Assembly: GCA_017416345.1 (NCBI GenBank)
Contig: JAFQCR010000010.1
Span: 1-46,666, forward strand
Source of the DNA: Clostridia bacterium
GTDB lineage: Bacteria; Bacillota; Clostridia; Oscillospirales; Acutalibacteraceae
Direction of reading: 5' to 3'
Length of the DNA stretch: 46,666 nucleotides
A program made the position numbers and the translations under genes. Within the stretch, counting starts at the first letter, position 1. Each line of letters starts with the position of its first letter. The notes under the pieces are model-generated. The model worked only from the letters and a program-made list of their open reading frames with translations. It made no database searches and had not been told where the DNA came from. This document shows positions 1 to 46,666 of the stretch, one piece after another.

Positions 1-1011
1 GTGACCAAGATCGAAAGCCGTGACGAGTACAAGGTCACCGTTTCGGGCAAGAAGATATACATCAACGGCGGCTCACATCAGGCCACCACCATTGCCGTTT
101 CGGAGCTTGCCAAAAAGCTCGGTAGTACAACAGCTCTGACCGATGCCGACAGCTTTGAGGGATCGTATTCGGCAACCGTTGCTTCTTATGACACGAGCAC
201 CTACTACACTCCGAAATTCTGGGATGATTTTGATGATATTACGGGGGAAAATGTCAACGCCAACGGCCTTGACACCAATAAGTGGAAGCTGACCACCGAG
301 GGTTCAACCGGTAAAAACGGTTATAAAGCCACCCGTTCAACCGACCCTTCAAGGGTTTTTGTTGCCGACGGCTTGTTCCAGATCCACCCCTATTTCGACT
401 ATGATACCAACACATACTACGGTGGCTTCCTCCGTTCGCAGAATCAGATGGATTTCACCTATGGATATATTGAATATAGCGCAAGAATCCCTGATGGCCC
501 CGGTTTCTGGACGGCTTTGTGGCTCCGTTCCAGTGACCATTCAGGCTCTTCGCGTCCCGAAATCGATATAGCTGAATGCTTTGGCAACTCAAAGTCTTTT
601 GCTTTTAATCTTCACACCTGGCCGGGCGAGGAGGCCGAGCAGTATGGCGTTACCCACACCTCACTTGACGGCGGAAAATACCCCGATAAGAAAAAGACCT
701 GCCCCGACGGCAAGAGATTCAACGATGATTTCCACACCTTTGGAATGCTCTGGACTCCCGAGGTTGCATGGGCAACCTGCGATGGCGTGCCCTATTTCAA
801 ATACACGATGGGTGACAAGGAGACCGATTCCTGGTGCTTTGGCAAATTGATGAACATCTGCATTTCAATGGCGGTTGGCTTTGAAAGCTGTGAGGGTGAT
901 CCTCTGACCGCAAGTCAGGAGGTTTGGGAGAATAACGCAGTTTATCTTGTTGATTGGGTTTATGTTTATCAGCTTGATGATAATATTCAGAGAATGGTAT
1001 TCTATAAATAA
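1..1011 (+). CDS. GH16 family endo-beta-glucanase, 5' end missing
   Basis: This is the C-terminal 336 residues of a glycoside hydrolase family 16 protein, probably a secreted endo-beta-1,3(4)-glucanase. The catalytic motif is RPEIDIAECFGN, the ExDxxE form with nucleophile E187, D189 and acid/base E192, in the beta-bulge class of laminarinases and related enzymes. The catalytic domain spans about residues 70 to 336 and ends in the usual VDWVYVYQ strand. Residues 1 to 45 are the end of an N-terminal domain (KIESRDEYKVTVSGKK) shared with the complete paralogue at 5311..7068. By alignment with that paralogue about 246 residues, including a lipoprotein signal, lie beyond the window edge, so the GTG at base 1 is not a start. 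The stop is TAA at 1009..1011. The substrate is inferred from the family. Confidence 0.93.
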   Translation: MTKIESRDEYKVTVSGKKIYINGGSHQATTIAVSELAKKLGSTTALTDADSFEGSYSATVASYDTSTYYTPKFWDDFDDITGENVNANGLDTNKWKLTTEGSTGKNGYKATRSTDPSRVFVADGLFQIHPYFDYDTNTYYGGFLRSQNQMDFTYGYIEYSARIPDGPGFWTALWLRSSDHSGSSRPEIDIAECFGNSKSFAFNLHTWPGEEAEQYGVTHTSLDGGKYPDKKKTCPDGKRFNDDFHTFGMLWTPEVAWATCDGVPYFKYTMGDKETDSWCFGKLMNICISMAVGFESCEGDPLTASQEVWENNAVYLVDWVYVYQLDDNIQRMVFYK

Positions 1012-1023
1012 GAGGCGCTTATT

Positions 1024-1098
1024 ATGGCTTCAACGGTAAACGGAATTGCTATCAACGTGTTTCACATTGTCAGAAAGCATTATAATTGGTGTCTTTAG
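1024..1098 (+). pseudogene. 24-codon remnant of a second GH16-type gene
   Basis: This short frame starts with ATG after a good Shine-Dalgarno GAGG (1012..1015) and ends at TAG. Its first 21 residues align without gaps to the first 21 of the GH16 protein at 4066..5280, with the same VRKH(Y/F)N ending and identities at M, N, I, F, V, R, K, H and N. Similarity stops abruptly after that. It also occupies the same place, directly after a GH16 gene, as the intact gene does in the other cluster. I read it as the 5' stump of a lost tandem GH16 gene. It could still be translated as a 24-residue peptide, but nothing suggests a function. Confidence 0.6.
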
Positions 1099-1108
1099 AC
1101 GTGGAAAT

Positions 1109-1142
1109 AAACCCCCGGTCGAACCGGGGGTTTTGCTTTTTT
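1109..1142 (+). terminator. Rho-independent terminator after the first GH16 gene
   Basis: The stem ACCCCCGGT (1111..1119) pairs with ACCGGGGGT (1123..1131) around a CGA loop, with flanking A:T pairs. TTTT and then TTTTTT follow, interrupted by GC. It ends the GH16 transcript and insulates it from the regulator operon downstream. Confidence 0.9.
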
Positions 1143-1171
1143 GCTGTTGCGAAAAAAATTTGAAAATACTC

Positions 1172-1200
1172 TTGACAAACTGTTCTACATATTGTAGAAT
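1172..1200 (+). promoter_or_regulatory. Sigma-A promoter of the blaI-blaR1-type operon
   Basis: TTGACA (1172..1177), a 17-base spacer and TAGAAT (1195..1200) make a near-consensus promoter. The spacer and -10 box lie inside the first dyad operator, so repressor binding would block RNA polymerase directly. Confidence 0.88.
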
Positions 1201-1224
1201 ACAATTGTACTACACGATGTAGAA
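1183..1224 (+). promoter_or_regulatory. Two BlaI/MecI-type dyad operators
   Basis: The first dyad, TTCTACA-TAT-TGTAGAA (1183..1199), is perfect. The second, TACTACA-CGA-TGTAGAA (1208..1224), differs at one pair. Their centres are 25 bases apart, on the -10 region and just after the expected start of transcription. The TACA...TGTA core is the one known for BlaI/MecI operators. The site lies immediately before a BlaI-family gene, so autorepression is the natural reading. Confidence 0.88.
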
Positions 1225-1245
1225 TAAATTTCGGGAGGAAAATAT

Positions 1246-1611
1246 ATGAGTGAGATGCAGATGGGCGCTATCGAGACCCGCTTTGCCGAGATCATCTGGC
1301 AAAATGAGCCGTTGCCGTCGGCCGAGCTGGCACGGCTTGCCGAAAAGGAGCTTCAATGGAAGAAGACCACATCATATACCGTTTTAAAACGCCTTTGCGA
1401 CAAGGGGATTTTCCAAAATGTTAAAGGCACCGTGACCTCGCTTATTTCCCGTGAGGAATTTTTCTCAATGCAGAGCGAAAAGTTTGTCGACGAAACGTTT
1501 TCGGGCTCGTTGCCGGCGTTTCTGGCGGCCTTCACGGCACGCAAAAGCCTCACCCCCGAGGAGGTAAAGGAGCTTCGGAAAATGGTGGCCGAATATGAGG
1601 AGGACGAGTAA
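1246..1611 (+). CDS. BlaI/MecI/CopY family transcriptional repressor
   Basis: A 121-residue winged-helix repressor of the usual length for the family. Residues 1 to 75 hold the DNA-binding fold (FAEIIWQNEPLPSAELA, then TTSYTVLKRLCDKGIF). Residues 80 to 121 form the helical dimerisation tail, where family members are cleaved on induction. The ATG follows GGGAGG (1233..1238) at 7 bases. Its stop TAA overlaps the ATG of the sensor gene (TAATG), so the two are translationally coupled. Two TACA/TGTA dyads sit on its promoter, indicating autoregulation. No beta-lactamase or penicillin-binding protein gene is in the window. The inducing signal and any targets beyond its own operon are unknown; the flanking GH16 genes are only neighbours. 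Confidence 0.93.
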   Translation: MSEMQMGAIETRFAEIIWQNEPLPSAELARLAEKELQWKKTTSYTVLKRLCDKGIFQNVKGTVTSLISREEFFSMQSEKFVDETFSGSLPAFLAAFTARKSLTPEEVKELRKMVAEYEEDE

Positions 1612-4010
1612 TGGAGGCTGTTTTTCTCAAAGTCCTTAATATGAGCATTACCGCAGGCTGGCTTGCTTTGGCGGTCATTTTGGTGCGGTTTGTATTCAAA
1701 AAAGCACCCAAGGCGTTGACGGTAGCTTTGTGGGGCTTGGTTGGTCTGCGGCTTTTGGTGCCGTGGTCGTTTGAAAGCATTTTCAGCCTCATCCCCAGCG
1801 CCGAAACCGTGCCGCAAAGCATCACAACGACCGACACGCCGCAGATAAACAGCGGAGTTGACATCTTCAATTCGACGGTCAATCCCGTCATCTCGGACGG
1901 TCTTGCGCCTAACCCCGGCGACTCGGTCAATCCGATGCAGGTGGTCGTTTTTGTGGCAACTGTCGTGTGGCTTGTGGGCGTTGCCGCAATGCTTATCTAC
2001 ACCGCCATAAGCTTTCTGAAGATCCGCCGCAGGGTAGGGGAGGCGGTTCATTTTAAAGACAACGTCTACCTCTGCGACCGTGTGGACACCCCGTTTATTT
2101 TAGGGGTCATCCGACCTAAAATATACCTGCCGAGCAGTATAAGTAAGGCCGATACAGAGTATGTTTTAGCACACGAAACGGCACATCTCAAAAGGCACGA
2201 CCACCTTATAAAGCCGCTGTCGTTTTTACTGCTTTCGGTCTACTGGTTCAATCCGCTTTTGTGGGTGGCATACGTGCTTTTGTGCCGTGATATCGAGCTT
2301 GCCTGCGACGAAAAGGTCATAAAGCAGATGGGGCTTGACGTCAAAAAGCCGTACTCCACGGCGCTGATAAACTGCAGTATAAAAAGGCGAAGCATTGCAG
2401 CCTGCCCGCTGGCCTTCGGTGAGGTCGGAGTTAAGTCGAGAATAAAGGCGGTGCTAAACTACAAGCGACCTGCCTTTTGGGTCATCGTCACTTGTGTTCT
2501 TCTGTCCTGCGTACTTGGTGTCTGCTTTTTGACCGATCCCAAGACGGTCAGATTGAAAAGCATCGAGCATCTGAACCTTGACCGCACAATAGAAAACACG
2601 GTCAACGTGTACGTCGGCCGTGGGGGCACGTATTCTCCTGCTTTGAGTACGTATTTGCCGGCACCGGAGACAGATACCTCGATCTTAAGCAAGATCGCCG
2701 ACCTCAAGGTGTCGGCTAAGCCGGTATCCCAAAGCCGAAGCGAGGACAGGGACGCCCAAAATGTTATTGTCCTGCAAAGAAAGTCCGATATAAAGAGCAT
2801 TTCATCAAGGATCGAGGGCTTTTATATCTGCTTCAGCTCCGAGTTTTCAGAGGTCTGGATAAACGACGGCGTCAAGCCGACCTTCAGCTATAAGGTCTTT
2901 GACCCCGAAAAGGCACAAAAGCTGTTTATGGACATCAAAACCGTTGAGGATGAACGGTTTGATAAGCTTTCCGCTTTACGTGAAAAATTCCCCGAATATT
3001 TTGACCTGCCGACCGACAAGGGGCTTGAGGTATACATCTGGCAGATGTCAAGCTCCAACTACCAATGCGGACTTATGGCAGGCACCAATTTTAATAAGAC
3101 CGATGAGCAAAAGCAGGGCTTAAAGCCTGCCACCATTCAGGAAATGCGGCTGATACTTTCGACCTATTCGCTGCCGACCAACGATATGTTCCTTATCGCT
3201 TACAAACACCCGCTGTCGAGCTACAGCTACGAAATAAACGACGAATATTACGTTGAACTGCACGAAATCTTCTGGCACGATGACACGCTTTCGAGCTTCG
3301 GCGGTGCCGACGACCCTGAAAGCATCACCAAGATCAGCACGGCGGTCTACGGCTTTCTGTCGTCTCCCGACCCCGTGCGACCCACCTTGCGCTTGACATC
3401 GGGACTGCAGATATTCAATTTCAGCTGGTCGGGCTACAGCAGCTATATTGCAGTGGGAAATTACAAGCTGCAGGACGGAAGGCTGACGCTTTCGACCTCC
3501 GACGGACTTAACACCTACGTTTTTGAAGCGGTGGGCGACCGATATAAGTTTTTGGCAAACGAATCGTCACCCATTCCGAAATACAAATACAGCCAAAACG
3601 GTGCCGAGCAAAGCCCCGTACCCGACGGTGCAATGTTTGAGCCGATCGTTGGCGAATCGACGGGATTCGAGTTTCCTTGCTACGATTCGATAGATTTTGA
3701 TGTTGACGGGGATGGGTTAAAGGAAAAATGCACCCTTACCCCCGGGCCGACATCCGGAGTTTACACCGTTATGTTAAGGGCGGTTTCGGCCAAAAGTGAA
3801 TATTCCCGCATCTTTATGCCGGGTAACTTCAGCGACGATATTACGTTTGCGGTCGTGGGCGGAAAGCTGACGGTGCATTGCATAGAGCCCAATGGAAACA
3901 GTCCGATAATGTACGAGGTCTCGGTCAAGGACGGCCGCCTGCATTTGATCTTCGACAACGGTCAGCAGGTGGTGCCCTATTGGGGCGATCCGTACTACCC
4001 TACAGAATAA
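1611..4010 (+). CDS. BlaR1/MecR1-type M56 sensor metalloprotease
   Basis: A 799-residue membrane protein. The zinc protease motif is HETAH at residues 188 to 192 within LAHETAHLKRHDHL, with a downstream ACDEKV segment, as in peptidase family M56. Membrane segments lie near residues 14-29, 36-52, 110-135, 205-225 and 289-308. The remaining roughly 490 residues are extracellular. I see no penicillin-binding SxxK-type sensor domain as in classical BlaR1. Instead the region 320-690 is uncharacterised, with a beta-rich part around 600-680, and DVDGDG at 697-702 resembles a calcium-binding loop. By family knowledge it senses a cell-wall or extracellular ligand and triggers cleavage of the partner repressor. 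Calcium binding and the ligand are inference. The gene is coupled to the repressor by TAATG and ends at a terminator. Confidence 0.9.
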   Translation: MEAVFLKVLNMSITAGWLALAVILVRFVFKKAPKALTVALWGLVGLRLLVPWSFESIFSLIPSAETVPQSITTTDTPQINSGVDIFNSTVNPVISDGLAPNPGDSVNPMQVVVFVATVVWLVGVAAMLIYTAISFLKIRRRVGEAVHFKDNVYLCDRVDTPFILGVIRPKIYLPSSISKADTEYVLAHETAHLKRHDHLIKPLSFLLLSVYWFNPLLWVAYVLLCRDIELACDEKVIKQMGLDVKKPYSTALINCSIKRRSIAACPLAFGEVGVKSRIKAVLNYKRPAFWVIVTCVLLSCVLGVCFLTDPKTVRLKSIEHLNLDRTIENTVNVYVGRGGTYSPALSTYLPAPETDTSILSKIADLKVSAKPVSQSRSEDRDAQNVIVLQRKSDIKSISSRIEGFYICFSSEFSEVWINDGVKPTFSYKVFDPEKAQKLFMDIKTVEDERFDKLSALREKFPEYFDLPTDKGLEVYIWQMSSSNYQCGLMAGTNFNKTDEQKQGLKPATIQEMRLILSTYSLPTNDMFLIAYKHPLSSYSYEINDEYYVELHEIFWHDDTLSSFGGADDPESITKISTAVYGFLSSPDPVRPTLRLTSGLQIFNFSWSGYSSYIAVGNYKLQDGRLTLSTSDGLNTYVFEAVGDRYKFLANESSPIPKYKYSQNGAEQSPVPDGAMFEPIVGESTGFEFPCYDSIDFDVDGDGLKEKCTLTPGPTSGVYTVMLRAVSAKSEYSRIFMPGNFSDDITFAVVGGKLTVHCIEPNGNSPIMYEVSVKDGRLHLIFDNGQQVVPYWGDPYYPTE

Positions 4011-4013
4011 CAA

Positions 4014-4050
4014 AAAAGCTTCTCCGACTTTAATGTCGAAGAAGCTTTTT
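4014..4050. terminator. Bidirectional terminator between convergent genes
   Basis: The stem GCTTCTCCGAC pairs with GTCGAAGAAGC with one mismatch around the loop TTTAAT. An A-run lies on the left and a T-run on the right, so it works for both the sensor gene (plus) and the GH16 gene ending at 4066 (minus). Confidence 0.88.
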
Positions 4051-4065
4051 GTTTATACTTTGATC

Positions 4066-5280
4066 TTATTCCATAAACTCGATGACCTGCTGTCCGTCCT
4101 TTATCTGATACAGATAGCACCAGTCAACATAGTAGGAGCTGTTGTTTGCCCATTGCTCGGGGGTGTTGTTGATGGGGTCTCCCGACTTGTTGAAACCGAC
4201 CGCCTCGGAAATAACGATCCAGACCTTTTTGCCGAAGCATTCAAAGTCGGTCTCCTTGTCACCCATATTGTACTTGAAATAGGGCACACCGTCGCAGGTG
4301 AACCACGCAATGTCGTGCGTCCACAGAACACCGTAGGTGTGGAAATCCTCGCTGAAGCGCTTGTCGTCGGGGCACCAATGAAGTCGCTCAAAGTAATCCT
4401 GACGGTTGAGCTGGGTGTGGGTAATTCCGTATTGCTCGGCCTCCTCACCCGGCCAGGTGTGGAGGTTGGCATTGACGCCTGCGCCGTTGCCAAAGCACTC
4501 GTTTACGTCGATCTCGGGACGTACACGACCGCTTCGGTCGTTACAGCGAAGCCACAGCGAAGTCCAGTAACCCGGGCCGTCGGGTATCTTGGCGCTTATC
4601 TCAACAAAGCCGTAGGTGAACTTCATCCTGCCGTTGGACTCTAAAAAACCTCCGTAGTACACGTTGTTTTCCTTGTCGTGGTAGGGGTGCACCTGGAACA
4701 TCGAGTCCTTTACGTAAACACGGTTGGGGTCGGTGGTGCGGTCACAACGTGCGCCGTTGTGACCCTCAGAGCTCCATGCGGAGTGTCCGTCTCCGCCTCT
4801 TAAATTCCACTTTCTTGTGTCGATGCCGTTGGGGCTGACAAAGTCACCCTCAATATCGTCAAACTCGTCAAAGAAAACGGGCTTGTAATAGGTTTCATCA
4901 TCATAGTTTTTTGCGGTTTCGGCATAAGAGCCCACAAAGCTGTCGGCATCGGTGAGGTTCTCTTTTTCCTTTAAAATTCTTCTGAACTCGGAGACAGCCA
5001 TGGTAACGGCAGGCGAGCTTCCGCCGTTCAAGTATACCTTTTGGCCTTCAATACGGACCTCAAAGGCATCACGGTCATCAAATTTCTTAACGCCGTCACG
5101 TTCACAGTCACCCACGATTATCTCATACTCACGGGGTTTGTTGACGGTGTCCTCCAAAATACGCATTCCGCAGTTTTTGGCAACGGTCAGAACCGCATCA
5201 TAGGTCATATAAGACATATTGAAATGCTTTCTTACGAACGCAAACTGTCTTATACCTCTATCGTTTATAGAAAGTGGCAT
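4066..5280 (-). CDS. GH16 family glycoside hydrolase without signal peptide
   Basis: A 404-residue GH16 protein. Residues 1 to about 115 form one copy of an N-terminal domain (YEIIVGDCERDGV, then GQKVYLNGGSSPAVTMAVSEF), and the catalytic domain covers about 135 to 404. The motif RPEIDVNECFGN gives E256, D258 and E261, so the active site is complete. GYWTSLWLRC matches the conserved aromatic strand. Unlike its upstream partner it has no signal peptide or membrane segment, so it is either cytoplasmic or exported by another route. The start ATG has GAGGAGG about 7 bases upstream. It lies 30 bases after the GH16 lipoprotein gene, so the two should be co-transcribed. It may act on shorter glucans, but that is inference. 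Confidence 0.92.
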   Translation of the reverse strand: MPLSINDRGIRQFAFVRKHFNMSYMTYDAVLTVAKNCGMRILEDTVNKPREYEIIVGDCERDGVKKFDDRDAFEVRIEGQKVYLNGGSSPAVTMAVSEFRRILKEKENLTDADSFVGSYAETAKNYDDETYYKPVFFDEFDDIEGDFVSPNGIDTRKWNLRGGDGHSAWSSEGHNGARCDRTTDPNRVYVKDSMFQVHPYHDKENNVYYGGFLESNGRMKFTYGFVEISAKIPDGPGYWTSLWLRCNDRSGRVRPEIDVNECFGNGAGVNANLHTWPGEEAEQYGITHTQLNRQDYFERLHWCPDDKRFSEDFHTYGVLWTHDIAWFTCDGVPYFKYNMGDKETDFECFGKKVWIVISEAVGFNKSGDPINNTPEQWANNSSYYVDWCYLYQIKDGQQVIEFME

Positions 5281-5310
5281 TGTTATTCCTCCTCGAAGAA
5301 CGGTGACCGT

Positions 5311-7068
5311 TTACTGAAGTTCACCGTTGATGGTCATCACTTGGTTGCCATCGTCGATCTGATAAACGTATACCCAGTCAACGTAGTATCTTCCCTTGGT
5401 GTTCCAAACCTCTTCGCTCAAGGTCAAGGGATTACCGCTTTGGCTCTCAAATCCGACAGCCATCGAGATACAGATCCTCATAAGTCGGCTGAAGCACCAT
5501 TCATCGGTCGGCTTGTCACCCATTTTGTACTTGAAGTAGGGTACACCGTCACAGGTGGCATAAACGACCTCGGGTGTCCACAGCATTCCGTAGGTGTGGA
5601 AGGTGTCGTTAAAGCGGCCGTCGCCGGGGCAAACCTTCTTCTTTTCGGGGTATCTACCGCCGTCAAGCGAGGAGTGCTTAACATCTTCAGAGCCGGGGCC
5701 TTTACCGGGCCAGGTGTGCATATTAAAGGCAAAGGATTTCGAGTTTCCGAAGCACTCGGCAATATCGACCTCGGGACGGGAGGAGCCGGTATAGTCGTCG
5801 CAACGAAGCCAGAATGCCGTCCAGAAGCCTGCGCCGTCGGGTATCTTGGCGCTGTACTCAAGATAGCCGTAGGTAAAGCGCATCAGCTTGCCGGTCTCAA
5901 GGAAGCCGCCGTAGAATTCCATTTTATCGTGGTCGACGTAAGGGTAAATGTGGAACATACCGTCGGCAACAAAAATGTGCTCGGGGTCGGTGGCTCTCTT
6001 GGCCTTGTAGCCGCCGTGACCGGCCGTAGAGCTGGTGGTCAGCTTCCACTTGGTAGTATCAAGACCGTTGGCGTTGACGTGGTCACCCGTAATATCGTCA
6101 AAATCATCCCAGAATCTGGGGGTGTAATAGGTGGCGGTGTCGTAGGATGCAACGGTCTGGGAATAATAGCCCTCAAAGCTGTCGGCATCGGTCAGAGCAG
6201 ATGAGCTTCCCAGCTTTTTGGTAAGCTCCGAAACGGCAATGGTGGTAGCCTGGTGCGAGCCGCCGTTGATGTAGATCTTCTTGCCCGAAACGGTGACCTT
6301 ATATTCGTCACGGCTTTCGATCTTGGCTACGTTGGGTCGCTGACAGTCACCGACAATGATCTCATACTCGGCCTCATCGGTTTCGGTATCGTCAACGATC
6401 TTGGGCTTGAAGCCGGATTTCTGATAAAGGGTCTCGATCATCTTTTCGATCTCGGCATAGGTGAGGTAGGACGAGTTGAAATGCGGACGGACGATCGAGA
6501 ACTTGCCGATGGTCACTCCGTTGACGGTGACGTCGGAAAAGTCGCCTGCGGCAGTGTAAACATACTTGATACCTGCGCTTTGAGGAGCTGCAAGGAAGTT
6601 TTTGATAAAGTAGTTGACTGCCTCGTTAAAAGCATCGTCCGAGTTACCGTAAATAACGATCTTTTTGCCGATGGTGCAGACTATATAGTCGTCATAACGG
6701 CCGCCCTTGTTTTCCAAAAGCCAGTTTTTGGCCTGCTCTGTTTCGGGACGGTTGGTGTTGCCGAGCAGTATCTCGTAAGCATCGGTGCCGTCCTCGGCGT
6801 CGGTCGTATTTTTAATGGTGGCATGCAGGTCACGGTACTGCTTAAACAAAAGTGAAGCCGCCGCAGTTTCGGCATCGGTGCCTTTTTCGGGACGGATAAT
6901 GCGGTAGACCGCCATTCCGTTGGCAACGTAATTGACGGCCTCGGTCGAGAAAATGTCGCCCTTGTCGGCAGAGCCGCCCGAAGCGGTGCCGTCATTCGAG
7001 TCGCCGCCGCAACCGACAAACAGCGAAACGATCAAAGCAATGCAAAGAATGAATGAAAGTTTTTTCAA
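5311..7068 (-). CDS. GH16 family lipoprotein, endo-beta-glucanase, with duplicated N-terminal domain
   Basis: A 585-residue secreted lipoprotein. I choose the TTG at 7068 because AAAGGAG (7077..7083) sits 8 bases before it and the product then begins MKKLSFILCIALIVSLFVGC, a classic signal with a lipid-anchoring Cys; an ATG 21 bases upstream would place that ribosome site inside the gene. After a Gly/Ser/Asp linker come two related domains, about 35-165 (YEILLGNTNRP, then GKKIVIYGNS) and 170-285 (YEIIVGDCQRP, then GKKIYINGGS). These resemble domains preceding catalytic modules in other glycosidases. The GH16 domain covers about 305-585, with RPEVDIAECFGN giving E433, D435 and E438. It probably cleaves beta-1,3 or mixed-linkage glucans at the cell surface. 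It is transcribed divergently from the rhamnosidase gene. Confidence 0.92.
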   Translation of the reverse strand: MKKLSFILCIALIVSLFVGCGGDSNDGTASGGSADKGDIFSTEAVNYVANGMAVYRIIRPEKGTDAETAAASLLFKQYRDLHATIKNTTDAEDGTDAYEILLGNTNRPETEQAKNWLLENKGGRYDDYIVCTIGKKIVIYGNSDDAFNEAVNYFIKNFLAAPQSAGIKYVYTAAGDFSDVTVNGVTIGKFSIVRPHFNSSYLTYAEIEKMIETLYQKSGFKPKIVDDTETDEAEYEIIVGDCQRPNVAKIESRDEYKVTVSGKKIYINGGSHQATTIAVSELTKKLGSSSALTDADSFEGYYSQTVASYDTATYYTPRFWDDFDDITGDHVNANGLDTTKWKLTTSSTAGHGGYKAKRATDPEHIFVADGMFHIYPYVDHDKMEFYGGFLETGKLMRFTYGYLEYSAKIPDGAGFWTAFWLRCDDYTGSSRPEVDIAECFGNSKSFAFNMHTWPGKGPGSEDVKHSSLDGGRYPEKKKVCPGDGRFNDTFHTYGMLWTPEVVYATCDGVPYFKYKMGDKPTDEWCFSRLMRICISMAVGFESQSGNPLTLSEEVWNTKGRYYVDWVYVYQIDDGNQVMTINGELQ

Positions 7069-7076
7069 GATAATGT

Positions 7077-7083
7077 CTCCTTT
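7077..7083 (-). promoter_or_regulatory. Ribosome binding site that fixes the TTG start of the GH16 lipoprotein
   Basis: AAAGGAG on the minus strand lies 8 bases from TTG at 7068..7066. It overlaps codons 3 to 5 of the longer ATG-started frame, which argues against that longer start. Confidence 0.8.
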
Positions 7084-7117
7084 CGGCATGGTGAGTTTTT
7101 TACAACTTTACACATCC

Positions 7118-7146
7118 ATTATATACACAAAAAATCGCAAAGTAAA
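7118..7146 (-). promoter_or_regulatory. Promoter of the GH16 lipoprotein operon
   Basis: On the minus strand TTTACT (7146..7141) and TATAAT (7123..7118) are separated by 17 bases. The -10 is consensus and the -35 is weak, which fits an activated promoter. The leader to the TTG start is about 40 bases. Confidence 0.82.
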
Positions 7147-7175
7147 TGCACTATACGGTTATTTTTTGCACTGTA
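7147..7175 (-). promoter_or_regulatory. Direct repeats abutting the GH16 promoter, possible activator site
   Basis: On the minus strand TACAGTGCA (7175..7167) and TATAGTGCA (7155..7147) lie 20 bases apart, two helical turns, and the second ends exactly at the weak -35 box. This is the usual geometry of an activator bound next to the polymerase. No regulator gene for it is identified here. Confidence 0.5.
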
Positions 7176-7230
7176 TTGTCTTTTTTGCCTTTTTGCCGAC
7201 CGTTTGCGAAGGTCTTGATGAAACTGAAAC

Positions 7231-7257
7231 AGTCAACGCAACTTTAGTCTGTTGACT
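7231..7257 (+). promoter_or_regulatory. Inverted repeat over the rhamnosidase -35 box, possible operator
   Basis: AGTCAAC (7231..7237) and GTTGACT (7251..7257) are perfect inverted halves separated by 13 bases. The right half contains the -35 hexamer TTGACT. A dimeric regulator bound here would control the rhamnosidase promoter and perhaps the divergent GH16 promoter. Confidence 0.5.
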
Positions 7258-7280
7258 TATAACGGGTTTTGTGCTAAAAT
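7252..7280 (+). promoter_or_regulatory. Promoter of the alpha-L-rhamnosidase gene
   Basis: TTGACT (7252..7257), 17 bases, then TAAAAT (7275..7280). The start codon follows about 33 bases downstream of the -10. Confidence 0.82.
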
Positions 7281-7300
7281 CAAATAAAATCAACACCCTT

Positions 7301-7306
7301 GGAGGG
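7301..7306 (+). promoter_or_regulatory. Ribosome binding site that fixes the ATG start of the rhamnosidase
   Basis: GGAGGG lies 7 bases before ATG at 7314. A TTG at 7299 would begin at the ribosome site itself, so it is rejected as a start. Confidence 0.85.
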
Positions 7307-7313
7307 ATGTCAA

Positions 7314-8981
7314 ATGAGTTTTATAAACACGTTGGATTTTGTCGGTGAGGACACCCGTAAGCGCAAGTTTTTACTGCCCAAGGCGGTGGTAAAAACCTCG
7401 GGAACCGTCAATGACCCCGACAATTTACTTATCAAAAAGCCCTTGCAGATAGGTCTTTCGGAGCCGTGCGTCACCGAGCTTGTCAGCACCGAGACCGAAA
7501 CGGCTTCGGTCGTGCTGGATTTTGGCTGTGAAATACATGGCGGCATCCGTCTGCTTGTGCCGTTTAACAGTAAGGAGGTTCCGTACCCCGAGGTGCGGCT
7601 GACCTTTGGCGAATCCTTGAGCGAGGTCGAATCGGCCGTGGGGCAGGACACCTCGACCAATGACCACTCACCCCGTCAGTTCACGGTACCGCTTCCGCAT
7701 TACAGCGATACCGAGTGGGGTCAGACCGGCTTCAGATTTGTCAAGATCGAGCTTGTGTCGAAAAATGCCAAGATCAGGCTCAAATCGGCGCTTGCCGTGT
7801 TTGTTTATCATGACCTTGAATATAAGGGTGACTTTGAGTGTGATGACCCCGAGGTCAACAGGATCTTCGACACCGCCGCTTACTCCGTGCATCTTTGTAT
7901 GCAAAACATGGTCTGGGACGGCATCAAGCGTGACCGTCTTGTGTGGATCGGCGATATGATGATCGAGACCATGACCGTAAGAGACCTGTTCGGCAGGGTC
8001 GAGCTGGTTGAACAAAGCCTTGATTTTGTGCGTGATCAGACCCCGTTGCCCAAGTGGATGAATGGCTTCCCGACCTATTCGATGTGGTGGGTACTCATTT
8101 TGCACGATTGGTTCAAGGCAACCGGTAACGTTGAGTACCTTAACAAGCAAAAGGACTACCTCAACGGTCTTATCAGGCAGCTTTGCGATAACGTCACCGA
8201 CGAGGGCAAGATGACCTTCCCGTTTTATTTCCTCGATTGGCCCACCCGTGACAATCCCAAGACCCCTGCATCCATCAAGGGTCTACTCAAAATGACACTC
8301 AACGCAGGTATCGAACTGTTAAACAAGCTCAATTTGCCCGAAACGGCACATCTTGCCGAGCAGTGCATCGACCGTCTTAACAGTTATCCTATGGACGGCG
8401 GAGATGTCAAGCAGATCGTTGCCGTGCAGAGCCTCGCAGGGGATATCGACCCGAATGTTGCCGCCGATATCATTGAAAACGGTGGTATCAAGGGCTTTTC
8501 GACCTTTATGGGCTATCATCTGCTTGCGGCTCTGGCCAAGGCAGACCGTTATGAATCGGCTTTGAAGCTTATGAAGTCGTACTACGGCGAGATGCTCAAA
8601 AAGGGCGCAACTACCTTCTTTGAGGATTACGACTGTGAGTGGAGCGAAAATTCCTCCACCGTTTCGACCGAGCCTCTGGACGGTCAGCGTGATATCCACG
8701 GTGACTTTGGCAACTACTGCTACAAGGGCTTCAGACACAGCTTCTGCCACGGCTGGTCGGCAGGCCCCGTGCCGTATCTCTTTGAGCACGTGCTGGGTAT
8801 CAGTATCGAGGACGAGGGCTGTAAAACTCTCCGAATAAAGCCCCATTTGAGCGGTTTGAAGTGGGCGAAGGGTAAGTTCCCCACACCGCTTGGTGTTGTT
8901 TCTCTGACCGTTGAGCACGTTAACGGTACCGATGTTGTTACCGACATTGATATGCCTGAGGGTGTTAAGATCATTCTTTGA
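7314..8981 (+). CDS. GH78-type alpha-L-rhamnosidase, intracellular
   Basis: A 555-residue protein of the bacterial alpha-L-rhamnosidase family, which releases terminal L-rhamnose from glycosides and polysaccharides. An N-terminal beta-sandwich (about 1-180) is followed by an (alpha/alpha)6-barrel (about 185-480) and a C-terminal beta domain. The family signature DGIKRDRLVWIGD starts at D202, with D207 and D214 at the positions of the conserved acidic residues; D207 is commonly Glu in characterised enzymes. A later conserved segment reads HSFCHGWSAGPVPYL. It lacks the extra N-terminal modules of 900-residue relatives and has no signal peptide, so it should act on imported oligosaccharides. It is divergent from the GH16 operon and shares a regulatory region with it. 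The family is confident; the exact substrate is not known. Confidence 0.88.
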   Translation: MSFINTLDFVGEDTRKRKFLLPKAVVKTSGTVNDPDNLLIKKPLQIGLSEPCVTELVSTETETASVVLDFGCEIHGGIRLLVPFNSKEVPYPEVRLTFGESLSEVESAVGQDTSTNDHSPRQFTVPLPHYSDTEWGQTGFRFVKIELVSKNAKIRLKSALAVFVYHDLEYKGDFECDDPEVNRIFDTAAYSVHLCMQNMVWDGIKRDRLVWIGDMMIETMTVRDLFGRVELVEQSLDFVRDQTPLPKWMNGFPTYSMWWVLILHDWFKATGNVEYLNKQKDYLNGLIRQLCDNVTDEGKMTFPFYFLDWPTRDNPKTPASIKGLLKMTLNAGIELLNKLNLPETAHLAEQCIDRLNSYPMDGGDVKQIVAVQSLAGDIDPNVAADIIENGGIKGFSTFMGYHLLAALAKADRYESALKLMKSYYGEMLKKGATTFFEDYDCEWSENSSTVSTEPLDGQRDIHGDFGNYCYKGFRHSFCHGWSAGPVPYLFEHVLGISIEDEGCKTLRIKPHLSGLKWAKGKFPTPLGVVSLTVEHVNGTDVVTDIDMPEGVKIIL

Positions 8982-9111
8982 CGAAAAACCGCATAAATTT
9001 TTAAAATTCGTCAAAAAATTTAACAAAATGTCTTTATCTTTTCGGTGCGATGGTGTAAAATAGACTTGGAATATTATAAACTTATGCATTTTTTGCATTT
9101 TGAGGTGGATT

Positions 9112-9459
9112 ATGGCAAACAAGATCAGAATTACCGTTGGCGGTATCGACTACATCATCGCATCCGAGGACGAGGAGACCTATGTCCGCAAAATAGGCGA
9201 TGAGCTGAATATGAAGCTGGACACGTTGGCTCGCAATAACCCCTATCTTTCAACCGCAATGGTGGCCATCCTTGCGGCGCTGGAGTATTGTGACAACGCC
9301 AAGAAGGCAAACGCCGCATCAGAAGAGGCCAAGGCCGAGTTCAAGCGTGTTTCGGAGGAGCTTGCGTGTGCAAGAATGGAGATCGACGGTGCACGCCGTG
9401 AGATCGAGCGCTTGAACCGTGAAAACCGTCAGTTAAGACTTGATAAAAGCGCATTATGA
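9112..9459 (+). CDS. zapA: Cell division protein ZapA
   Basis: A 115-residue ZapA-like protein, which bundles FtsZ filaments at the division site. The N-terminal part MANKIRITVGGIDYIIAS and the segment EETYVRKIGDELNMKLD match the ZapA globular domain, followed by STAMVAILAALEYCD and a C-terminal coiled coil (about 65-110) rich in Glu, Arg and Leu. The ATG at 9112 is preferred to a TTG at 9100 because GAGG (9102..9105) lies 6 bases before it. The stop TGA overlaps the ATG of the next gene (ATGA), so the two are translationally coupled. A TAAAAT box (9056..9061) with only a poor -35 is the likely promoter. Confidence 0.85.
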   Translation: MANKIRITVGGIDYIIASEDEETYVRKIGDELNMKLDTLARNNPYLSTAMVAILAALEYCDNAKKANAASEEAKAEFKRVSEELACARMEIDGARREIERLNRENRQLRLDKSAL

Positions 9460-11522
9460 TCGAGGTCTTAGCCCCTGCGGGAAGCCTCGAAAGCTTTGAG
9501 GCCGCCGTGCGTTCGGGTGCCGATGCCGTGTATTTCGGCTGGGGCGATTTTAACGCACGCCGCAACGCAAAAAATTTCACAACCGAAGATATGCGGTACG
9601 CCGCAAAGACTGCAAGGGTCAGAGGAGTTAAGACTTATCTGACCCTTAACACACTTACAGCCGACAGCGAACTGTCGGCTGCTCTTTGTGCTGCAAAATT
9701 GGCCGCCGAGGTCGGCATCGATGCACTTATCGTGCAGGATATCGGCCTTATCCGACTGATAAAAAAACATCTGCCCAATATGCCGATACACGCCTCCACC
9801 CAGATGTCGGTGCATTCGGCCGAAGCCTTGGCACCGCTTAAGGAAATGGGCTTTGAGCGTGTGGTCGTGGCACGTGAGATGGATAAAAAATCGCTTTTCG
9901 AGCTTTGCCGGGAGGCCAAAAGATTAGGGCTTGAGGTCGAGGCCTTTGTTCACGGCGCATTGTGTATGTGCCTGTCGGGTCAATGCTACTTAAGCAGTGT
10001 TTTGGGCGGACGAAGCGGCAACCGTGGGCTTTGTGCCCAGCCCTGCCGTCTTGCTTTTTCGGTCAAAAACGGCACGGGACACGATTTAAGCCTTAAGGAT
10101 ATGAGCTACATTTCCCATATTGCCGAAATGGCTGAGATGGGTGTGACCTCGTTTAAGATAGAGGGTCGTATGAAGCGTCCCGAGTATGTTGCGGCGGCTG
10201 TGTCGGCGGTTAGAGCGGCGGCCGACGGATGTACCGTAGCGCCCGAGACCGAGGAGCTTTTGTCGGGGATCTTCTCACGAAGCGGCCATACCGACGGGTA
10301 TTATAACAACAAATTAGGTCGGGATATGTTTGGCATCCGCACCGATTCGGATGCGCAGATGTCGGCCAAAATGATAAACCGGGCGCACGAAATTTACCGC
10401 CGTGAGTACCAAAGAGTGCCGCTTTTAGGCTCTGTTTCGGTCAAAAACGGCAGGGAACTGTCGCTGACCGTCCGTGACCGTGACGGCAATTCGGTGACCG
10501 TCTCGGGAAGCGTGCCTCAAATCGCCCTAAACCGCCCTGCCGATGGGGAGTATATTTCCTCAAAGCTCAACAAAACGGGCGGAACACCCTATTATTTTGA
10601 AAGAATTGACTGTGATATCGAGGACGGATTGGCGGTAGCCGCCTCGGAGCTGTCCGAGCTGCGCCGTGTTGCCTTTGACCGTCTGACCGAAAAGAGGGCT
10701 TATTACGGCGGTGAGAGGGCGGCTGACAACACCGTCGATCAATATATTTCGGCACGGACCACCCCCACCGCAAGACCCATAAAAACGGTGGCGCAATTCC
10801 GTGATATAGGGCAGATACCCGATGACCTTTCGGGAGTTTCGGCGGTGATCCTGCCTGCCGAGGCCGACTTTTCCAAGGTCAATCTGCCCGAAGGTATCGA
10901 CATTATTGCAGACATTCCAAGAGGAATACTTCACTCGGCCGACCGGGTGCTTGAACAACTGAAAGCGGCCAAACAAAACGGCGTGAAGGCCGCTGTTTGC
11001 GGCAATCTTGCCGCCTTTACGCTGGCCGAAAGGGCAGGTCTTACCCCCGTGGCAGGCTTTGGAATGAACATTTTTAACTCCGAAAGCGTTGCGGCGGCAG
11101 GGGATATGGGTGCCAAAGCGGCAGTATTGTCGTTTGAATTGTCGGCAACCGATATTTTCCGTTTAAACGGAAAGATACCCATGGGAATCATAACCTACGG
11201 AAGGCTTCCGCTGATGCTTTTTTGCAACTGCCCCGGCAAAAACGGTGACGGCTGTGCCAAATGCGGCAGACGGTGTGAGCTGACCGACCGCAAGGGCGTG
11301 ACCTTCCCCGTGATGTGCCGCGGTGAGTTTTCAGAAATGCTCAATTCCCGTCCTATATGGATGTTTGACCGAAAAGCTGAGCTTAAAAATCTCGATTTCG
11401 AGGTGCTTTATTTCACCGACGAGTCAAAGGAGCGTTGCGGTCAGGTGCTTGCCGCCTGCAAAAACAAGGCGTCCGCCGATGTCGAGTTTACACGTGGTCT
11501 GTATTACCGAGAGGTACTATAA
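9456..11522 (+). CDS. Peptidase U32 family protein, RlhA-like (23S rRNA hydroxylation type)
   Basis: A 688-residue U32 family protein. It opens with MIEVLAPAGSLESFEAAVRSGADAVYFG, the start of the TIM-barrel-like U32 domain. The family signature covers residues about 163-198 (EAFVHGALCMCLSGQCY, then NRGLCAQPCR), with C170, C172, C177, C193 and C197, some of which should bind an iron-sulfur cluster as in RlhA and TrhP. A long C-terminal part (about 290-688) includes a second Cys-rich stretch, CNCPGKNGDGCAKCGRRC. Long U32 proteins of this plan are related to E. coli RlhA, which hydroxylates C2501 of 23S rRNA; the original collagenase label is doubtful. It overlaps zapA by four bases. The exact RNA target is inference. 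Confidence 0.87.
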   Translation: MIEVLAPAGSLESFEAAVRSGADAVYFGWGDFNARRNAKNFTTEDMRYAAKTARVRGVKTYLTLNTLTADSELSAALCAAKLAAEVGIDALIVQDIGLIRLIKKHLPNMPIHASTQMSVHSAEALAPLKEMGFERVVVAREMDKKSLFELCREAKRLGLEVEAFVHGALCMCLSGQCYLSSVLGGRSGNRGLCAQPCRLAFSVKNGTGHDLSLKDMSYISHIAEMAEMGVTSFKIEGRMKRPEYVAAAVSAVRAAADGCTVAPETEELLSGIFSRSGHTDGYYNNKLGRDMFGIRTDSDAQMSAKMINRAHEIYRREYQRVPLLGSVSVKNGRELSLTVRDRDGNSVTVSGSVPQIALNRPADGEYISSKLNKTGGTPYYFERIDCDIEDGLAVAASELSELRRVAFDRLTEKRAYYGGERAADNTVDQYISARTTPTARPIKTVAQFRDIGQIPDDLSGVSAVILPAEADFSKVNLPEGIDIIADIPRGILHSADRVLEQLKAAKQNGVKAAVCGNLAAFTLAERAGLTPVAGFGMNIFNSESVAAAGDMGAKAAVLSFELSATDIFRLNGKIPMGIITYGRLPLMLFCNCPGKNGDGCAKCGRRCELTDRKGVTFPVMCRGEFSEMLNSRPIWMFDRKAELKNLDFEVLYFTDESKERCGQVLAACKNKASADVEFTRGLYYREVL

Positions 11523-11565
11523 TAAATATCAATTGAATTTTCTGTTGCAAAAGAGGTTTTAAAAA

Positions 11566-13464
11566 ATGAGAAAGAAAAGTTTTAAAGCAGAATCCAAACG
11601 ACTGCTCGATCTCATGATCAATTCGATCTACACAAACAAGGATATTTTCCTGCGTGAGATAATCTCCAACGCCAGCGATGCCGTGGACAAGCTTCACTAT
11701 ATTTCGCTGACCGATGAAGCCGCACGTGAGAAGTGTTCCGAGCTTGGCATTTTCATTGCCGTGGACAAGGAAGACCGTACCCTCACCGTTTCGGATAACG
11801 GCGTGGGAATGAACGAAAAGGAGCTTGAAGAAAACCTCGGCACCATTGCCAAAAGCGGCTCTCTGGCCTTTAAAAAGGAAATGGCCGAAAGTGACAACGC
11901 TGACGGTGCCGATATAATCGGTCAGTTTGGCGTCGGCTTCTATTCGGCATTTATGGTTGCCGATAAGGTCACCGTTATCACCAAAAAATACGATTCCGAC
12001 GTTGCGCTTAAATGGACAAGTGAGGGTTGCGACGGCTACATTATCGAGGAATGTGAAAAGGCAACGGTCGGTACCGATATAATTATGCATATTAAGGTCG
12101 ATACCGATGAGGAAAAATACTCGCAGTACCTTGAGCAGTACACCATTTCGGAGCTTGTCGGCCGCTATTCCGATTACATCCGTTACCCCATTAAGATGGA
12201 GACCGAAAAGACCAAAAATGTGGCTGCCGAGGGCGAAGAGGCCAAGTATGAAAAGGTGCGTGAGGTCGAGACCCTTAACAGCATGATCCCCATCTGGCAG
12301 AGGTCTAAGTCCGAGGTCTCGGACGAGGAATGTGCCGCTTATTACAAGGAAAAGTTTATGGATTTCAGCGATCCGTTAAAGACCATCCGTGTCAATGCCG
12401 ACGGTCTTGTGTCCTATAAGGCAATGCTGTTTATCCCCTCAAAGGTGCCGTTCGGCTACTTCACCAAGGAGTTTGAAAAGGGTCTGCAGCTTTATTCCTC
12501 GGGCGTTCTGATAATGGACAAATGCGAACAGCTTTTGCCCGATCATTTCCGCTTTGTCAAGGGTGTTGTCGATACCGAGGATCTGTCCTTGAACATTTCC
12601 CGTGAGCTTTTGCAGAATGACCGACAGCTCAAGGTCATTGCAGGCAATATCGAGAAAAAGATCAAGTCTGAGCTTATGAAAATGCAGCAGAACGAACCCG
12701 AAAAATACGCCGAATTCTGGCGCAATTTCGGTATTCAGGTCAAGTACGGCGTTGTCAGCGATTACGGCTTCCATAAGGATGCAGTTATGGATCTTCTGGT
12801 ATTCCATTCGTCCGAAGCCGAAGGCTTGACCACCTTAAAGGACTACGTTGCCCGAATGAAGGACGATCAGAAGTTCATATACTACGCTGTGGGTGATTCG
12901 GTCGAAAGAATAGCCGCCCTGCCGCAGACCGAGCTTTGCCGTGACAAGGGCTACGAGATGCTGTACCTCACCGACGACGTTGACGAGTTTGTTATGTCGG
13001 CCATTGCCAATTTTGACGGCAAGGATCTGAAATCGGTCGATGCCGAGGATGCGGGACTGCTAACCGACGACGAAAAGAAAAAGGCGGAGGAGGCAAAAGA
13101 AGCCAACAAGGAGCTGTGCGATTTTGTCAAAGAAGCCATCGGGGACGAGATCGTTTCCTGCGTTGTGTCCGACAAGCTGAAAACCAAGCCCGTATTCCTT
13201 TCGACTACGGGTCACGTCACCCTTGAAATGGAAAAATATTTCGCCATGATGCCGGGTGATGAGCCCAAACCTACGGCCGAAAAGGTGCTGGAGCTTAACC
13301 CCGACCACCCCGTTTTTGCGGCACTCAAGGATGCCTATGAAAACGACAAAGAAAAGGCCGAAAAGATAGCCAAGGTGCTTCACACCTCTGCACGTCTTAT
13401 CGCAGGCTTGCCCGTCAGCGATGCCGTCGGTTTCTGCGATACCGTATGCGAATTTTTGAAATAA
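11566..13464 (+). CDS. htpG: Molecular chaperone HtpG (Hsp90)
   Basis: A complete 632-residue bacterial Hsp90, which is a cytosolic ATP-dependent chaperone dimer. The N-terminal GHKL ATPase domain holds LREIISNASDAVDKL with catalytic E31 and Mg-binding N35, DNGVGM at 77-82, and GQFGVGFYSAFMV from 119. The middle domain contains the FIPSKVPF and SGVLIMDKCEQLLPDHFRFVKG stretches and the ISRELLQ motif. The C-terminal dimerisation domain covers about 500-632 and, as in bacteria, lacks the eukaryotic MEEVD tail. The ATG follows AGAGG (11552..11556). It lies 43 bases after the U32 gene with no terminator between, so it may be read from the zapA promoter as well as a local one that I cannot identify. 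Confidence 0.97.
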   Translation: MRKKSFKAESKRLLDLMINSIYTNKDIFLREIISNASDAVDKLHYISLTDEAAREKCSELGIFIAVDKEDRTLTVSDNGVGMNEKELEENLGTIAKSGSLAFKKEMAESDNADGADIIGQFGVGFYSAFMVADKVTVITKKYDSDVALKWTSEGCDGYIIEECEKATVGTDIIMHIKVDTDEEKYSQYLEQYTISELVGRYSDYIRYPIKMETEKTKNVAAEGEEAKYEKVREVETLNSMIPIWQRSKSEVSDEECAAYYKEKFMDFSDPLKTIRVNADGLVSYKAMLFIPSKVPFGYFTKEFEKGLQLYSSGVLIMDKCEQLLPDHFRFVKGVVDTEDLSLNISRELLQNDRQLKVIAGNIEKKIKSELMKMQQNEPEKYAEFWRNFGIQVKYGVVSDYGFHKDAVMDLLVFHSSEAEGLTTLKDYVARMKDDQKFIYYAVGDSVERIAALPQTELCRDKGYEMLYLTDDVDEFVMSAIANFDGKDLKSVDAEDAGLLTDDEKKKAEEAKEANKELCDFVKEAIGDEIVSCVVSDKLKTKPVFLSTTGHVTLEMEKYFAMMPGDEPKPTAEKVLELNPDHPVFAALKDAYENDKEKAEKIAKVLHTSARLIAGLPVSDAVGFCDTVCEFLK

Positions 13465-13474
13465 GGTGAGATAA

Positions 13475-13699
13475 ATGCTGACCTATGTAAAATATTTTGT
13501 CACTTGGGTCTTCTTTATGGCGCTGATAGCCGCCATCACGCTGTTGGTGCCGAGACTTGCCAAAAAGATCGACAAGTGGCGTGCCGAAAAAAAGGCCGAC
13601 CGAAAGCCCCGTGAATCTATGCTCAGCCCCATCTCCGAGGAGGAAAAGCAGCAGGCCGAAAACGGCGACGGCACCGAAAATTTTGAAAACAACGAGTGA
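13475..13699 (+). CDS. Small single-pass membrane protein of unknown function
   Basis: A 74-residue protein with one hydrophobic segment at about residues 8-27 (VTWVFFMALIAAITLLVP), then a basic stretch (KKIDKWRAEKKADRK) and an acidic tail (SEEEKQQAENGDGTENFENNE). The charges suggest a cytoplasmic C-terminal tail. The ATG is 10 bases after the htpG stop, with AAGGTGAG as ribosome site, and a terminator follows directly, so it is the last gene of the htpG transcript. I do not recognise a family. Its ribosome site, operon position and sharp charge pattern support a real gene. Confidence 0.7.
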   Translation: MLTYVKYFVTWVFFMALIAAITLLVPRLAKKIDKWRAEKKADRKPRESMLSPISEEEKQQAENGDGTENFENNE

Positions 13700-13704
13700 A
13701 AAAA

Positions 13705-13735
13705 GCCCCGATGTCTTACGGCATCGGGGTTAAAT
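13705..13735 (+). terminator. Terminator of the zapA-htpG gene cluster
   Basis: The stem CCCCGATG (13706..13713) pairs with CATCGGGG (13722..13729), extended inside by T:G and C:G around a TTAC loop, then TTAAATTTT. It lies 6 bases after the last stop. Confidence 0.85.
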
Positions 13736-13766
13736 TTTCAACGTGCGGCCGTGTTCACATAACTTT

Positions 13767-13781
13767 AACATTGCAAATGTT
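13767..13781 (+). promoter_or_regulatory. Dyad over the citrate synthase -35 region
   Basis: AACATT-GCA-AATGTT is a perfect 6-base inverted repeat that overlaps the first bases of the -35 hexamer. It may be a repressor site. Such short dyads can also occur by chance in AT-rich DNA. Confidence 0.35.
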
Positions 13782-13808
13782 GATTTGTGGTGAAAAATAT
13801 GGTAAAAT
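13780..13808 (+). promoter_or_regulatory. Promoter of the citrate synthase gene
   Basis: TTGATT (13780..13785), a 17-base spacer and TAAAAT (13803..13808). It lies between the preceding terminator and the TTG start, giving this gene its own transcript. Confidence 0.85.
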
Positions 13809-13843
13809 AATTAAAATAAACCATTATAAAGCGAGGAAAGCAA

Positions 13844-15205
13844 TTGAAAAACTCCTACTCCGAGATCACCCCTTACATCAGCAAAATGGCTGAAAGATCA
13901 ACCATTAACAACCATATCGCACCCGAGATGTATCAGGAGCACCACGTCAACCGAGGCCTTCGTGATATGAACGGTAACGGTGTTGTCACGGGTCTGACCG
14001 AGGTGTCACGTATCACCGCCAAGAAAAAGGACGAAAACGGCAACACGGTGCCCTGCCATGGCGAGCTGTGTTACCGAGGTATAAATGTCCGTGACCTTGT
14101 CAAGGGCTTTACCGCCGATGATCGCTTCGGCTTTGAGGAGGCGGTCTATCTTCTCCTGTTTTCCGAGCTGCCAAACAAGGGTGAGTTGTCTGAGTTTTGC
14201 AAGGAGCTGGGCGAATATCGCTCGTTGCCCACCTCGTTTGTCCGTGATATGATACTAAAGGCCCCCGGCAAGGATATGATGAACATTTTGTCCCGCTCGG
14301 TGCTGGCGCTCTATGCCTATGACGATAACCCCGATGATATCAGTATTGCCAACGTGCTTCGCCAATGTATGCAGCTTATTGCCGTTTTCCCCATGCTGGC
14401 CGTCTACAGCTATCAGTCGTATCAGCATTATCACCAGGATAAAAGCCTGTTTATTCATTTGCCGAAGCCCGAATACTCCACCGCCCAAAATCTGTTGAGC
14501 CTTCTGCGAGAAAGCGGCGAGTTTACCGACCTTGAGGCCAAGCTTCTGGACCTTGCAATGGTGCTTCACGCCGAGCACGGCGGCGGTAATAACTCGACCT
14601 TCACCACCCACGTGGTCACCTCGTCGGGCACCGACACCTATTCGGCGGTCTCGGCGGCGCTGGGCTCACTCAAAGGCCCCCGACACGGCGGTGCCAACAT
14701 CAAGGTCGTCAAGATGTTTGACGATATGAAGCAGAGCATCAACACCTGTGACAAGGGTCAGATAAAGGACTACCTTGTGAAGCTTCTCAACAAGGAGGCC
14801 TTCGATAAGGCAGGTCTTATCTACGGAATGGGTCACGCCGTTTATTCGCTGTCCGACCCACGCTCCGATATTTTGCGGCAGTATGCCGAAAAGCTGTCCG
14901 ACGAAAAGGGCTGTCACGACGAGTTTGCCCTTTATCAGACGGTGGCCGAGCTTGCGCCCGAGATAATTGCCGAAAAGCGCAGGATGTATAAGGGTGTCAG
15001 CCCCAATGTCGACTTCTATTCGGGCTTGGTCTACCGTATGCTGGAGCTCCCGTGCGAGCTGTTCACACCCATTTTTGCGGTGTCAAGGATTGCAGGCTGG
15101 AGCGCCCACCGCATCGAGGAGATCCAAAACGCAGGCAAGATAATCCGCCCCGCCTACATCAACGTAAAATCTGACGTGGAATACAAACCACTAAACGACC
15201 GATAA
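13844..15205 (+). CDS. gltA: Citrate synthase
   Basis: A 453-residue citrate synthase, which condenses oxaloacetate and acetyl-CoA. Catalytic elements are all present: VLHAEHGGGNNS (H242, H245), GSLKGPRHGGAN (H281), the catalytic His in GMGHAVY (H331) and the catalytic Asp in NVDFYSG (D390). The start is TTG, chosen because GAGG (13833..13836) lies 7 bases upstream and the promoter is just before it; the next in-frame ATG lacks a site. It has its own promoter and terminator. No aconitase or isocitrate dehydrogenase gene is adjacent, so in this probable anaerobe it may serve glutamate synthesis. 2-methylcitrate synthase is an alternative, but no other propionate gene is present. Confidence 0.93.
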   Translation: MKNSYSEITPYISKMAERSTINNHIAPEMYQEHHVNRGLRDMNGNGVVTGLTEVSRITAKKKDENGNTVPCHGELCYRGINVRDLVKGFTADDRFGFEEAVYLLLFSELPNKGELSEFCKELGEYRSLPTSFVRDMILKAPGKDMMNILSRSVLALYAYDDNPDDISIANVLRQCMQLIAVFPMLAVYSYQSYQHYHQDKSLFIHLPKPEYSTAQNLLSLLRESGEFTDLEAKLLDLAMVLHAEHGGGNNSTFTTHVVTSSGTDTYSAVSAALGSLKGPRHGGANIKVVKMFDDMKQSINTCDKGQIKDYLVKLLNKEAFDKAGLIYGMGHAVYSLSDPRSDILRQYAEKLSDEKGCHDEFALYQTVAELAPEIIAEKRRMYKGVSPNVDFYSGLVYRMLELPCELFTPIFAVSRIAGWSAHRIEEIQNAGKIIRPAYINVKSDVEYKPLNDR

Positions 15206-15210
15206 ATTTC

Positions 15211-15250
15211 AAAGACAAGGTGCTTGAAAACGAGCACCTTGTCTTTTTCT
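15211..15250 (+). terminator. Terminator of the citrate synthase gene
   Basis: A perfect 14-base stem (15211..15224 with 15233..15246, core GACAAGGTGCT) around an 8-base loop, with A-rich 5' and T-rich 3' sides. Confidence 0.92.
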
Positions 15251-15256
15251 TTAATA

Positions 15257-15285
15257 TTGATTTATCGGAAAAACTGTAGTATACT
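15257..15285 (+). promoter_or_regulatory. Promoter of the trkA-trkH operon
   Basis: TTGATT (15257..15262), 17 bases, TATACT (15280..15285), directly after the citrate synthase terminator. Confidence 0.85.
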
Positions 15286-15314
15286 AAAATAAATACGCCT
15301 GTTTGGAGGTATTT

Positions 15315-16673
15315 ATGAAGATCATTTTGGTTGGTTGCGGCACGATCGGTGCAACCATTATTTCAAGTCTTGTGTCAGAGGGTCACGACATCGTGGCGAT
15401 CGACAGCGATGCCGACTTTCTGAACTCAATAACCAATGTTTACGACGTTATGGGTCTGTGCGGAAACGGTGCTGACAGCGACGTTTTGGAGGAAGCGGGC
15501 GCCGACACGGCCGACCTTTTCGTGGCGGTAACGGGCTCGGACGAGCTTAATATGTTAAGCTGCTTTTTGGCACGCAAAATGGGTGCAAAATACACCATCG
15601 CCCGTGTCAGGAGCCCCGAATATAATGACAAGAGCCTCGGGTTTATGAAGGACAACCTTGAGCTTTCAATGTGCATAAACCCCGAGCTTTTAACGGCTCG
15701 TGAGCTTTATAAAATTCTCAAATTCCCGTCCGCCGTAAAGATCGAGACCTTTTCAAGAGGCAATCTTGAAATGATCGAGATAAGGCTGAAGTCCGACTCA
15801 ACGCTTGACGGAATGAGCCTTATGGAGATGCGTAAGACCCACAAGGCCAAGGTGCTGGTCTGCTATGTCCGCCGTGATGACGAGGTTTTCATCCCCGACG
15901 GTAATTTCAGGCTGAAAAGCGGCGATTGGGTGGGCATAACCGCAGCGCCCGGCGAGCTGCAAAAGCTGTTCAAAAGTCTTGGTGTATATCAGAAGCAGGC
16001 AAAAAACGTAATGCTTCTGGGCGGTAGCCGCACGGCACACTACCTTGCCGATATGCTGCTTGAATCGGGCGGCTCGGTCAAGATAATCGAGCGCAACCCC
16101 GAGATCTGCGAGCGTTTAAGCGAGGCACTTCCCAAGGCGGTCATTTTAAACGGTGACGGCGCCGAGCAGGAGCTTCTGCTCGAGGAGGGCTTACGCTCGC
16201 TTGACGCATTTGTTTCCTTGACTAACACCGATGAGGCCAACATCCTTTTGTCGATCTTTGCCTCGGGTCAGAGCGTGCCCAAGGTCATAGCCAAGGTCAA
16301 CCGTGAGGAGCTTGTGCGTATGGCCGAAAATATGGGGCTTGACAGCGTGGTCTCACCCAAGGCAATGGTGGGTGATGTTATCGTCAGCTACGCCCGTGCG
16401 TTGGAAAACTCAAAGGGCAGCAATGTTGAAACGCTTTACAAAATTGCCGACGGCAAAGCCGAGGCACTTGAATTCAACGTCCGAGCCGACTCAAAGGTCA
16501 TCGGTGTCCCGCTTAAAGAGCTTCAGATCAAAAAGGGCATACTCATTGCCGGTATCATACGCAACCGCAAGACGGTCATCCCCGTGGGTGACGATATGAT
16601 CCTTGCAGGTGACAGCGTGGTCATTGTGGCCGCCGACCAGGGACTTCGTGACCTTGACGGAATTTTAAGGTGA
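15315..16673 (+). CDS. trkA: Trk potassium uptake regulatory subunit TrkA
   Basis: A 452-residue cytosolic gating subunit of the Trk potassium transporter. It is built of two RCK halves. The first has a Rossmann fold beginning MKIILVGCGTIG with G7, G9 and G12 for NAD(H) binding, followed by VTGSDELNMLSC and a C-terminal RCK_C part around 140-220. The second starts near residue 231 (NVMLLGGSRTA) and ends with its own RCK_C part (about 375-452). Two halves in one chain distinguish TrkA from the single-unit KtrA. ATG at 15315 is preferred to a TTG at 15303 because GGAGG (15305..15309) precedes it by 5 bases. trkH follows after 4 bases. Confidence 0.95.
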   Translation: MKIILVGCGTIGATIISSLVSEGHDIVAIDSDADFLNSITNVYDVMGLCGNGADSDVLEEAGADTADLFVAVTGSDELNMLSCFLARKMGAKYTIARVRSPEYNDKSLGFMKDNLELSMCINPELLTARELYKILKFPSAVKIETFSRGNLEMIEIRLKSDSTLDGMSLMEMRKTHKAKVLVCYVRRDDEVFIPDGNFRLKSGDWVGITAAPGELQKLFKSLGVYQKQAKNVMLLGGSRTAHYLADMLLESGGSVKIIERNPEICERLSEALPKAVILNGDGAEQELLLEEGLRSLDAFVSLTNTDEANILLSIFASGQSVPKVIAKVNREELVRMAENMGLDSVVSPKAMVGDVIVSYARALENSKGSNVETLYKIADGKAEALEFNVRADSKVIGVPLKELQIKKGILIAGIIRNRKTVIPVGDDMILAGDSVVIVAADQGLRDLDGILR

Positions 16674-16677
16674 CGGT

Positions 16678-18132
16678 ATGAATAAACGCTTTGTGTTTTA
16701 TATGCTTGGCCGGATCCTCGTTATCGAGGCGGTGCTGATGCTGCTGCCGTTTGTTGTGGGGCTTATCTATTCCGAAGCTTCGACATGGTGGTTTTTGCTG
16801 GTCTCCTCTGCAACCTTTGTGGTTGGTTTGGGACTGATGCTTTTATTCAAAAAAAGCGACAAAACGCTGTTTGCCCGTGAGGGCTTTGCCGTAGTGGCGC
16901 TGTCGTGGATAGTTATGTCGCTTTTCGGCGCTCTGCCATTTTATTTAAGCGGCACCATCCATTCGTTTACCGATGCGTTTTTTGAAACGGTCAGCGGTTT
17001 TACCACAACGGGTGCATCAATTCTGCCAAATATTGAGGCGCTGGACCGTTGTATGCTCTTTTGGCGAAGCTTTACCCATTGGATAGGCGGTATGGGAATA
17101 CTTGTGTTTATGATGGCAATTATGCCGTCCGAATCAGGAAGAAACGTGCATATTATGCGTGCTGAAATGCCGGGTCCCGTTGTGGGCAAGGTGGCTCCCC
17201 GAGTGCGTGAAACCGCAAAAATTTTATACCTTGTTTACATCGTGATGACGGTCGTTATGGTGCTGTTTTTGTGGGCAGGGGATATGGACCTTTTTGAAAG
17301 TCTTGTTCATACCTTCGGTACGGCAGGCACCGGCGGATTTAGCACAAGGGCCGACAGCATTGGCGGCTACAGCGCCTACAGCCAATGGGTCATAACCGTG
17401 TTTATGCTGCTTTTCGGCGTCAATTTCAACCTTTATTGCCTTATCCTTATCAAGCGAATAAAGGCGGCCGTAAAATCGACCGAGCTGTGGTGCTATATCG
17501 GTATCGTTGCGGCCTCGGTCATAGCCGTTACAATAAATATCGCCACCACAATGGCCAACGTTTACGGTAATTTTTCGGATGTTGTGCGTCATTCGGCATT
17601 TCAGGTGGCCTCAATTATCACCACATCGGGCTTTTCCACGGTGGACTTTAATCTGTGGCCCGAGTTTTCAAAAATGATACTTGTGGTGCTGATGTTTATC
17701 GGAGGCTGCGCAGGCTCTACTGCGGGTGGACTAAAGGTCTCCCGAGTTATGATGATGTTCAAGGGCATCTACCGTGATCTTCGACGGATGATCCATCCAA
17801 GGTCGGTCAGCTCGGTGAGGTTTGAGGGAAAAACGCTCGAAAAAGCCACTCTGCATTCGGTCAACGGCTATGTTGTGGTGTATATGATAGTGTTTTTTGC
17901 CATAATGCTGGTGATCTCGTTGGAACCGTTCGGTCTTGAGACCGCCTTTACCGCAACGGCGGCCTGCTTTAACAACGTCGGACCCGGTCTCGGCGAAGTG
18001 GGCCCTGCGGGTAGCTTTGCAGGATTTTCAAATCTTTCGACCTGGATACTGTCGTTTGCGATGCTCCTTGGCCGACTTGAGATCTTCCCGGTCTTGCTGA
18101 CATTTTCGCCCCTTACCTGGGCAAAAAAATAA
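16678..18132 (+). CDS. trkH: Trk potassium uptake channel subunit TrkH
   Basis: A 484-residue polytopic membrane protein, the ion-conducting subunit of the Trk system. The four pore-loop filters are visible: SGFTTTGAS (G112), [10 protein letters not shown] (around G217-G220), ITTSGFST (G318) and CFNNVGPG (G435). [15 protein letters not shown] lies in the connecting part of the third repeat, as in other TrkH proteins. The length matches the family and the C-terminus is intact. The ATG is 4 bases after the trkA stop, with AAGGTG as ribosome site overlapping that stop. Together with TrkA it imports potassium for osmotic adjustment. Confidence 0.95.
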
Positions 18133-18136
18133 ATTT

Positions 18137-18173
18137 AAGCAGATGACTTCACTTATGCTGAGGTCATCTGCTT
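18137..18173. terminator. Bidirectional terminator between trkH and sigK
   Basis: AAGCAGATGAC (18137..18147) pairs with GTCATCTGCTT (18163..18173), extended inside by further pairs. AT-rich runs on both sides allow use by both convergent transcripts. Confidence 0.88.
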
Positions 18174-18176
18174 ATT

Positions 18177-18863
18177 TTATCCGTCAAATCGGGCACGGAG
18201 CTTTTCAAGTGCCTTTTTCTCAATTCGGCTGACGTAGGAGCGGCTGATCTTGAGCTTTTTGGCCACCTCACGCTGGGGGAGCTCGCTTTTGCCGTCCAAC
18301 CCGTACCGCAGGCGGATGATGGTCAGCTCCCGTGGGGTGAGGGTGTCTTTAAGGTATTCCTGCAGTTTTTTGAGCTTCAGCTTCAGATCAAGATCCTCCA
18401 CAATGTCGGAATTATCGGTGATAACGTCGATGAGCGTCAGCGTGTTGCCGTCCTTGTCGGTGTCTATGGGGTCGGATATGTAGACATCCTGCGCCGCCTT
18501 CTTGGCGGCACGGAAGTACATCAGTATCTCGTTGTCAATGCACCGTGCGGCATAGGTGGCAAGTCGGATACCCTTATCGGGCTTGAAGGAGGACACCGCC
18601 TTGATAAGCCCCACCGTGCCGATGGAAACAAGGTCGTCCTGGTCGGCACCGCTGCCGAAATACTTTTTGGCAACGTGGGCTACCAGTCGCAGATTGTGTT
18701 CGATCAGCTTTTTGCGTGCCAGGTCGTCACCGTCGGCCATTTGTTGCAAAAGCTCGGCCTCGGCCTTGCTTGACAGCGCCTTGGGGAACGACCCACCCGA
18801 TGCGGCGTGTAAAAACATAAACAAAAGGTTGGGGAAAACTTTCATAAGTAACGATAAAAACAT
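18177..18863 (-). CDS. sigK: Sporulation RNA polymerase sigma-K factor
   Basis: A 228-residue sigma-70 family factor with the pattern of SigK, the late mother-cell sigma factor of endospore formers. Region 2 includes EHNLRLVAHVAKKYF, DDLVSIGTVGLIKAV and LATYAARCIDNEILMYFR. Region 4 includes LTPRELTIIRLRYGL and the helix-turn-helix REVAKKLKISRSYVSRIEKK. The first roughly 25 residues are hydrophobic (MFLSLLMKVFPNLLFMFL) and look like the pro-sequence that anchors pro-sigma-K until cleavage by SpoIVFB. The gene is continuous, so there is no skin-type element here. The start has GGAGG 8 bases before the ATG. SigE is an alternative label, but the N-terminus and region 2 favour SigK. Confidence 0.9.
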   Translation of the reverse strand: MFLSLLMKVFPNLLFMFLHAASGGSFPKALSSKAEAELLQQMADGDDLARKKLIEHNLRLVAHVAKKYFGSGADQDDLVSIGTVGLIKAVSSFKPDKGIRLATYAARCIDNEILMYFRAAKKAAQDVYISDPIDTDKDGNTLTLIDVITDNSDIVEDLDLKLKLKKLQEYLKDTLTPRELTIIRLRYGLDGKSELPQREVAKKLKISRSYVSRIEKKALEKLRARFDG

Positions 18864-18936
18864 AAAGCACCTCCAAAATTACTGATACTTATGCGTGCCC
18901 CTTTGTCCCACTTGCAAGTCCACTCCGTGAAAGTTC

Positions 18937-18984
18937 AAAAAACAGCAGTCGACCGCACCGAACAGCTTGGTCGACTGCTGTTTT
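18937..18984 (-). terminator. Terminator of the ECF sigma operon
   Basis: A perfect 16-base stem (18939..18954 with 18969..18984, core CAGCAGTCGACC) around a 14-base loop. The T-run is on the minus strand, just after the stop of the membrane protein gene, so sigK is read separately. Confidence 0.9.
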
Positions 18985-18986
18985 AG

Positions 18987-20366
18987 TTATCTGTGATATT
19001 TGGCCTGAATTTCAAAATACTCATCCAATCCGTCCACATGAACGGCAGGAACATAGGTCTTTGCGTAGGTTTTATACCCATCGTCCTGTTCATCTATCAG
19101 CTTGTAAAAGGTATAAAACGGCACTATGAGAGAAGACTCTTTGTTACGTGGGTTTTGTTCCATAAGGTATTCAAATCCCACGACGTCATAGCTTTCAAAG
19201 TCCACTGCCGTCTGGTTTCGCATACACAATGGGCAGGAATGTCCGCCGAAAACGTAGCCCTTTTTCAGTAGCTCCTCGGCTTCTTTCACGGTCAGTAGTT
19301 CGGCCTTGCCCACAGCAGTAACGGTTTCGTTAAGCGGCAGACGGTATTTTACAAACCGCACCGTAACGTCCTGCAAAATATCCTTGCTGGGCGTCAGATC
19401 ATGATACGAATAAGTGTTGTGAAAATTCAGTCTGATATACTCTGTATACTGATGACTGTCATTGTCGTAGCCGCTTGAGTATATGTCCGACTTATTGTAA
19501 AAATAAATACAGATATTATCCACAACGTTAGGGTCGTTTTCGGATGGGACCCCATTGATATATTTGATCTTGTTGTAATGCCGCTTGATCTGCACATCGG
19601 AAAATTCGACCGAGAAAAGGTCAAACAACTCCTTTTTAATACCTTCGAGTGAAGCAATTATTTCCTCATCGGACTTGGTCTGGTCGATCTGTATGGTCTG
19701 TCCGTTTATTACCAACGGAGCAATGTATTCTTCGCCATAGCCGTTTTTTTGCGTGCTTTGCGAAATGGTGACATTAGTTTGGGTCAAACGCTGAGTAACG
19801 TCTGCCCAAATAGCGTTTTCCAAACTGCTGCGGTACGAAATAGTCGGGGAGTCCCAGGTGCTGTCGTGAGACCATCTCTCGGTCAGGCGAAAGGTTGCGC
19901 CAAAGGCTTTTGTCAGCTTCGGGACTATTTCATCACGGTACATAAGGAGCTCTTCTTCATTAAGCGGCAAGCCGGTGTTTCGGTGGCTAAGGATGGGGAC
20001 ATACTCCCCTTGAGGCAATTCGGGCAAAAACAGATACTTTTCGTCGGGTGTATATACTTTGGTATATTGATTGGTGTACGCCGACTCGGTTTGTGGGAAC
20101 ACACCGTTCATTTGCCGTGCCGTAAGGCCTTCAAACAACGGTAAGTCTGAAAACGGATCGGCGTTGGACGAAAACGGTCCCCATATAAGCACCGAAACCA
20201 GCGTCACGGTGCAGACCAGCACCACCGAAGCCACCGCAATAAGCGTTTTTCTGAATTTCAGACGCTTTCGGCGGTTTTCGGCAAGCTCCTCACGCATTAA
20301 AATGCTTTGCTCTAAAATGTCATTGTCGATGTGGCTCACGGCATCCAAAAATGTAAATAACCTCAC
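18987..20366 (-). CDS. Membrane protein coupled to an ECF sigma factor, putative anti-sigma or sensor
   Basis: A 459-residue protein with a cytoplasmic N-terminus of about 40 basic residues, one membrane segment at about 42-64 (TLIAVASVVLVCTVTLVSVLIW) and a roughly 395-residue extracytoplasmic part. Near the C-terminus GGHSCPLCMRNQ contains a CxxC pair (C378, C381), which could be redox active or bind metal. The start is GTG, overlapping the TGA of the ECF gene by four bases (GTGA), with GGGAGG upstream, so its synthesis is tied to that of the sigma factor. This layout is typical of an anti-sigma factor or cognate sensor. I see no zinc-binding HxxxCxxC anti-sigma motif in the N-terminal part, so that role is inference. 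Confidence 0.75.
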   Translation of the reverse strand: MRLFTFLDAVSHIDNDILEQSILMREELAENRRKRLKFRKTLIAVASVVLVCTVTLVSVLIWGPFSSNADPFSDLPLFEGLTARQMNGVFPQTESAYTNQYTKVYTPDEKYLFLPELPQGEYVPILSHRNTGLPLNEEELLMYRDEIVPKLTKAFGATFRLTERWSHDSTWDSPTISYRSSLENAIWADVTQRLTQTNVTISQSTQKNGYGEEYIAPLVINGQTIQIDQTKSDEEIIASLEGIKKELFDLFSVEFSDVQIKRHYNKIKYINGVPSENDPNVVDNICIYFYNKSDIYSSGYDNDSHQYTEYIRLNFHNTYSYHDLTPSKDILQDVTVRFVKYRLPLNETVTAVGKAELLTVKEAEELLKKGYVFGGHSCPLCMRNQTAVDFESYDVVGFEYLMEQNPRNKESSLIVPFYTFYKLIDEQDDGYKTYAKTYVPAVHVDGLDEYFEIQAKYHR

Positions 20367-20953
20367 AGCTCAAATCCCTCCCTTTCAAGATGCCCTTTCA
20401 GTCCGTCCCTGATGGCGGTCAACTCCTTATAAATTGCCGACTCGGTCACGCCGAAATTTTTGGCTATCTGCTTTATGGGGTCGGCAAAATAGTATCGGCT
20501 GATAAAAACGCACCGTCCACGGTCGTCAAGTCCTCTTAAATACCTGCTGATGACCCGACCCAGTTCGATCGCCTCAAGCTCTTCTTCGGGCGTTGAGCGG
20601 TCAATGGGATCAAGTCCAAGCTCCGAGAGCGACTCGGTAAGCTCGGACGGTACACGCTTTTGCCGTGTCTTTTCTTTAAAGCGGTTGATGGAAATACGCC
20701 GCATTATTTTGGTAAGATAAGCCTTAAAAACGTTGGGACGGTCGGGCGGAATGGCGTTCCACGCACCTAAATAGGTGCTGTTTTTGCACTCCTCGCAGTC
20801 AAGAGGGTCGTGCAGAAGATTGTAGGCCACCGTGTAAAGGTAGCGGCCGTATTTTCGGTCGGTCTTGTCGATGGCCGATTGGTCACGTTGCCAAAACAAC
20901 TCGATTATGTATTCGTCCGACACGGTGTCGGTCAAAACTCGGTCACGCTTCAT
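20363..20953 (-). CDS. ECF-type RNA polymerase sigma factor
   Basis: A 196-residue extracytoplasmic-function sigma factor. Region 2 covers about residues 20-95 (YLYTVAYNLLHDPLDCEECKNSTYLGAW in two parts, then KAYLTKIMRRISINRFKEK). Region 4 covers about 135-190, with helix-turn-helix DPIKQIAKNFGVTESAIYKEL. There is no region 3, as expected. The ATG follows AGGAGGGG at 5 bases. It is the first gene of a two-gene operon with the membrane protein. Upstream is a TTGACA without a proper -10; an AAACTT element followed by ATATAGG might be an autoregulated ECF promoter, but this is weak. Targets are unknown. Confidence 0.9.
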   Translation of the reverse strand: MKRDRVLTDTVSDEYIIELFWQRDQSAIDKTDRKYGRYLYTVAYNLLHDPLDCEECKNSTYLGAWNAIPPDRPNVFKAYLTKIMRRISINRFKEKTRQKRVPSELTESLSELGLDPIDRSTPEEELEAIELGRVISRYLRGLDDRGRCVFISRYYFADPIKQIAKNFGVTESAIYKELTAIRDGLKGHLEREGFEL

Positions 20954-21072
20954 AAAACCCCTCCTTTTTGCTCCTCGATCCTATATGTCAACAAAATTTT
21001 TAAGTTTGGAACACTTTTTCAAAAATATTTTACCATATCTTTTGTCTTGTGTCTATATTCTCAAAATAAGTA

Positions 21073-21101
21073 TTGAGCCGAAGGTGGGAAAGTGGTATAA
21101 T
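21073..21101 (+). promoter_or_regulatory. Promoter of the metallophosphoesterase-PHP gene
   Basis: TTGAGC (21073..21078), 17 bases, TATAAT (21096..21101). The ribosome site GAGGTGA (21119..21125) and ATG at 21130 follow. It is divergent from the ECF operon across a 176-base gap. Confidence 0.82.
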
Positions 21102-21129
21102 TTTAATATAGAGATCTTGAGGTGATAAA

Positions 21130-23307
21130 ATGAGCTTTGTTGTTGATGAGCGGTATTGGAAAGAGATAGCCGACTTCCTGGCCGTTTCAAAAGGCCCTAT
21201 AGTGCTGCACATTTCGGACACGGCAACCCGGCAGTATCCGTTTTTGCAGAAGCTTTTGGCGGCGGTGAAACCCGACCGCATCATCCACACGGGTGACTGC
21301 GCCGATGAGTATAAGGTCGGCCGTCTTGAAACCGACCGCAAGGGTTATGAGGCAGGGCTTCGAGAGCTTATGAGGATATTGAAAACGGCCGAATGTCCCA
21401 TCACCTTCACCCACGGCAACAACGATGACCTTGTGCTTTTAGAGGGCGAGGAAAACGTTGAGGTCTTGCAGAATTACACCGCTTTGGAGCTGTTTGGAAT
21501 AAAGCTTCTTATCGACCATTATCCGTTTGTGGGTGCAGGCGATGTTGACTTTGCTCTTTACGGTCACAGCGCAAGGTTTGACCCACACTATCCGCCCAAC
21601 GACACGGGTGTTGCCCCCGTTTACCTTAACGGCAACTTTTTCTGGACAGTCATAGATTGTGCCACCAAGCATTACTTAAGCATCCCCGTCATTGAACCAT
21701 TGGTTTTTGACGACAAGATCGAGACCGACGAAAACGGCAATAGAATTATCGTAAGAACCGAAAATGACCGTCAATGGAAGCTTCCGCCCAAGGAGCGTTG
21801 GTTTCTCACACAGATGCATCTGCACGCAGGCGTTGAGGATTTTTCAAGCGTGCGCTCACACGCCAAGGTTGCCAAGGAGCTTGGCTACGACGTAATTTTC
21901 ATAACCGAGCACGACAACCGTATGAACCGTGTTCCCAATTGTATTGAGGCTTTTAGTCTGACCGCCGAGGGTGACTCCGTGCGAGCTGACGGTATGGCAG
22001 GCTGGTACCGTGACGACGGTACACCTGCTTTGAGTGTGGCAAACGGCGACGGCTATTCACTTTGCTTGAAAAGGAAAGAAAATGCCACCTTCAAAAGCGT
22101 TGGCAAAAAGCATCAGGTATCGCTTTTTGCCGATGTTACCGTAACGCTTAAAATGTCGGCGCCCAAAAATGCCGATATTCTGGTCGATCTCACCCTTTCA
22201 CAGCGCCCCGAGGACCTCGAGCAGCAGCACCTTTACTACGGCATCGGTGAAGCCACGCACGAAGGCTGGTTCAAGTCGGTCGAGCGTGCCGAGGATGGGG
22301 TGTATGCCTTTAAGATCTCGGACGACGTGCTGTGCTTTGATCCCGATTTCGGGCACGATAACGCCCTGCTTTACATCACGGTGACCGCTGTTTCGGACGA
22401 TATTCTGGTCAATAGCATTGAATTTGACCGTAAGTATGTTGCCGAGGATGTAAGAAAGCGTCAAAAGACCTTGAGCAAGGTTATAGGCTCTAAGTACAAA
22501 ATCGTCATTAACTCGGGCTTTGAGATGTCGTTCGGTCATCATCAGAACTGCTTTTCGGCCTTTGTCCCGGTTGTTGATTACGGCAAAACAGGTTACGTGA
22601 AATCGGACGAAACAGGTGCAAAATATCTGCAGTCACGTGGAGCTACCTTCTCGTATAACCATATGTTCAGCGAGCTGAAGAAAACACCGCCCGAGGAGCA
22701 CGAGGCCGCCATCCAAAAGGTGATCGGACTTGGACTTGAGACCCGTTTCGGCGGTGCACAGCTTATCGAGGTCGGCTTCCCAATGGGTCGCTACGGCTTC
22801 TCTATCGAGGAGCATATGCGAGTTTGGGACGAGCTTGCCATCCGTGGCTTAAAGCTGGTCGGCTACGGCGACAGCGACAGTCACAATTCCAAGGTCGGCT
22901 GGCTTGACGGAAACAATTTCGGAAGCTGGATACTGTCCCGTGACCGCACGCAGGAGACCCTTGAGAGAGCTATGCGTAAGGGCAAGATATGCTTCGGAGA
23001 CCCCGTCAGATGGAAATCCACGTGGGATTTTGCCATCGGTGATGCCACTATCGGTGACACATTGACTTGTGACGGTAAGGCTTTGGGGCGCATAAAGCTC
23101 AATAAACTGACCGAACCCGTGGTGGTTAAGATCATCCGAGCAGGCGAGGTTTTGGAGCAACACACCGTCACCGCCGCATCCTTCGAAAGGGTGTTTGCGG
23201 TGGACAGAGGTGAGCTTCACTGCTGTCCCGTCCGTGTTGAGGTATGGTCGAATGAGGCCGAGCCCAAGCCATTGTTCTTCACCAACCCGATATACATGGA
23301 AAAATAA
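21130..23307 (+). CDS. Fusion of a calcineurin-like metallophosphoesterase and a PHP phosphoesterase domain
   Basis: A 725-residue cytosolic protein with two hydrolase modules. Residues 22-185 resemble YfcE/MJ0936-type metallophosphoesterases: D30 in HISDTA, GDC at 55-57, GNND at 96-99, H130 and GHS at 145-147. The usual His of the first DxH motif is Ala32 here and the His of GNHD is Asn98, so metal binding may be altered. From about 222 a PHP domain starts with QMHLHAG (H230, H232) and ITEHDN (258-263), continues with GFEMSFGHH (E465, H470, H471) and NH at 510-511, and ends with GDSDSH (580-585). A beta-rich insert of about 190 residues lies inside the PHP domain. The substrate is unknown; a phosphoester of a sugar or nucleotide is a guess. 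Confidence 0.85.
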   Translation: MSFVVDERYWKEIADFLAVSKGPIVLHISDTATRQYPFLQKLLAAVKPDRIIHTGDCADEYKVGRLETDRKGYEAGLRELMRILKTAECPITFTHGNNDDLVLLEGEENVEVLQNYTALELFGIKLLIDHYPFVGAGDVDFALYGHSARFDPHYPPNDTGVAPVYLNGNFFWTVIDCATKHYLSIPVIEPLVFDDKIETDENGNRIIVRTENDRQWKLPPKERWFLTQMHLHAGVEDFSSVRSHAKVAKELGYDVIFITEHDNRMNRVPNCIEAFSLTAEGDSVRADGMAGWYRDDGTPALSVANGDGYSLCLKRKENATFKSVGKKHQVSLFADVTVTLKMSAPKNADILVDLTLSQRPEDLEQQHLYYGIGEATHEGWFKSVERAEDGVYAFKISDDVLCFDPDFGHDNALLYITVTAVSDDILVNSIEFDRKYVAEDVRKRQKTLSKVIGSKYKIVINSGFEMSFGHHQNCFSAFVPVVDYGKTGYVKSDETGAKYLQSRGATFSYNHMFSELKKTPPEEHEAAIQKVIGLGLETRFGGAQLIEVGFPMGRYGFSIEEHMRVWDELAIRGLKLVGYGDSDSHNSKVGWLDGNNFGSWILSRDRTQETLERAMRKGKICFGDPVRWKSTWDFAIGDATIGDTLTCDGKALGRIKLNKLTEPVVVKIIRAGEVLEQHTVTAASFERVFAVDRGELHCCPVRVEVWSNEAEPKPLFFTNPIYMEK

Positions 23308-23312
23308 GCTAC

Positions 23313-23354
23313 AAAAAAGTCGATGAACGGAGCGCTCCGTTCATCGACTTTTTT
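23313..23354. terminator. Terminator hairpin at the exact centre of the palindrome
   Basis: Six A, then GTCGATGAACGGAGC (23319..23333), then its exact complement and six T. It lies 5 bases after the stop of the 725-residue protein and has all marks of a rho-independent terminator with a minimal GCGC loop. The left half is surely genuine. Whether the right half is native sequence or already mirrored copy cannot be told from the window. Confidence 0.88.
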
Positions 23355-23359
23355 GTAGC

Positions 23360-25537
23360 TTATTTTTCCATGTATATCGGGTTGGTGAAGAACAATGGCT
23401 TGGGCTCGGCCTCATTCGACCATACCTCAACACGGACGGGACAGCAGTGAAGCTCACCTCTGTCCACCGCAAACACCCTTTCGAAGGATGCGGCGGTGAC
23501 GGTGTGTTGCTCCAAAACCTCGCCTGCTCGGATGATCTTAACCACCACGGGTTCGGTCAGTTTATTGAGCTTTATGCGCCCCAAAGCCTTACCGTCACAA
23601 GTCAATGTGTCACCGATAGTGGCATCACCGATGGCAAAATCCCACGTGGATTTCCATCTGACGGGGTCTCCGAAGCATATCTTGCCCTTACGCATAGCTC
23701 TCTCAAGGGTCTCCTGCGTGCGGTCACGGGACAGTATCCAGCTTCCGAAATTGTTTCCGTCAAGCCAGCCGACCTTGGAATTGTGACTGTCGCTGTCGCC
23801 GTAGCCGACCAGCTTTAAGCCACGGATGGCAAGCTCGTCCCAAACTCGCATATGCTCCTCGATAGAGAAGCCGTAGCGACCCATTGGGAAGCCGACCTCG
23901 ATAAGCTGTGCACCGCCGAAACGGGTCTCAAGTCCAAGTCCGATCACCTTTTGGATGGCGGCCTCGTGCTCCTCGGGCGGTGTTTTCTTCAGCTCGCTGA
24001 ACATATGGTTATACGAGAAGGTAGCTCCACGTGACTGCAGATATTTTGCACCTGTTTCGTCCGATTTCACGTAACCTGTTTTGCCGTAATCAACAACCGG
24101 GACAAAGGCCGAAAAGCAGTTCTGATGATGACCGAACGACATCTCAAAGCCCGAGTTAATGACGATTTTGTACTTAGAGCCTATAACCTTGCTCAAGGTC
24201 TTTTGACGCTTTCTTACATCCTCGGCAACATACTTACGGTCAAATTCAATGCTATTGACCAGAATATCGTCCGAAACAGCGGTCACCGTGATGTAAAGCA
24301 GGGCGTTATCGTGCCCGAAATCGGGATCAAAGCACAGCACGTCGTCCGAGATCTTAAAGGCATACACCCCATCCTCGGCACGCTCGACCGACTTGAACCA
24401 GCCTTCGTGCGTGGCTTCACCGATGCCGTAGTAAAGGTGCTGCTGCTCGAGGTCCTCGGGGCGCTGTGAAAGGGTGAGATCGACCAGAATATCGGCATTT
24501 TTGGGCGCCGACATTTTAAGCGTTACGGTAACATCGGCAAAAAGCGATACCTGATGCTTTTTGCCAACGCTTTTGAAGGTGGCATTTTCTTTCCTTTTCA
24601 AGCAAAGTGAATAGCCGTCGCCGTTTGCCACACTCAAAGCAGGTGTACCGTCGTCACGGTACCAGCCTGCCATACCGTCAGCTCGCACGGAGTCACCCTC
24701 GGCGGTCAGACTAAAAGCCTCAATACAATTGGGAACACGGTTCATACGGTTGTCGTGCTCGGTTATGAAAATTACGTCGTAGCCAAGCTCCTTGGCAACC
24801 TTGGCGTGTGAGCGCACGCTTGAAAAATCCTCAACGCCTGCGTGCAGATGCATCTGTGTGAGAAACCAACGCTCCTTGGGCGGAAGCTTCCATTGACGGT
24901 CATTTTCGGTTCTTACGATAATTCTATTGCCGTTTTCGTCGGTCTCGATCTTGTCGTCAAAAACCAATGGTTCAATGACGGGGATGCTTAAGTAATGCTT
25001 GGTGGCACAATCTATGACTGTCCAGAAAAAGTTGCCGTTAAGGTAAACGGGGGCAACACCCGTGTCGTTGGGCGGATAGTGTGGGTCAAACCTTGCGCTG
25101 TGACCGTAAAGAGCAAAGTCAACATCGCCTGCACCCACAAACGGATAATGGTCGATAAGAAGCTTTATTCCAAACAGCTCCAAAGCGGTGTAATTCTGCA
25201 AGACCTCAACGTTTTCCTCGCCCTCTAAAAGCACAAGGTCATCGTTGTTGCCGTGGGTGAAGGTGATGGGACATTCGGCCGTTTTCAATATCCTCATAAG
25301 CTCTCGAAGCCCTGCCTCATAACCCTTGCGGTCGGTTTCAAGACGGCCGACCTTATACTCATCGGCGCAGTCACCCGTGTGGATGATGCGGTCGGGTTTC
25401 ACCGCCGCCAAAAGCTTCTGCAAAAACGGATACTGCCGGGTTGCCGTGTCCGAAATGTGCAGCACTATAGGGCCTTTTGAAACGGCCAGGAAGTCGGCTA
25501 TCTCTTTCCAATACCGCTCATCAACAACAAAGCTCAT
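23360..25537 (-). CDS. Metallophosphoesterase-PHP fusion protein (mirror copy)
   Basis: Exact reverse-complement copy of 21130..23307: 725 residues, an altered metallophosphoesterase module followed by a PHP domain with a large insert. In this window the two copies face each other across the central hairpin. Confidence 0.83.
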   Translation of the reverse strand: MSFVVDERYWKEIADFLAVSKGPIVLHISDTATRQYPFLQKLLAAVKPDRIIHTGDCADEYKVGRLETDRKGYEAGLRELMRILKTAECPITFTHGNNDDLVLLEGEENVEVLQNYTALELFGIKLLIDHYPFVGAGDVDFALYGHSARFDPHYPPNDTGVAPVYLNGNFFWTVIDCATKHYLSIPVIEPLVFDDKIETDENGNRIIVRTENDRQWKLPPKERWFLTQMHLHAGVEDFSSVRSHAKVAKELGYDVIFITEHDNRMNRVPNCIEAFSLTAEGDSVRADGMAGWYRDDGTPALSVANGDGYSLCLKRKENATFKSVGKKHQVSLFADVTVTLKMSAPKNADILVDLTLSQRPEDLEQQHLYYGIGEATHEGWFKSVERAEDGVYAFKISDDVLCFDPDFGHDNALLYITVTAVSDDILVNSIEFDRKYVAEDVRKRQKTLSKVIGSKYKIVINSGFEMSFGHHQNCFSAFVPVVDYGKTGYVKSDETGAKYLQSRGATFSYNHMFSELKKTPPEEHEAAIQKVIGLGLETRFGGAQLIEVGFPMGRYGFSIEEHMRVWDELAIRGLKLVGYGDSDSHNSKVGWLDGNNFGSWILSRDRTQETLERAMRKGKICFGDPVRWKSTWDFAIGDATIGDTLTCDGKALGRIKLNKLTEPVVVKIIRAGEVLEQHTVTAASFERVFAVDRGELHCCPVRVEVWSNEAEPKPLFFTNPIYMEK

Positions 25538-25565
25538 TTTATCACCTCAAGATCTCTATATTAAA

Positions 25566-25594
25566 ATTATACCACTTTCCCACCTTCGGCTCAA
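25566..25594 (-). promoter_or_regulatory. Promoter of the metallophosphoesterase-PHP gene (mirror copy)
   Basis: TTGAGC-17-TATAAT on the minus strand, the mirror of 21073..21101. Confidence 0.8.
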
Positions 25595-25713
25595 TACTTA
25601 TTTTGAGAATATAGACACAAGACAAAAGATATGGTAAAATATTTTTGAAAAAGTGTTCCAAACTTAAAAATTTTGTTGACATATAGGATCGAGGAGCAAA
25701 AAGGAGGGGTTTT

Positions 25714-26304
25714 ATGAAGCGTGACCGAGTTTTGACCGACACCGTGTCGGACGAATACATAATCGAGTTGTTTTGGCAACGTGACCAATCGGCCATCGAC
25801 AAGACCGACCGAAAATACGGCCGCTACCTTTACACGGTGGCCTACAATCTTCTGCACGACCCTCTTGACTGCGAGGAGTGCAAAAACAGCACCTATTTAG
25901 GTGCGTGGAACGCCATTCCGCCCGACCGTCCCAACGTTTTTAAGGCTTATCTTACCAAAATAATGCGGCGTATTTCCATCAACCGCTTTAAAGAAAAGAC
26001 ACGGCAAAAGCGTGTACCGTCCGAGCTTACCGAGTCGCTCTCGGAGCTTGGACTTGATCCCATTGACCGCTCAACGCCCGAAGAAGAGCTTGAGGCGATC
26101 GAACTGGGTCGGGTCATCAGCAGGTATTTAAGAGGACTTGACGACCGTGGACGGTGCGTTTTTATCAGCCGATACTATTTTGCCGACCCCATAAAGCAGA
26201 TAGCCAAAAATTTCGGCGTGACCGAGTCGGCAATTTATAAGGAGTTGACCGCCATCAGGGACGGACTGAAAGGGCATCTTGAAAGGGAGGGATTTGAGCT
26301 GTGA
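25714..26304 (+). CDS. ECF-type RNA polymerase sigma factor (mirror copy)
   Basis: Exact copy of 20363..20953: 196 residues with sigma regions 2 and 4. Its TGA overlaps the GTG of the following membrane protein gene (26301..26304). Confidence 0.88.
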   Translation: MKRDRVLTDTVSDEYIIELFWQRDQSAIDKTDRKYGRYLYTVAYNLLHDPLDCEECKNSTYLGAWNAIPPDRPNVFKAYLTKIMRRISINRFKEKTRQKRVPSELTESLSELGLDPIDRSTPEEELEAIELGRVISRYLRGLDDRGRCVFISRYYFADPIKQIAKNFGVTESAIYKELTAIRDGLKGHLEREGFEL

Positions 26305-27680
26305 GGTTATTTACATTTTTGGATGCCGTGAGCCACATCGACAATGACATTTTAGAGCAAAGCATTTTAATGCGTGAGGAGCTTGCCGAAAACCGCCGAA
26401 AGCGTCTGAAATTCAGAAAAACGCTTATTGCGGTGGCTTCGGTGGTGCTGGTCTGCACCGTGACGCTGGTTTCGGTGCTTATATGGGGACCGTTTTCGTC
26501 CAACGCCGATCCGTTTTCAGACTTACCGTTGTTTGAAGGCCTTACGGCACGGCAAATGAACGGTGTGTTCCCACAAACCGAGTCGGCGTACACCAATCAA
26601 TATACCAAAGTATATACACCCGACGAAAAGTATCTGTTTTTGCCCGAATTGCCTCAAGGGGAGTATGTCCCCATCCTTAGCCACCGAAACACCGGCTTGC
26701 CGCTTAATGAAGAAGAGCTCCTTATGTACCGTGATGAAATAGTCCCGAAGCTGACAAAAGCCTTTGGCGCAACCTTTCGCCTGACCGAGAGATGGTCTCA
26801 CGACAGCACCTGGGACTCCCCGACTATTTCGTACCGCAGCAGTTTGGAAAACGCTATTTGGGCAGACGTTACTCAGCGTTTGACCCAAACTAATGTCACC
26901 ATTTCGCAAAGCACGCAAAAAAACGGCTATGGCGAAGAATACATTGCTCCGTTGGTAATAAACGGACAGACCATACAGATCGACCAGACCAAGTCCGATG
27001 AGGAAATAATTGCTTCACTCGAAGGTATTAAAAAGGAGTTGTTTGACCTTTTCTCGGTCGAATTTTCCGATGTGCAGATCAAGCGGCATTACAACAAGAT
27101 CAAATATATCAATGGGGTCCCATCCGAAAACGACCCTAACGTTGTGGATAATATCTGTATTTATTTTTACAATAAGTCGGACATATACTCAAGCGGCTAC
27201 GACAATGACAGTCATCAGTATACAGAGTATATCAGACTGAATTTTCACAACACTTATTCGTATCATGATCTGACGCCCAGCAAGGATATTTTGCAGGACG
27301 TTACGGTGCGGTTTGTAAAATACCGTCTGCCGCTTAACGAAACCGTTACTGCTGTGGGCAAGGCCGAACTACTGACCGTGAAAGAAGCCGAGGAGCTACT
27401 GAAAAAGGGCTACGTTTTCGGCGGACATTCCTGCCCATTGTGTATGCGAAACCAGACGGCAGTGGACTTTGAAAGCTATGACGTCGTGGGATTTGAATAC
27501 CTTATGGAACAAAACCCACGTAACAAAGAGTCTTCTCTCATAGTGCCGTTTTATACCTTTTACAAGCTGATAGATGAACAGGACGATGGGTATAAAACCT
27601 ACGCAAAGACCTATGTTCCTGCCGTTCATGTGGACGGATTGGATGAGTATTTTGAAATTCAGGCCAAATATCACAGATAA
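26301..27680 (+). CDS. Membrane protein coupled to an ECF sigma factor (mirror copy)
   Basis: Exact copy of 18987..20366: 459 residues, one membrane segment, large outer part with CxxC at 378-381, putative anti-sigma or sensor partner. Confidence 0.73.
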   Translation: MRLFTFLDAVSHIDNDILEQSILMREELAENRRKRLKFRKTLIAVASVVLVCTVTLVSVLIWGPFSSNADPFSDLPLFEGLTARQMNGVFPQTESAYTNQYTKVYTPDEKYLFLPELPQGEYVPILSHRNTGLPLNEEELLMYRDEIVPKLTKAFGATFRLTERWSHDSTWDSPTISYRSSLENAIWADVTQRLTQTNVTISQSTQKNGYGEEYIAPLVINGQTIQIDQTKSDEEIIASLEGIKKELFDLFSVEFSDVQIKRHYNKIKYINGVPSENDPNVVDNICIYFYNKSDIYSSGYDNDSHQYTEYIRLNFHNTYSYHDLTPSKDILQDVTVRFVKYRLPLNETVTAVGKAELLTVKEAEELLKKGYVFGGHSCPLCMRNQTAVDFESYDVVGFEYLMEQNPRNKESSLIVPFYTFYKLIDEQDDGYKTYAKTYVPAVHVDGLDEYFEIQAKYHR

Positions 27681-27682
27681 CT

Positions 27683-27730
27683 AAAACAGCAGTCGACCAA
27701 GCTGTTCGGTGCGGTCGACTGCTGTTTTTT
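27683..27730 (+). terminator. Terminator of the ECF sigma operon (mirror copy)
   Basis: Mirror of 18937..18984, with a 16-base perfect stem and T-run on the plus strand. Confidence 0.88.
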
Positions 27731-27803
27731 GAACTTTCACGGAGTGGACTTGCAAGTGGGACAAAGGGGCACGCATAAGTATCAGTAATTTTGGAGGTGC
27801 TTT

Positions 27804-28490
27804 ATGTTTTTATCGTTACTTATGAAAGTTTTCCCCAACCTTTTGTTTATGTTTTTACACGCCGCATCGGGTGGGTCGTTCCCCAAGGCGCTGTCAAGCA
27901 AGGCCGAGGCCGAGCTTTTGCAACAAATGGCCGACGGTGACGACCTGGCACGCAAAAAGCTGATCGAACACAATCTGCGACTGGTAGCCCACGTTGCCAA
28001 AAAGTATTTCGGCAGCGGTGCCGACCAGGACGACCTTGTTTCCATCGGCACGGTGGGGCTTATCAAGGCGGTGTCCTCCTTCAAGCCCGATAAGGGTATC
28101 CGACTTGCCACCTATGCCGCACGGTGCATTGACAACGAGATACTGATGTACTTCCGTGCCGCCAAGAAGGCGGCGCAGGATGTCTACATATCCGACCCCA
28201 TAGACACCGACAAGGACGGCAACACGCTGACGCTCATCGACGTTATCACCGATAATTCCGACATTGTGGAGGATCTTGATCTGAAGCTGAAGCTCAAAAA
28301 ACTGCAGGAATACCTTAAAGACACCCTCACCCCACGGGAGCTGACCATCATCCGCCTGCGGTACGGGTTGGACGGCAAAAGCGAGCTCCCCCAGCGTGAG
28401 GTGGCCAAAAAGCTCAAGATCAGCCGCTCCTACGTCAGCCGAATTGAGAAAAAGGCACTTGAAAAGCTCCGTGCCCGATTTGACGGATAA
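27804..28490 (+). CDS. sigK: Sporulation RNA polymerase sigma-K factor (mirror copy)
   Basis: Exact copy of 18177..18863: 228 residues with hydrophobic pro-sequence, regions 2 and 4. GGAGG precedes the ATG. Confidence 0.88.
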   Translation: MFLSLLMKVFPNLLFMFLHAASGGSFPKALSSKAEAELLQQMADGDDLARKKLIEHNLRLVAHVAKKYFGSGADQDDLVSIGTVGLIKAVSSFKPDKGIRLATYAARCIDNEILMYFRAAKKAAQDVYISDPIDTDKDGNTLTLIDVITDNSDIVEDLDLKLKLKKLQEYLKDTLTPRELTIIRLRYGLDGKSELPQREVAKKLKISRSYVSRIEKKALEKLRARFDG

Positions 28491-28493
28491 AAT

Positions 28494-28530
28494 AAGCAGA
28501 TGACCTCAGCATAAGTGAAGTCATCTGCTT
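28494..28530. terminator. Bidirectional terminator between sigK and trkH (mirror copy)
   Basis: Mirror of 18137..18173. Confidence 0.86.
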
Positions 28531-28534
28531 AAAT

Positions 28535-29989
28535 TTATTTTTTTGCCCAGGTAAGGGGCGAAAATGTCAGCAAGACCGGGAAGATCTCAAGTCGGCCAAG
28601 GAGCATCGCAAACGACAGTATCCAGGTCGAAAGATTTGAAAATCCTGCAAAGCTACCCGCAGGGCCCACTTCGCCGAGACCGGGTCCGACGTTGTTAAAG
28701 CAGGCCGCCGTTGCGGTAAAGGCGGTCTCAAGACCGAACGGTTCCAACGAGATCACCAGCATTATGGCAAAAAACACTATCATATACACCACAACATAGC
28801 CGTTGACCGAATGCAGAGTGGCTTTTTCGAGCGTTTTTCCCTCAAACCTCACCGAGCTGACCGACCTTGGATGGATCATCCGTCGAAGATCACGGTAGAT
28901 GCCCTTGAACATCATCATAACTCGGGAGACCTTTAGTCCACCCGCAGTAGAGCCTGCGCAGCCTCCGATAAACATCAGCACCACAAGTATCATTTTTGAA
29001 AACTCGGGCCACAGATTAAAGTCCACCGTGGAAAAGCCCGATGTGGTGATAATTGAGGCCACCTGAAATGCCGAATGACGCACAACATCCGAAAAATTAC
29101 CGTAAACGTTGGCCATTGTGGTGGCGATATTTATTGTAACGGCTATGACCGAGGCCGCAACGATACCGATATAGCACCACAGCTCGGTCGATTTTACGGC
29201 CGCCTTTATTCGCTTGATAAGGATAAGGCAATAAAGGTTGAAATTGACGCCGAAAAGCAGCATAAACACGGTTATGACCCATTGGCTGTAGGCGCTGTAG
29301 CCGCCAATGCTGTCGGCCCTTGTGCTAAATCCGCCGGTGCCTGCCGTACCGAAGGTATGAACAAGACTTTCAAAAAGGTCCATATCCCCTGCCCACAAAA
29401 ACAGCACCATAACGACCGTCATCACGATGTAAACAAGGTATAAAATTTTTGCGGTTTCACGCACTCGGGGAGCCACCTTGCCCACAACGGGACCCGGCAT
29501 TTCAGCACGCATAATATGCACGTTTCTTCCTGATTCGGACGGCATAATTGCCATCATAAACACAAGTATTCCCATACCGCCTATCCAATGGGTAAAGCTT
29601 CGCCAAAAGAGCATACAACGGTCCAGCGCCTCAATATTTGGCAGAATTGATGCACCCGTTGTGGTAAAACCGCTGACCGTTTCAAAAAACGCATCGGTAA
29701 ACGAATGGATGGTGCCGCTTAAATAAAATGGCAGAGCGCCGAAAAGCGACATAACTATCCACGACAGCGCCACTACGGCAAAGCCCTCACGGGCAAACAG
29801 CGTTTTGTCGCTTTTTTTGAATAAAAGCATCAGTCCCAAACCAACCACAAAGGTTGCAGAGGAGACCAGCAAAAACCACCATGTCGAAGCTTCGGAATAG
29901 ATAAGCCCCACAACAAACGGCAGCAGCATCAGCACCGCCTCGATAACGAGGATCCGGCCAAGCATATAAAACACAAAGCGTTTATTCAT
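28535..29989 (-). CDS. trkH: Trk potassium uptake channel subunit TrkH (mirror copy)
   Basis: Exact copy of 16678..18132: 484 residues, four pore-loop filters, second gene of the trkA-trkH operon. Confidence 0.93.
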
Positions 29990-29993
29990 ACCG

Positions 29994-31352
29994 TCACCTT
30001 AAAATTCCGTCAAGGTCACGAAGTCCCTGGTCGGCGGCCACAATGACCACGCTGTCACCTGCAAGGATCATATCGTCACCCACGGGGATGACCGTCTTGC
30101 GGTTGCGTATGATACCGGCAATGAGTATGCCCTTTTTGATCTGAAGCTCTTTAAGCGGGACACCGATGACCTTTGAGTCGGCTCGGACGTTGAATTCAAG
30201 TGCCTCGGCTTTGCCGTCGGCAATTTTGTAAAGCGTTTCAACATTGCTGCCCTTTGAGTTTTCCAACGCACGGGCGTAGCTGACGATAACATCACCCACC
30301 ATTGCCTTGGGTGAGACCACGCTGTCAAGCCCCATATTTTCGGCCATACGCACAAGCTCCTCACGGTTGACCTTGGCTATGACCTTGGGCACGCTCTGAC
30401 CCGAGGCAAAGATCGACAAAAGGATGTTGGCCTCATCGGTGTTAGTCAAGGAAACAAATGCGTCAAGCGAGCGTAAGCCCTCCTCGAGCAGAAGCTCCTG
30501 CTCGGCGCCGTCACCGTTTAAAATGACCGCCTTGGGAAGTGCCTCGCTTAAACGCTCGCAGATCTCGGGGTTGCGCTCGATTATCTTGACCGAGCCGCCC
30601 GATTCAAGCAGCATATCGGCAAGGTAGTGTGCCGTGCGGCTACCGCCCAGAAGCATTACGTTTTTTGCCTGCTTCTGATATACACCAAGACTTTTGAACA
30701 GCTTTTGCAGCTCGCCGGGCGCTGCGGTTATGCCCACCCAATCGCCGCTTTTCAGCCTGAAATTACCGTCGGGGATGAAAACCTCGTCATCACGGCGGAC
30801 ATAGCAGACCAGCACCTTGGCCTTGTGGGTCTTACGCATCTCCATAAGGCTCATTCCGTCAAGCGTTGAGTCGGACTTCAGCCTTATCTCGATCATTTCA
30901 AGATTGCCTCTTGAAAAGGTCTCGATCTTTACGGCGGACGGGAATTTGAGAATTTTATAAAGCTCACGAGCCGTTAAAAGCTCGGGGTTTATGCACATTG
31001 AAAGCTCAAGGTTGTCCTTCATAAACCCGAGGCTCTTGTCATTATATTCGGGGCTCCTGACACGGGCGATGGTGTATTTTGCACCCATTTTGCGTGCCAA
31101 AAAGCAGCTTAACATATTAAGCTCGTCCGAGCCCGTTACCGCCACGAAAAGGTCGGCCGTGTCGGCGCCCGCTTCCTCCAAAACGTCGCTGTCAGCACCG
31201 TTTCCGCACAGACCCATAACGTCGTAAACATTGGTTATTGAGTTCAGAAAGTCGGCATCGCTGTCGATCGCCACGATGTCGTGACCCTCTGACACAAGAC
31301 TTGAAATAATGGTTGCACCGATCGTGCCGCAACCAACCAAAATGATCTTCAT
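29994..31352 (-). CDS. trkA: Trk potassium uptake regulatory subunit TrkA (mirror copy)
   Basis: Exact copy of 15315..16673: 452 residues, two RCK halves, ATG fixed by a GGAGG 5 bases upstream. Confidence 0.93.
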   Translation of the reverse strand: MKIILVGCGTIGATIISSLVSEGHDIVAIDSDADFLNSITNVYDVMGLCGNGADSDVLEEAGADTADLFVAVTGSDELNMLSCFLARKMGAKYTIARVRSPEYNDKSLGFMKDNLELSMCINPELLTARELYKILKFPSAVKIETFSRGNLEMIEIRLKSDSTLDGMSLMEMRKTHKAKVLVCYVRRDDEVFIPDGNFRLKSGDWVGITAAPGELQKLFKSLGVYQKQAKNVMLLGGSRTAHYLADMLLESGGSVKIIERNPEICERLSEALPKAVILNGDGAEQELLLEEGLRSLDAFVSLTNTDEANILLSIFASGQSVPKVIAKVNREELVRMAENMGLDSVVSPKAMVGDVIVSYARALENSKGSNVETLYKIADGKAEALEFNVRADSKVIGVPLKELQIKKGILIAGIIRNRKTVIPVGDDMILAGDSVVIVAADQGLRDLDGILR

Positions 31353-31381
31353 AAATACCTCCAAACAGGCGTATTTATTTT

Positions 31382-31410
31382 AGTATACTACAGTTTTTCC
31401 GATAAATCAA
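31382..31410 (-). promoter_or_regulatory. Promoter of the trkA-trkH operon (mirror copy)
   Basis: TTGATT-17-TATACT on the minus strand, mirror of 15257..15285. Confidence 0.83.
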
Positions 31411-31416
31411 TATTAA

Positions 31417-31456
31417 AGAAAAAGACAAGGTGCTCGTTTTCAAGCACCTTGTCTTT
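31417..31456 (-). terminator. Terminator of the citrate synthase gene (mirror copy)
   Basis: Mirror of 15211..15250, with a 14-base perfect stem. Confidence 0.9.
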
Positions 31457-31461
31457 GAAAT

Positions 31462-32823
31462 TTATCGGTCGTTTAGTGGTTTGTATTCCACGTCAGATTT
31501 TACGTTGATGTAGGCGGGGCGGATTATCTTGCCTGCGTTTTGGATCTCCTCGATGCGGTGGGCGCTCCAGCCTGCAATCCTTGACACCGCAAAAATGGGT
31601 GTGAACAGCTCGCACGGGAGCTCCAGCATACGGTAGACCAAGCCCGAATAGAAGTCGACATTGGGGCTGACACCCTTATACATCCTGCGCTTTTCGGCAA
31701 TTATCTCGGGCGCAAGCTCGGCCACCGTCTGATAAAGGGCAAACTCGTCGTGACAGCCCTTTTCGTCGGACAGCTTTTCGGCATACTGCCGCAAAATATC
31801 GGAGCGTGGGTCGGACAGCGAATAAACGGCGTGACCCATTCCGTAGATAAGACCTGCCTTATCGAAGGCCTCCTTGTTGAGAAGCTTCACAAGGTAGTCC
31901 TTTATCTGACCCTTGTCACAGGTGTTGATGCTCTGCTTCATATCGTCAAACATCTTGACGACCTTGATGTTGGCACCGCCGTGTCGGGGGCCTTTGAGTG
32001 AGCCCAGCGCCGCCGAGACCGCCGAATAGGTGTCGGTGCCCGACGAGGTGACCACGTGGGTGGTGAAGGTCGAGTTATTACCGCCGCCGTGCTCGGCGTG
32101 AAGCACCATTGCAAGGTCCAGAAGCTTGGCCTCAAGGTCGGTAAACTCGCCGCTTTCTCGCAGAAGGCTCAACAGATTTTGGGCGGTGGAGTATTCGGGC
32201 TTCGGCAAATGAATAAACAGGCTTTTATCCTGGTGATAATGCTGATACGACTGATAGCTGTAGACGGCCAGCATGGGGAAAACGGCAATAAGCTGCATAC
32301 ATTGGCGAAGCACGTTGGCAATACTGATATCATCGGGGTTATCGTCATAGGCATAGAGCGCCAGCACCGAGCGGGACAAAATGTTCATCATATCCTTGCC
32401 GGGGGCCTTTAGTATCATATCACGGACAAACGAGGTGGGCAACGAGCGATATTCGCCCAGCTCCTTGCAAAACTCAGACAACTCACCCTTGTTTGGCAGC
32501 TCGGAAAACAGGAGAAGATAGACCGCCTCCTCAAAGCCGAAGCGATCATCGGCGGTAAAGCCCTTGACAAGGTCACGGACATTTATACCTCGGTAACACA
32601 GCTCGCCATGGCAGGGCACCGTGTTGCCGTTTTCGTCCTTTTTCTTGGCGGTGATACGTGACACCTCGGTCAGACCCGTGACAACACCGTTACCGTTCAT
32701 ATCACGAAGGCCTCGGTTGACGTGGTGCTCCTGATACATCTCGGGTGCGATATGGTTGTTAATGGTTGATCTTTCAGCCATTTTGCTGATGTAAGGGGTG
32801 ATCTCGGAGTAGGAGTTTTTCAA
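31462..32823 (-). CDS. gltA: Citrate synthase (mirror copy)
   Basis: Exact copy of 13844..15205: 453 residues, TTG start, catalytic H281, H331 and D390. Confidence 0.92.
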   Translation of the reverse strand: MKNSYSEITPYISKMAERSTINNHIAPEMYQEHHVNRGLRDMNGNGVVTGLTEVSRITAKKKDENGNTVPCHGELCYRGINVRDLVKGFTADDRFGFEEAVYLLLFSELPNKGELSEFCKELGEYRSLPTSFVRDMILKAPGKDMMNILSRSVLALYAYDDNPDDISIANVLRQCMQLIAVFPMLAVYSYQSYQHYHQDKSLFIHLPKPEYSTAQNLLSLLRESGEFTDLEAKLLDLAMVLHAEHGGGNNSTFTTHVVTSSGTDTYSAVSAALGSLKGPRHGGANIKVVKMFDDMKQSINTCDKGQIKDYLVKLLNKEAFDKAGLIYGMGHAVYSLSDPRSDILRQYAEKLSDEKGCHDEFALYQTVAELAPEIIAEKRRMYKGVSPNVDFYSGLVYRMLELPCELFTPIFAVSRIAGWSAHRIEEIQNAGKIIRPAYINVKSDVEYKPLNDR

Positions 32824-32858
32824 TTGCTTTCCTCGCTTTATAATGGTTTATTTTAATT

Positions 32859-32887
32859 ATTTTACCATATTTTTCACCACAAATCAA
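32859..32887 (-). promoter_or_regulatory. Promoter of the citrate synthase gene (mirror copy)
   Basis: TTGATT-17-TAAAAT on the minus strand, mirror of 13780..13808. The AACATT/AATGTT dyad overlaps its -35 at 32886..32900. Confidence 0.83.
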
Positions 32888-32931
32888 CATTTGCAATGTT
32901 AAAGTTATGTGAACACGGCCGCACGTTGAAA

Positions 32932-32962
32932 ATTTAACCCCGATGCCGTAAGACATCGGGGC
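32932..32962 (-). terminator. Terminator of the zapA-htpG gene cluster (mirror copy)
   Basis: Mirror of 13705..13735. Confidence 0.83.
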
Positions 32963-32967
32963 TTTTT

Positions 32968-33192
32968 TCACTCGTTGTTTTCAAAATTTTCGGTGCCGTC
33001 GCCGTTTTCGGCCTGCTGCTTTTCCTCCTCGGAGATGGGGCTGAGCATAGATTCACGGGGCTTTCGGTCGGCCTTTTTTTCGGCACGCCACTTGTCGATC
33101 TTTTTGGCAAGTCTCGGCACCAACAGCGTGATGGCGGCTATCAGCGCCATAAAGAAGACCCAAGTGACAAAATATTTTACATAGGTCAGCAT
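32968..33192 (-). CDS. Small single-pass membrane protein of unknown function (mirror copy)
   Basis: Exact copy of 13475..13699: 74 residues, one membrane segment and a charged tail. Confidence 0.68.
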   Translation of the reverse strand: MLTYVKYFVTWVFFMALIAAITLLVPRLAKKIDKWRAEKKADRKPRESMLSPISEEEKQQAENGDGTENFENNE

Positions 33193-33202
33193 TTATCTCA
33201 CC

Positions 33203-35101
33203 TTATTTCAAAAATTCGCATACGGTATCGCAGAAACCGACGGCATCGCTGACGGGCAAGCCTGCGATAAGACGTGCAGAGGTGTGAAGCACCTTGGCTA
33301 TCTTTTCGGCCTTTTCTTTGTCGTTTTCATAGGCATCCTTGAGTGCCGCAAAAACGGGGTGGTCGGGGTTAAGCTCCAGCACCTTTTCGGCCGTAGGTTT
33401 GGGCTCATCACCCGGCATCATGGCGAAATATTTTTCCATTTCAAGGGTGACGTGACCCGTAGTCGAAAGGAATACGGGCTTGGTTTTCAGCTTGTCGGAC
33501 ACAACGCAGGAAACGATCTCGTCCCCGATGGCTTCTTTGACAAAATCGCACAGCTCCTTGTTGGCTTCTTTTGCCTCCTCCGCCTTTTTCTTTTCGTCGT
33601 CGGTTAGCAGTCCCGCATCCTCGGCATCGACCGATTTCAGATCCTTGCCGTCAAAATTGGCAATGGCCGACATAACAAACTCGTCAACGTCGTCGGTGAG
33701 GTACAGCATCTCGTAGCCCTTGTCACGGCAAAGCTCGGTCTGCGGCAGGGCGGCTATTCTTTCGACCGAATCACCCACAGCGTAGTATATGAACTTCTGA
33801 TCGTCCTTCATTCGGGCAACGTAGTCCTTTAAGGTGGTCAAGCCTTCGGCTTCGGACGAATGGAATACCAGAAGATCCATAACTGCATCCTTATGGAAGC
33901 CGTAATCGCTGACAACGCCGTACTTGACCTGAATACCGAAATTGCGCCAGAATTCGGCGTATTTTTCGGGTTCGTTCTGCTGCATTTTCATAAGCTCAGA
34001 CTTGATCTTTTTCTCGATATTGCCTGCAATGACCTTGAGCTGTCGGTCATTCTGCAAAAGCTCACGGGAAATGTTCAAGGACAGATCCTCGGTATCGACA
34101 ACACCCTTGACAAAGCGGAAATGATCGGGCAAAAGCTGTTCGCATTTGTCCATTATCAGAACGCCCGAGGAATAAAGCTGCAGACCCTTTTCAAACTCCT
34201 TGGTGAAGTAGCCGAACGGCACCTTTGAGGGGATAAACAGCATTGCCTTATAGGACACAAGACCGTCGGCATTGACACGGATGGTCTTTAACGGATCGCT
34301 GAAATCCATAAACTTTTCCTTGTAATAAGCGGCACATTCCTCGTCCGAGACCTCGGACTTAGACCTCTGCCAGATGGGGATCATGCTGTTAAGGGTCTCG
34401 ACCTCACGCACCTTTTCATACTTGGCCTCTTCGCCCTCGGCAGCCACATTTTTGGTCTTTTCGGTCTCCATCTTAATGGGGTAACGGATGTAATCGGAAT
34501 AGCGGCCGACAAGCTCCGAAATGGTGTACTGCTCAAGGTACTGCGAGTATTTTTCCTCATCGGTATCGACCTTAATATGCATAATTATATCGGTACCGAC
34601 CGTTGCCTTTTCACATTCCTCGATAATGTAGCCGTCGCAACCCTCACTTGTCCATTTAAGCGCAACGTCGGAATCGTATTTTTTGGTGATAACGGTGACC
34701 TTATCGGCAACCATAAATGCCGAATAGAAGCCGACGCCAAACTGACCGATTATATCGGCACCGTCAGCGTTGTCACTTTCGGCCATTTCCTTTTTAAAGG
34801 CCAGAGAGCCGCTTTTGGCAATGGTGCCGAGGTTTTCTTCAAGCTCCTTTTCGTTCATTCCCACGCCGTTATCCGAAACGGTGAGGGTACGGTCTTCCTT
34901 GTCCACGGCAATGAAAATGCCAAGCTCGGAACACTTCTCACGTGCGGCTTCATCGGTCAGCGAAATATAGTGAAGCTTGTCCACGGCATCGCTGGCGTTG
35001 GAGATTATCTCACGCAGGAAAATATCCTTGTTTGTGTAGATCGAATTGATCATGAGATCGAGCAGTCGTTTGGATTCTGCTTTAAAACTTTTCTTTCTCA
35101 T
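33203..35101 (-). CDS. htpG: Molecular chaperone HtpG (mirror copy)
   Basis: Exact copy of 11566..13464: 632-residue bacterial Hsp90 with an intact ATPase site. Confidence 0.95.
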   Translation of the reverse strand: MRKKSFKAESKRLLDLMINSIYTNKDIFLREIISNASDAVDKLHYISLTDEAAREKCSELGIFIAVDKEDRTLTVSDNGVGMNEKELEENLGTIAKSGSLAFKKEMAESDNADGADIIGQFGVGFYSAFMVADKVTVITKKYDSDVALKWTSEGCDGYIIEECEKATVGTDIIMHIKVDTDEEKYSQYLEQYTISELVGRYSDYIRYPIKMETEKTKNVAAEGEEAKYEKVREVETLNSMIPIWQRSKSEVSDEECAAYYKEKFMDFSDPLKTIRVNADGLVSYKAMLFIPSKVPFGYFTKEFEKGLQLYSSGVLIMDKCEQLLPDHFRFVKGVVDTEDLSLNISRELLQNDRQLKVIAGNIEKKIKSELMKMQQNEPEKYAEFWRNFGIQVKYGVVSDYGFHKDAVMDLLVFHSSEAEGLTTLKDYVARMKDDQKFIYYAVGDSVERIAALPQTELCRDKGYEMLYLTDDVDEFVMSAIANFDGKDLKSVDAEDAGLLTDDEKKKAEEAKEANKELCDFVKEAIGDEIVSCVVSDKLKTKPVFLSTTGHVTLEMEKYFAMMPGDEPKPTAEKVLELNPDHPVFAALKDAYENDKEKAEKIAKVLHTSARLIAGLPVSDAVGFCDTVCEFLK

Positions 35102-35144
35102 TTTTTAAAACCTCTTTTGCAACAGAAAATTCAATTGATATTTA

Positions 35145-37211
35145 TTATAGTACCTCTCGGTAATACAGACCACGTGTAAACTCGACATCGGCGGACGCCT
35201 TGTTTTTGCAGGCGGCAAGCACCTGACCGCAACGCTCCTTTGACTCGTCGGTGAAATAAAGCACCTCGAAATCGAGATTTTTAAGCTCAGCTTTTCGGTC
35301 AAACATCCATATAGGACGGGAATTGAGCATTTCTGAAAACTCACCGCGGCACATCACGGGGAAGGTCACGCCCTTGCGGTCGGTCAGCTCACACCGTCTG
35401 CCGCATTTGGCACAGCCGTCACCGTTTTTGCCGGGGCAGTTGCAAAAAAGCATCAGCGGAAGCCTTCCGTAGGTTATGATTCCCATGGGTATCTTTCCGT
35501 TTAAACGGAAAATATCGGTTGCCGACAATTCAAACGACAATACTGCCGCTTTGGCACCCATATCCCCTGCCGCCGCAACGCTTTCGGAGTTAAAAATGTT
35601 CATTCCAAAGCCTGCCACGGGGGTAAGACCTGCCCTTTCGGCCAGCGTAAAGGCGGCAAGATTGCCGCAAACAGCGGCCTTCACGCCGTTTTGTTTGGCC
35701 GCTTTCAGTTGTTCAAGCACCCGGTCGGCCGAGTGAAGTATTCCTCTTGGAATGTCTGCAATAATGTCGATACCTTCGGGCAGATTGACCTTGGAAAAGT
35801 CGGCCTCGGCAGGCAGGATCACCGCCGAAACTCCCGAAAGGTCATCGGGTATCTGCCCTATATCACGGAATTGCGCCACCGTTTTTATGGGTCTTGCGGT
35901 GGGGGTGGTCCGTGCCGAAATATATTGATCGACGGTGTTGTCAGCCGCCCTCTCACCGCCGTAATAAGCCCTCTTTTCGGTCAGACGGTCAAAGGCAACA
36001 CGGCGCAGCTCGGACAGCTCCGAGGCGGCTACCGCCAATCCGTCCTCGATATCACAGTCAATTCTTTCAAAATAATAGGGTGTTCCGCCCGTTTTGTTGA
36101 GCTTTGAGGAAATATACTCCCCATCGGCAGGGCGGTTTAGGGCGATTTGAGGCACGCTTCCCGAGACGGTCACCGAATTGCCGTCACGGTCACGGACGGT
36201 CAGCGACAGTTCCCTGCCGTTTTTGACCGAAACAGAGCCTAAAAGCGGCACTCTTTGGTACTCACGGCGGTAAATTTCGTGCGCCCGGTTTATCATTTTG
36301 GCCGACATCTGCGCATCCGAATCGGTGCGGATGCCAAACATATCCCGACCTAATTTGTTGTTATAATACCCGTCGGTATGGCCGCTTCGTGAGAAGATCC
36401 CCGACAAAAGCTCCTCGGTCTCGGGCGCTACGGTACATCCGTCGGCCGCCGCTCTAACCGCCGACACAGCCGCCGCAACATACTCGGGACGCTTCATACG
36501 ACCCTCTATCTTAAACGAGGTCACACCCATCTCAGCCATTTCGGCAATATGGGAAATGTAGCTCATATCCTTAAGGCTTAAATCGTGTCCCGTGCCGTTT
36601 TTGACCGAAAAAGCAAGACGGCAGGGCTGGGCACAAAGCCCACGGTTGCCGCTTCGTCCGCCCAAAACACTGCTTAAGTAGCATTGACCCGACAGGCACA
36701 TACACAATGCGCCGTGAACAAAGGCCTCGACCTCAAGCCCTAATCTTTTGGCCTCCCGGCAAAGCTCGAAAAGCGATTTTTTATCCATCTCACGTGCCAC
36801 GACCACACGCTCAAAGCCCATTTCCTTAAGCGGTGCCAAGGCTTCGGCCGAATGCACCGACATCTGGGTGGAGGCGTGTATCGGCATATTGGGCAGATGT
36901 TTTTTTATCAGTCGGATAAGGCCGATATCCTGCACGATAAGTGCATCGATGCCGACCTCGGCGGCCAATTTTGCAGCACAAAGAGCAGCCGACAGTTCGC
37001 TGTCGGCTGTAAGTGTGTTAAGGGTCAGATAAGTCTTAACTCCTCTGACCCTTGCAGTCTTTGCGGCGTACCGCATATCTTCGGTTGTGAAATTTTTTGC
37101 GTTGCGGCGTGCGTTAAAATCGCCCCAGCCGAAATACACGGCATCGGCACCCGAACGCACGGCGGCCTCAAAGCTTTCGAGGCTTCCCGCAGGGGCTAAG
37201 ACCTCGATCAT
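35145..37211 (-). CDS. Peptidase U32 family protein, RlhA-like (mirror copy)
   Basis: Exact copy of 9456..11522: 688 residues with the Cys-rich U32 signature. It overlaps zapA by four bases. Confidence 0.86.
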   Translation of the reverse strand: MIEVLAPAGSLESFEAAVRSGADAVYFGWGDFNARRNAKNFTTEDMRYAAKTARVRGVKTYLTLNTLTADSELSAALCAAKLAAEVGIDALIVQDIGLIRLIKKHLPNMPIHASTQMSVHSAEALAPLKEMGFERVVVAREMDKKSLFELCREAKRLGLEVEAFVHGALCMCLSGQCYLSSVLGGRSGNRGLCAQPCRLAFSVKNGTGHDLSLKDMSYISHIAEMAEMGVTSFKIEGRMKRPEYVAAAVSAVRAAADGCTVAPETEELLSGIFSRSGHTDGYYNNKLGRDMFGIRTDSDAQMSAKMINRAHEIYRREYQRVPLLGSVSVKNGRELSLTVRDRDGNSVTVSGSVPQIALNRPADGEYISSKLNKTGGTPYYFERIDCDIEDGLAVAASELSELRRVAFDRLTEKRAYYGGERAADNTVDQYISARTTPTARPIKTVAQFRDIGQIPDDLSGVSAVILPAEADFSKVNLPEGIDIIADIPRGILHSADRVLEQLKAAKQNGVKAAVCGNLAAFTLAERAGLTPVAGFGMNIFNSESVAAAGDMGAKAAVLSFELSATDIFRLNGKIPMGIITYGRLPLMLFCNCPGKNGDGCAKCGRRCELTDRKGVTFPVMCRGEFSEMLNSRPIWMFDRKAELKNLDFEVLYFTDESKERCGQVLAACKNKASADVEFTRGLYYREVL

Positions 37212-37555
37212 AATGCGCTTTTATCAAGTCTTAACTGACGGTTTTCACGGTTCAAGCGCTCGATCTCACGGCGTGCACCGTCGATCTCCATTCTTGCACA
37301 CGCAAGCTCCTCCGAAACACGCTTGAACTCGGCCTTGGCCTCTTCTGATGCGGCGTTTGCCTTCTTGGCGTTGTCACAATACTCCAGCGCCGCAAGGATG
37401 GCCACCATTGCGGTTGAAAGATAGGGGTTATTGCGAGCCAACGTGTCCAGCTTCATATTCAGCTCATCGCCTATTTTGCGGACATAGGTCTCCTCGTCCT
37501 CGGATGCGATGATGTAGTCGATACCGCCAACGGTAATTCTGATCTTGTTTGCCAT
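37208..37555 (-). CDS. zapA: Cell division protein ZapA (mirror copy)
   Basis: Exact copy of 9112..9459: 115 residues, a ZapA globular domain and coiled coil. Confidence 0.84.
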   Translation of the reverse strand: MANKIRITVGGIDYIIASEDEETYVRKIGDELNMKLDTLARNNPYLSTAMVAILAALEYCDNAKKANAASEEAKAEFKRVSEELACARMEIDGARREIERLNRENRQLRLDKSAL

Positions 37556-37685
37556 AATCCACCTCAAAATGCAAAAAATGCATAAGTTTATAATATTCCA
37601 AGTCTATTTTACACCATCGCACCGAAAAGATAAAGACATTTTGTTAAATTTTTTGACGAATTTTAAAAATTTATGCGGTTTTTCG

Positions 37686-39353
37686 TCAAAGAATGATCTT
37701 AACACCCTCAGGCATATCAATGTCGGTAACAACATCGGTACCGTTAACGTGCTCAACGGTCAGAGAAACAACACCAAGCGGTGTGGGGAACTTACCCTTC
37801 GCCCACTTCAAACCGCTCAAATGGGGCTTTATTCGGAGAGTTTTACAGCCCTCGTCCTCGATACTGATACCCAGCACGTGCTCAAAGAGATACGGCACGG
37901 GGCCTGCCGACCAGCCGTGGCAGAAGCTGTGTCTGAAGCCCTTGTAGCAGTAGTTGCCAAAGTCACCGTGGATATCACGCTGACCGTCCAGAGGCTCGGT
38001 CGAAACGGTGGAGGAATTTTCGCTCCACTCACAGTCGTAATCCTCAAAGAAGGTAGTTGCGCCCTTTTTGAGCATCTCGCCGTAGTACGACTTCATAAGC
38101 TTCAAAGCCGATTCATAACGGTCTGCCTTGGCCAGAGCCGCAAGCAGATGATAGCCCATAAAGGTCGAAAAGCCCTTGATACCACCGTTTTCAATGATAT
38201 CGGCGGCAACATTCGGGTCGATATCCCCTGCGAGGCTCTGCACGGCAACGATCTGCTTGACATCTCCGCCGTCCATAGGATAACTGTTAAGACGGTCGAT
38301 GCACTGCTCGGCAAGATGTGCCGTTTCGGGCAAATTGAGCTTGTTTAACAGTTCGATACCTGCGTTGAGTGTCATTTTGAGTAGACCCTTGATGGATGCA
38401 GGGGTCTTGGGATTGTCACGGGTGGGCCAATCGAGGAAATAAAACGGGAAGGTCATCTTGCCCTCGTCGGTGACGTTATCGCAAAGCTGCCTGATAAGAC
38501 CGTTGAGGTAGTCCTTTTGCTTGTTAAGGTACTCAACGTTACCGGTTGCCTTGAACCAATCGTGCAAAATGAGTACCCACCACATCGAATAGGTCGGGAA
38601 GCCATTCATCCACTTGGGCAACGGGGTCTGATCACGCACAAAATCAAGGCTTTGTTCAACCAGCTCGACCCTGCCGAACAGGTCTCTTACGGTCATGGTC
38701 TCGATCATCATATCGCCGATCCACACAAGACGGTCACGCTTGATGCCGTCCCAGACCATGTTTTGCATACAAAGATGCACGGAGTAAGCGGCGGTGTCGA
38801 AGATCCTGTTGACCTCGGGGTCATCACACTCAAAGTCACCCTTATATTCAAGGTCATGATAAACAAACACGGCAAGCGCCGATTTGAGCCTGATCTTGGC
38901 ATTTTTCGACACAAGCTCGATCTTGACAAATCTGAAGCCGGTCTGACCCCACTCGGTATCGCTGTAATGCGGAAGCGGTACCGTGAACTGACGGGGTGAG
39001 TGGTCATTGGTCGAGGTGTCCTGCCCCACGGCCGATTCGACCTCGCTCAAGGATTCGCCAAAGGTCAGCCGCACCTCGGGGTACGGAACCTCCTTACTGT
39101 TAAACGGCACAAGCAGACGGATGCCGCCATGTATTTCACAGCCAAAATCCAGCACGACCGAAGCCGTTTCGGTCTCGGTGCTGACAAGCTCGGTGACGCA
39201 CGGCTCCGAAAGACCTATCTGCAAGGGCTTTTTGATAAGTAAATTGTCGGGGTCATTGACGGTTCCCGAGGTTTTTACCACCGCCTTGGGCAGTAAAAAC
39301 TTGCGCTTACGGGTGTCCTCACCGACAAAATCCAACGTGTTTATAAAACTCAT
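37686..39353 (-). CDS. GH78-type alpha-L-rhamnosidase, intracellular (mirror copy)
   Basis: Exact copy of 7314..8981: 555 residues, signature DGIKRDRLVWIGD, ATG start fixed by GGAGGG. Confidence 0.87.
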   Translation of the reverse strand: MSFINTLDFVGEDTRKRKFLLPKAVVKTSGTVNDPDNLLIKKPLQIGLSEPCVTELVSTETETASVVLDFGCEIHGGIRLLVPFNSKEVPYPEVRLTFGESLSEVESAVGQDTSTNDHSPRQFTVPLPHYSDTEWGQTGFRFVKIELVSKNAKIRLKSALAVFVYHDLEYKGDFECDDPEVNRIFDTAAYSVHLCMQNMVWDGIKRDRLVWIGDMMIETMTVRDLFGRVELVEQSLDFVRDQTPLPKWMNGFPTYSMWWVLILHDWFKATGNVEYLNKQKDYLNGLIRQLCDNVTDEGKMTFPFYFLDWPTRDNPKTPASIKGLLKMTLNAGIELLNKLNLPETAHLAEQCIDRLNSYPMDGGDVKQIVAVQSLAGDIDPNVAADIIENGGIKGFSTFMGYHLLAALAKADRYESALKLMKSYYGEMLKKGATTFFEDYDCEWSENSSTVSTEPLDGQRDIHGDFGNYCYKGFRHSFCHGWSAGPVPYLFEHVLGISIEDEGCKTLRIKPHLSGLKWAKGKFPTPLGVVSLTVEHVNGTDVVTDIDMPEGVKIIL

Positions 39354-39386
39354 TTGACATCCCTCCAAGGGTGTTGATTTTATTTG

Positions 39387-39415
39387 ATTTTAGCACAAAA
39401 CCCGTTATAAGTCAA
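39387..39415 (-). promoter_or_regulatory. Promoter of the alpha-L-rhamnosidase gene (mirror copy)
   Basis: TTGACT-17-TAAAAT on the minus strand, mirror of 7252..7280. Confidence 0.8.
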
Positions 39416-39436
39416 CAGACTAAAGTTGCGTTGACT
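39410..39436 (-). promoter_or_regulatory. Inverted repeat over the rhamnosidase -35 box (mirror copy)
   Basis: AGTCAAC and GTTGACT halves with a 13-base spacer, mirror of 7231..7257. Confidence 0.48.
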
Positions 39437-39491
39437 GTTTCAGTTTCATCAAGACCTTCGCAAACGGTCGGCAAAAAGGCAAAAAAGACAA

Positions 39492-39520
39492 TACAGTGCA
39501 AAAAATAACCGTATAGTGCA
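39492..39520 (+). promoter_or_regulatory. Direct repeats abutting the GH16 promoter (mirror copy)
   Basis: TACAGTGCA (39492..39500) and TATAGTGCA (39512..39520), 20 bases apart, mirror of 7147..7175. Confidence 0.48.
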
Positions 39521-39549
39521 TTTACTTTGCGATTTTTTGTGTATATAAT
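39521..39549 (+). promoter_or_regulatory. Promoter of the GH16 lipoprotein operon (mirror copy)
   Basis: TTTACT (39521..39526), 17 bases, TATAAT (39544..39549), mirror of 7118..7146. Confidence 0.8.
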
Positions 39550-39598
39550 GGATGTGTAAAGTTGTAAAAAACTCACCATGCCGAAAGGAGACATTATC

Positions 39599-41356
39599 TT
39601 GAAAAAACTTTCATTCATTCTTTGCATTGCTTTGATCGTTTCGCTGTTTGTCGGTTGCGGCGGCGACTCGAATGACGGCACCGCTTCGGGCGGCTCTGCC
39701 GACAAGGGCGACATTTTCTCGACCGAGGCCGTCAATTACGTTGCCAACGGAATGGCGGTCTACCGCATTATCCGTCCCGAAAAAGGCACCGATGCCGAAA
39801 CTGCGGCGGCTTCACTTTTGTTTAAGCAGTACCGTGACCTGCATGCCACCATTAAAAATACGACCGACGCCGAGGACGGCACCGATGCTTACGAGATACT
39901 GCTCGGCAACACCAACCGTCCCGAAACAGAGCAGGCCAAAAACTGGCTTTTGGAAAACAAGGGCGGCCGTTATGACGACTATATAGTCTGCACCATCGGC
40001 AAAAAGATCGTTATTTACGGTAACTCGGACGATGCTTTTAACGAGGCAGTCAACTACTTTATCAAAAACTTCCTTGCAGCTCCTCAAAGCGCAGGTATCA
40101 AGTATGTTTACACTGCCGCAGGCGACTTTTCCGACGTCACCGTCAACGGAGTGACCATCGGCAAGTTCTCGATCGTCCGTCCGCATTTCAACTCGTCCTA
40201 CCTCACCTATGCCGAGATCGAAAAGATGATCGAGACCCTTTATCAGAAATCCGGCTTCAAGCCCAAGATCGTTGACGATACCGAAACCGATGAGGCCGAG
40301 TATGAGATCATTGTCGGTGACTGTCAGCGACCCAACGTAGCCAAGATCGAAAGCCGTGACGAATATAAGGTCACCGTTTCGGGCAAGAAGATCTACATCA
40401 ACGGCGGCTCGCACCAGGCTACCACCATTGCCGTTTCGGAGCTTACCAAAAAGCTGGGAAGCTCATCTGCTCTGACCGATGCCGACAGCTTTGAGGGCTA
40501 TTATTCCCAGACCGTTGCATCCTACGACACCGCCACCTATTACACCCCCAGATTCTGGGATGATTTTGACGATATTACGGGTGACCACGTCAACGCCAAC
40601 GGTCTTGATACTACCAAGTGGAAGCTGACCACCAGCTCTACGGCCGGTCACGGCGGCTACAAGGCCAAGAGAGCCACCGACCCCGAGCACATTTTTGTTG
40701 CCGACGGTATGTTCCACATTTACCCTTACGTCGACCACGATAAAATGGAATTCTACGGCGGCTTCCTTGAGACCGGCAAGCTGATGCGCTTTACCTACGG
40801 CTATCTTGAGTACAGCGCCAAGATACCCGACGGCGCAGGCTTCTGGACGGCATTCTGGCTTCGTTGCGACGACTATACCGGCTCCTCCCGTCCCGAGGTC
40901 GATATTGCCGAGTGCTTCGGAAACTCGAAATCCTTTGCCTTTAATATGCACACCTGGCCCGGTAAAGGCCCCGGCTCTGAAGATGTTAAGCACTCCTCGC
41001 TTGACGGCGGTAGATACCCCGAAAAGAAGAAGGTTTGCCCCGGCGACGGCCGCTTTAACGACACCTTCCACACCTACGGAATGCTGTGGACACCCGAGGT
41101 CGTTTATGCCACCTGTGACGGTGTACCCTACTTCAAGTACAAAATGGGTGACAAGCCGACCGATGAATGGTGCTTCAGCCGACTTATGAGGATCTGTATC
41201 TCGATGGCTGTCGGATTTGAGAGCCAAAGCGGTAATCCCTTGACCTTGAGCGAAGAGGTTTGGAACACCAAGGGAAGATACTACGTTGACTGGGTATACG
41301 TTTATCAGATCGACGATGGCAACCAAGTGATGACCATCAACGGTGAACTTCAGTAA
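39599..41356 (+). CDS. GH16 family lipoprotein, endo-beta-glucanase (mirror copy)
   Basis: Exact copy of 5311..7068: 585 residues from the TTG at 39599, lipoprotein signal, two related N-terminal domains and a GH16 domain with an intact ExDxxE motif. Confidence 0.9.
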   Translation: MKKLSFILCIALIVSLFVGCGGDSNDGTASGGSADKGDIFSTEAVNYVANGMAVYRIIRPEKGTDAETAAASLLFKQYRDLHATIKNTTDAEDGTDAYEILLGNTNRPETEQAKNWLLENKGGRYDDYIVCTIGKKIVIYGNSDDAFNEAVNYFIKNFLAAPQSAGIKYVYTAAGDFSDVTVNGVTIGKFSIVRPHFNSSYLTYAEIEKMIETLYQKSGFKPKIVDDTETDEAEYEIIVGDCQRPNVAKIESRDEYKVTVSGKKIYINGGSHQATTIAVSELTKKLGSSSALTDADSFEGYYSQTVASYDTATYYTPRFWDDFDDITGDHVNANGLDTTKWKLTTSSTAGHGGYKAKRATDPEHIFVADGMFHIYPYVDHDKMEFYGGFLETGKLMRFTYGYLEYSAKIPDGAGFWTAFWLRCDDYTGSSRPEVDIAECFGNSKSFAFNMHTWPGKGPGSEDVKHSSLDGGRYPEKKKVCPGDGRFNDTFHTYGMLWTPEVVYATCDGVPYFKYKMGDKPTDEWCFSRLMRICISMAVGFESQSGNPLTLSEEVWNTKGRYYVDWVYVYQIDDGNQVMTINGELQ

Positions 41357-41386
41357 ACGGTCACCGTTCTTCGAGGAGGAATAACA

Positions 41387-42601
41387 ATGCCACTTTCTAT
41401 AAACGATAGAGGTATAAGACAGTTTGCGTTCGTAAGAAAGCATTTCAATATGTCTTATATGACCTATGATGCGGTTCTGACCGTTGCCAAAAACTGCGGA
41501 ATGCGTATTTTGGAGGACACCGTCAACAAACCCCGTGAGTATGAGATAATCGTGGGTGACTGTGAACGTGACGGCGTTAAGAAATTTGATGACCGTGATG
41601 CCTTTGAGGTCCGTATTGAAGGCCAAAAGGTATACTTGAACGGCGGAAGCTCGCCTGCCGTTACCATGGCTGTCTCCGAGTTCAGAAGAATTTTAAAGGA
41701 AAAAGAGAACCTCACCGATGCCGACAGCTTTGTGGGCTCTTATGCCGAAACCGCAAAAAACTATGATGATGAAACCTATTACAAGCCCGTTTTCTTTGAC
41801 GAGTTTGACGATATTGAGGGTGACTTTGTCAGCCCCAACGGCATCGACACAAGAAAGTGGAATTTAAGAGGCGGAGACGGACACTCCGCATGGAGCTCTG
41901 AGGGTCACAACGGCGCACGTTGTGACCGCACCACCGACCCCAACCGTGTTTACGTAAAGGACTCGATGTTCCAGGTGCACCCCTACCACGACAAGGAAAA
42001 CAACGTGTACTACGGAGGTTTTTTAGAGTCCAACGGCAGGATGAAGTTCACCTACGGCTTTGTTGAGATAAGCGCCAAGATACCCGACGGCCCGGGTTAC
42101 TGGACTTCGCTGTGGCTTCGCTGTAACGACCGAAGCGGTCGTGTACGTCCCGAGATCGACGTAAACGAGTGCTTTGGCAACGGCGCAGGCGTCAATGCCA
42201 ACCTCCACACCTGGCCGGGTGAGGAGGCCGAGCAATACGGAATTACCCACACCCAGCTCAACCGTCAGGATTACTTTGAGCGACTTCATTGGTGCCCCGA
42301 CGACAAGCGCTTCAGCGAGGATTTCCACACCTACGGTGTTCTGTGGACGCACGACATTGCGTGGTTCACCTGCGACGGTGTGCCCTATTTCAAGTACAAT
42401 ATGGGTGACAAGGAGACCGACTTTGAATGCTTCGGCAAAAAGGTCTGGATCGTTATTTCCGAGGCGGTCGGTTTCAACAAGTCGGGAGACCCCATCAACA
42501 ACACCCCCGAGCAATGGGCAAACAACAGCTCCTACTATGTTGACTGGTGCTATCTGTATCAGATAAAGGACGGACAGCAGGTCATCGAGTTTATGGAATA
42601 A
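41387..42601 (+). CDS. GH16 family glycoside hydrolase without signal peptide (mirror copy)
   Basis: Exact copy of 4066..5280: 404 residues with an intact ExDxxE motif and no export signal. Confidence 0.9.
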   Translation: MPLSINDRGIRQFAFVRKHFNMSYMTYDAVLTVAKNCGMRILEDTVNKPREYEIIVGDCERDGVKKFDDRDAFEVRIEGQKVYLNGGSSPAVTMAVSEFRRILKEKENLTDADSFVGSYAETAKNYDDETYYKPVFFDEFDDIEGDFVSPNGIDTRKWNLRGGDGHSAWSSEGHNGARCDRTTDPNRVYVKDSMFQVHPYHDKENNVYYGGFLESNGRMKFTYGFVEISAKIPDGPGYWTSLWLRCNDRSGRVRPEIDVNECFGNGAGVNANLHTWPGEEAEQYGITHTQLNRQDYFERLHWCPDDKRFSEDFHTYGVLWTHDIAWFTCDGVPYFKYNMGDKETDFECFGKKVWIVISEAVGFNKSGDPINNTPEQWANNSSYYVDWCYLYQIKDGQQVIEFME

Positions 42602-42616
42602 GATCAAAGTATAAAC

Positions 42617-42653
42617 AAAAAGCTTCTTCGACATTAAAGTCGGAGAAGCTTTT
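42617..42653. terminator. Bidirectional terminator (mirror copy)
   Basis: Mirror of 4014..4050, between the convergent GH16 and sensor protease genes. Confidence 0.86.
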
Positions 42654-42656
42654 TTG

Positions 42657-45056
42657 TTATTCTGTAGGGTAGTACGGATCGCCCCAATAGGGCACCACCT
42701 GCTGACCGTTGTCGAAGATCAAATGCAGGCGGCCGTCCTTGACCGAGACCTCGTACATTATCGGACTGTTTCCATTGGGCTCTATGCAATGCACCGTCAG
42801 CTTTCCGCCCACGACCGCAAACGTAATATCGTCGCTGAAGTTACCCGGCATAAAGATGCGGGAATATTCACTTTTGGCCGAAACCGCCCTTAACATAACG
42901 GTGTAAACTCCGGATGTCGGCCCGGGGGTAAGGGTGCATTTTTCCTTTAACCCATCCCCGTCAACATCAAAATCTATCGAATCGTAGCAAGGAAACTCGA
43001 ATCCCGTCGATTCGCCAACGATCGGCTCAAACATTGCACCGTCGGGTACGGGGCTTTGCTCGGCACCGTTTTGGCTGTATTTGTATTTCGGAATGGGTGA
43101 CGATTCGTTTGCCAAAAACTTATATCGGTCGCCCACCGCTTCAAAAACGTAGGTGTTAAGTCCGTCGGAGGTCGAAAGCGTCAGCCTTCCGTCCTGCAGC
43201 TTGTAATTTCCCACTGCAATATAGCTGCTGTAGCCCGACCAGCTGAAATTGAATATCTGCAGTCCCGATGTCAAGCGCAAGGTGGGTCGCACGGGGTCGG
43301 GAGACGACAGAAAGCCGTAGACCGCCGTGCTGATCTTGGTGATGCTTTCAGGGTCGTCGGCACCGCCGAAGCTCGAAAGCGTGTCATCGTGCCAGAAGAT
43401 TTCGTGCAGTTCAACGTAATATTCGTCGTTTATTTCGTAGCTGTAGCTCGACAGCGGGTGTTTGTAAGCGATAAGGAACATATCGTTGGTCGGCAGCGAA
43501 TAGGTCGAAAGTATCAGCCGCATTTCCTGAATGGTGGCAGGCTTTAAGCCCTGCTTTTGCTCATCGGTCTTATTAAAATTGGTGCCTGCCATAAGTCCGC
43601 ATTGGTAGTTGGAGCTTGACATCTGCCAGATGTATACCTCAAGCCCCTTGTCGGTCGGCAGGTCAAAATATTCGGGGAATTTTTCACGTAAAGCGGAAAG
43701 CTTATCAAACCGTTCATCCTCAACGGTTTTGATGTCCATAAACAGCTTTTGTGCCTTTTCGGGGTCAAAGACCTTATAGCTGAAGGTCGGCTTGACGCCG
43801 TCGTTTATCCAGACCTCTGAAAACTCGGAGCTGAAGCAGATATAAAAGCCCTCGATCCTTGATGAAATGCTCTTTATATCGGACTTTCTTTGCAGGACAA
43901 TAACATTTTGGGCGTCCCTGTCCTCGCTTCGGCTTTGGGATACCGGCTTAGCCGACACCTTGAGGTCGGCGATCTTGCTTAAGATCGAGGTATCTGTCTC
44001 CGGTGCCGGCAAATACGTACTCAAAGCAGGAGAATACGTGCCCCCACGGCCGACGTACACGTTGACCGTGTTTTCTATTGTGCGGTCAAGGTTCAGATGC
44101 TCGATGCTTTTCAATCTGACCGTCTTGGGATCGGTCAAAAAGCAGACACCAAGTACGCAGGACAGAAGAACACAAGTGACGATGACCCAAAAGGCAGGTC
44201 GCTTGTAGTTTAGCACCGCCTTTATTCTCGACTTAACTCCGACCTCACCGAAGGCCAGCGGGCAGGCTGCAATGCTTCGCCTTTTTATACTGCAGTTTAT
44301 CAGCGCCGTGGAGTACGGCTTTTTGACGTCAAGCCCCATCTGCTTTATGACCTTTTCGTCGCAGGCAAGCTCGATATCACGGCACAAAAGCACGTATGCC
44401 ACCCACAAAAGCGGATTGAACCAGTAGACCGAAAGCAGTAAAAACGACAGCGGCTTTATAAGGTGGTCGTGCCTTTTGAGATGTGCCGTTTCGTGTGCTA
44501 AAACATACTCTGTATCGGCCTTACTTATACTGCTCGGCAGGTATATTTTAGGTCGGATGACCCCTAAAATAAACGGGGTGTCCACACGGTCGCAGAGGTA
44601 GACGTTGTCTTTAAAATGAACCGCCTCCCCTACCCTGCGGCGGATCTTCAGAAAGCTTATGGCGGTGTAGATAAGCATTGCGGCAACGCCCACAAGCCAC
44701 ACGACAGTTGCCACAAAAACGACCACCTGCATCGGATTGACCGAGTCGCCGGGGTTAGGCGCAAGACCGTCCGAGATGACGGGATTGACCGTCGAATTGA
44801 AGATGTCAACTCCGCTGTTTATCTGCGGCGTGTCGGTCGTTGTGATGCTTTGCGGCACGGTTTCGGCGCTGGGGATGAGGCTGAAAATGCTTTCAAACGA
44901 CCACGGCACCAAAAGCCGCAGACCAACCAAGCCCCACAAAGCTACCGTCAACGCCTTGGGTGCTTTTTTGAATACAAACCGCACCAAAATGACCGCCAAA
45001 GCAAGCCAGCCTGCGGTAATGCTCATATTAAGGACTTTGAGAAAAACAGCCTCCAT
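42657..45056 (-). CDS. BlaR1/MecR1-type M56 sensor metalloprotease (mirror copy)
   Basis: Exact copy of 1611..4010: 799 residues, HETAH zinc motif, several membrane segments and a large outer part without a recognisable penicillin-binding domain. Confidence 0.89.
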   Translation of the reverse strand: MEAVFLKVLNMSITAGWLALAVILVRFVFKKAPKALTVALWGLVGLRLLVPWSFESIFSLIPSAETVPQSITTTDTPQINSGVDIFNSTVNPVISDGLAPNPGDSVNPMQVVVFVATVVWLVGVAAMLIYTAISFLKIRRRVGEAVHFKDNVYLCDRVDTPFILGVIRPKIYLPSSISKADTEYVLAHETAHLKRHDHLIKPLSFLLLSVYWFNPLLWVAYVLLCRDIELACDEKVIKQMGLDVKKPYSTALINCSIKRRSIAACPLAFGEVGVKSRIKAVLNYKRPAFWVIVTCVLLSCVLGVCFLTDPKTVRLKSIEHLNLDRTIENTVNVYVGRGGTYSPALSTYLPAPETDTSILSKIADLKVSAKPVSQSRSEDRDAQNVIVLQRKSDIKSISSRIEGFYICFSSEFSEVWINDGVKPTFSYKVFDPEKAQKLFMDIKTVEDERFDKLSALREKFPEYFDLPTDKGLEVYIWQMSSSNYQCGLMAGTNFNKTDEQKQGLKPATIQEMRLILSTYSLPTNDMFLIAYKHPLSSYSYEINDEYYVELHEIFWHDDTLSSFGGADDPESITKISTAVYGFLSSPDPVRPTLRLTSGLQIFNFSWSGYSSYIAVGNYKLQDGRLTLSTSDGLNTYVFEAVGDRYKFLANESSPIPKYKYSQNGAEQSPVPDGAMFEPIVGESTGFEFPCYDSIDFDVDGDGLKEKCTLTPGPTSGVYTVMLRAVSAKSEYSRIFMPGNFSDDITFAVVGGKLTVHCIEPNGNSPIMYEVSVKDGRLHLIFDNGQQVVPYWGDPYYPTE

Positions 45057-45421
45057 TACTCGTCCTCCTCATATTCGGCCACCATTTTCCGAAGCTCCTT
45101 TACCTCCTCGGGGGTGAGGCTTTTGCGTGCCGTGAAGGCCGCCAGAAACGCCGGCAACGAGCCCGAAAACGTTTCGTCGACAAACTTTTCGCTCTGCATT
45201 GAGAAAAATTCCTCACGGGAAATAAGCGAGGTCACGGTGCCTTTAACATTTTGGAAAATCCCCTTGTCGCAAAGGCGTTTTAAAACGGTATATGATGTGG
45301 TCTTCTTCCATTGAAGCTCCTTTTCGGCAAGCCGTGCCAGCTCGGCCGACGGCAACGGCTCATTTTGCCAGATGATCTCGGCAAAGCGGGTCTCGATAGC
45401 GCCCATCTGCATCTCACTCAT
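45056..45421 (-). CDS. BlaI/MecI/CopY family transcriptional repressor (mirror copy)
   Basis: Exact copy of 1246..1611: 121-residue winged-helix repressor, coupled to the sensor gene by TAATG. Confidence 0.92.
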   Translation of the reverse strand: MSEMQMGAIETRFAEIIWQNEPLPSAELARLAEKELQWKKTTSYTVLKRLCDKGIFQNVKGTVTSLISREEFFSMQSEKFVDETFSGSLPAFLAAFTARKSLTPEEVKELRKMVAEYEEDE

Positions 45422-45442
45422 ATATTTTCCTCCCGAAATTTA

Positions 45443-45495
45443 TTCTACATCGTGTAGTACAATTGTATTCTACAATATGTAGAACAGTTTGTCAA
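45443..45495 (-). promoter_or_regulatory. Promoter with two BlaI-type dyad operators (mirror copy)
   Basis: Mirror of 1172..1224: TTGACA-17-TAGAAT with dyads at 45468..45484 and 45443..45459. Confidence 0.86.
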
Positions 45496-45524
45496 GAGTA
45501 TTTTCAAATTTTTTTCGCAACAGC

Positions 45525-45558
45525 AAAAAAGCAAAACCCCCGGTTCGACCGGGGGTTT
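45525..45558 (-). terminator. Terminator after the terminal GH16 gene (mirror copy)
   Basis: Mirror of 1109..1142, GC-rich 9-base stem with CGA-type loop. Confidence 0.88.
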
Positions 45559-45568
45559 ATTTCCACGT

Positions 45569-45643
45569 CTAAAGACACCAATTATAATGCTTTCTGACAA
45601 TGTGAAACACGTTGATAGCAATTCCGTTTACCGTTGAAGCCAT
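45569..45643 (-). pseudogene. 24-codon remnant of a second GH16-type gene (mirror copy)
   Basis: Mirror of 1024..1098; its first 21 codons resemble the start of the 404-residue GH16 gene. Confidence 0.58.
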
Positions 45644-45655
45644 AATAAGCGCCTC

Positions 45656-46666
45656 TTATTTATAGAATACCATTCTCTGAATATTATCATCAAGCTGATA
45701 AACATAAACCCAATCAACAAGATAAACTGCGTTATTCTCCCAAACCTCCTGACTTGCGGTCAGAGGATCACCCTCACAGCTTTCAAAGCCAACCGCCATT
45801 GAAATGCAGATGTTCATCAATTTGCCAAAGCACCAGGAATCGGTCTCCTTGTCACCCATCGTGTATTTGAAATAGGGCACGCCATCGCAGGTTGCCCATG
45901 CAACCTCGGGAGTCCAGAGCATTCCAAAGGTGTGGAAATCATCGTTGAATCTCTTGCCGTCGGGGCAGGTCTTTTTCTTATCGGGGTATTTTCCGCCGTC
46001 AAGTGAGGTGTGGGTAACGCCATACTGCTCGGCCTCCTCGCCCGGCCAGGTGTGAAGATTAAAAGCAAAAGACTTTGAGTTGCCAAAGCATTCAGCTATA
46101 TCGATTTCGGGACGCGAAGAGCCTGAATGGTCACTGGAACGGAGCCACAAAGCCGTCCAGAAACCGGGGCCATCAGGGATTCTTGCGCTATATTCAATAT
46201 ATCCATAGGTGAAATCCATCTGATTCTGCGAACGGAGGAAGCCACCGTAGTATGTGTTGGTATCATAGTCGAAATAGGGGTGGATCTGGAACAAGCCGTC
46301 GGCAACAAAAACCCTTGAAGGGTCGGTTGAACGGGTGGCTTTATAACCGTTTTTACCGGTTGAACCCTCGGTGGTCAGCTTCCACTTATTGGTGTCAAGG
46401 CCGTTGGCGTTGACATTTTCCCCCGTAATATCATCAAAATCATCCCAGAATTTCGGAGTGTAGTAGGTGCTCGTGTCATAAGAAGCAACGGTTGCCGAAT
46501 ACGATCCCTCAAAGCTGTCGGCATCGGTCAGAGCTGTTGTACTACCGAGCTTTTTGGCAAGCTCCGAAACGGCAATGGTGGTGGCCTGATGTGAGCCGCC
46601 GTTGATGTATATCTTCTTGCCCGAAACGGTGACCTTGTACTCGTCACGGCTTTCGATCTTGGTCAC
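45656..46666 (-). CDS. GH16 family endo-beta-glucanase, 5' end missing (mirror copy)
   Basis: Exact copy of 1..1011: 336 C-terminal residues with catalytic E187, D189 and E192, cut by the window edge at the same codon as the left copy. Confidence 0.91.
   Translation of the reverse strand: MTKIESRDEYKVTVSGKKIYINGGSHQATTIAVSELAKKLGSTTALTDADSFEGSYSATVASYDTSTYYTPKFWDDFDDITGENVNANGLDTNKWKLTTEGSTGKNGYKATRSTDPSRVFVADGLFQIHPYFDYDTNTYYGGFLRSQNQMDFTYGYIEYSARIPDGPGFWTALWLRSSDHSGSSRPEIDIAECFGNSKSFAFNLHTWPGEEAEQYGVTHTSLDGGKYPDKKKTCPDGKRFNDDFHTFGMLWTPEVAWATCDGVPYFKYTMGDKETDSWCFGKLMNICISMAVGFESCEGDPLTASQEVWENNAVYLVDWVYVYQLDDNIQRMVFYK

Follow-up and report, generated by a model that had tools for sequence, protein, structure and literature searches.

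The window, by which we mean the whole stretch of 46,666 bases that was analysed, is the entire contig C8 (G000:C8:1-46666), one of 38 contigs in a draft genome of 2,469,392 bases (~2.47 Mb; completeness 96.32, contamination 0.79). Its first half (positions 1–23333, forward strand; hereafter the arm) is a real and probably single-copy chromosomal stretch, and the second half (23334–46666, reverse strand) is a 100% identical mirror of the arm that we take to be artefactual. The arm encodes GH16-family proteins, a BlaI/BlaR1-like pair, a rhamnosidase-like glycosidase, ZapA, a peptidase U32 protein, HtpG, citrate synthase, TrkA and TrkH-like proteins, SigK, an ECF-type sigma factor and a protein with a metallophosphoesterase domain. 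This last protein, of 725 aa, is the product of the final gene of the arm (21130–23307, forward strand; stop codon at 23305–23307), and the mirror copy of the gene occupies 23360–25537 on the reverse strand (23363–25537 when the stop codon is left off). The protein has a narrow spread, being near full-length in one of three congeners; a search of 150 genomes of the family recovered, besides the own genome, only four weak partial matches in other genomes, and no relative was found in a search of named genomes.

Several other genes of the arm deserve comment. A GH16 domain (PF00722) is found in three genes of the window (1–1011, 4066–5280 and 5311–7089), the first of which, on the forward strand, is the 3′ part of a gene that is cut by the contig end and has its 5′ part on a second contig, C18. 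A similar GH16 stretch lies further along that contig (G000:C18:4856-5739; 73% DNA identity), and a gene on a third contig, C32 (L011:885-1547, beside a gene for an MBL-fold protein), is GH16-like by the look of its translation only. This paralogue cluster may represent a local glycosidase expansion around the locus, with the C32 member counted by its look. The BlaI-like repressor and BlaR1-like M56 peptidase pair (1246–4010) sits beside the GH16 genes; no beta-lactamase occurs among the scanned genes of the arm, so the pair may control something else. The best NCBIfam match of the peptidase U32/DUF3656 protein (9456–11522) is TrhP, a tRNA uridine hydroxylase, at a score well below the cut-off. 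Judged by HtpG, the nearest of the named relatives in a list of 35 loci, a set from which near-identical records may be absent, is a yak-colon Clostridia MAG (84% identity), and the source genome is therefore probably a gut Clostridia; the SigK-type sporulation sigma factor and other arm genes are consistent with this assignment.

When the reverse complement of the window was compared with the window itself, all 46,666 positions agreed, with 0 mismatches and no N, so that the contig is its own reverse complement and the original prediction of a perfect palindrome of two 23,333-base arms is borne out. A chance origin of a 23-kb perfect inverted identity can be dismissed and needs no test, and the zero divergence between the arms rules out an old gene duplication or a repeat family. 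The axis falls between 23333 and 23334. It had been described as spacerless, which holds in that the symmetry is perfect, but the axis is not featureless, as it falls within the GCGC loop that a 42-bp palindrome would form. Likewise, the two outer ends do stop at the same base, as had been pointed out, but this is merely where contig C8 ends.

The 42-bp perfect palindrome at the axis (23313–23354) starts five bases past the stop codon of the last gene of the arm and is composed of six A and 15 further bases, followed by their mirror, which ends in six T. Its RNA is predicted to fold into one continuous hairpin (-27.5 kcal/mol; z -9.0), and none of 200 shuffles was as stable; the centre of the hairpin is the axis of the window. 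By its look, this element would be a bidirectional intrinsic terminator. The longest other even palindrome in the arm measures 18 bp; none of at least 20 bp is present, which rules out an alternative seed hairpin elsewhere in the arm.

When window positions 22834–23340 were used to query the own genome, the matches were the two C8 copies and one other place, the start of C32 (197,124 bases), which matched in reversed sense at 87% over 45 bases. The arm thus has a probable continuation elsewhere in the assembly. Window positions 23323–23354 (forward strand) are identical to the first 32 bases of C32; base 33 departs from the mirror, with A in C32 and G in the mirror, and from there onward C32 is unique. 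The first 22 of the shared bases (23323–23344) form a perfect palindrome by themselves, and when the arm and C32 are joined a 42-bp perfect palindrome stands at the junction. C32 therefore starts inside the hairpin where the window turns, bearing the other side of that hairpin. The first gene of C32 is convergent with the arm and has its stop codon at C32 bases 38–40; its product resembles an RNase Z-type MBL-fold protein at scores under the cut-offs of the curated models. Among the 76 contig ends, the start of C32 is the only one at which a contig begins with a perfect even palindrome (lengths of at least 8 bp tested), and its 22 bp equal 21+1. This single case suggests an event dating from a k=21 stage of assembly that was carried upward as a contig. 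The true chromosome order is very probably C18 (reversed), one arm, the hairpin and then C32.

Gene order in a congener agrees with this arrangement. A DNA search for the last gene of the arm was carried out in 40 genomes, including the own genome and three congeners (G001, G002 and G003). Long matches were obtained in two of the 40, namely the own genome and G002, and the gene was not matched in G001 and G003. The G002 orthologue is identical at 479 of 719 aligned positions (67% at the amino acid level), and G002 also holds an orthologue of the first gene of C32, with 173 of 257 residues identical (67%). In G002 the two are convergent neighbours separated by a 43-base gap, as the arm–C32 arrangement predicts; the gap contains a terminator-like hairpin (-19.8 kcal/mol; z -7.6) whose sequence is unlike that of the hairpin at the axis. 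Beyond the 725-aa gene, away from the gap, the genes of G002 are different, judging by the look of their translations, and the shared order comprises this pair only. As matches within the family are few, the support from gene order comes from one genome, G002, or one of the three congeners.

The outer ends of the window are informative about how the contig was made. Positions 1–141 (forward strand) equal C18:1-141 once the latter is reverse-complemented, and positions 46526–46666 (reverse strand) match the same C18 end over 141 identical bases, as expected of overlaps in an assembly graph. The frame of the cut GH16-family gene stays open across the overlap with C18, giving 608 codons without a stop. 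Among the 76 contig ends of this incomplete draft, that one C18 end is the sole overlap partner of both C8 ends and no unique outer junction at C8 was seen; the other end of C18 has no exact-141 relation, and a unique junction may exist further out. Since both C8 ends overlap the same C18 end, a real palindrome would need to run through C18. Relations of exactly 141 bases to another end are widespread in the draft (40 of 76 contig ends, leaving 36 without one), and consist of 5 pairs that overlap by 141 bases and 17 pairs that have their first 141 bases in common when read inwards. The 52 end-overlap pairs comprise 46 of 54–139 bases, which we interpret as short repeats that fell between contigs, the 5 of exactly 141, and the start of C32 with itself (22 bases). 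The fixed length of 141 looks like the mark of a short-read graph assembly whose final k was 141. We take 141 and 21 to be the last and the starting k in the default k list of MEGAHIT, and the records of relatives L105 and L106 are named in the style k141_..._flag=..._multi=..., presumably that of MEGAHIT contigs. In a separate case, the two ends of contig C1 (10,242 bases; loci L015 and L053), each read inwards, share their 141 bases, that is, a terminal inverted copy; C1 may be a segment that lies between the two copies of an inverted repeat.

We consider it highly likely that the window is a palindromic contig made from ordinary chromosome during short-read de Bruijn graph assembly, with no new genetic structure involved. 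The natural palindrome at the axis would be able to confuse a graph of small k: a (k+1)-mer that is its own reverse complement is present in the hairpin at each tested odd k up to 41, and absent at each tested k from 43 to 141. At odd k up to 41, these self-complementary (k+1)-mers of the 42-bp palindrome could join the arm to its own reverse strand. If the edge toward C32 were then lost or pruned, the sole path out of the hairpin would lead back along the arm, and following it would yield two identical 23,333-base arms. Both the type of assembler (MEGAHIT-like, run over multiple k with 141 as the last) and the way in which the true edge to C32 was lost are inferred.

This behaviour was reproduced in a toy graph, using our own unitig walk rather than an assembler run, on 3,189 bases made up of 2,000 bases of the arm, the hairpin and the start of C32. 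With k of 21, 29 and 39, a walk begun in the arm halts at the hairpin edge, and once the single edge between the hairpin and C32 is removed it comes back as a perfect palindrome, exactly double the length of the arm segment supplied. With k of 59, 79, 99, 119 and 141, the walk follows the true sequence unambiguously to its end. Once k reaches 59, reads from the true junction should thus either restore the path from the arm to C32 or break C8 at the branch. As C8 is unbroken, the k-mers of the junction would have been missing or pruned at the larger k, and low local coverage is the simplest guess as to why.

The artefact could instead have arisen in the library, if single strands formed fold-backs at the terminator hairpin while the library was being prepared or amplified and the assembler then followed the resulting chimeric reads. 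We regard this as improbable. Such an event would have the same hairpin as its seed and would account for a palindromic path that lasted to k=141, and palindromic reads are documented for multiple displacement amplification (MDA) with long-read sequencing in the available portion of PMC13265396. Against this, fold-back reads would have to exceed the reads of the true junction at this single site, and the self-complementary 22-bp start of C32 better suits an event at the level of the graph. The 141-base end relations moreover suggest short reads, and a long-read library fold-back in particular is not favoured, given how many contig ends (40 of 76) have an exact-141 relation. The original prediction had preferred an artefact to a real duplication, a preference upheld by the place where C32 starts, by the way the genes are ordered in the congener and by the exact 141-base end relations. 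Of the sources it had listed (assembly fold-back, MDA or long-read library preparation), assembly fold-back, here at the 42-bp terminator palindrome and most likely in the assembler, is the one preferred, and the long-read library is disfavoured by the 141-base relations.

One may also postulate that all cells, or a part of them, truly carry the chromosome arm as an inverted duplication, seeded by fold-back or template switching at the terminator palindrome. A very young event would be compatible with the perfect identity of the arms, this scenario too predicts a short natural palindrome at the axis, and palindromes in Escherichia coli are reported, in the part of PMC3315005 available, to participate in a reaction that gives rise to inverted duplications of the chromosome with the palindrome itself at the centre. 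We nonetheless give this scenario very little credence, because C32 starts inside the hairpin with the other side of it, the congener shows the arm–C32 order, and the overlap of both C8 ends with a single C18 end means that the palindrome would have to extend through C18. A mixed population would, moreover, be expected to make the graph fork at the hairpin, and C8 runs through it without a break. Its most far-reaching form, in which fold-back at the 42-bp palindrome gave some cells a giant inverted duplication whose centre is the terminator separating the metallophosphoesterase gene from the MBL-fold gene, and the assembly captured it, is likewise highly improbable. A mirrored axis would also result if a linear replicon ended here in a covalently closed hairpin telomere; we reject this reading in view of the ordinary chromosomal genes of the arm, the terminator-like nature of the hairpin and the presence of C32 beyond it.

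Returning to the graph-level artefact, we judge that the palindrome is not a real feature and that the window is ordinary as biology, and its relevance lies in how such drafts are used. It illustrates that a single perfect bidirectional terminator is enough to duplicate 23 kb, or ~0.9% of the 2.47-Mb draft, and sever the link between two contigs. Copy numbers of the arm genes taken from this genome are doubled; HtpG, for example, is present in two copies here, one per arm, versus one in G002, and was not found in the congeners G001 and G003. If each contig were compared with its reverse complement, cases of this kind would be caught ahead of claims of gene duplication. In practice, one arm should be disregarded and C18–arm–C32 taken as the probable order.

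Palindromic contigs and reads have been encountered before. No account of this MEGAHIT behaviour is among the literature titles listed, and the portions available of PMC11479545 and PMC10523443 have no bearing on it; we do not claim the mechanism as unpublished. MDA yields palindromic, or inverted chimeric, reads according to the available part of PMC13265396, and these resemble the window in being inverted self-copies of laboratory rather than cellular origin. They arise in long reads, whereas the exact 141-base end relations found here indicate a short-read graph. In assemblies of Mycobacterium bovis, palindromic contigs are ascribed to likely assembly error (PMC9455707, as far as the available text goes), and as in the window identical gene sets are duplicated and gene counts inflated; that study concerns another organism and data set, and in the same text the cause is left untraced. 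Palindromic contigs in cyanobacterial genomes are likewise handled as likely assembly artefacts in the portion available of PMC12755884. Those are single-cell genomes, and that portion names no seeding hairpin, whereas here both the hairpin and the probable lost continuation can be pointed to. The window is thus another case of a palindromic contig, and what it adds is the identification of a probable seed and of the neighbour that was severed.
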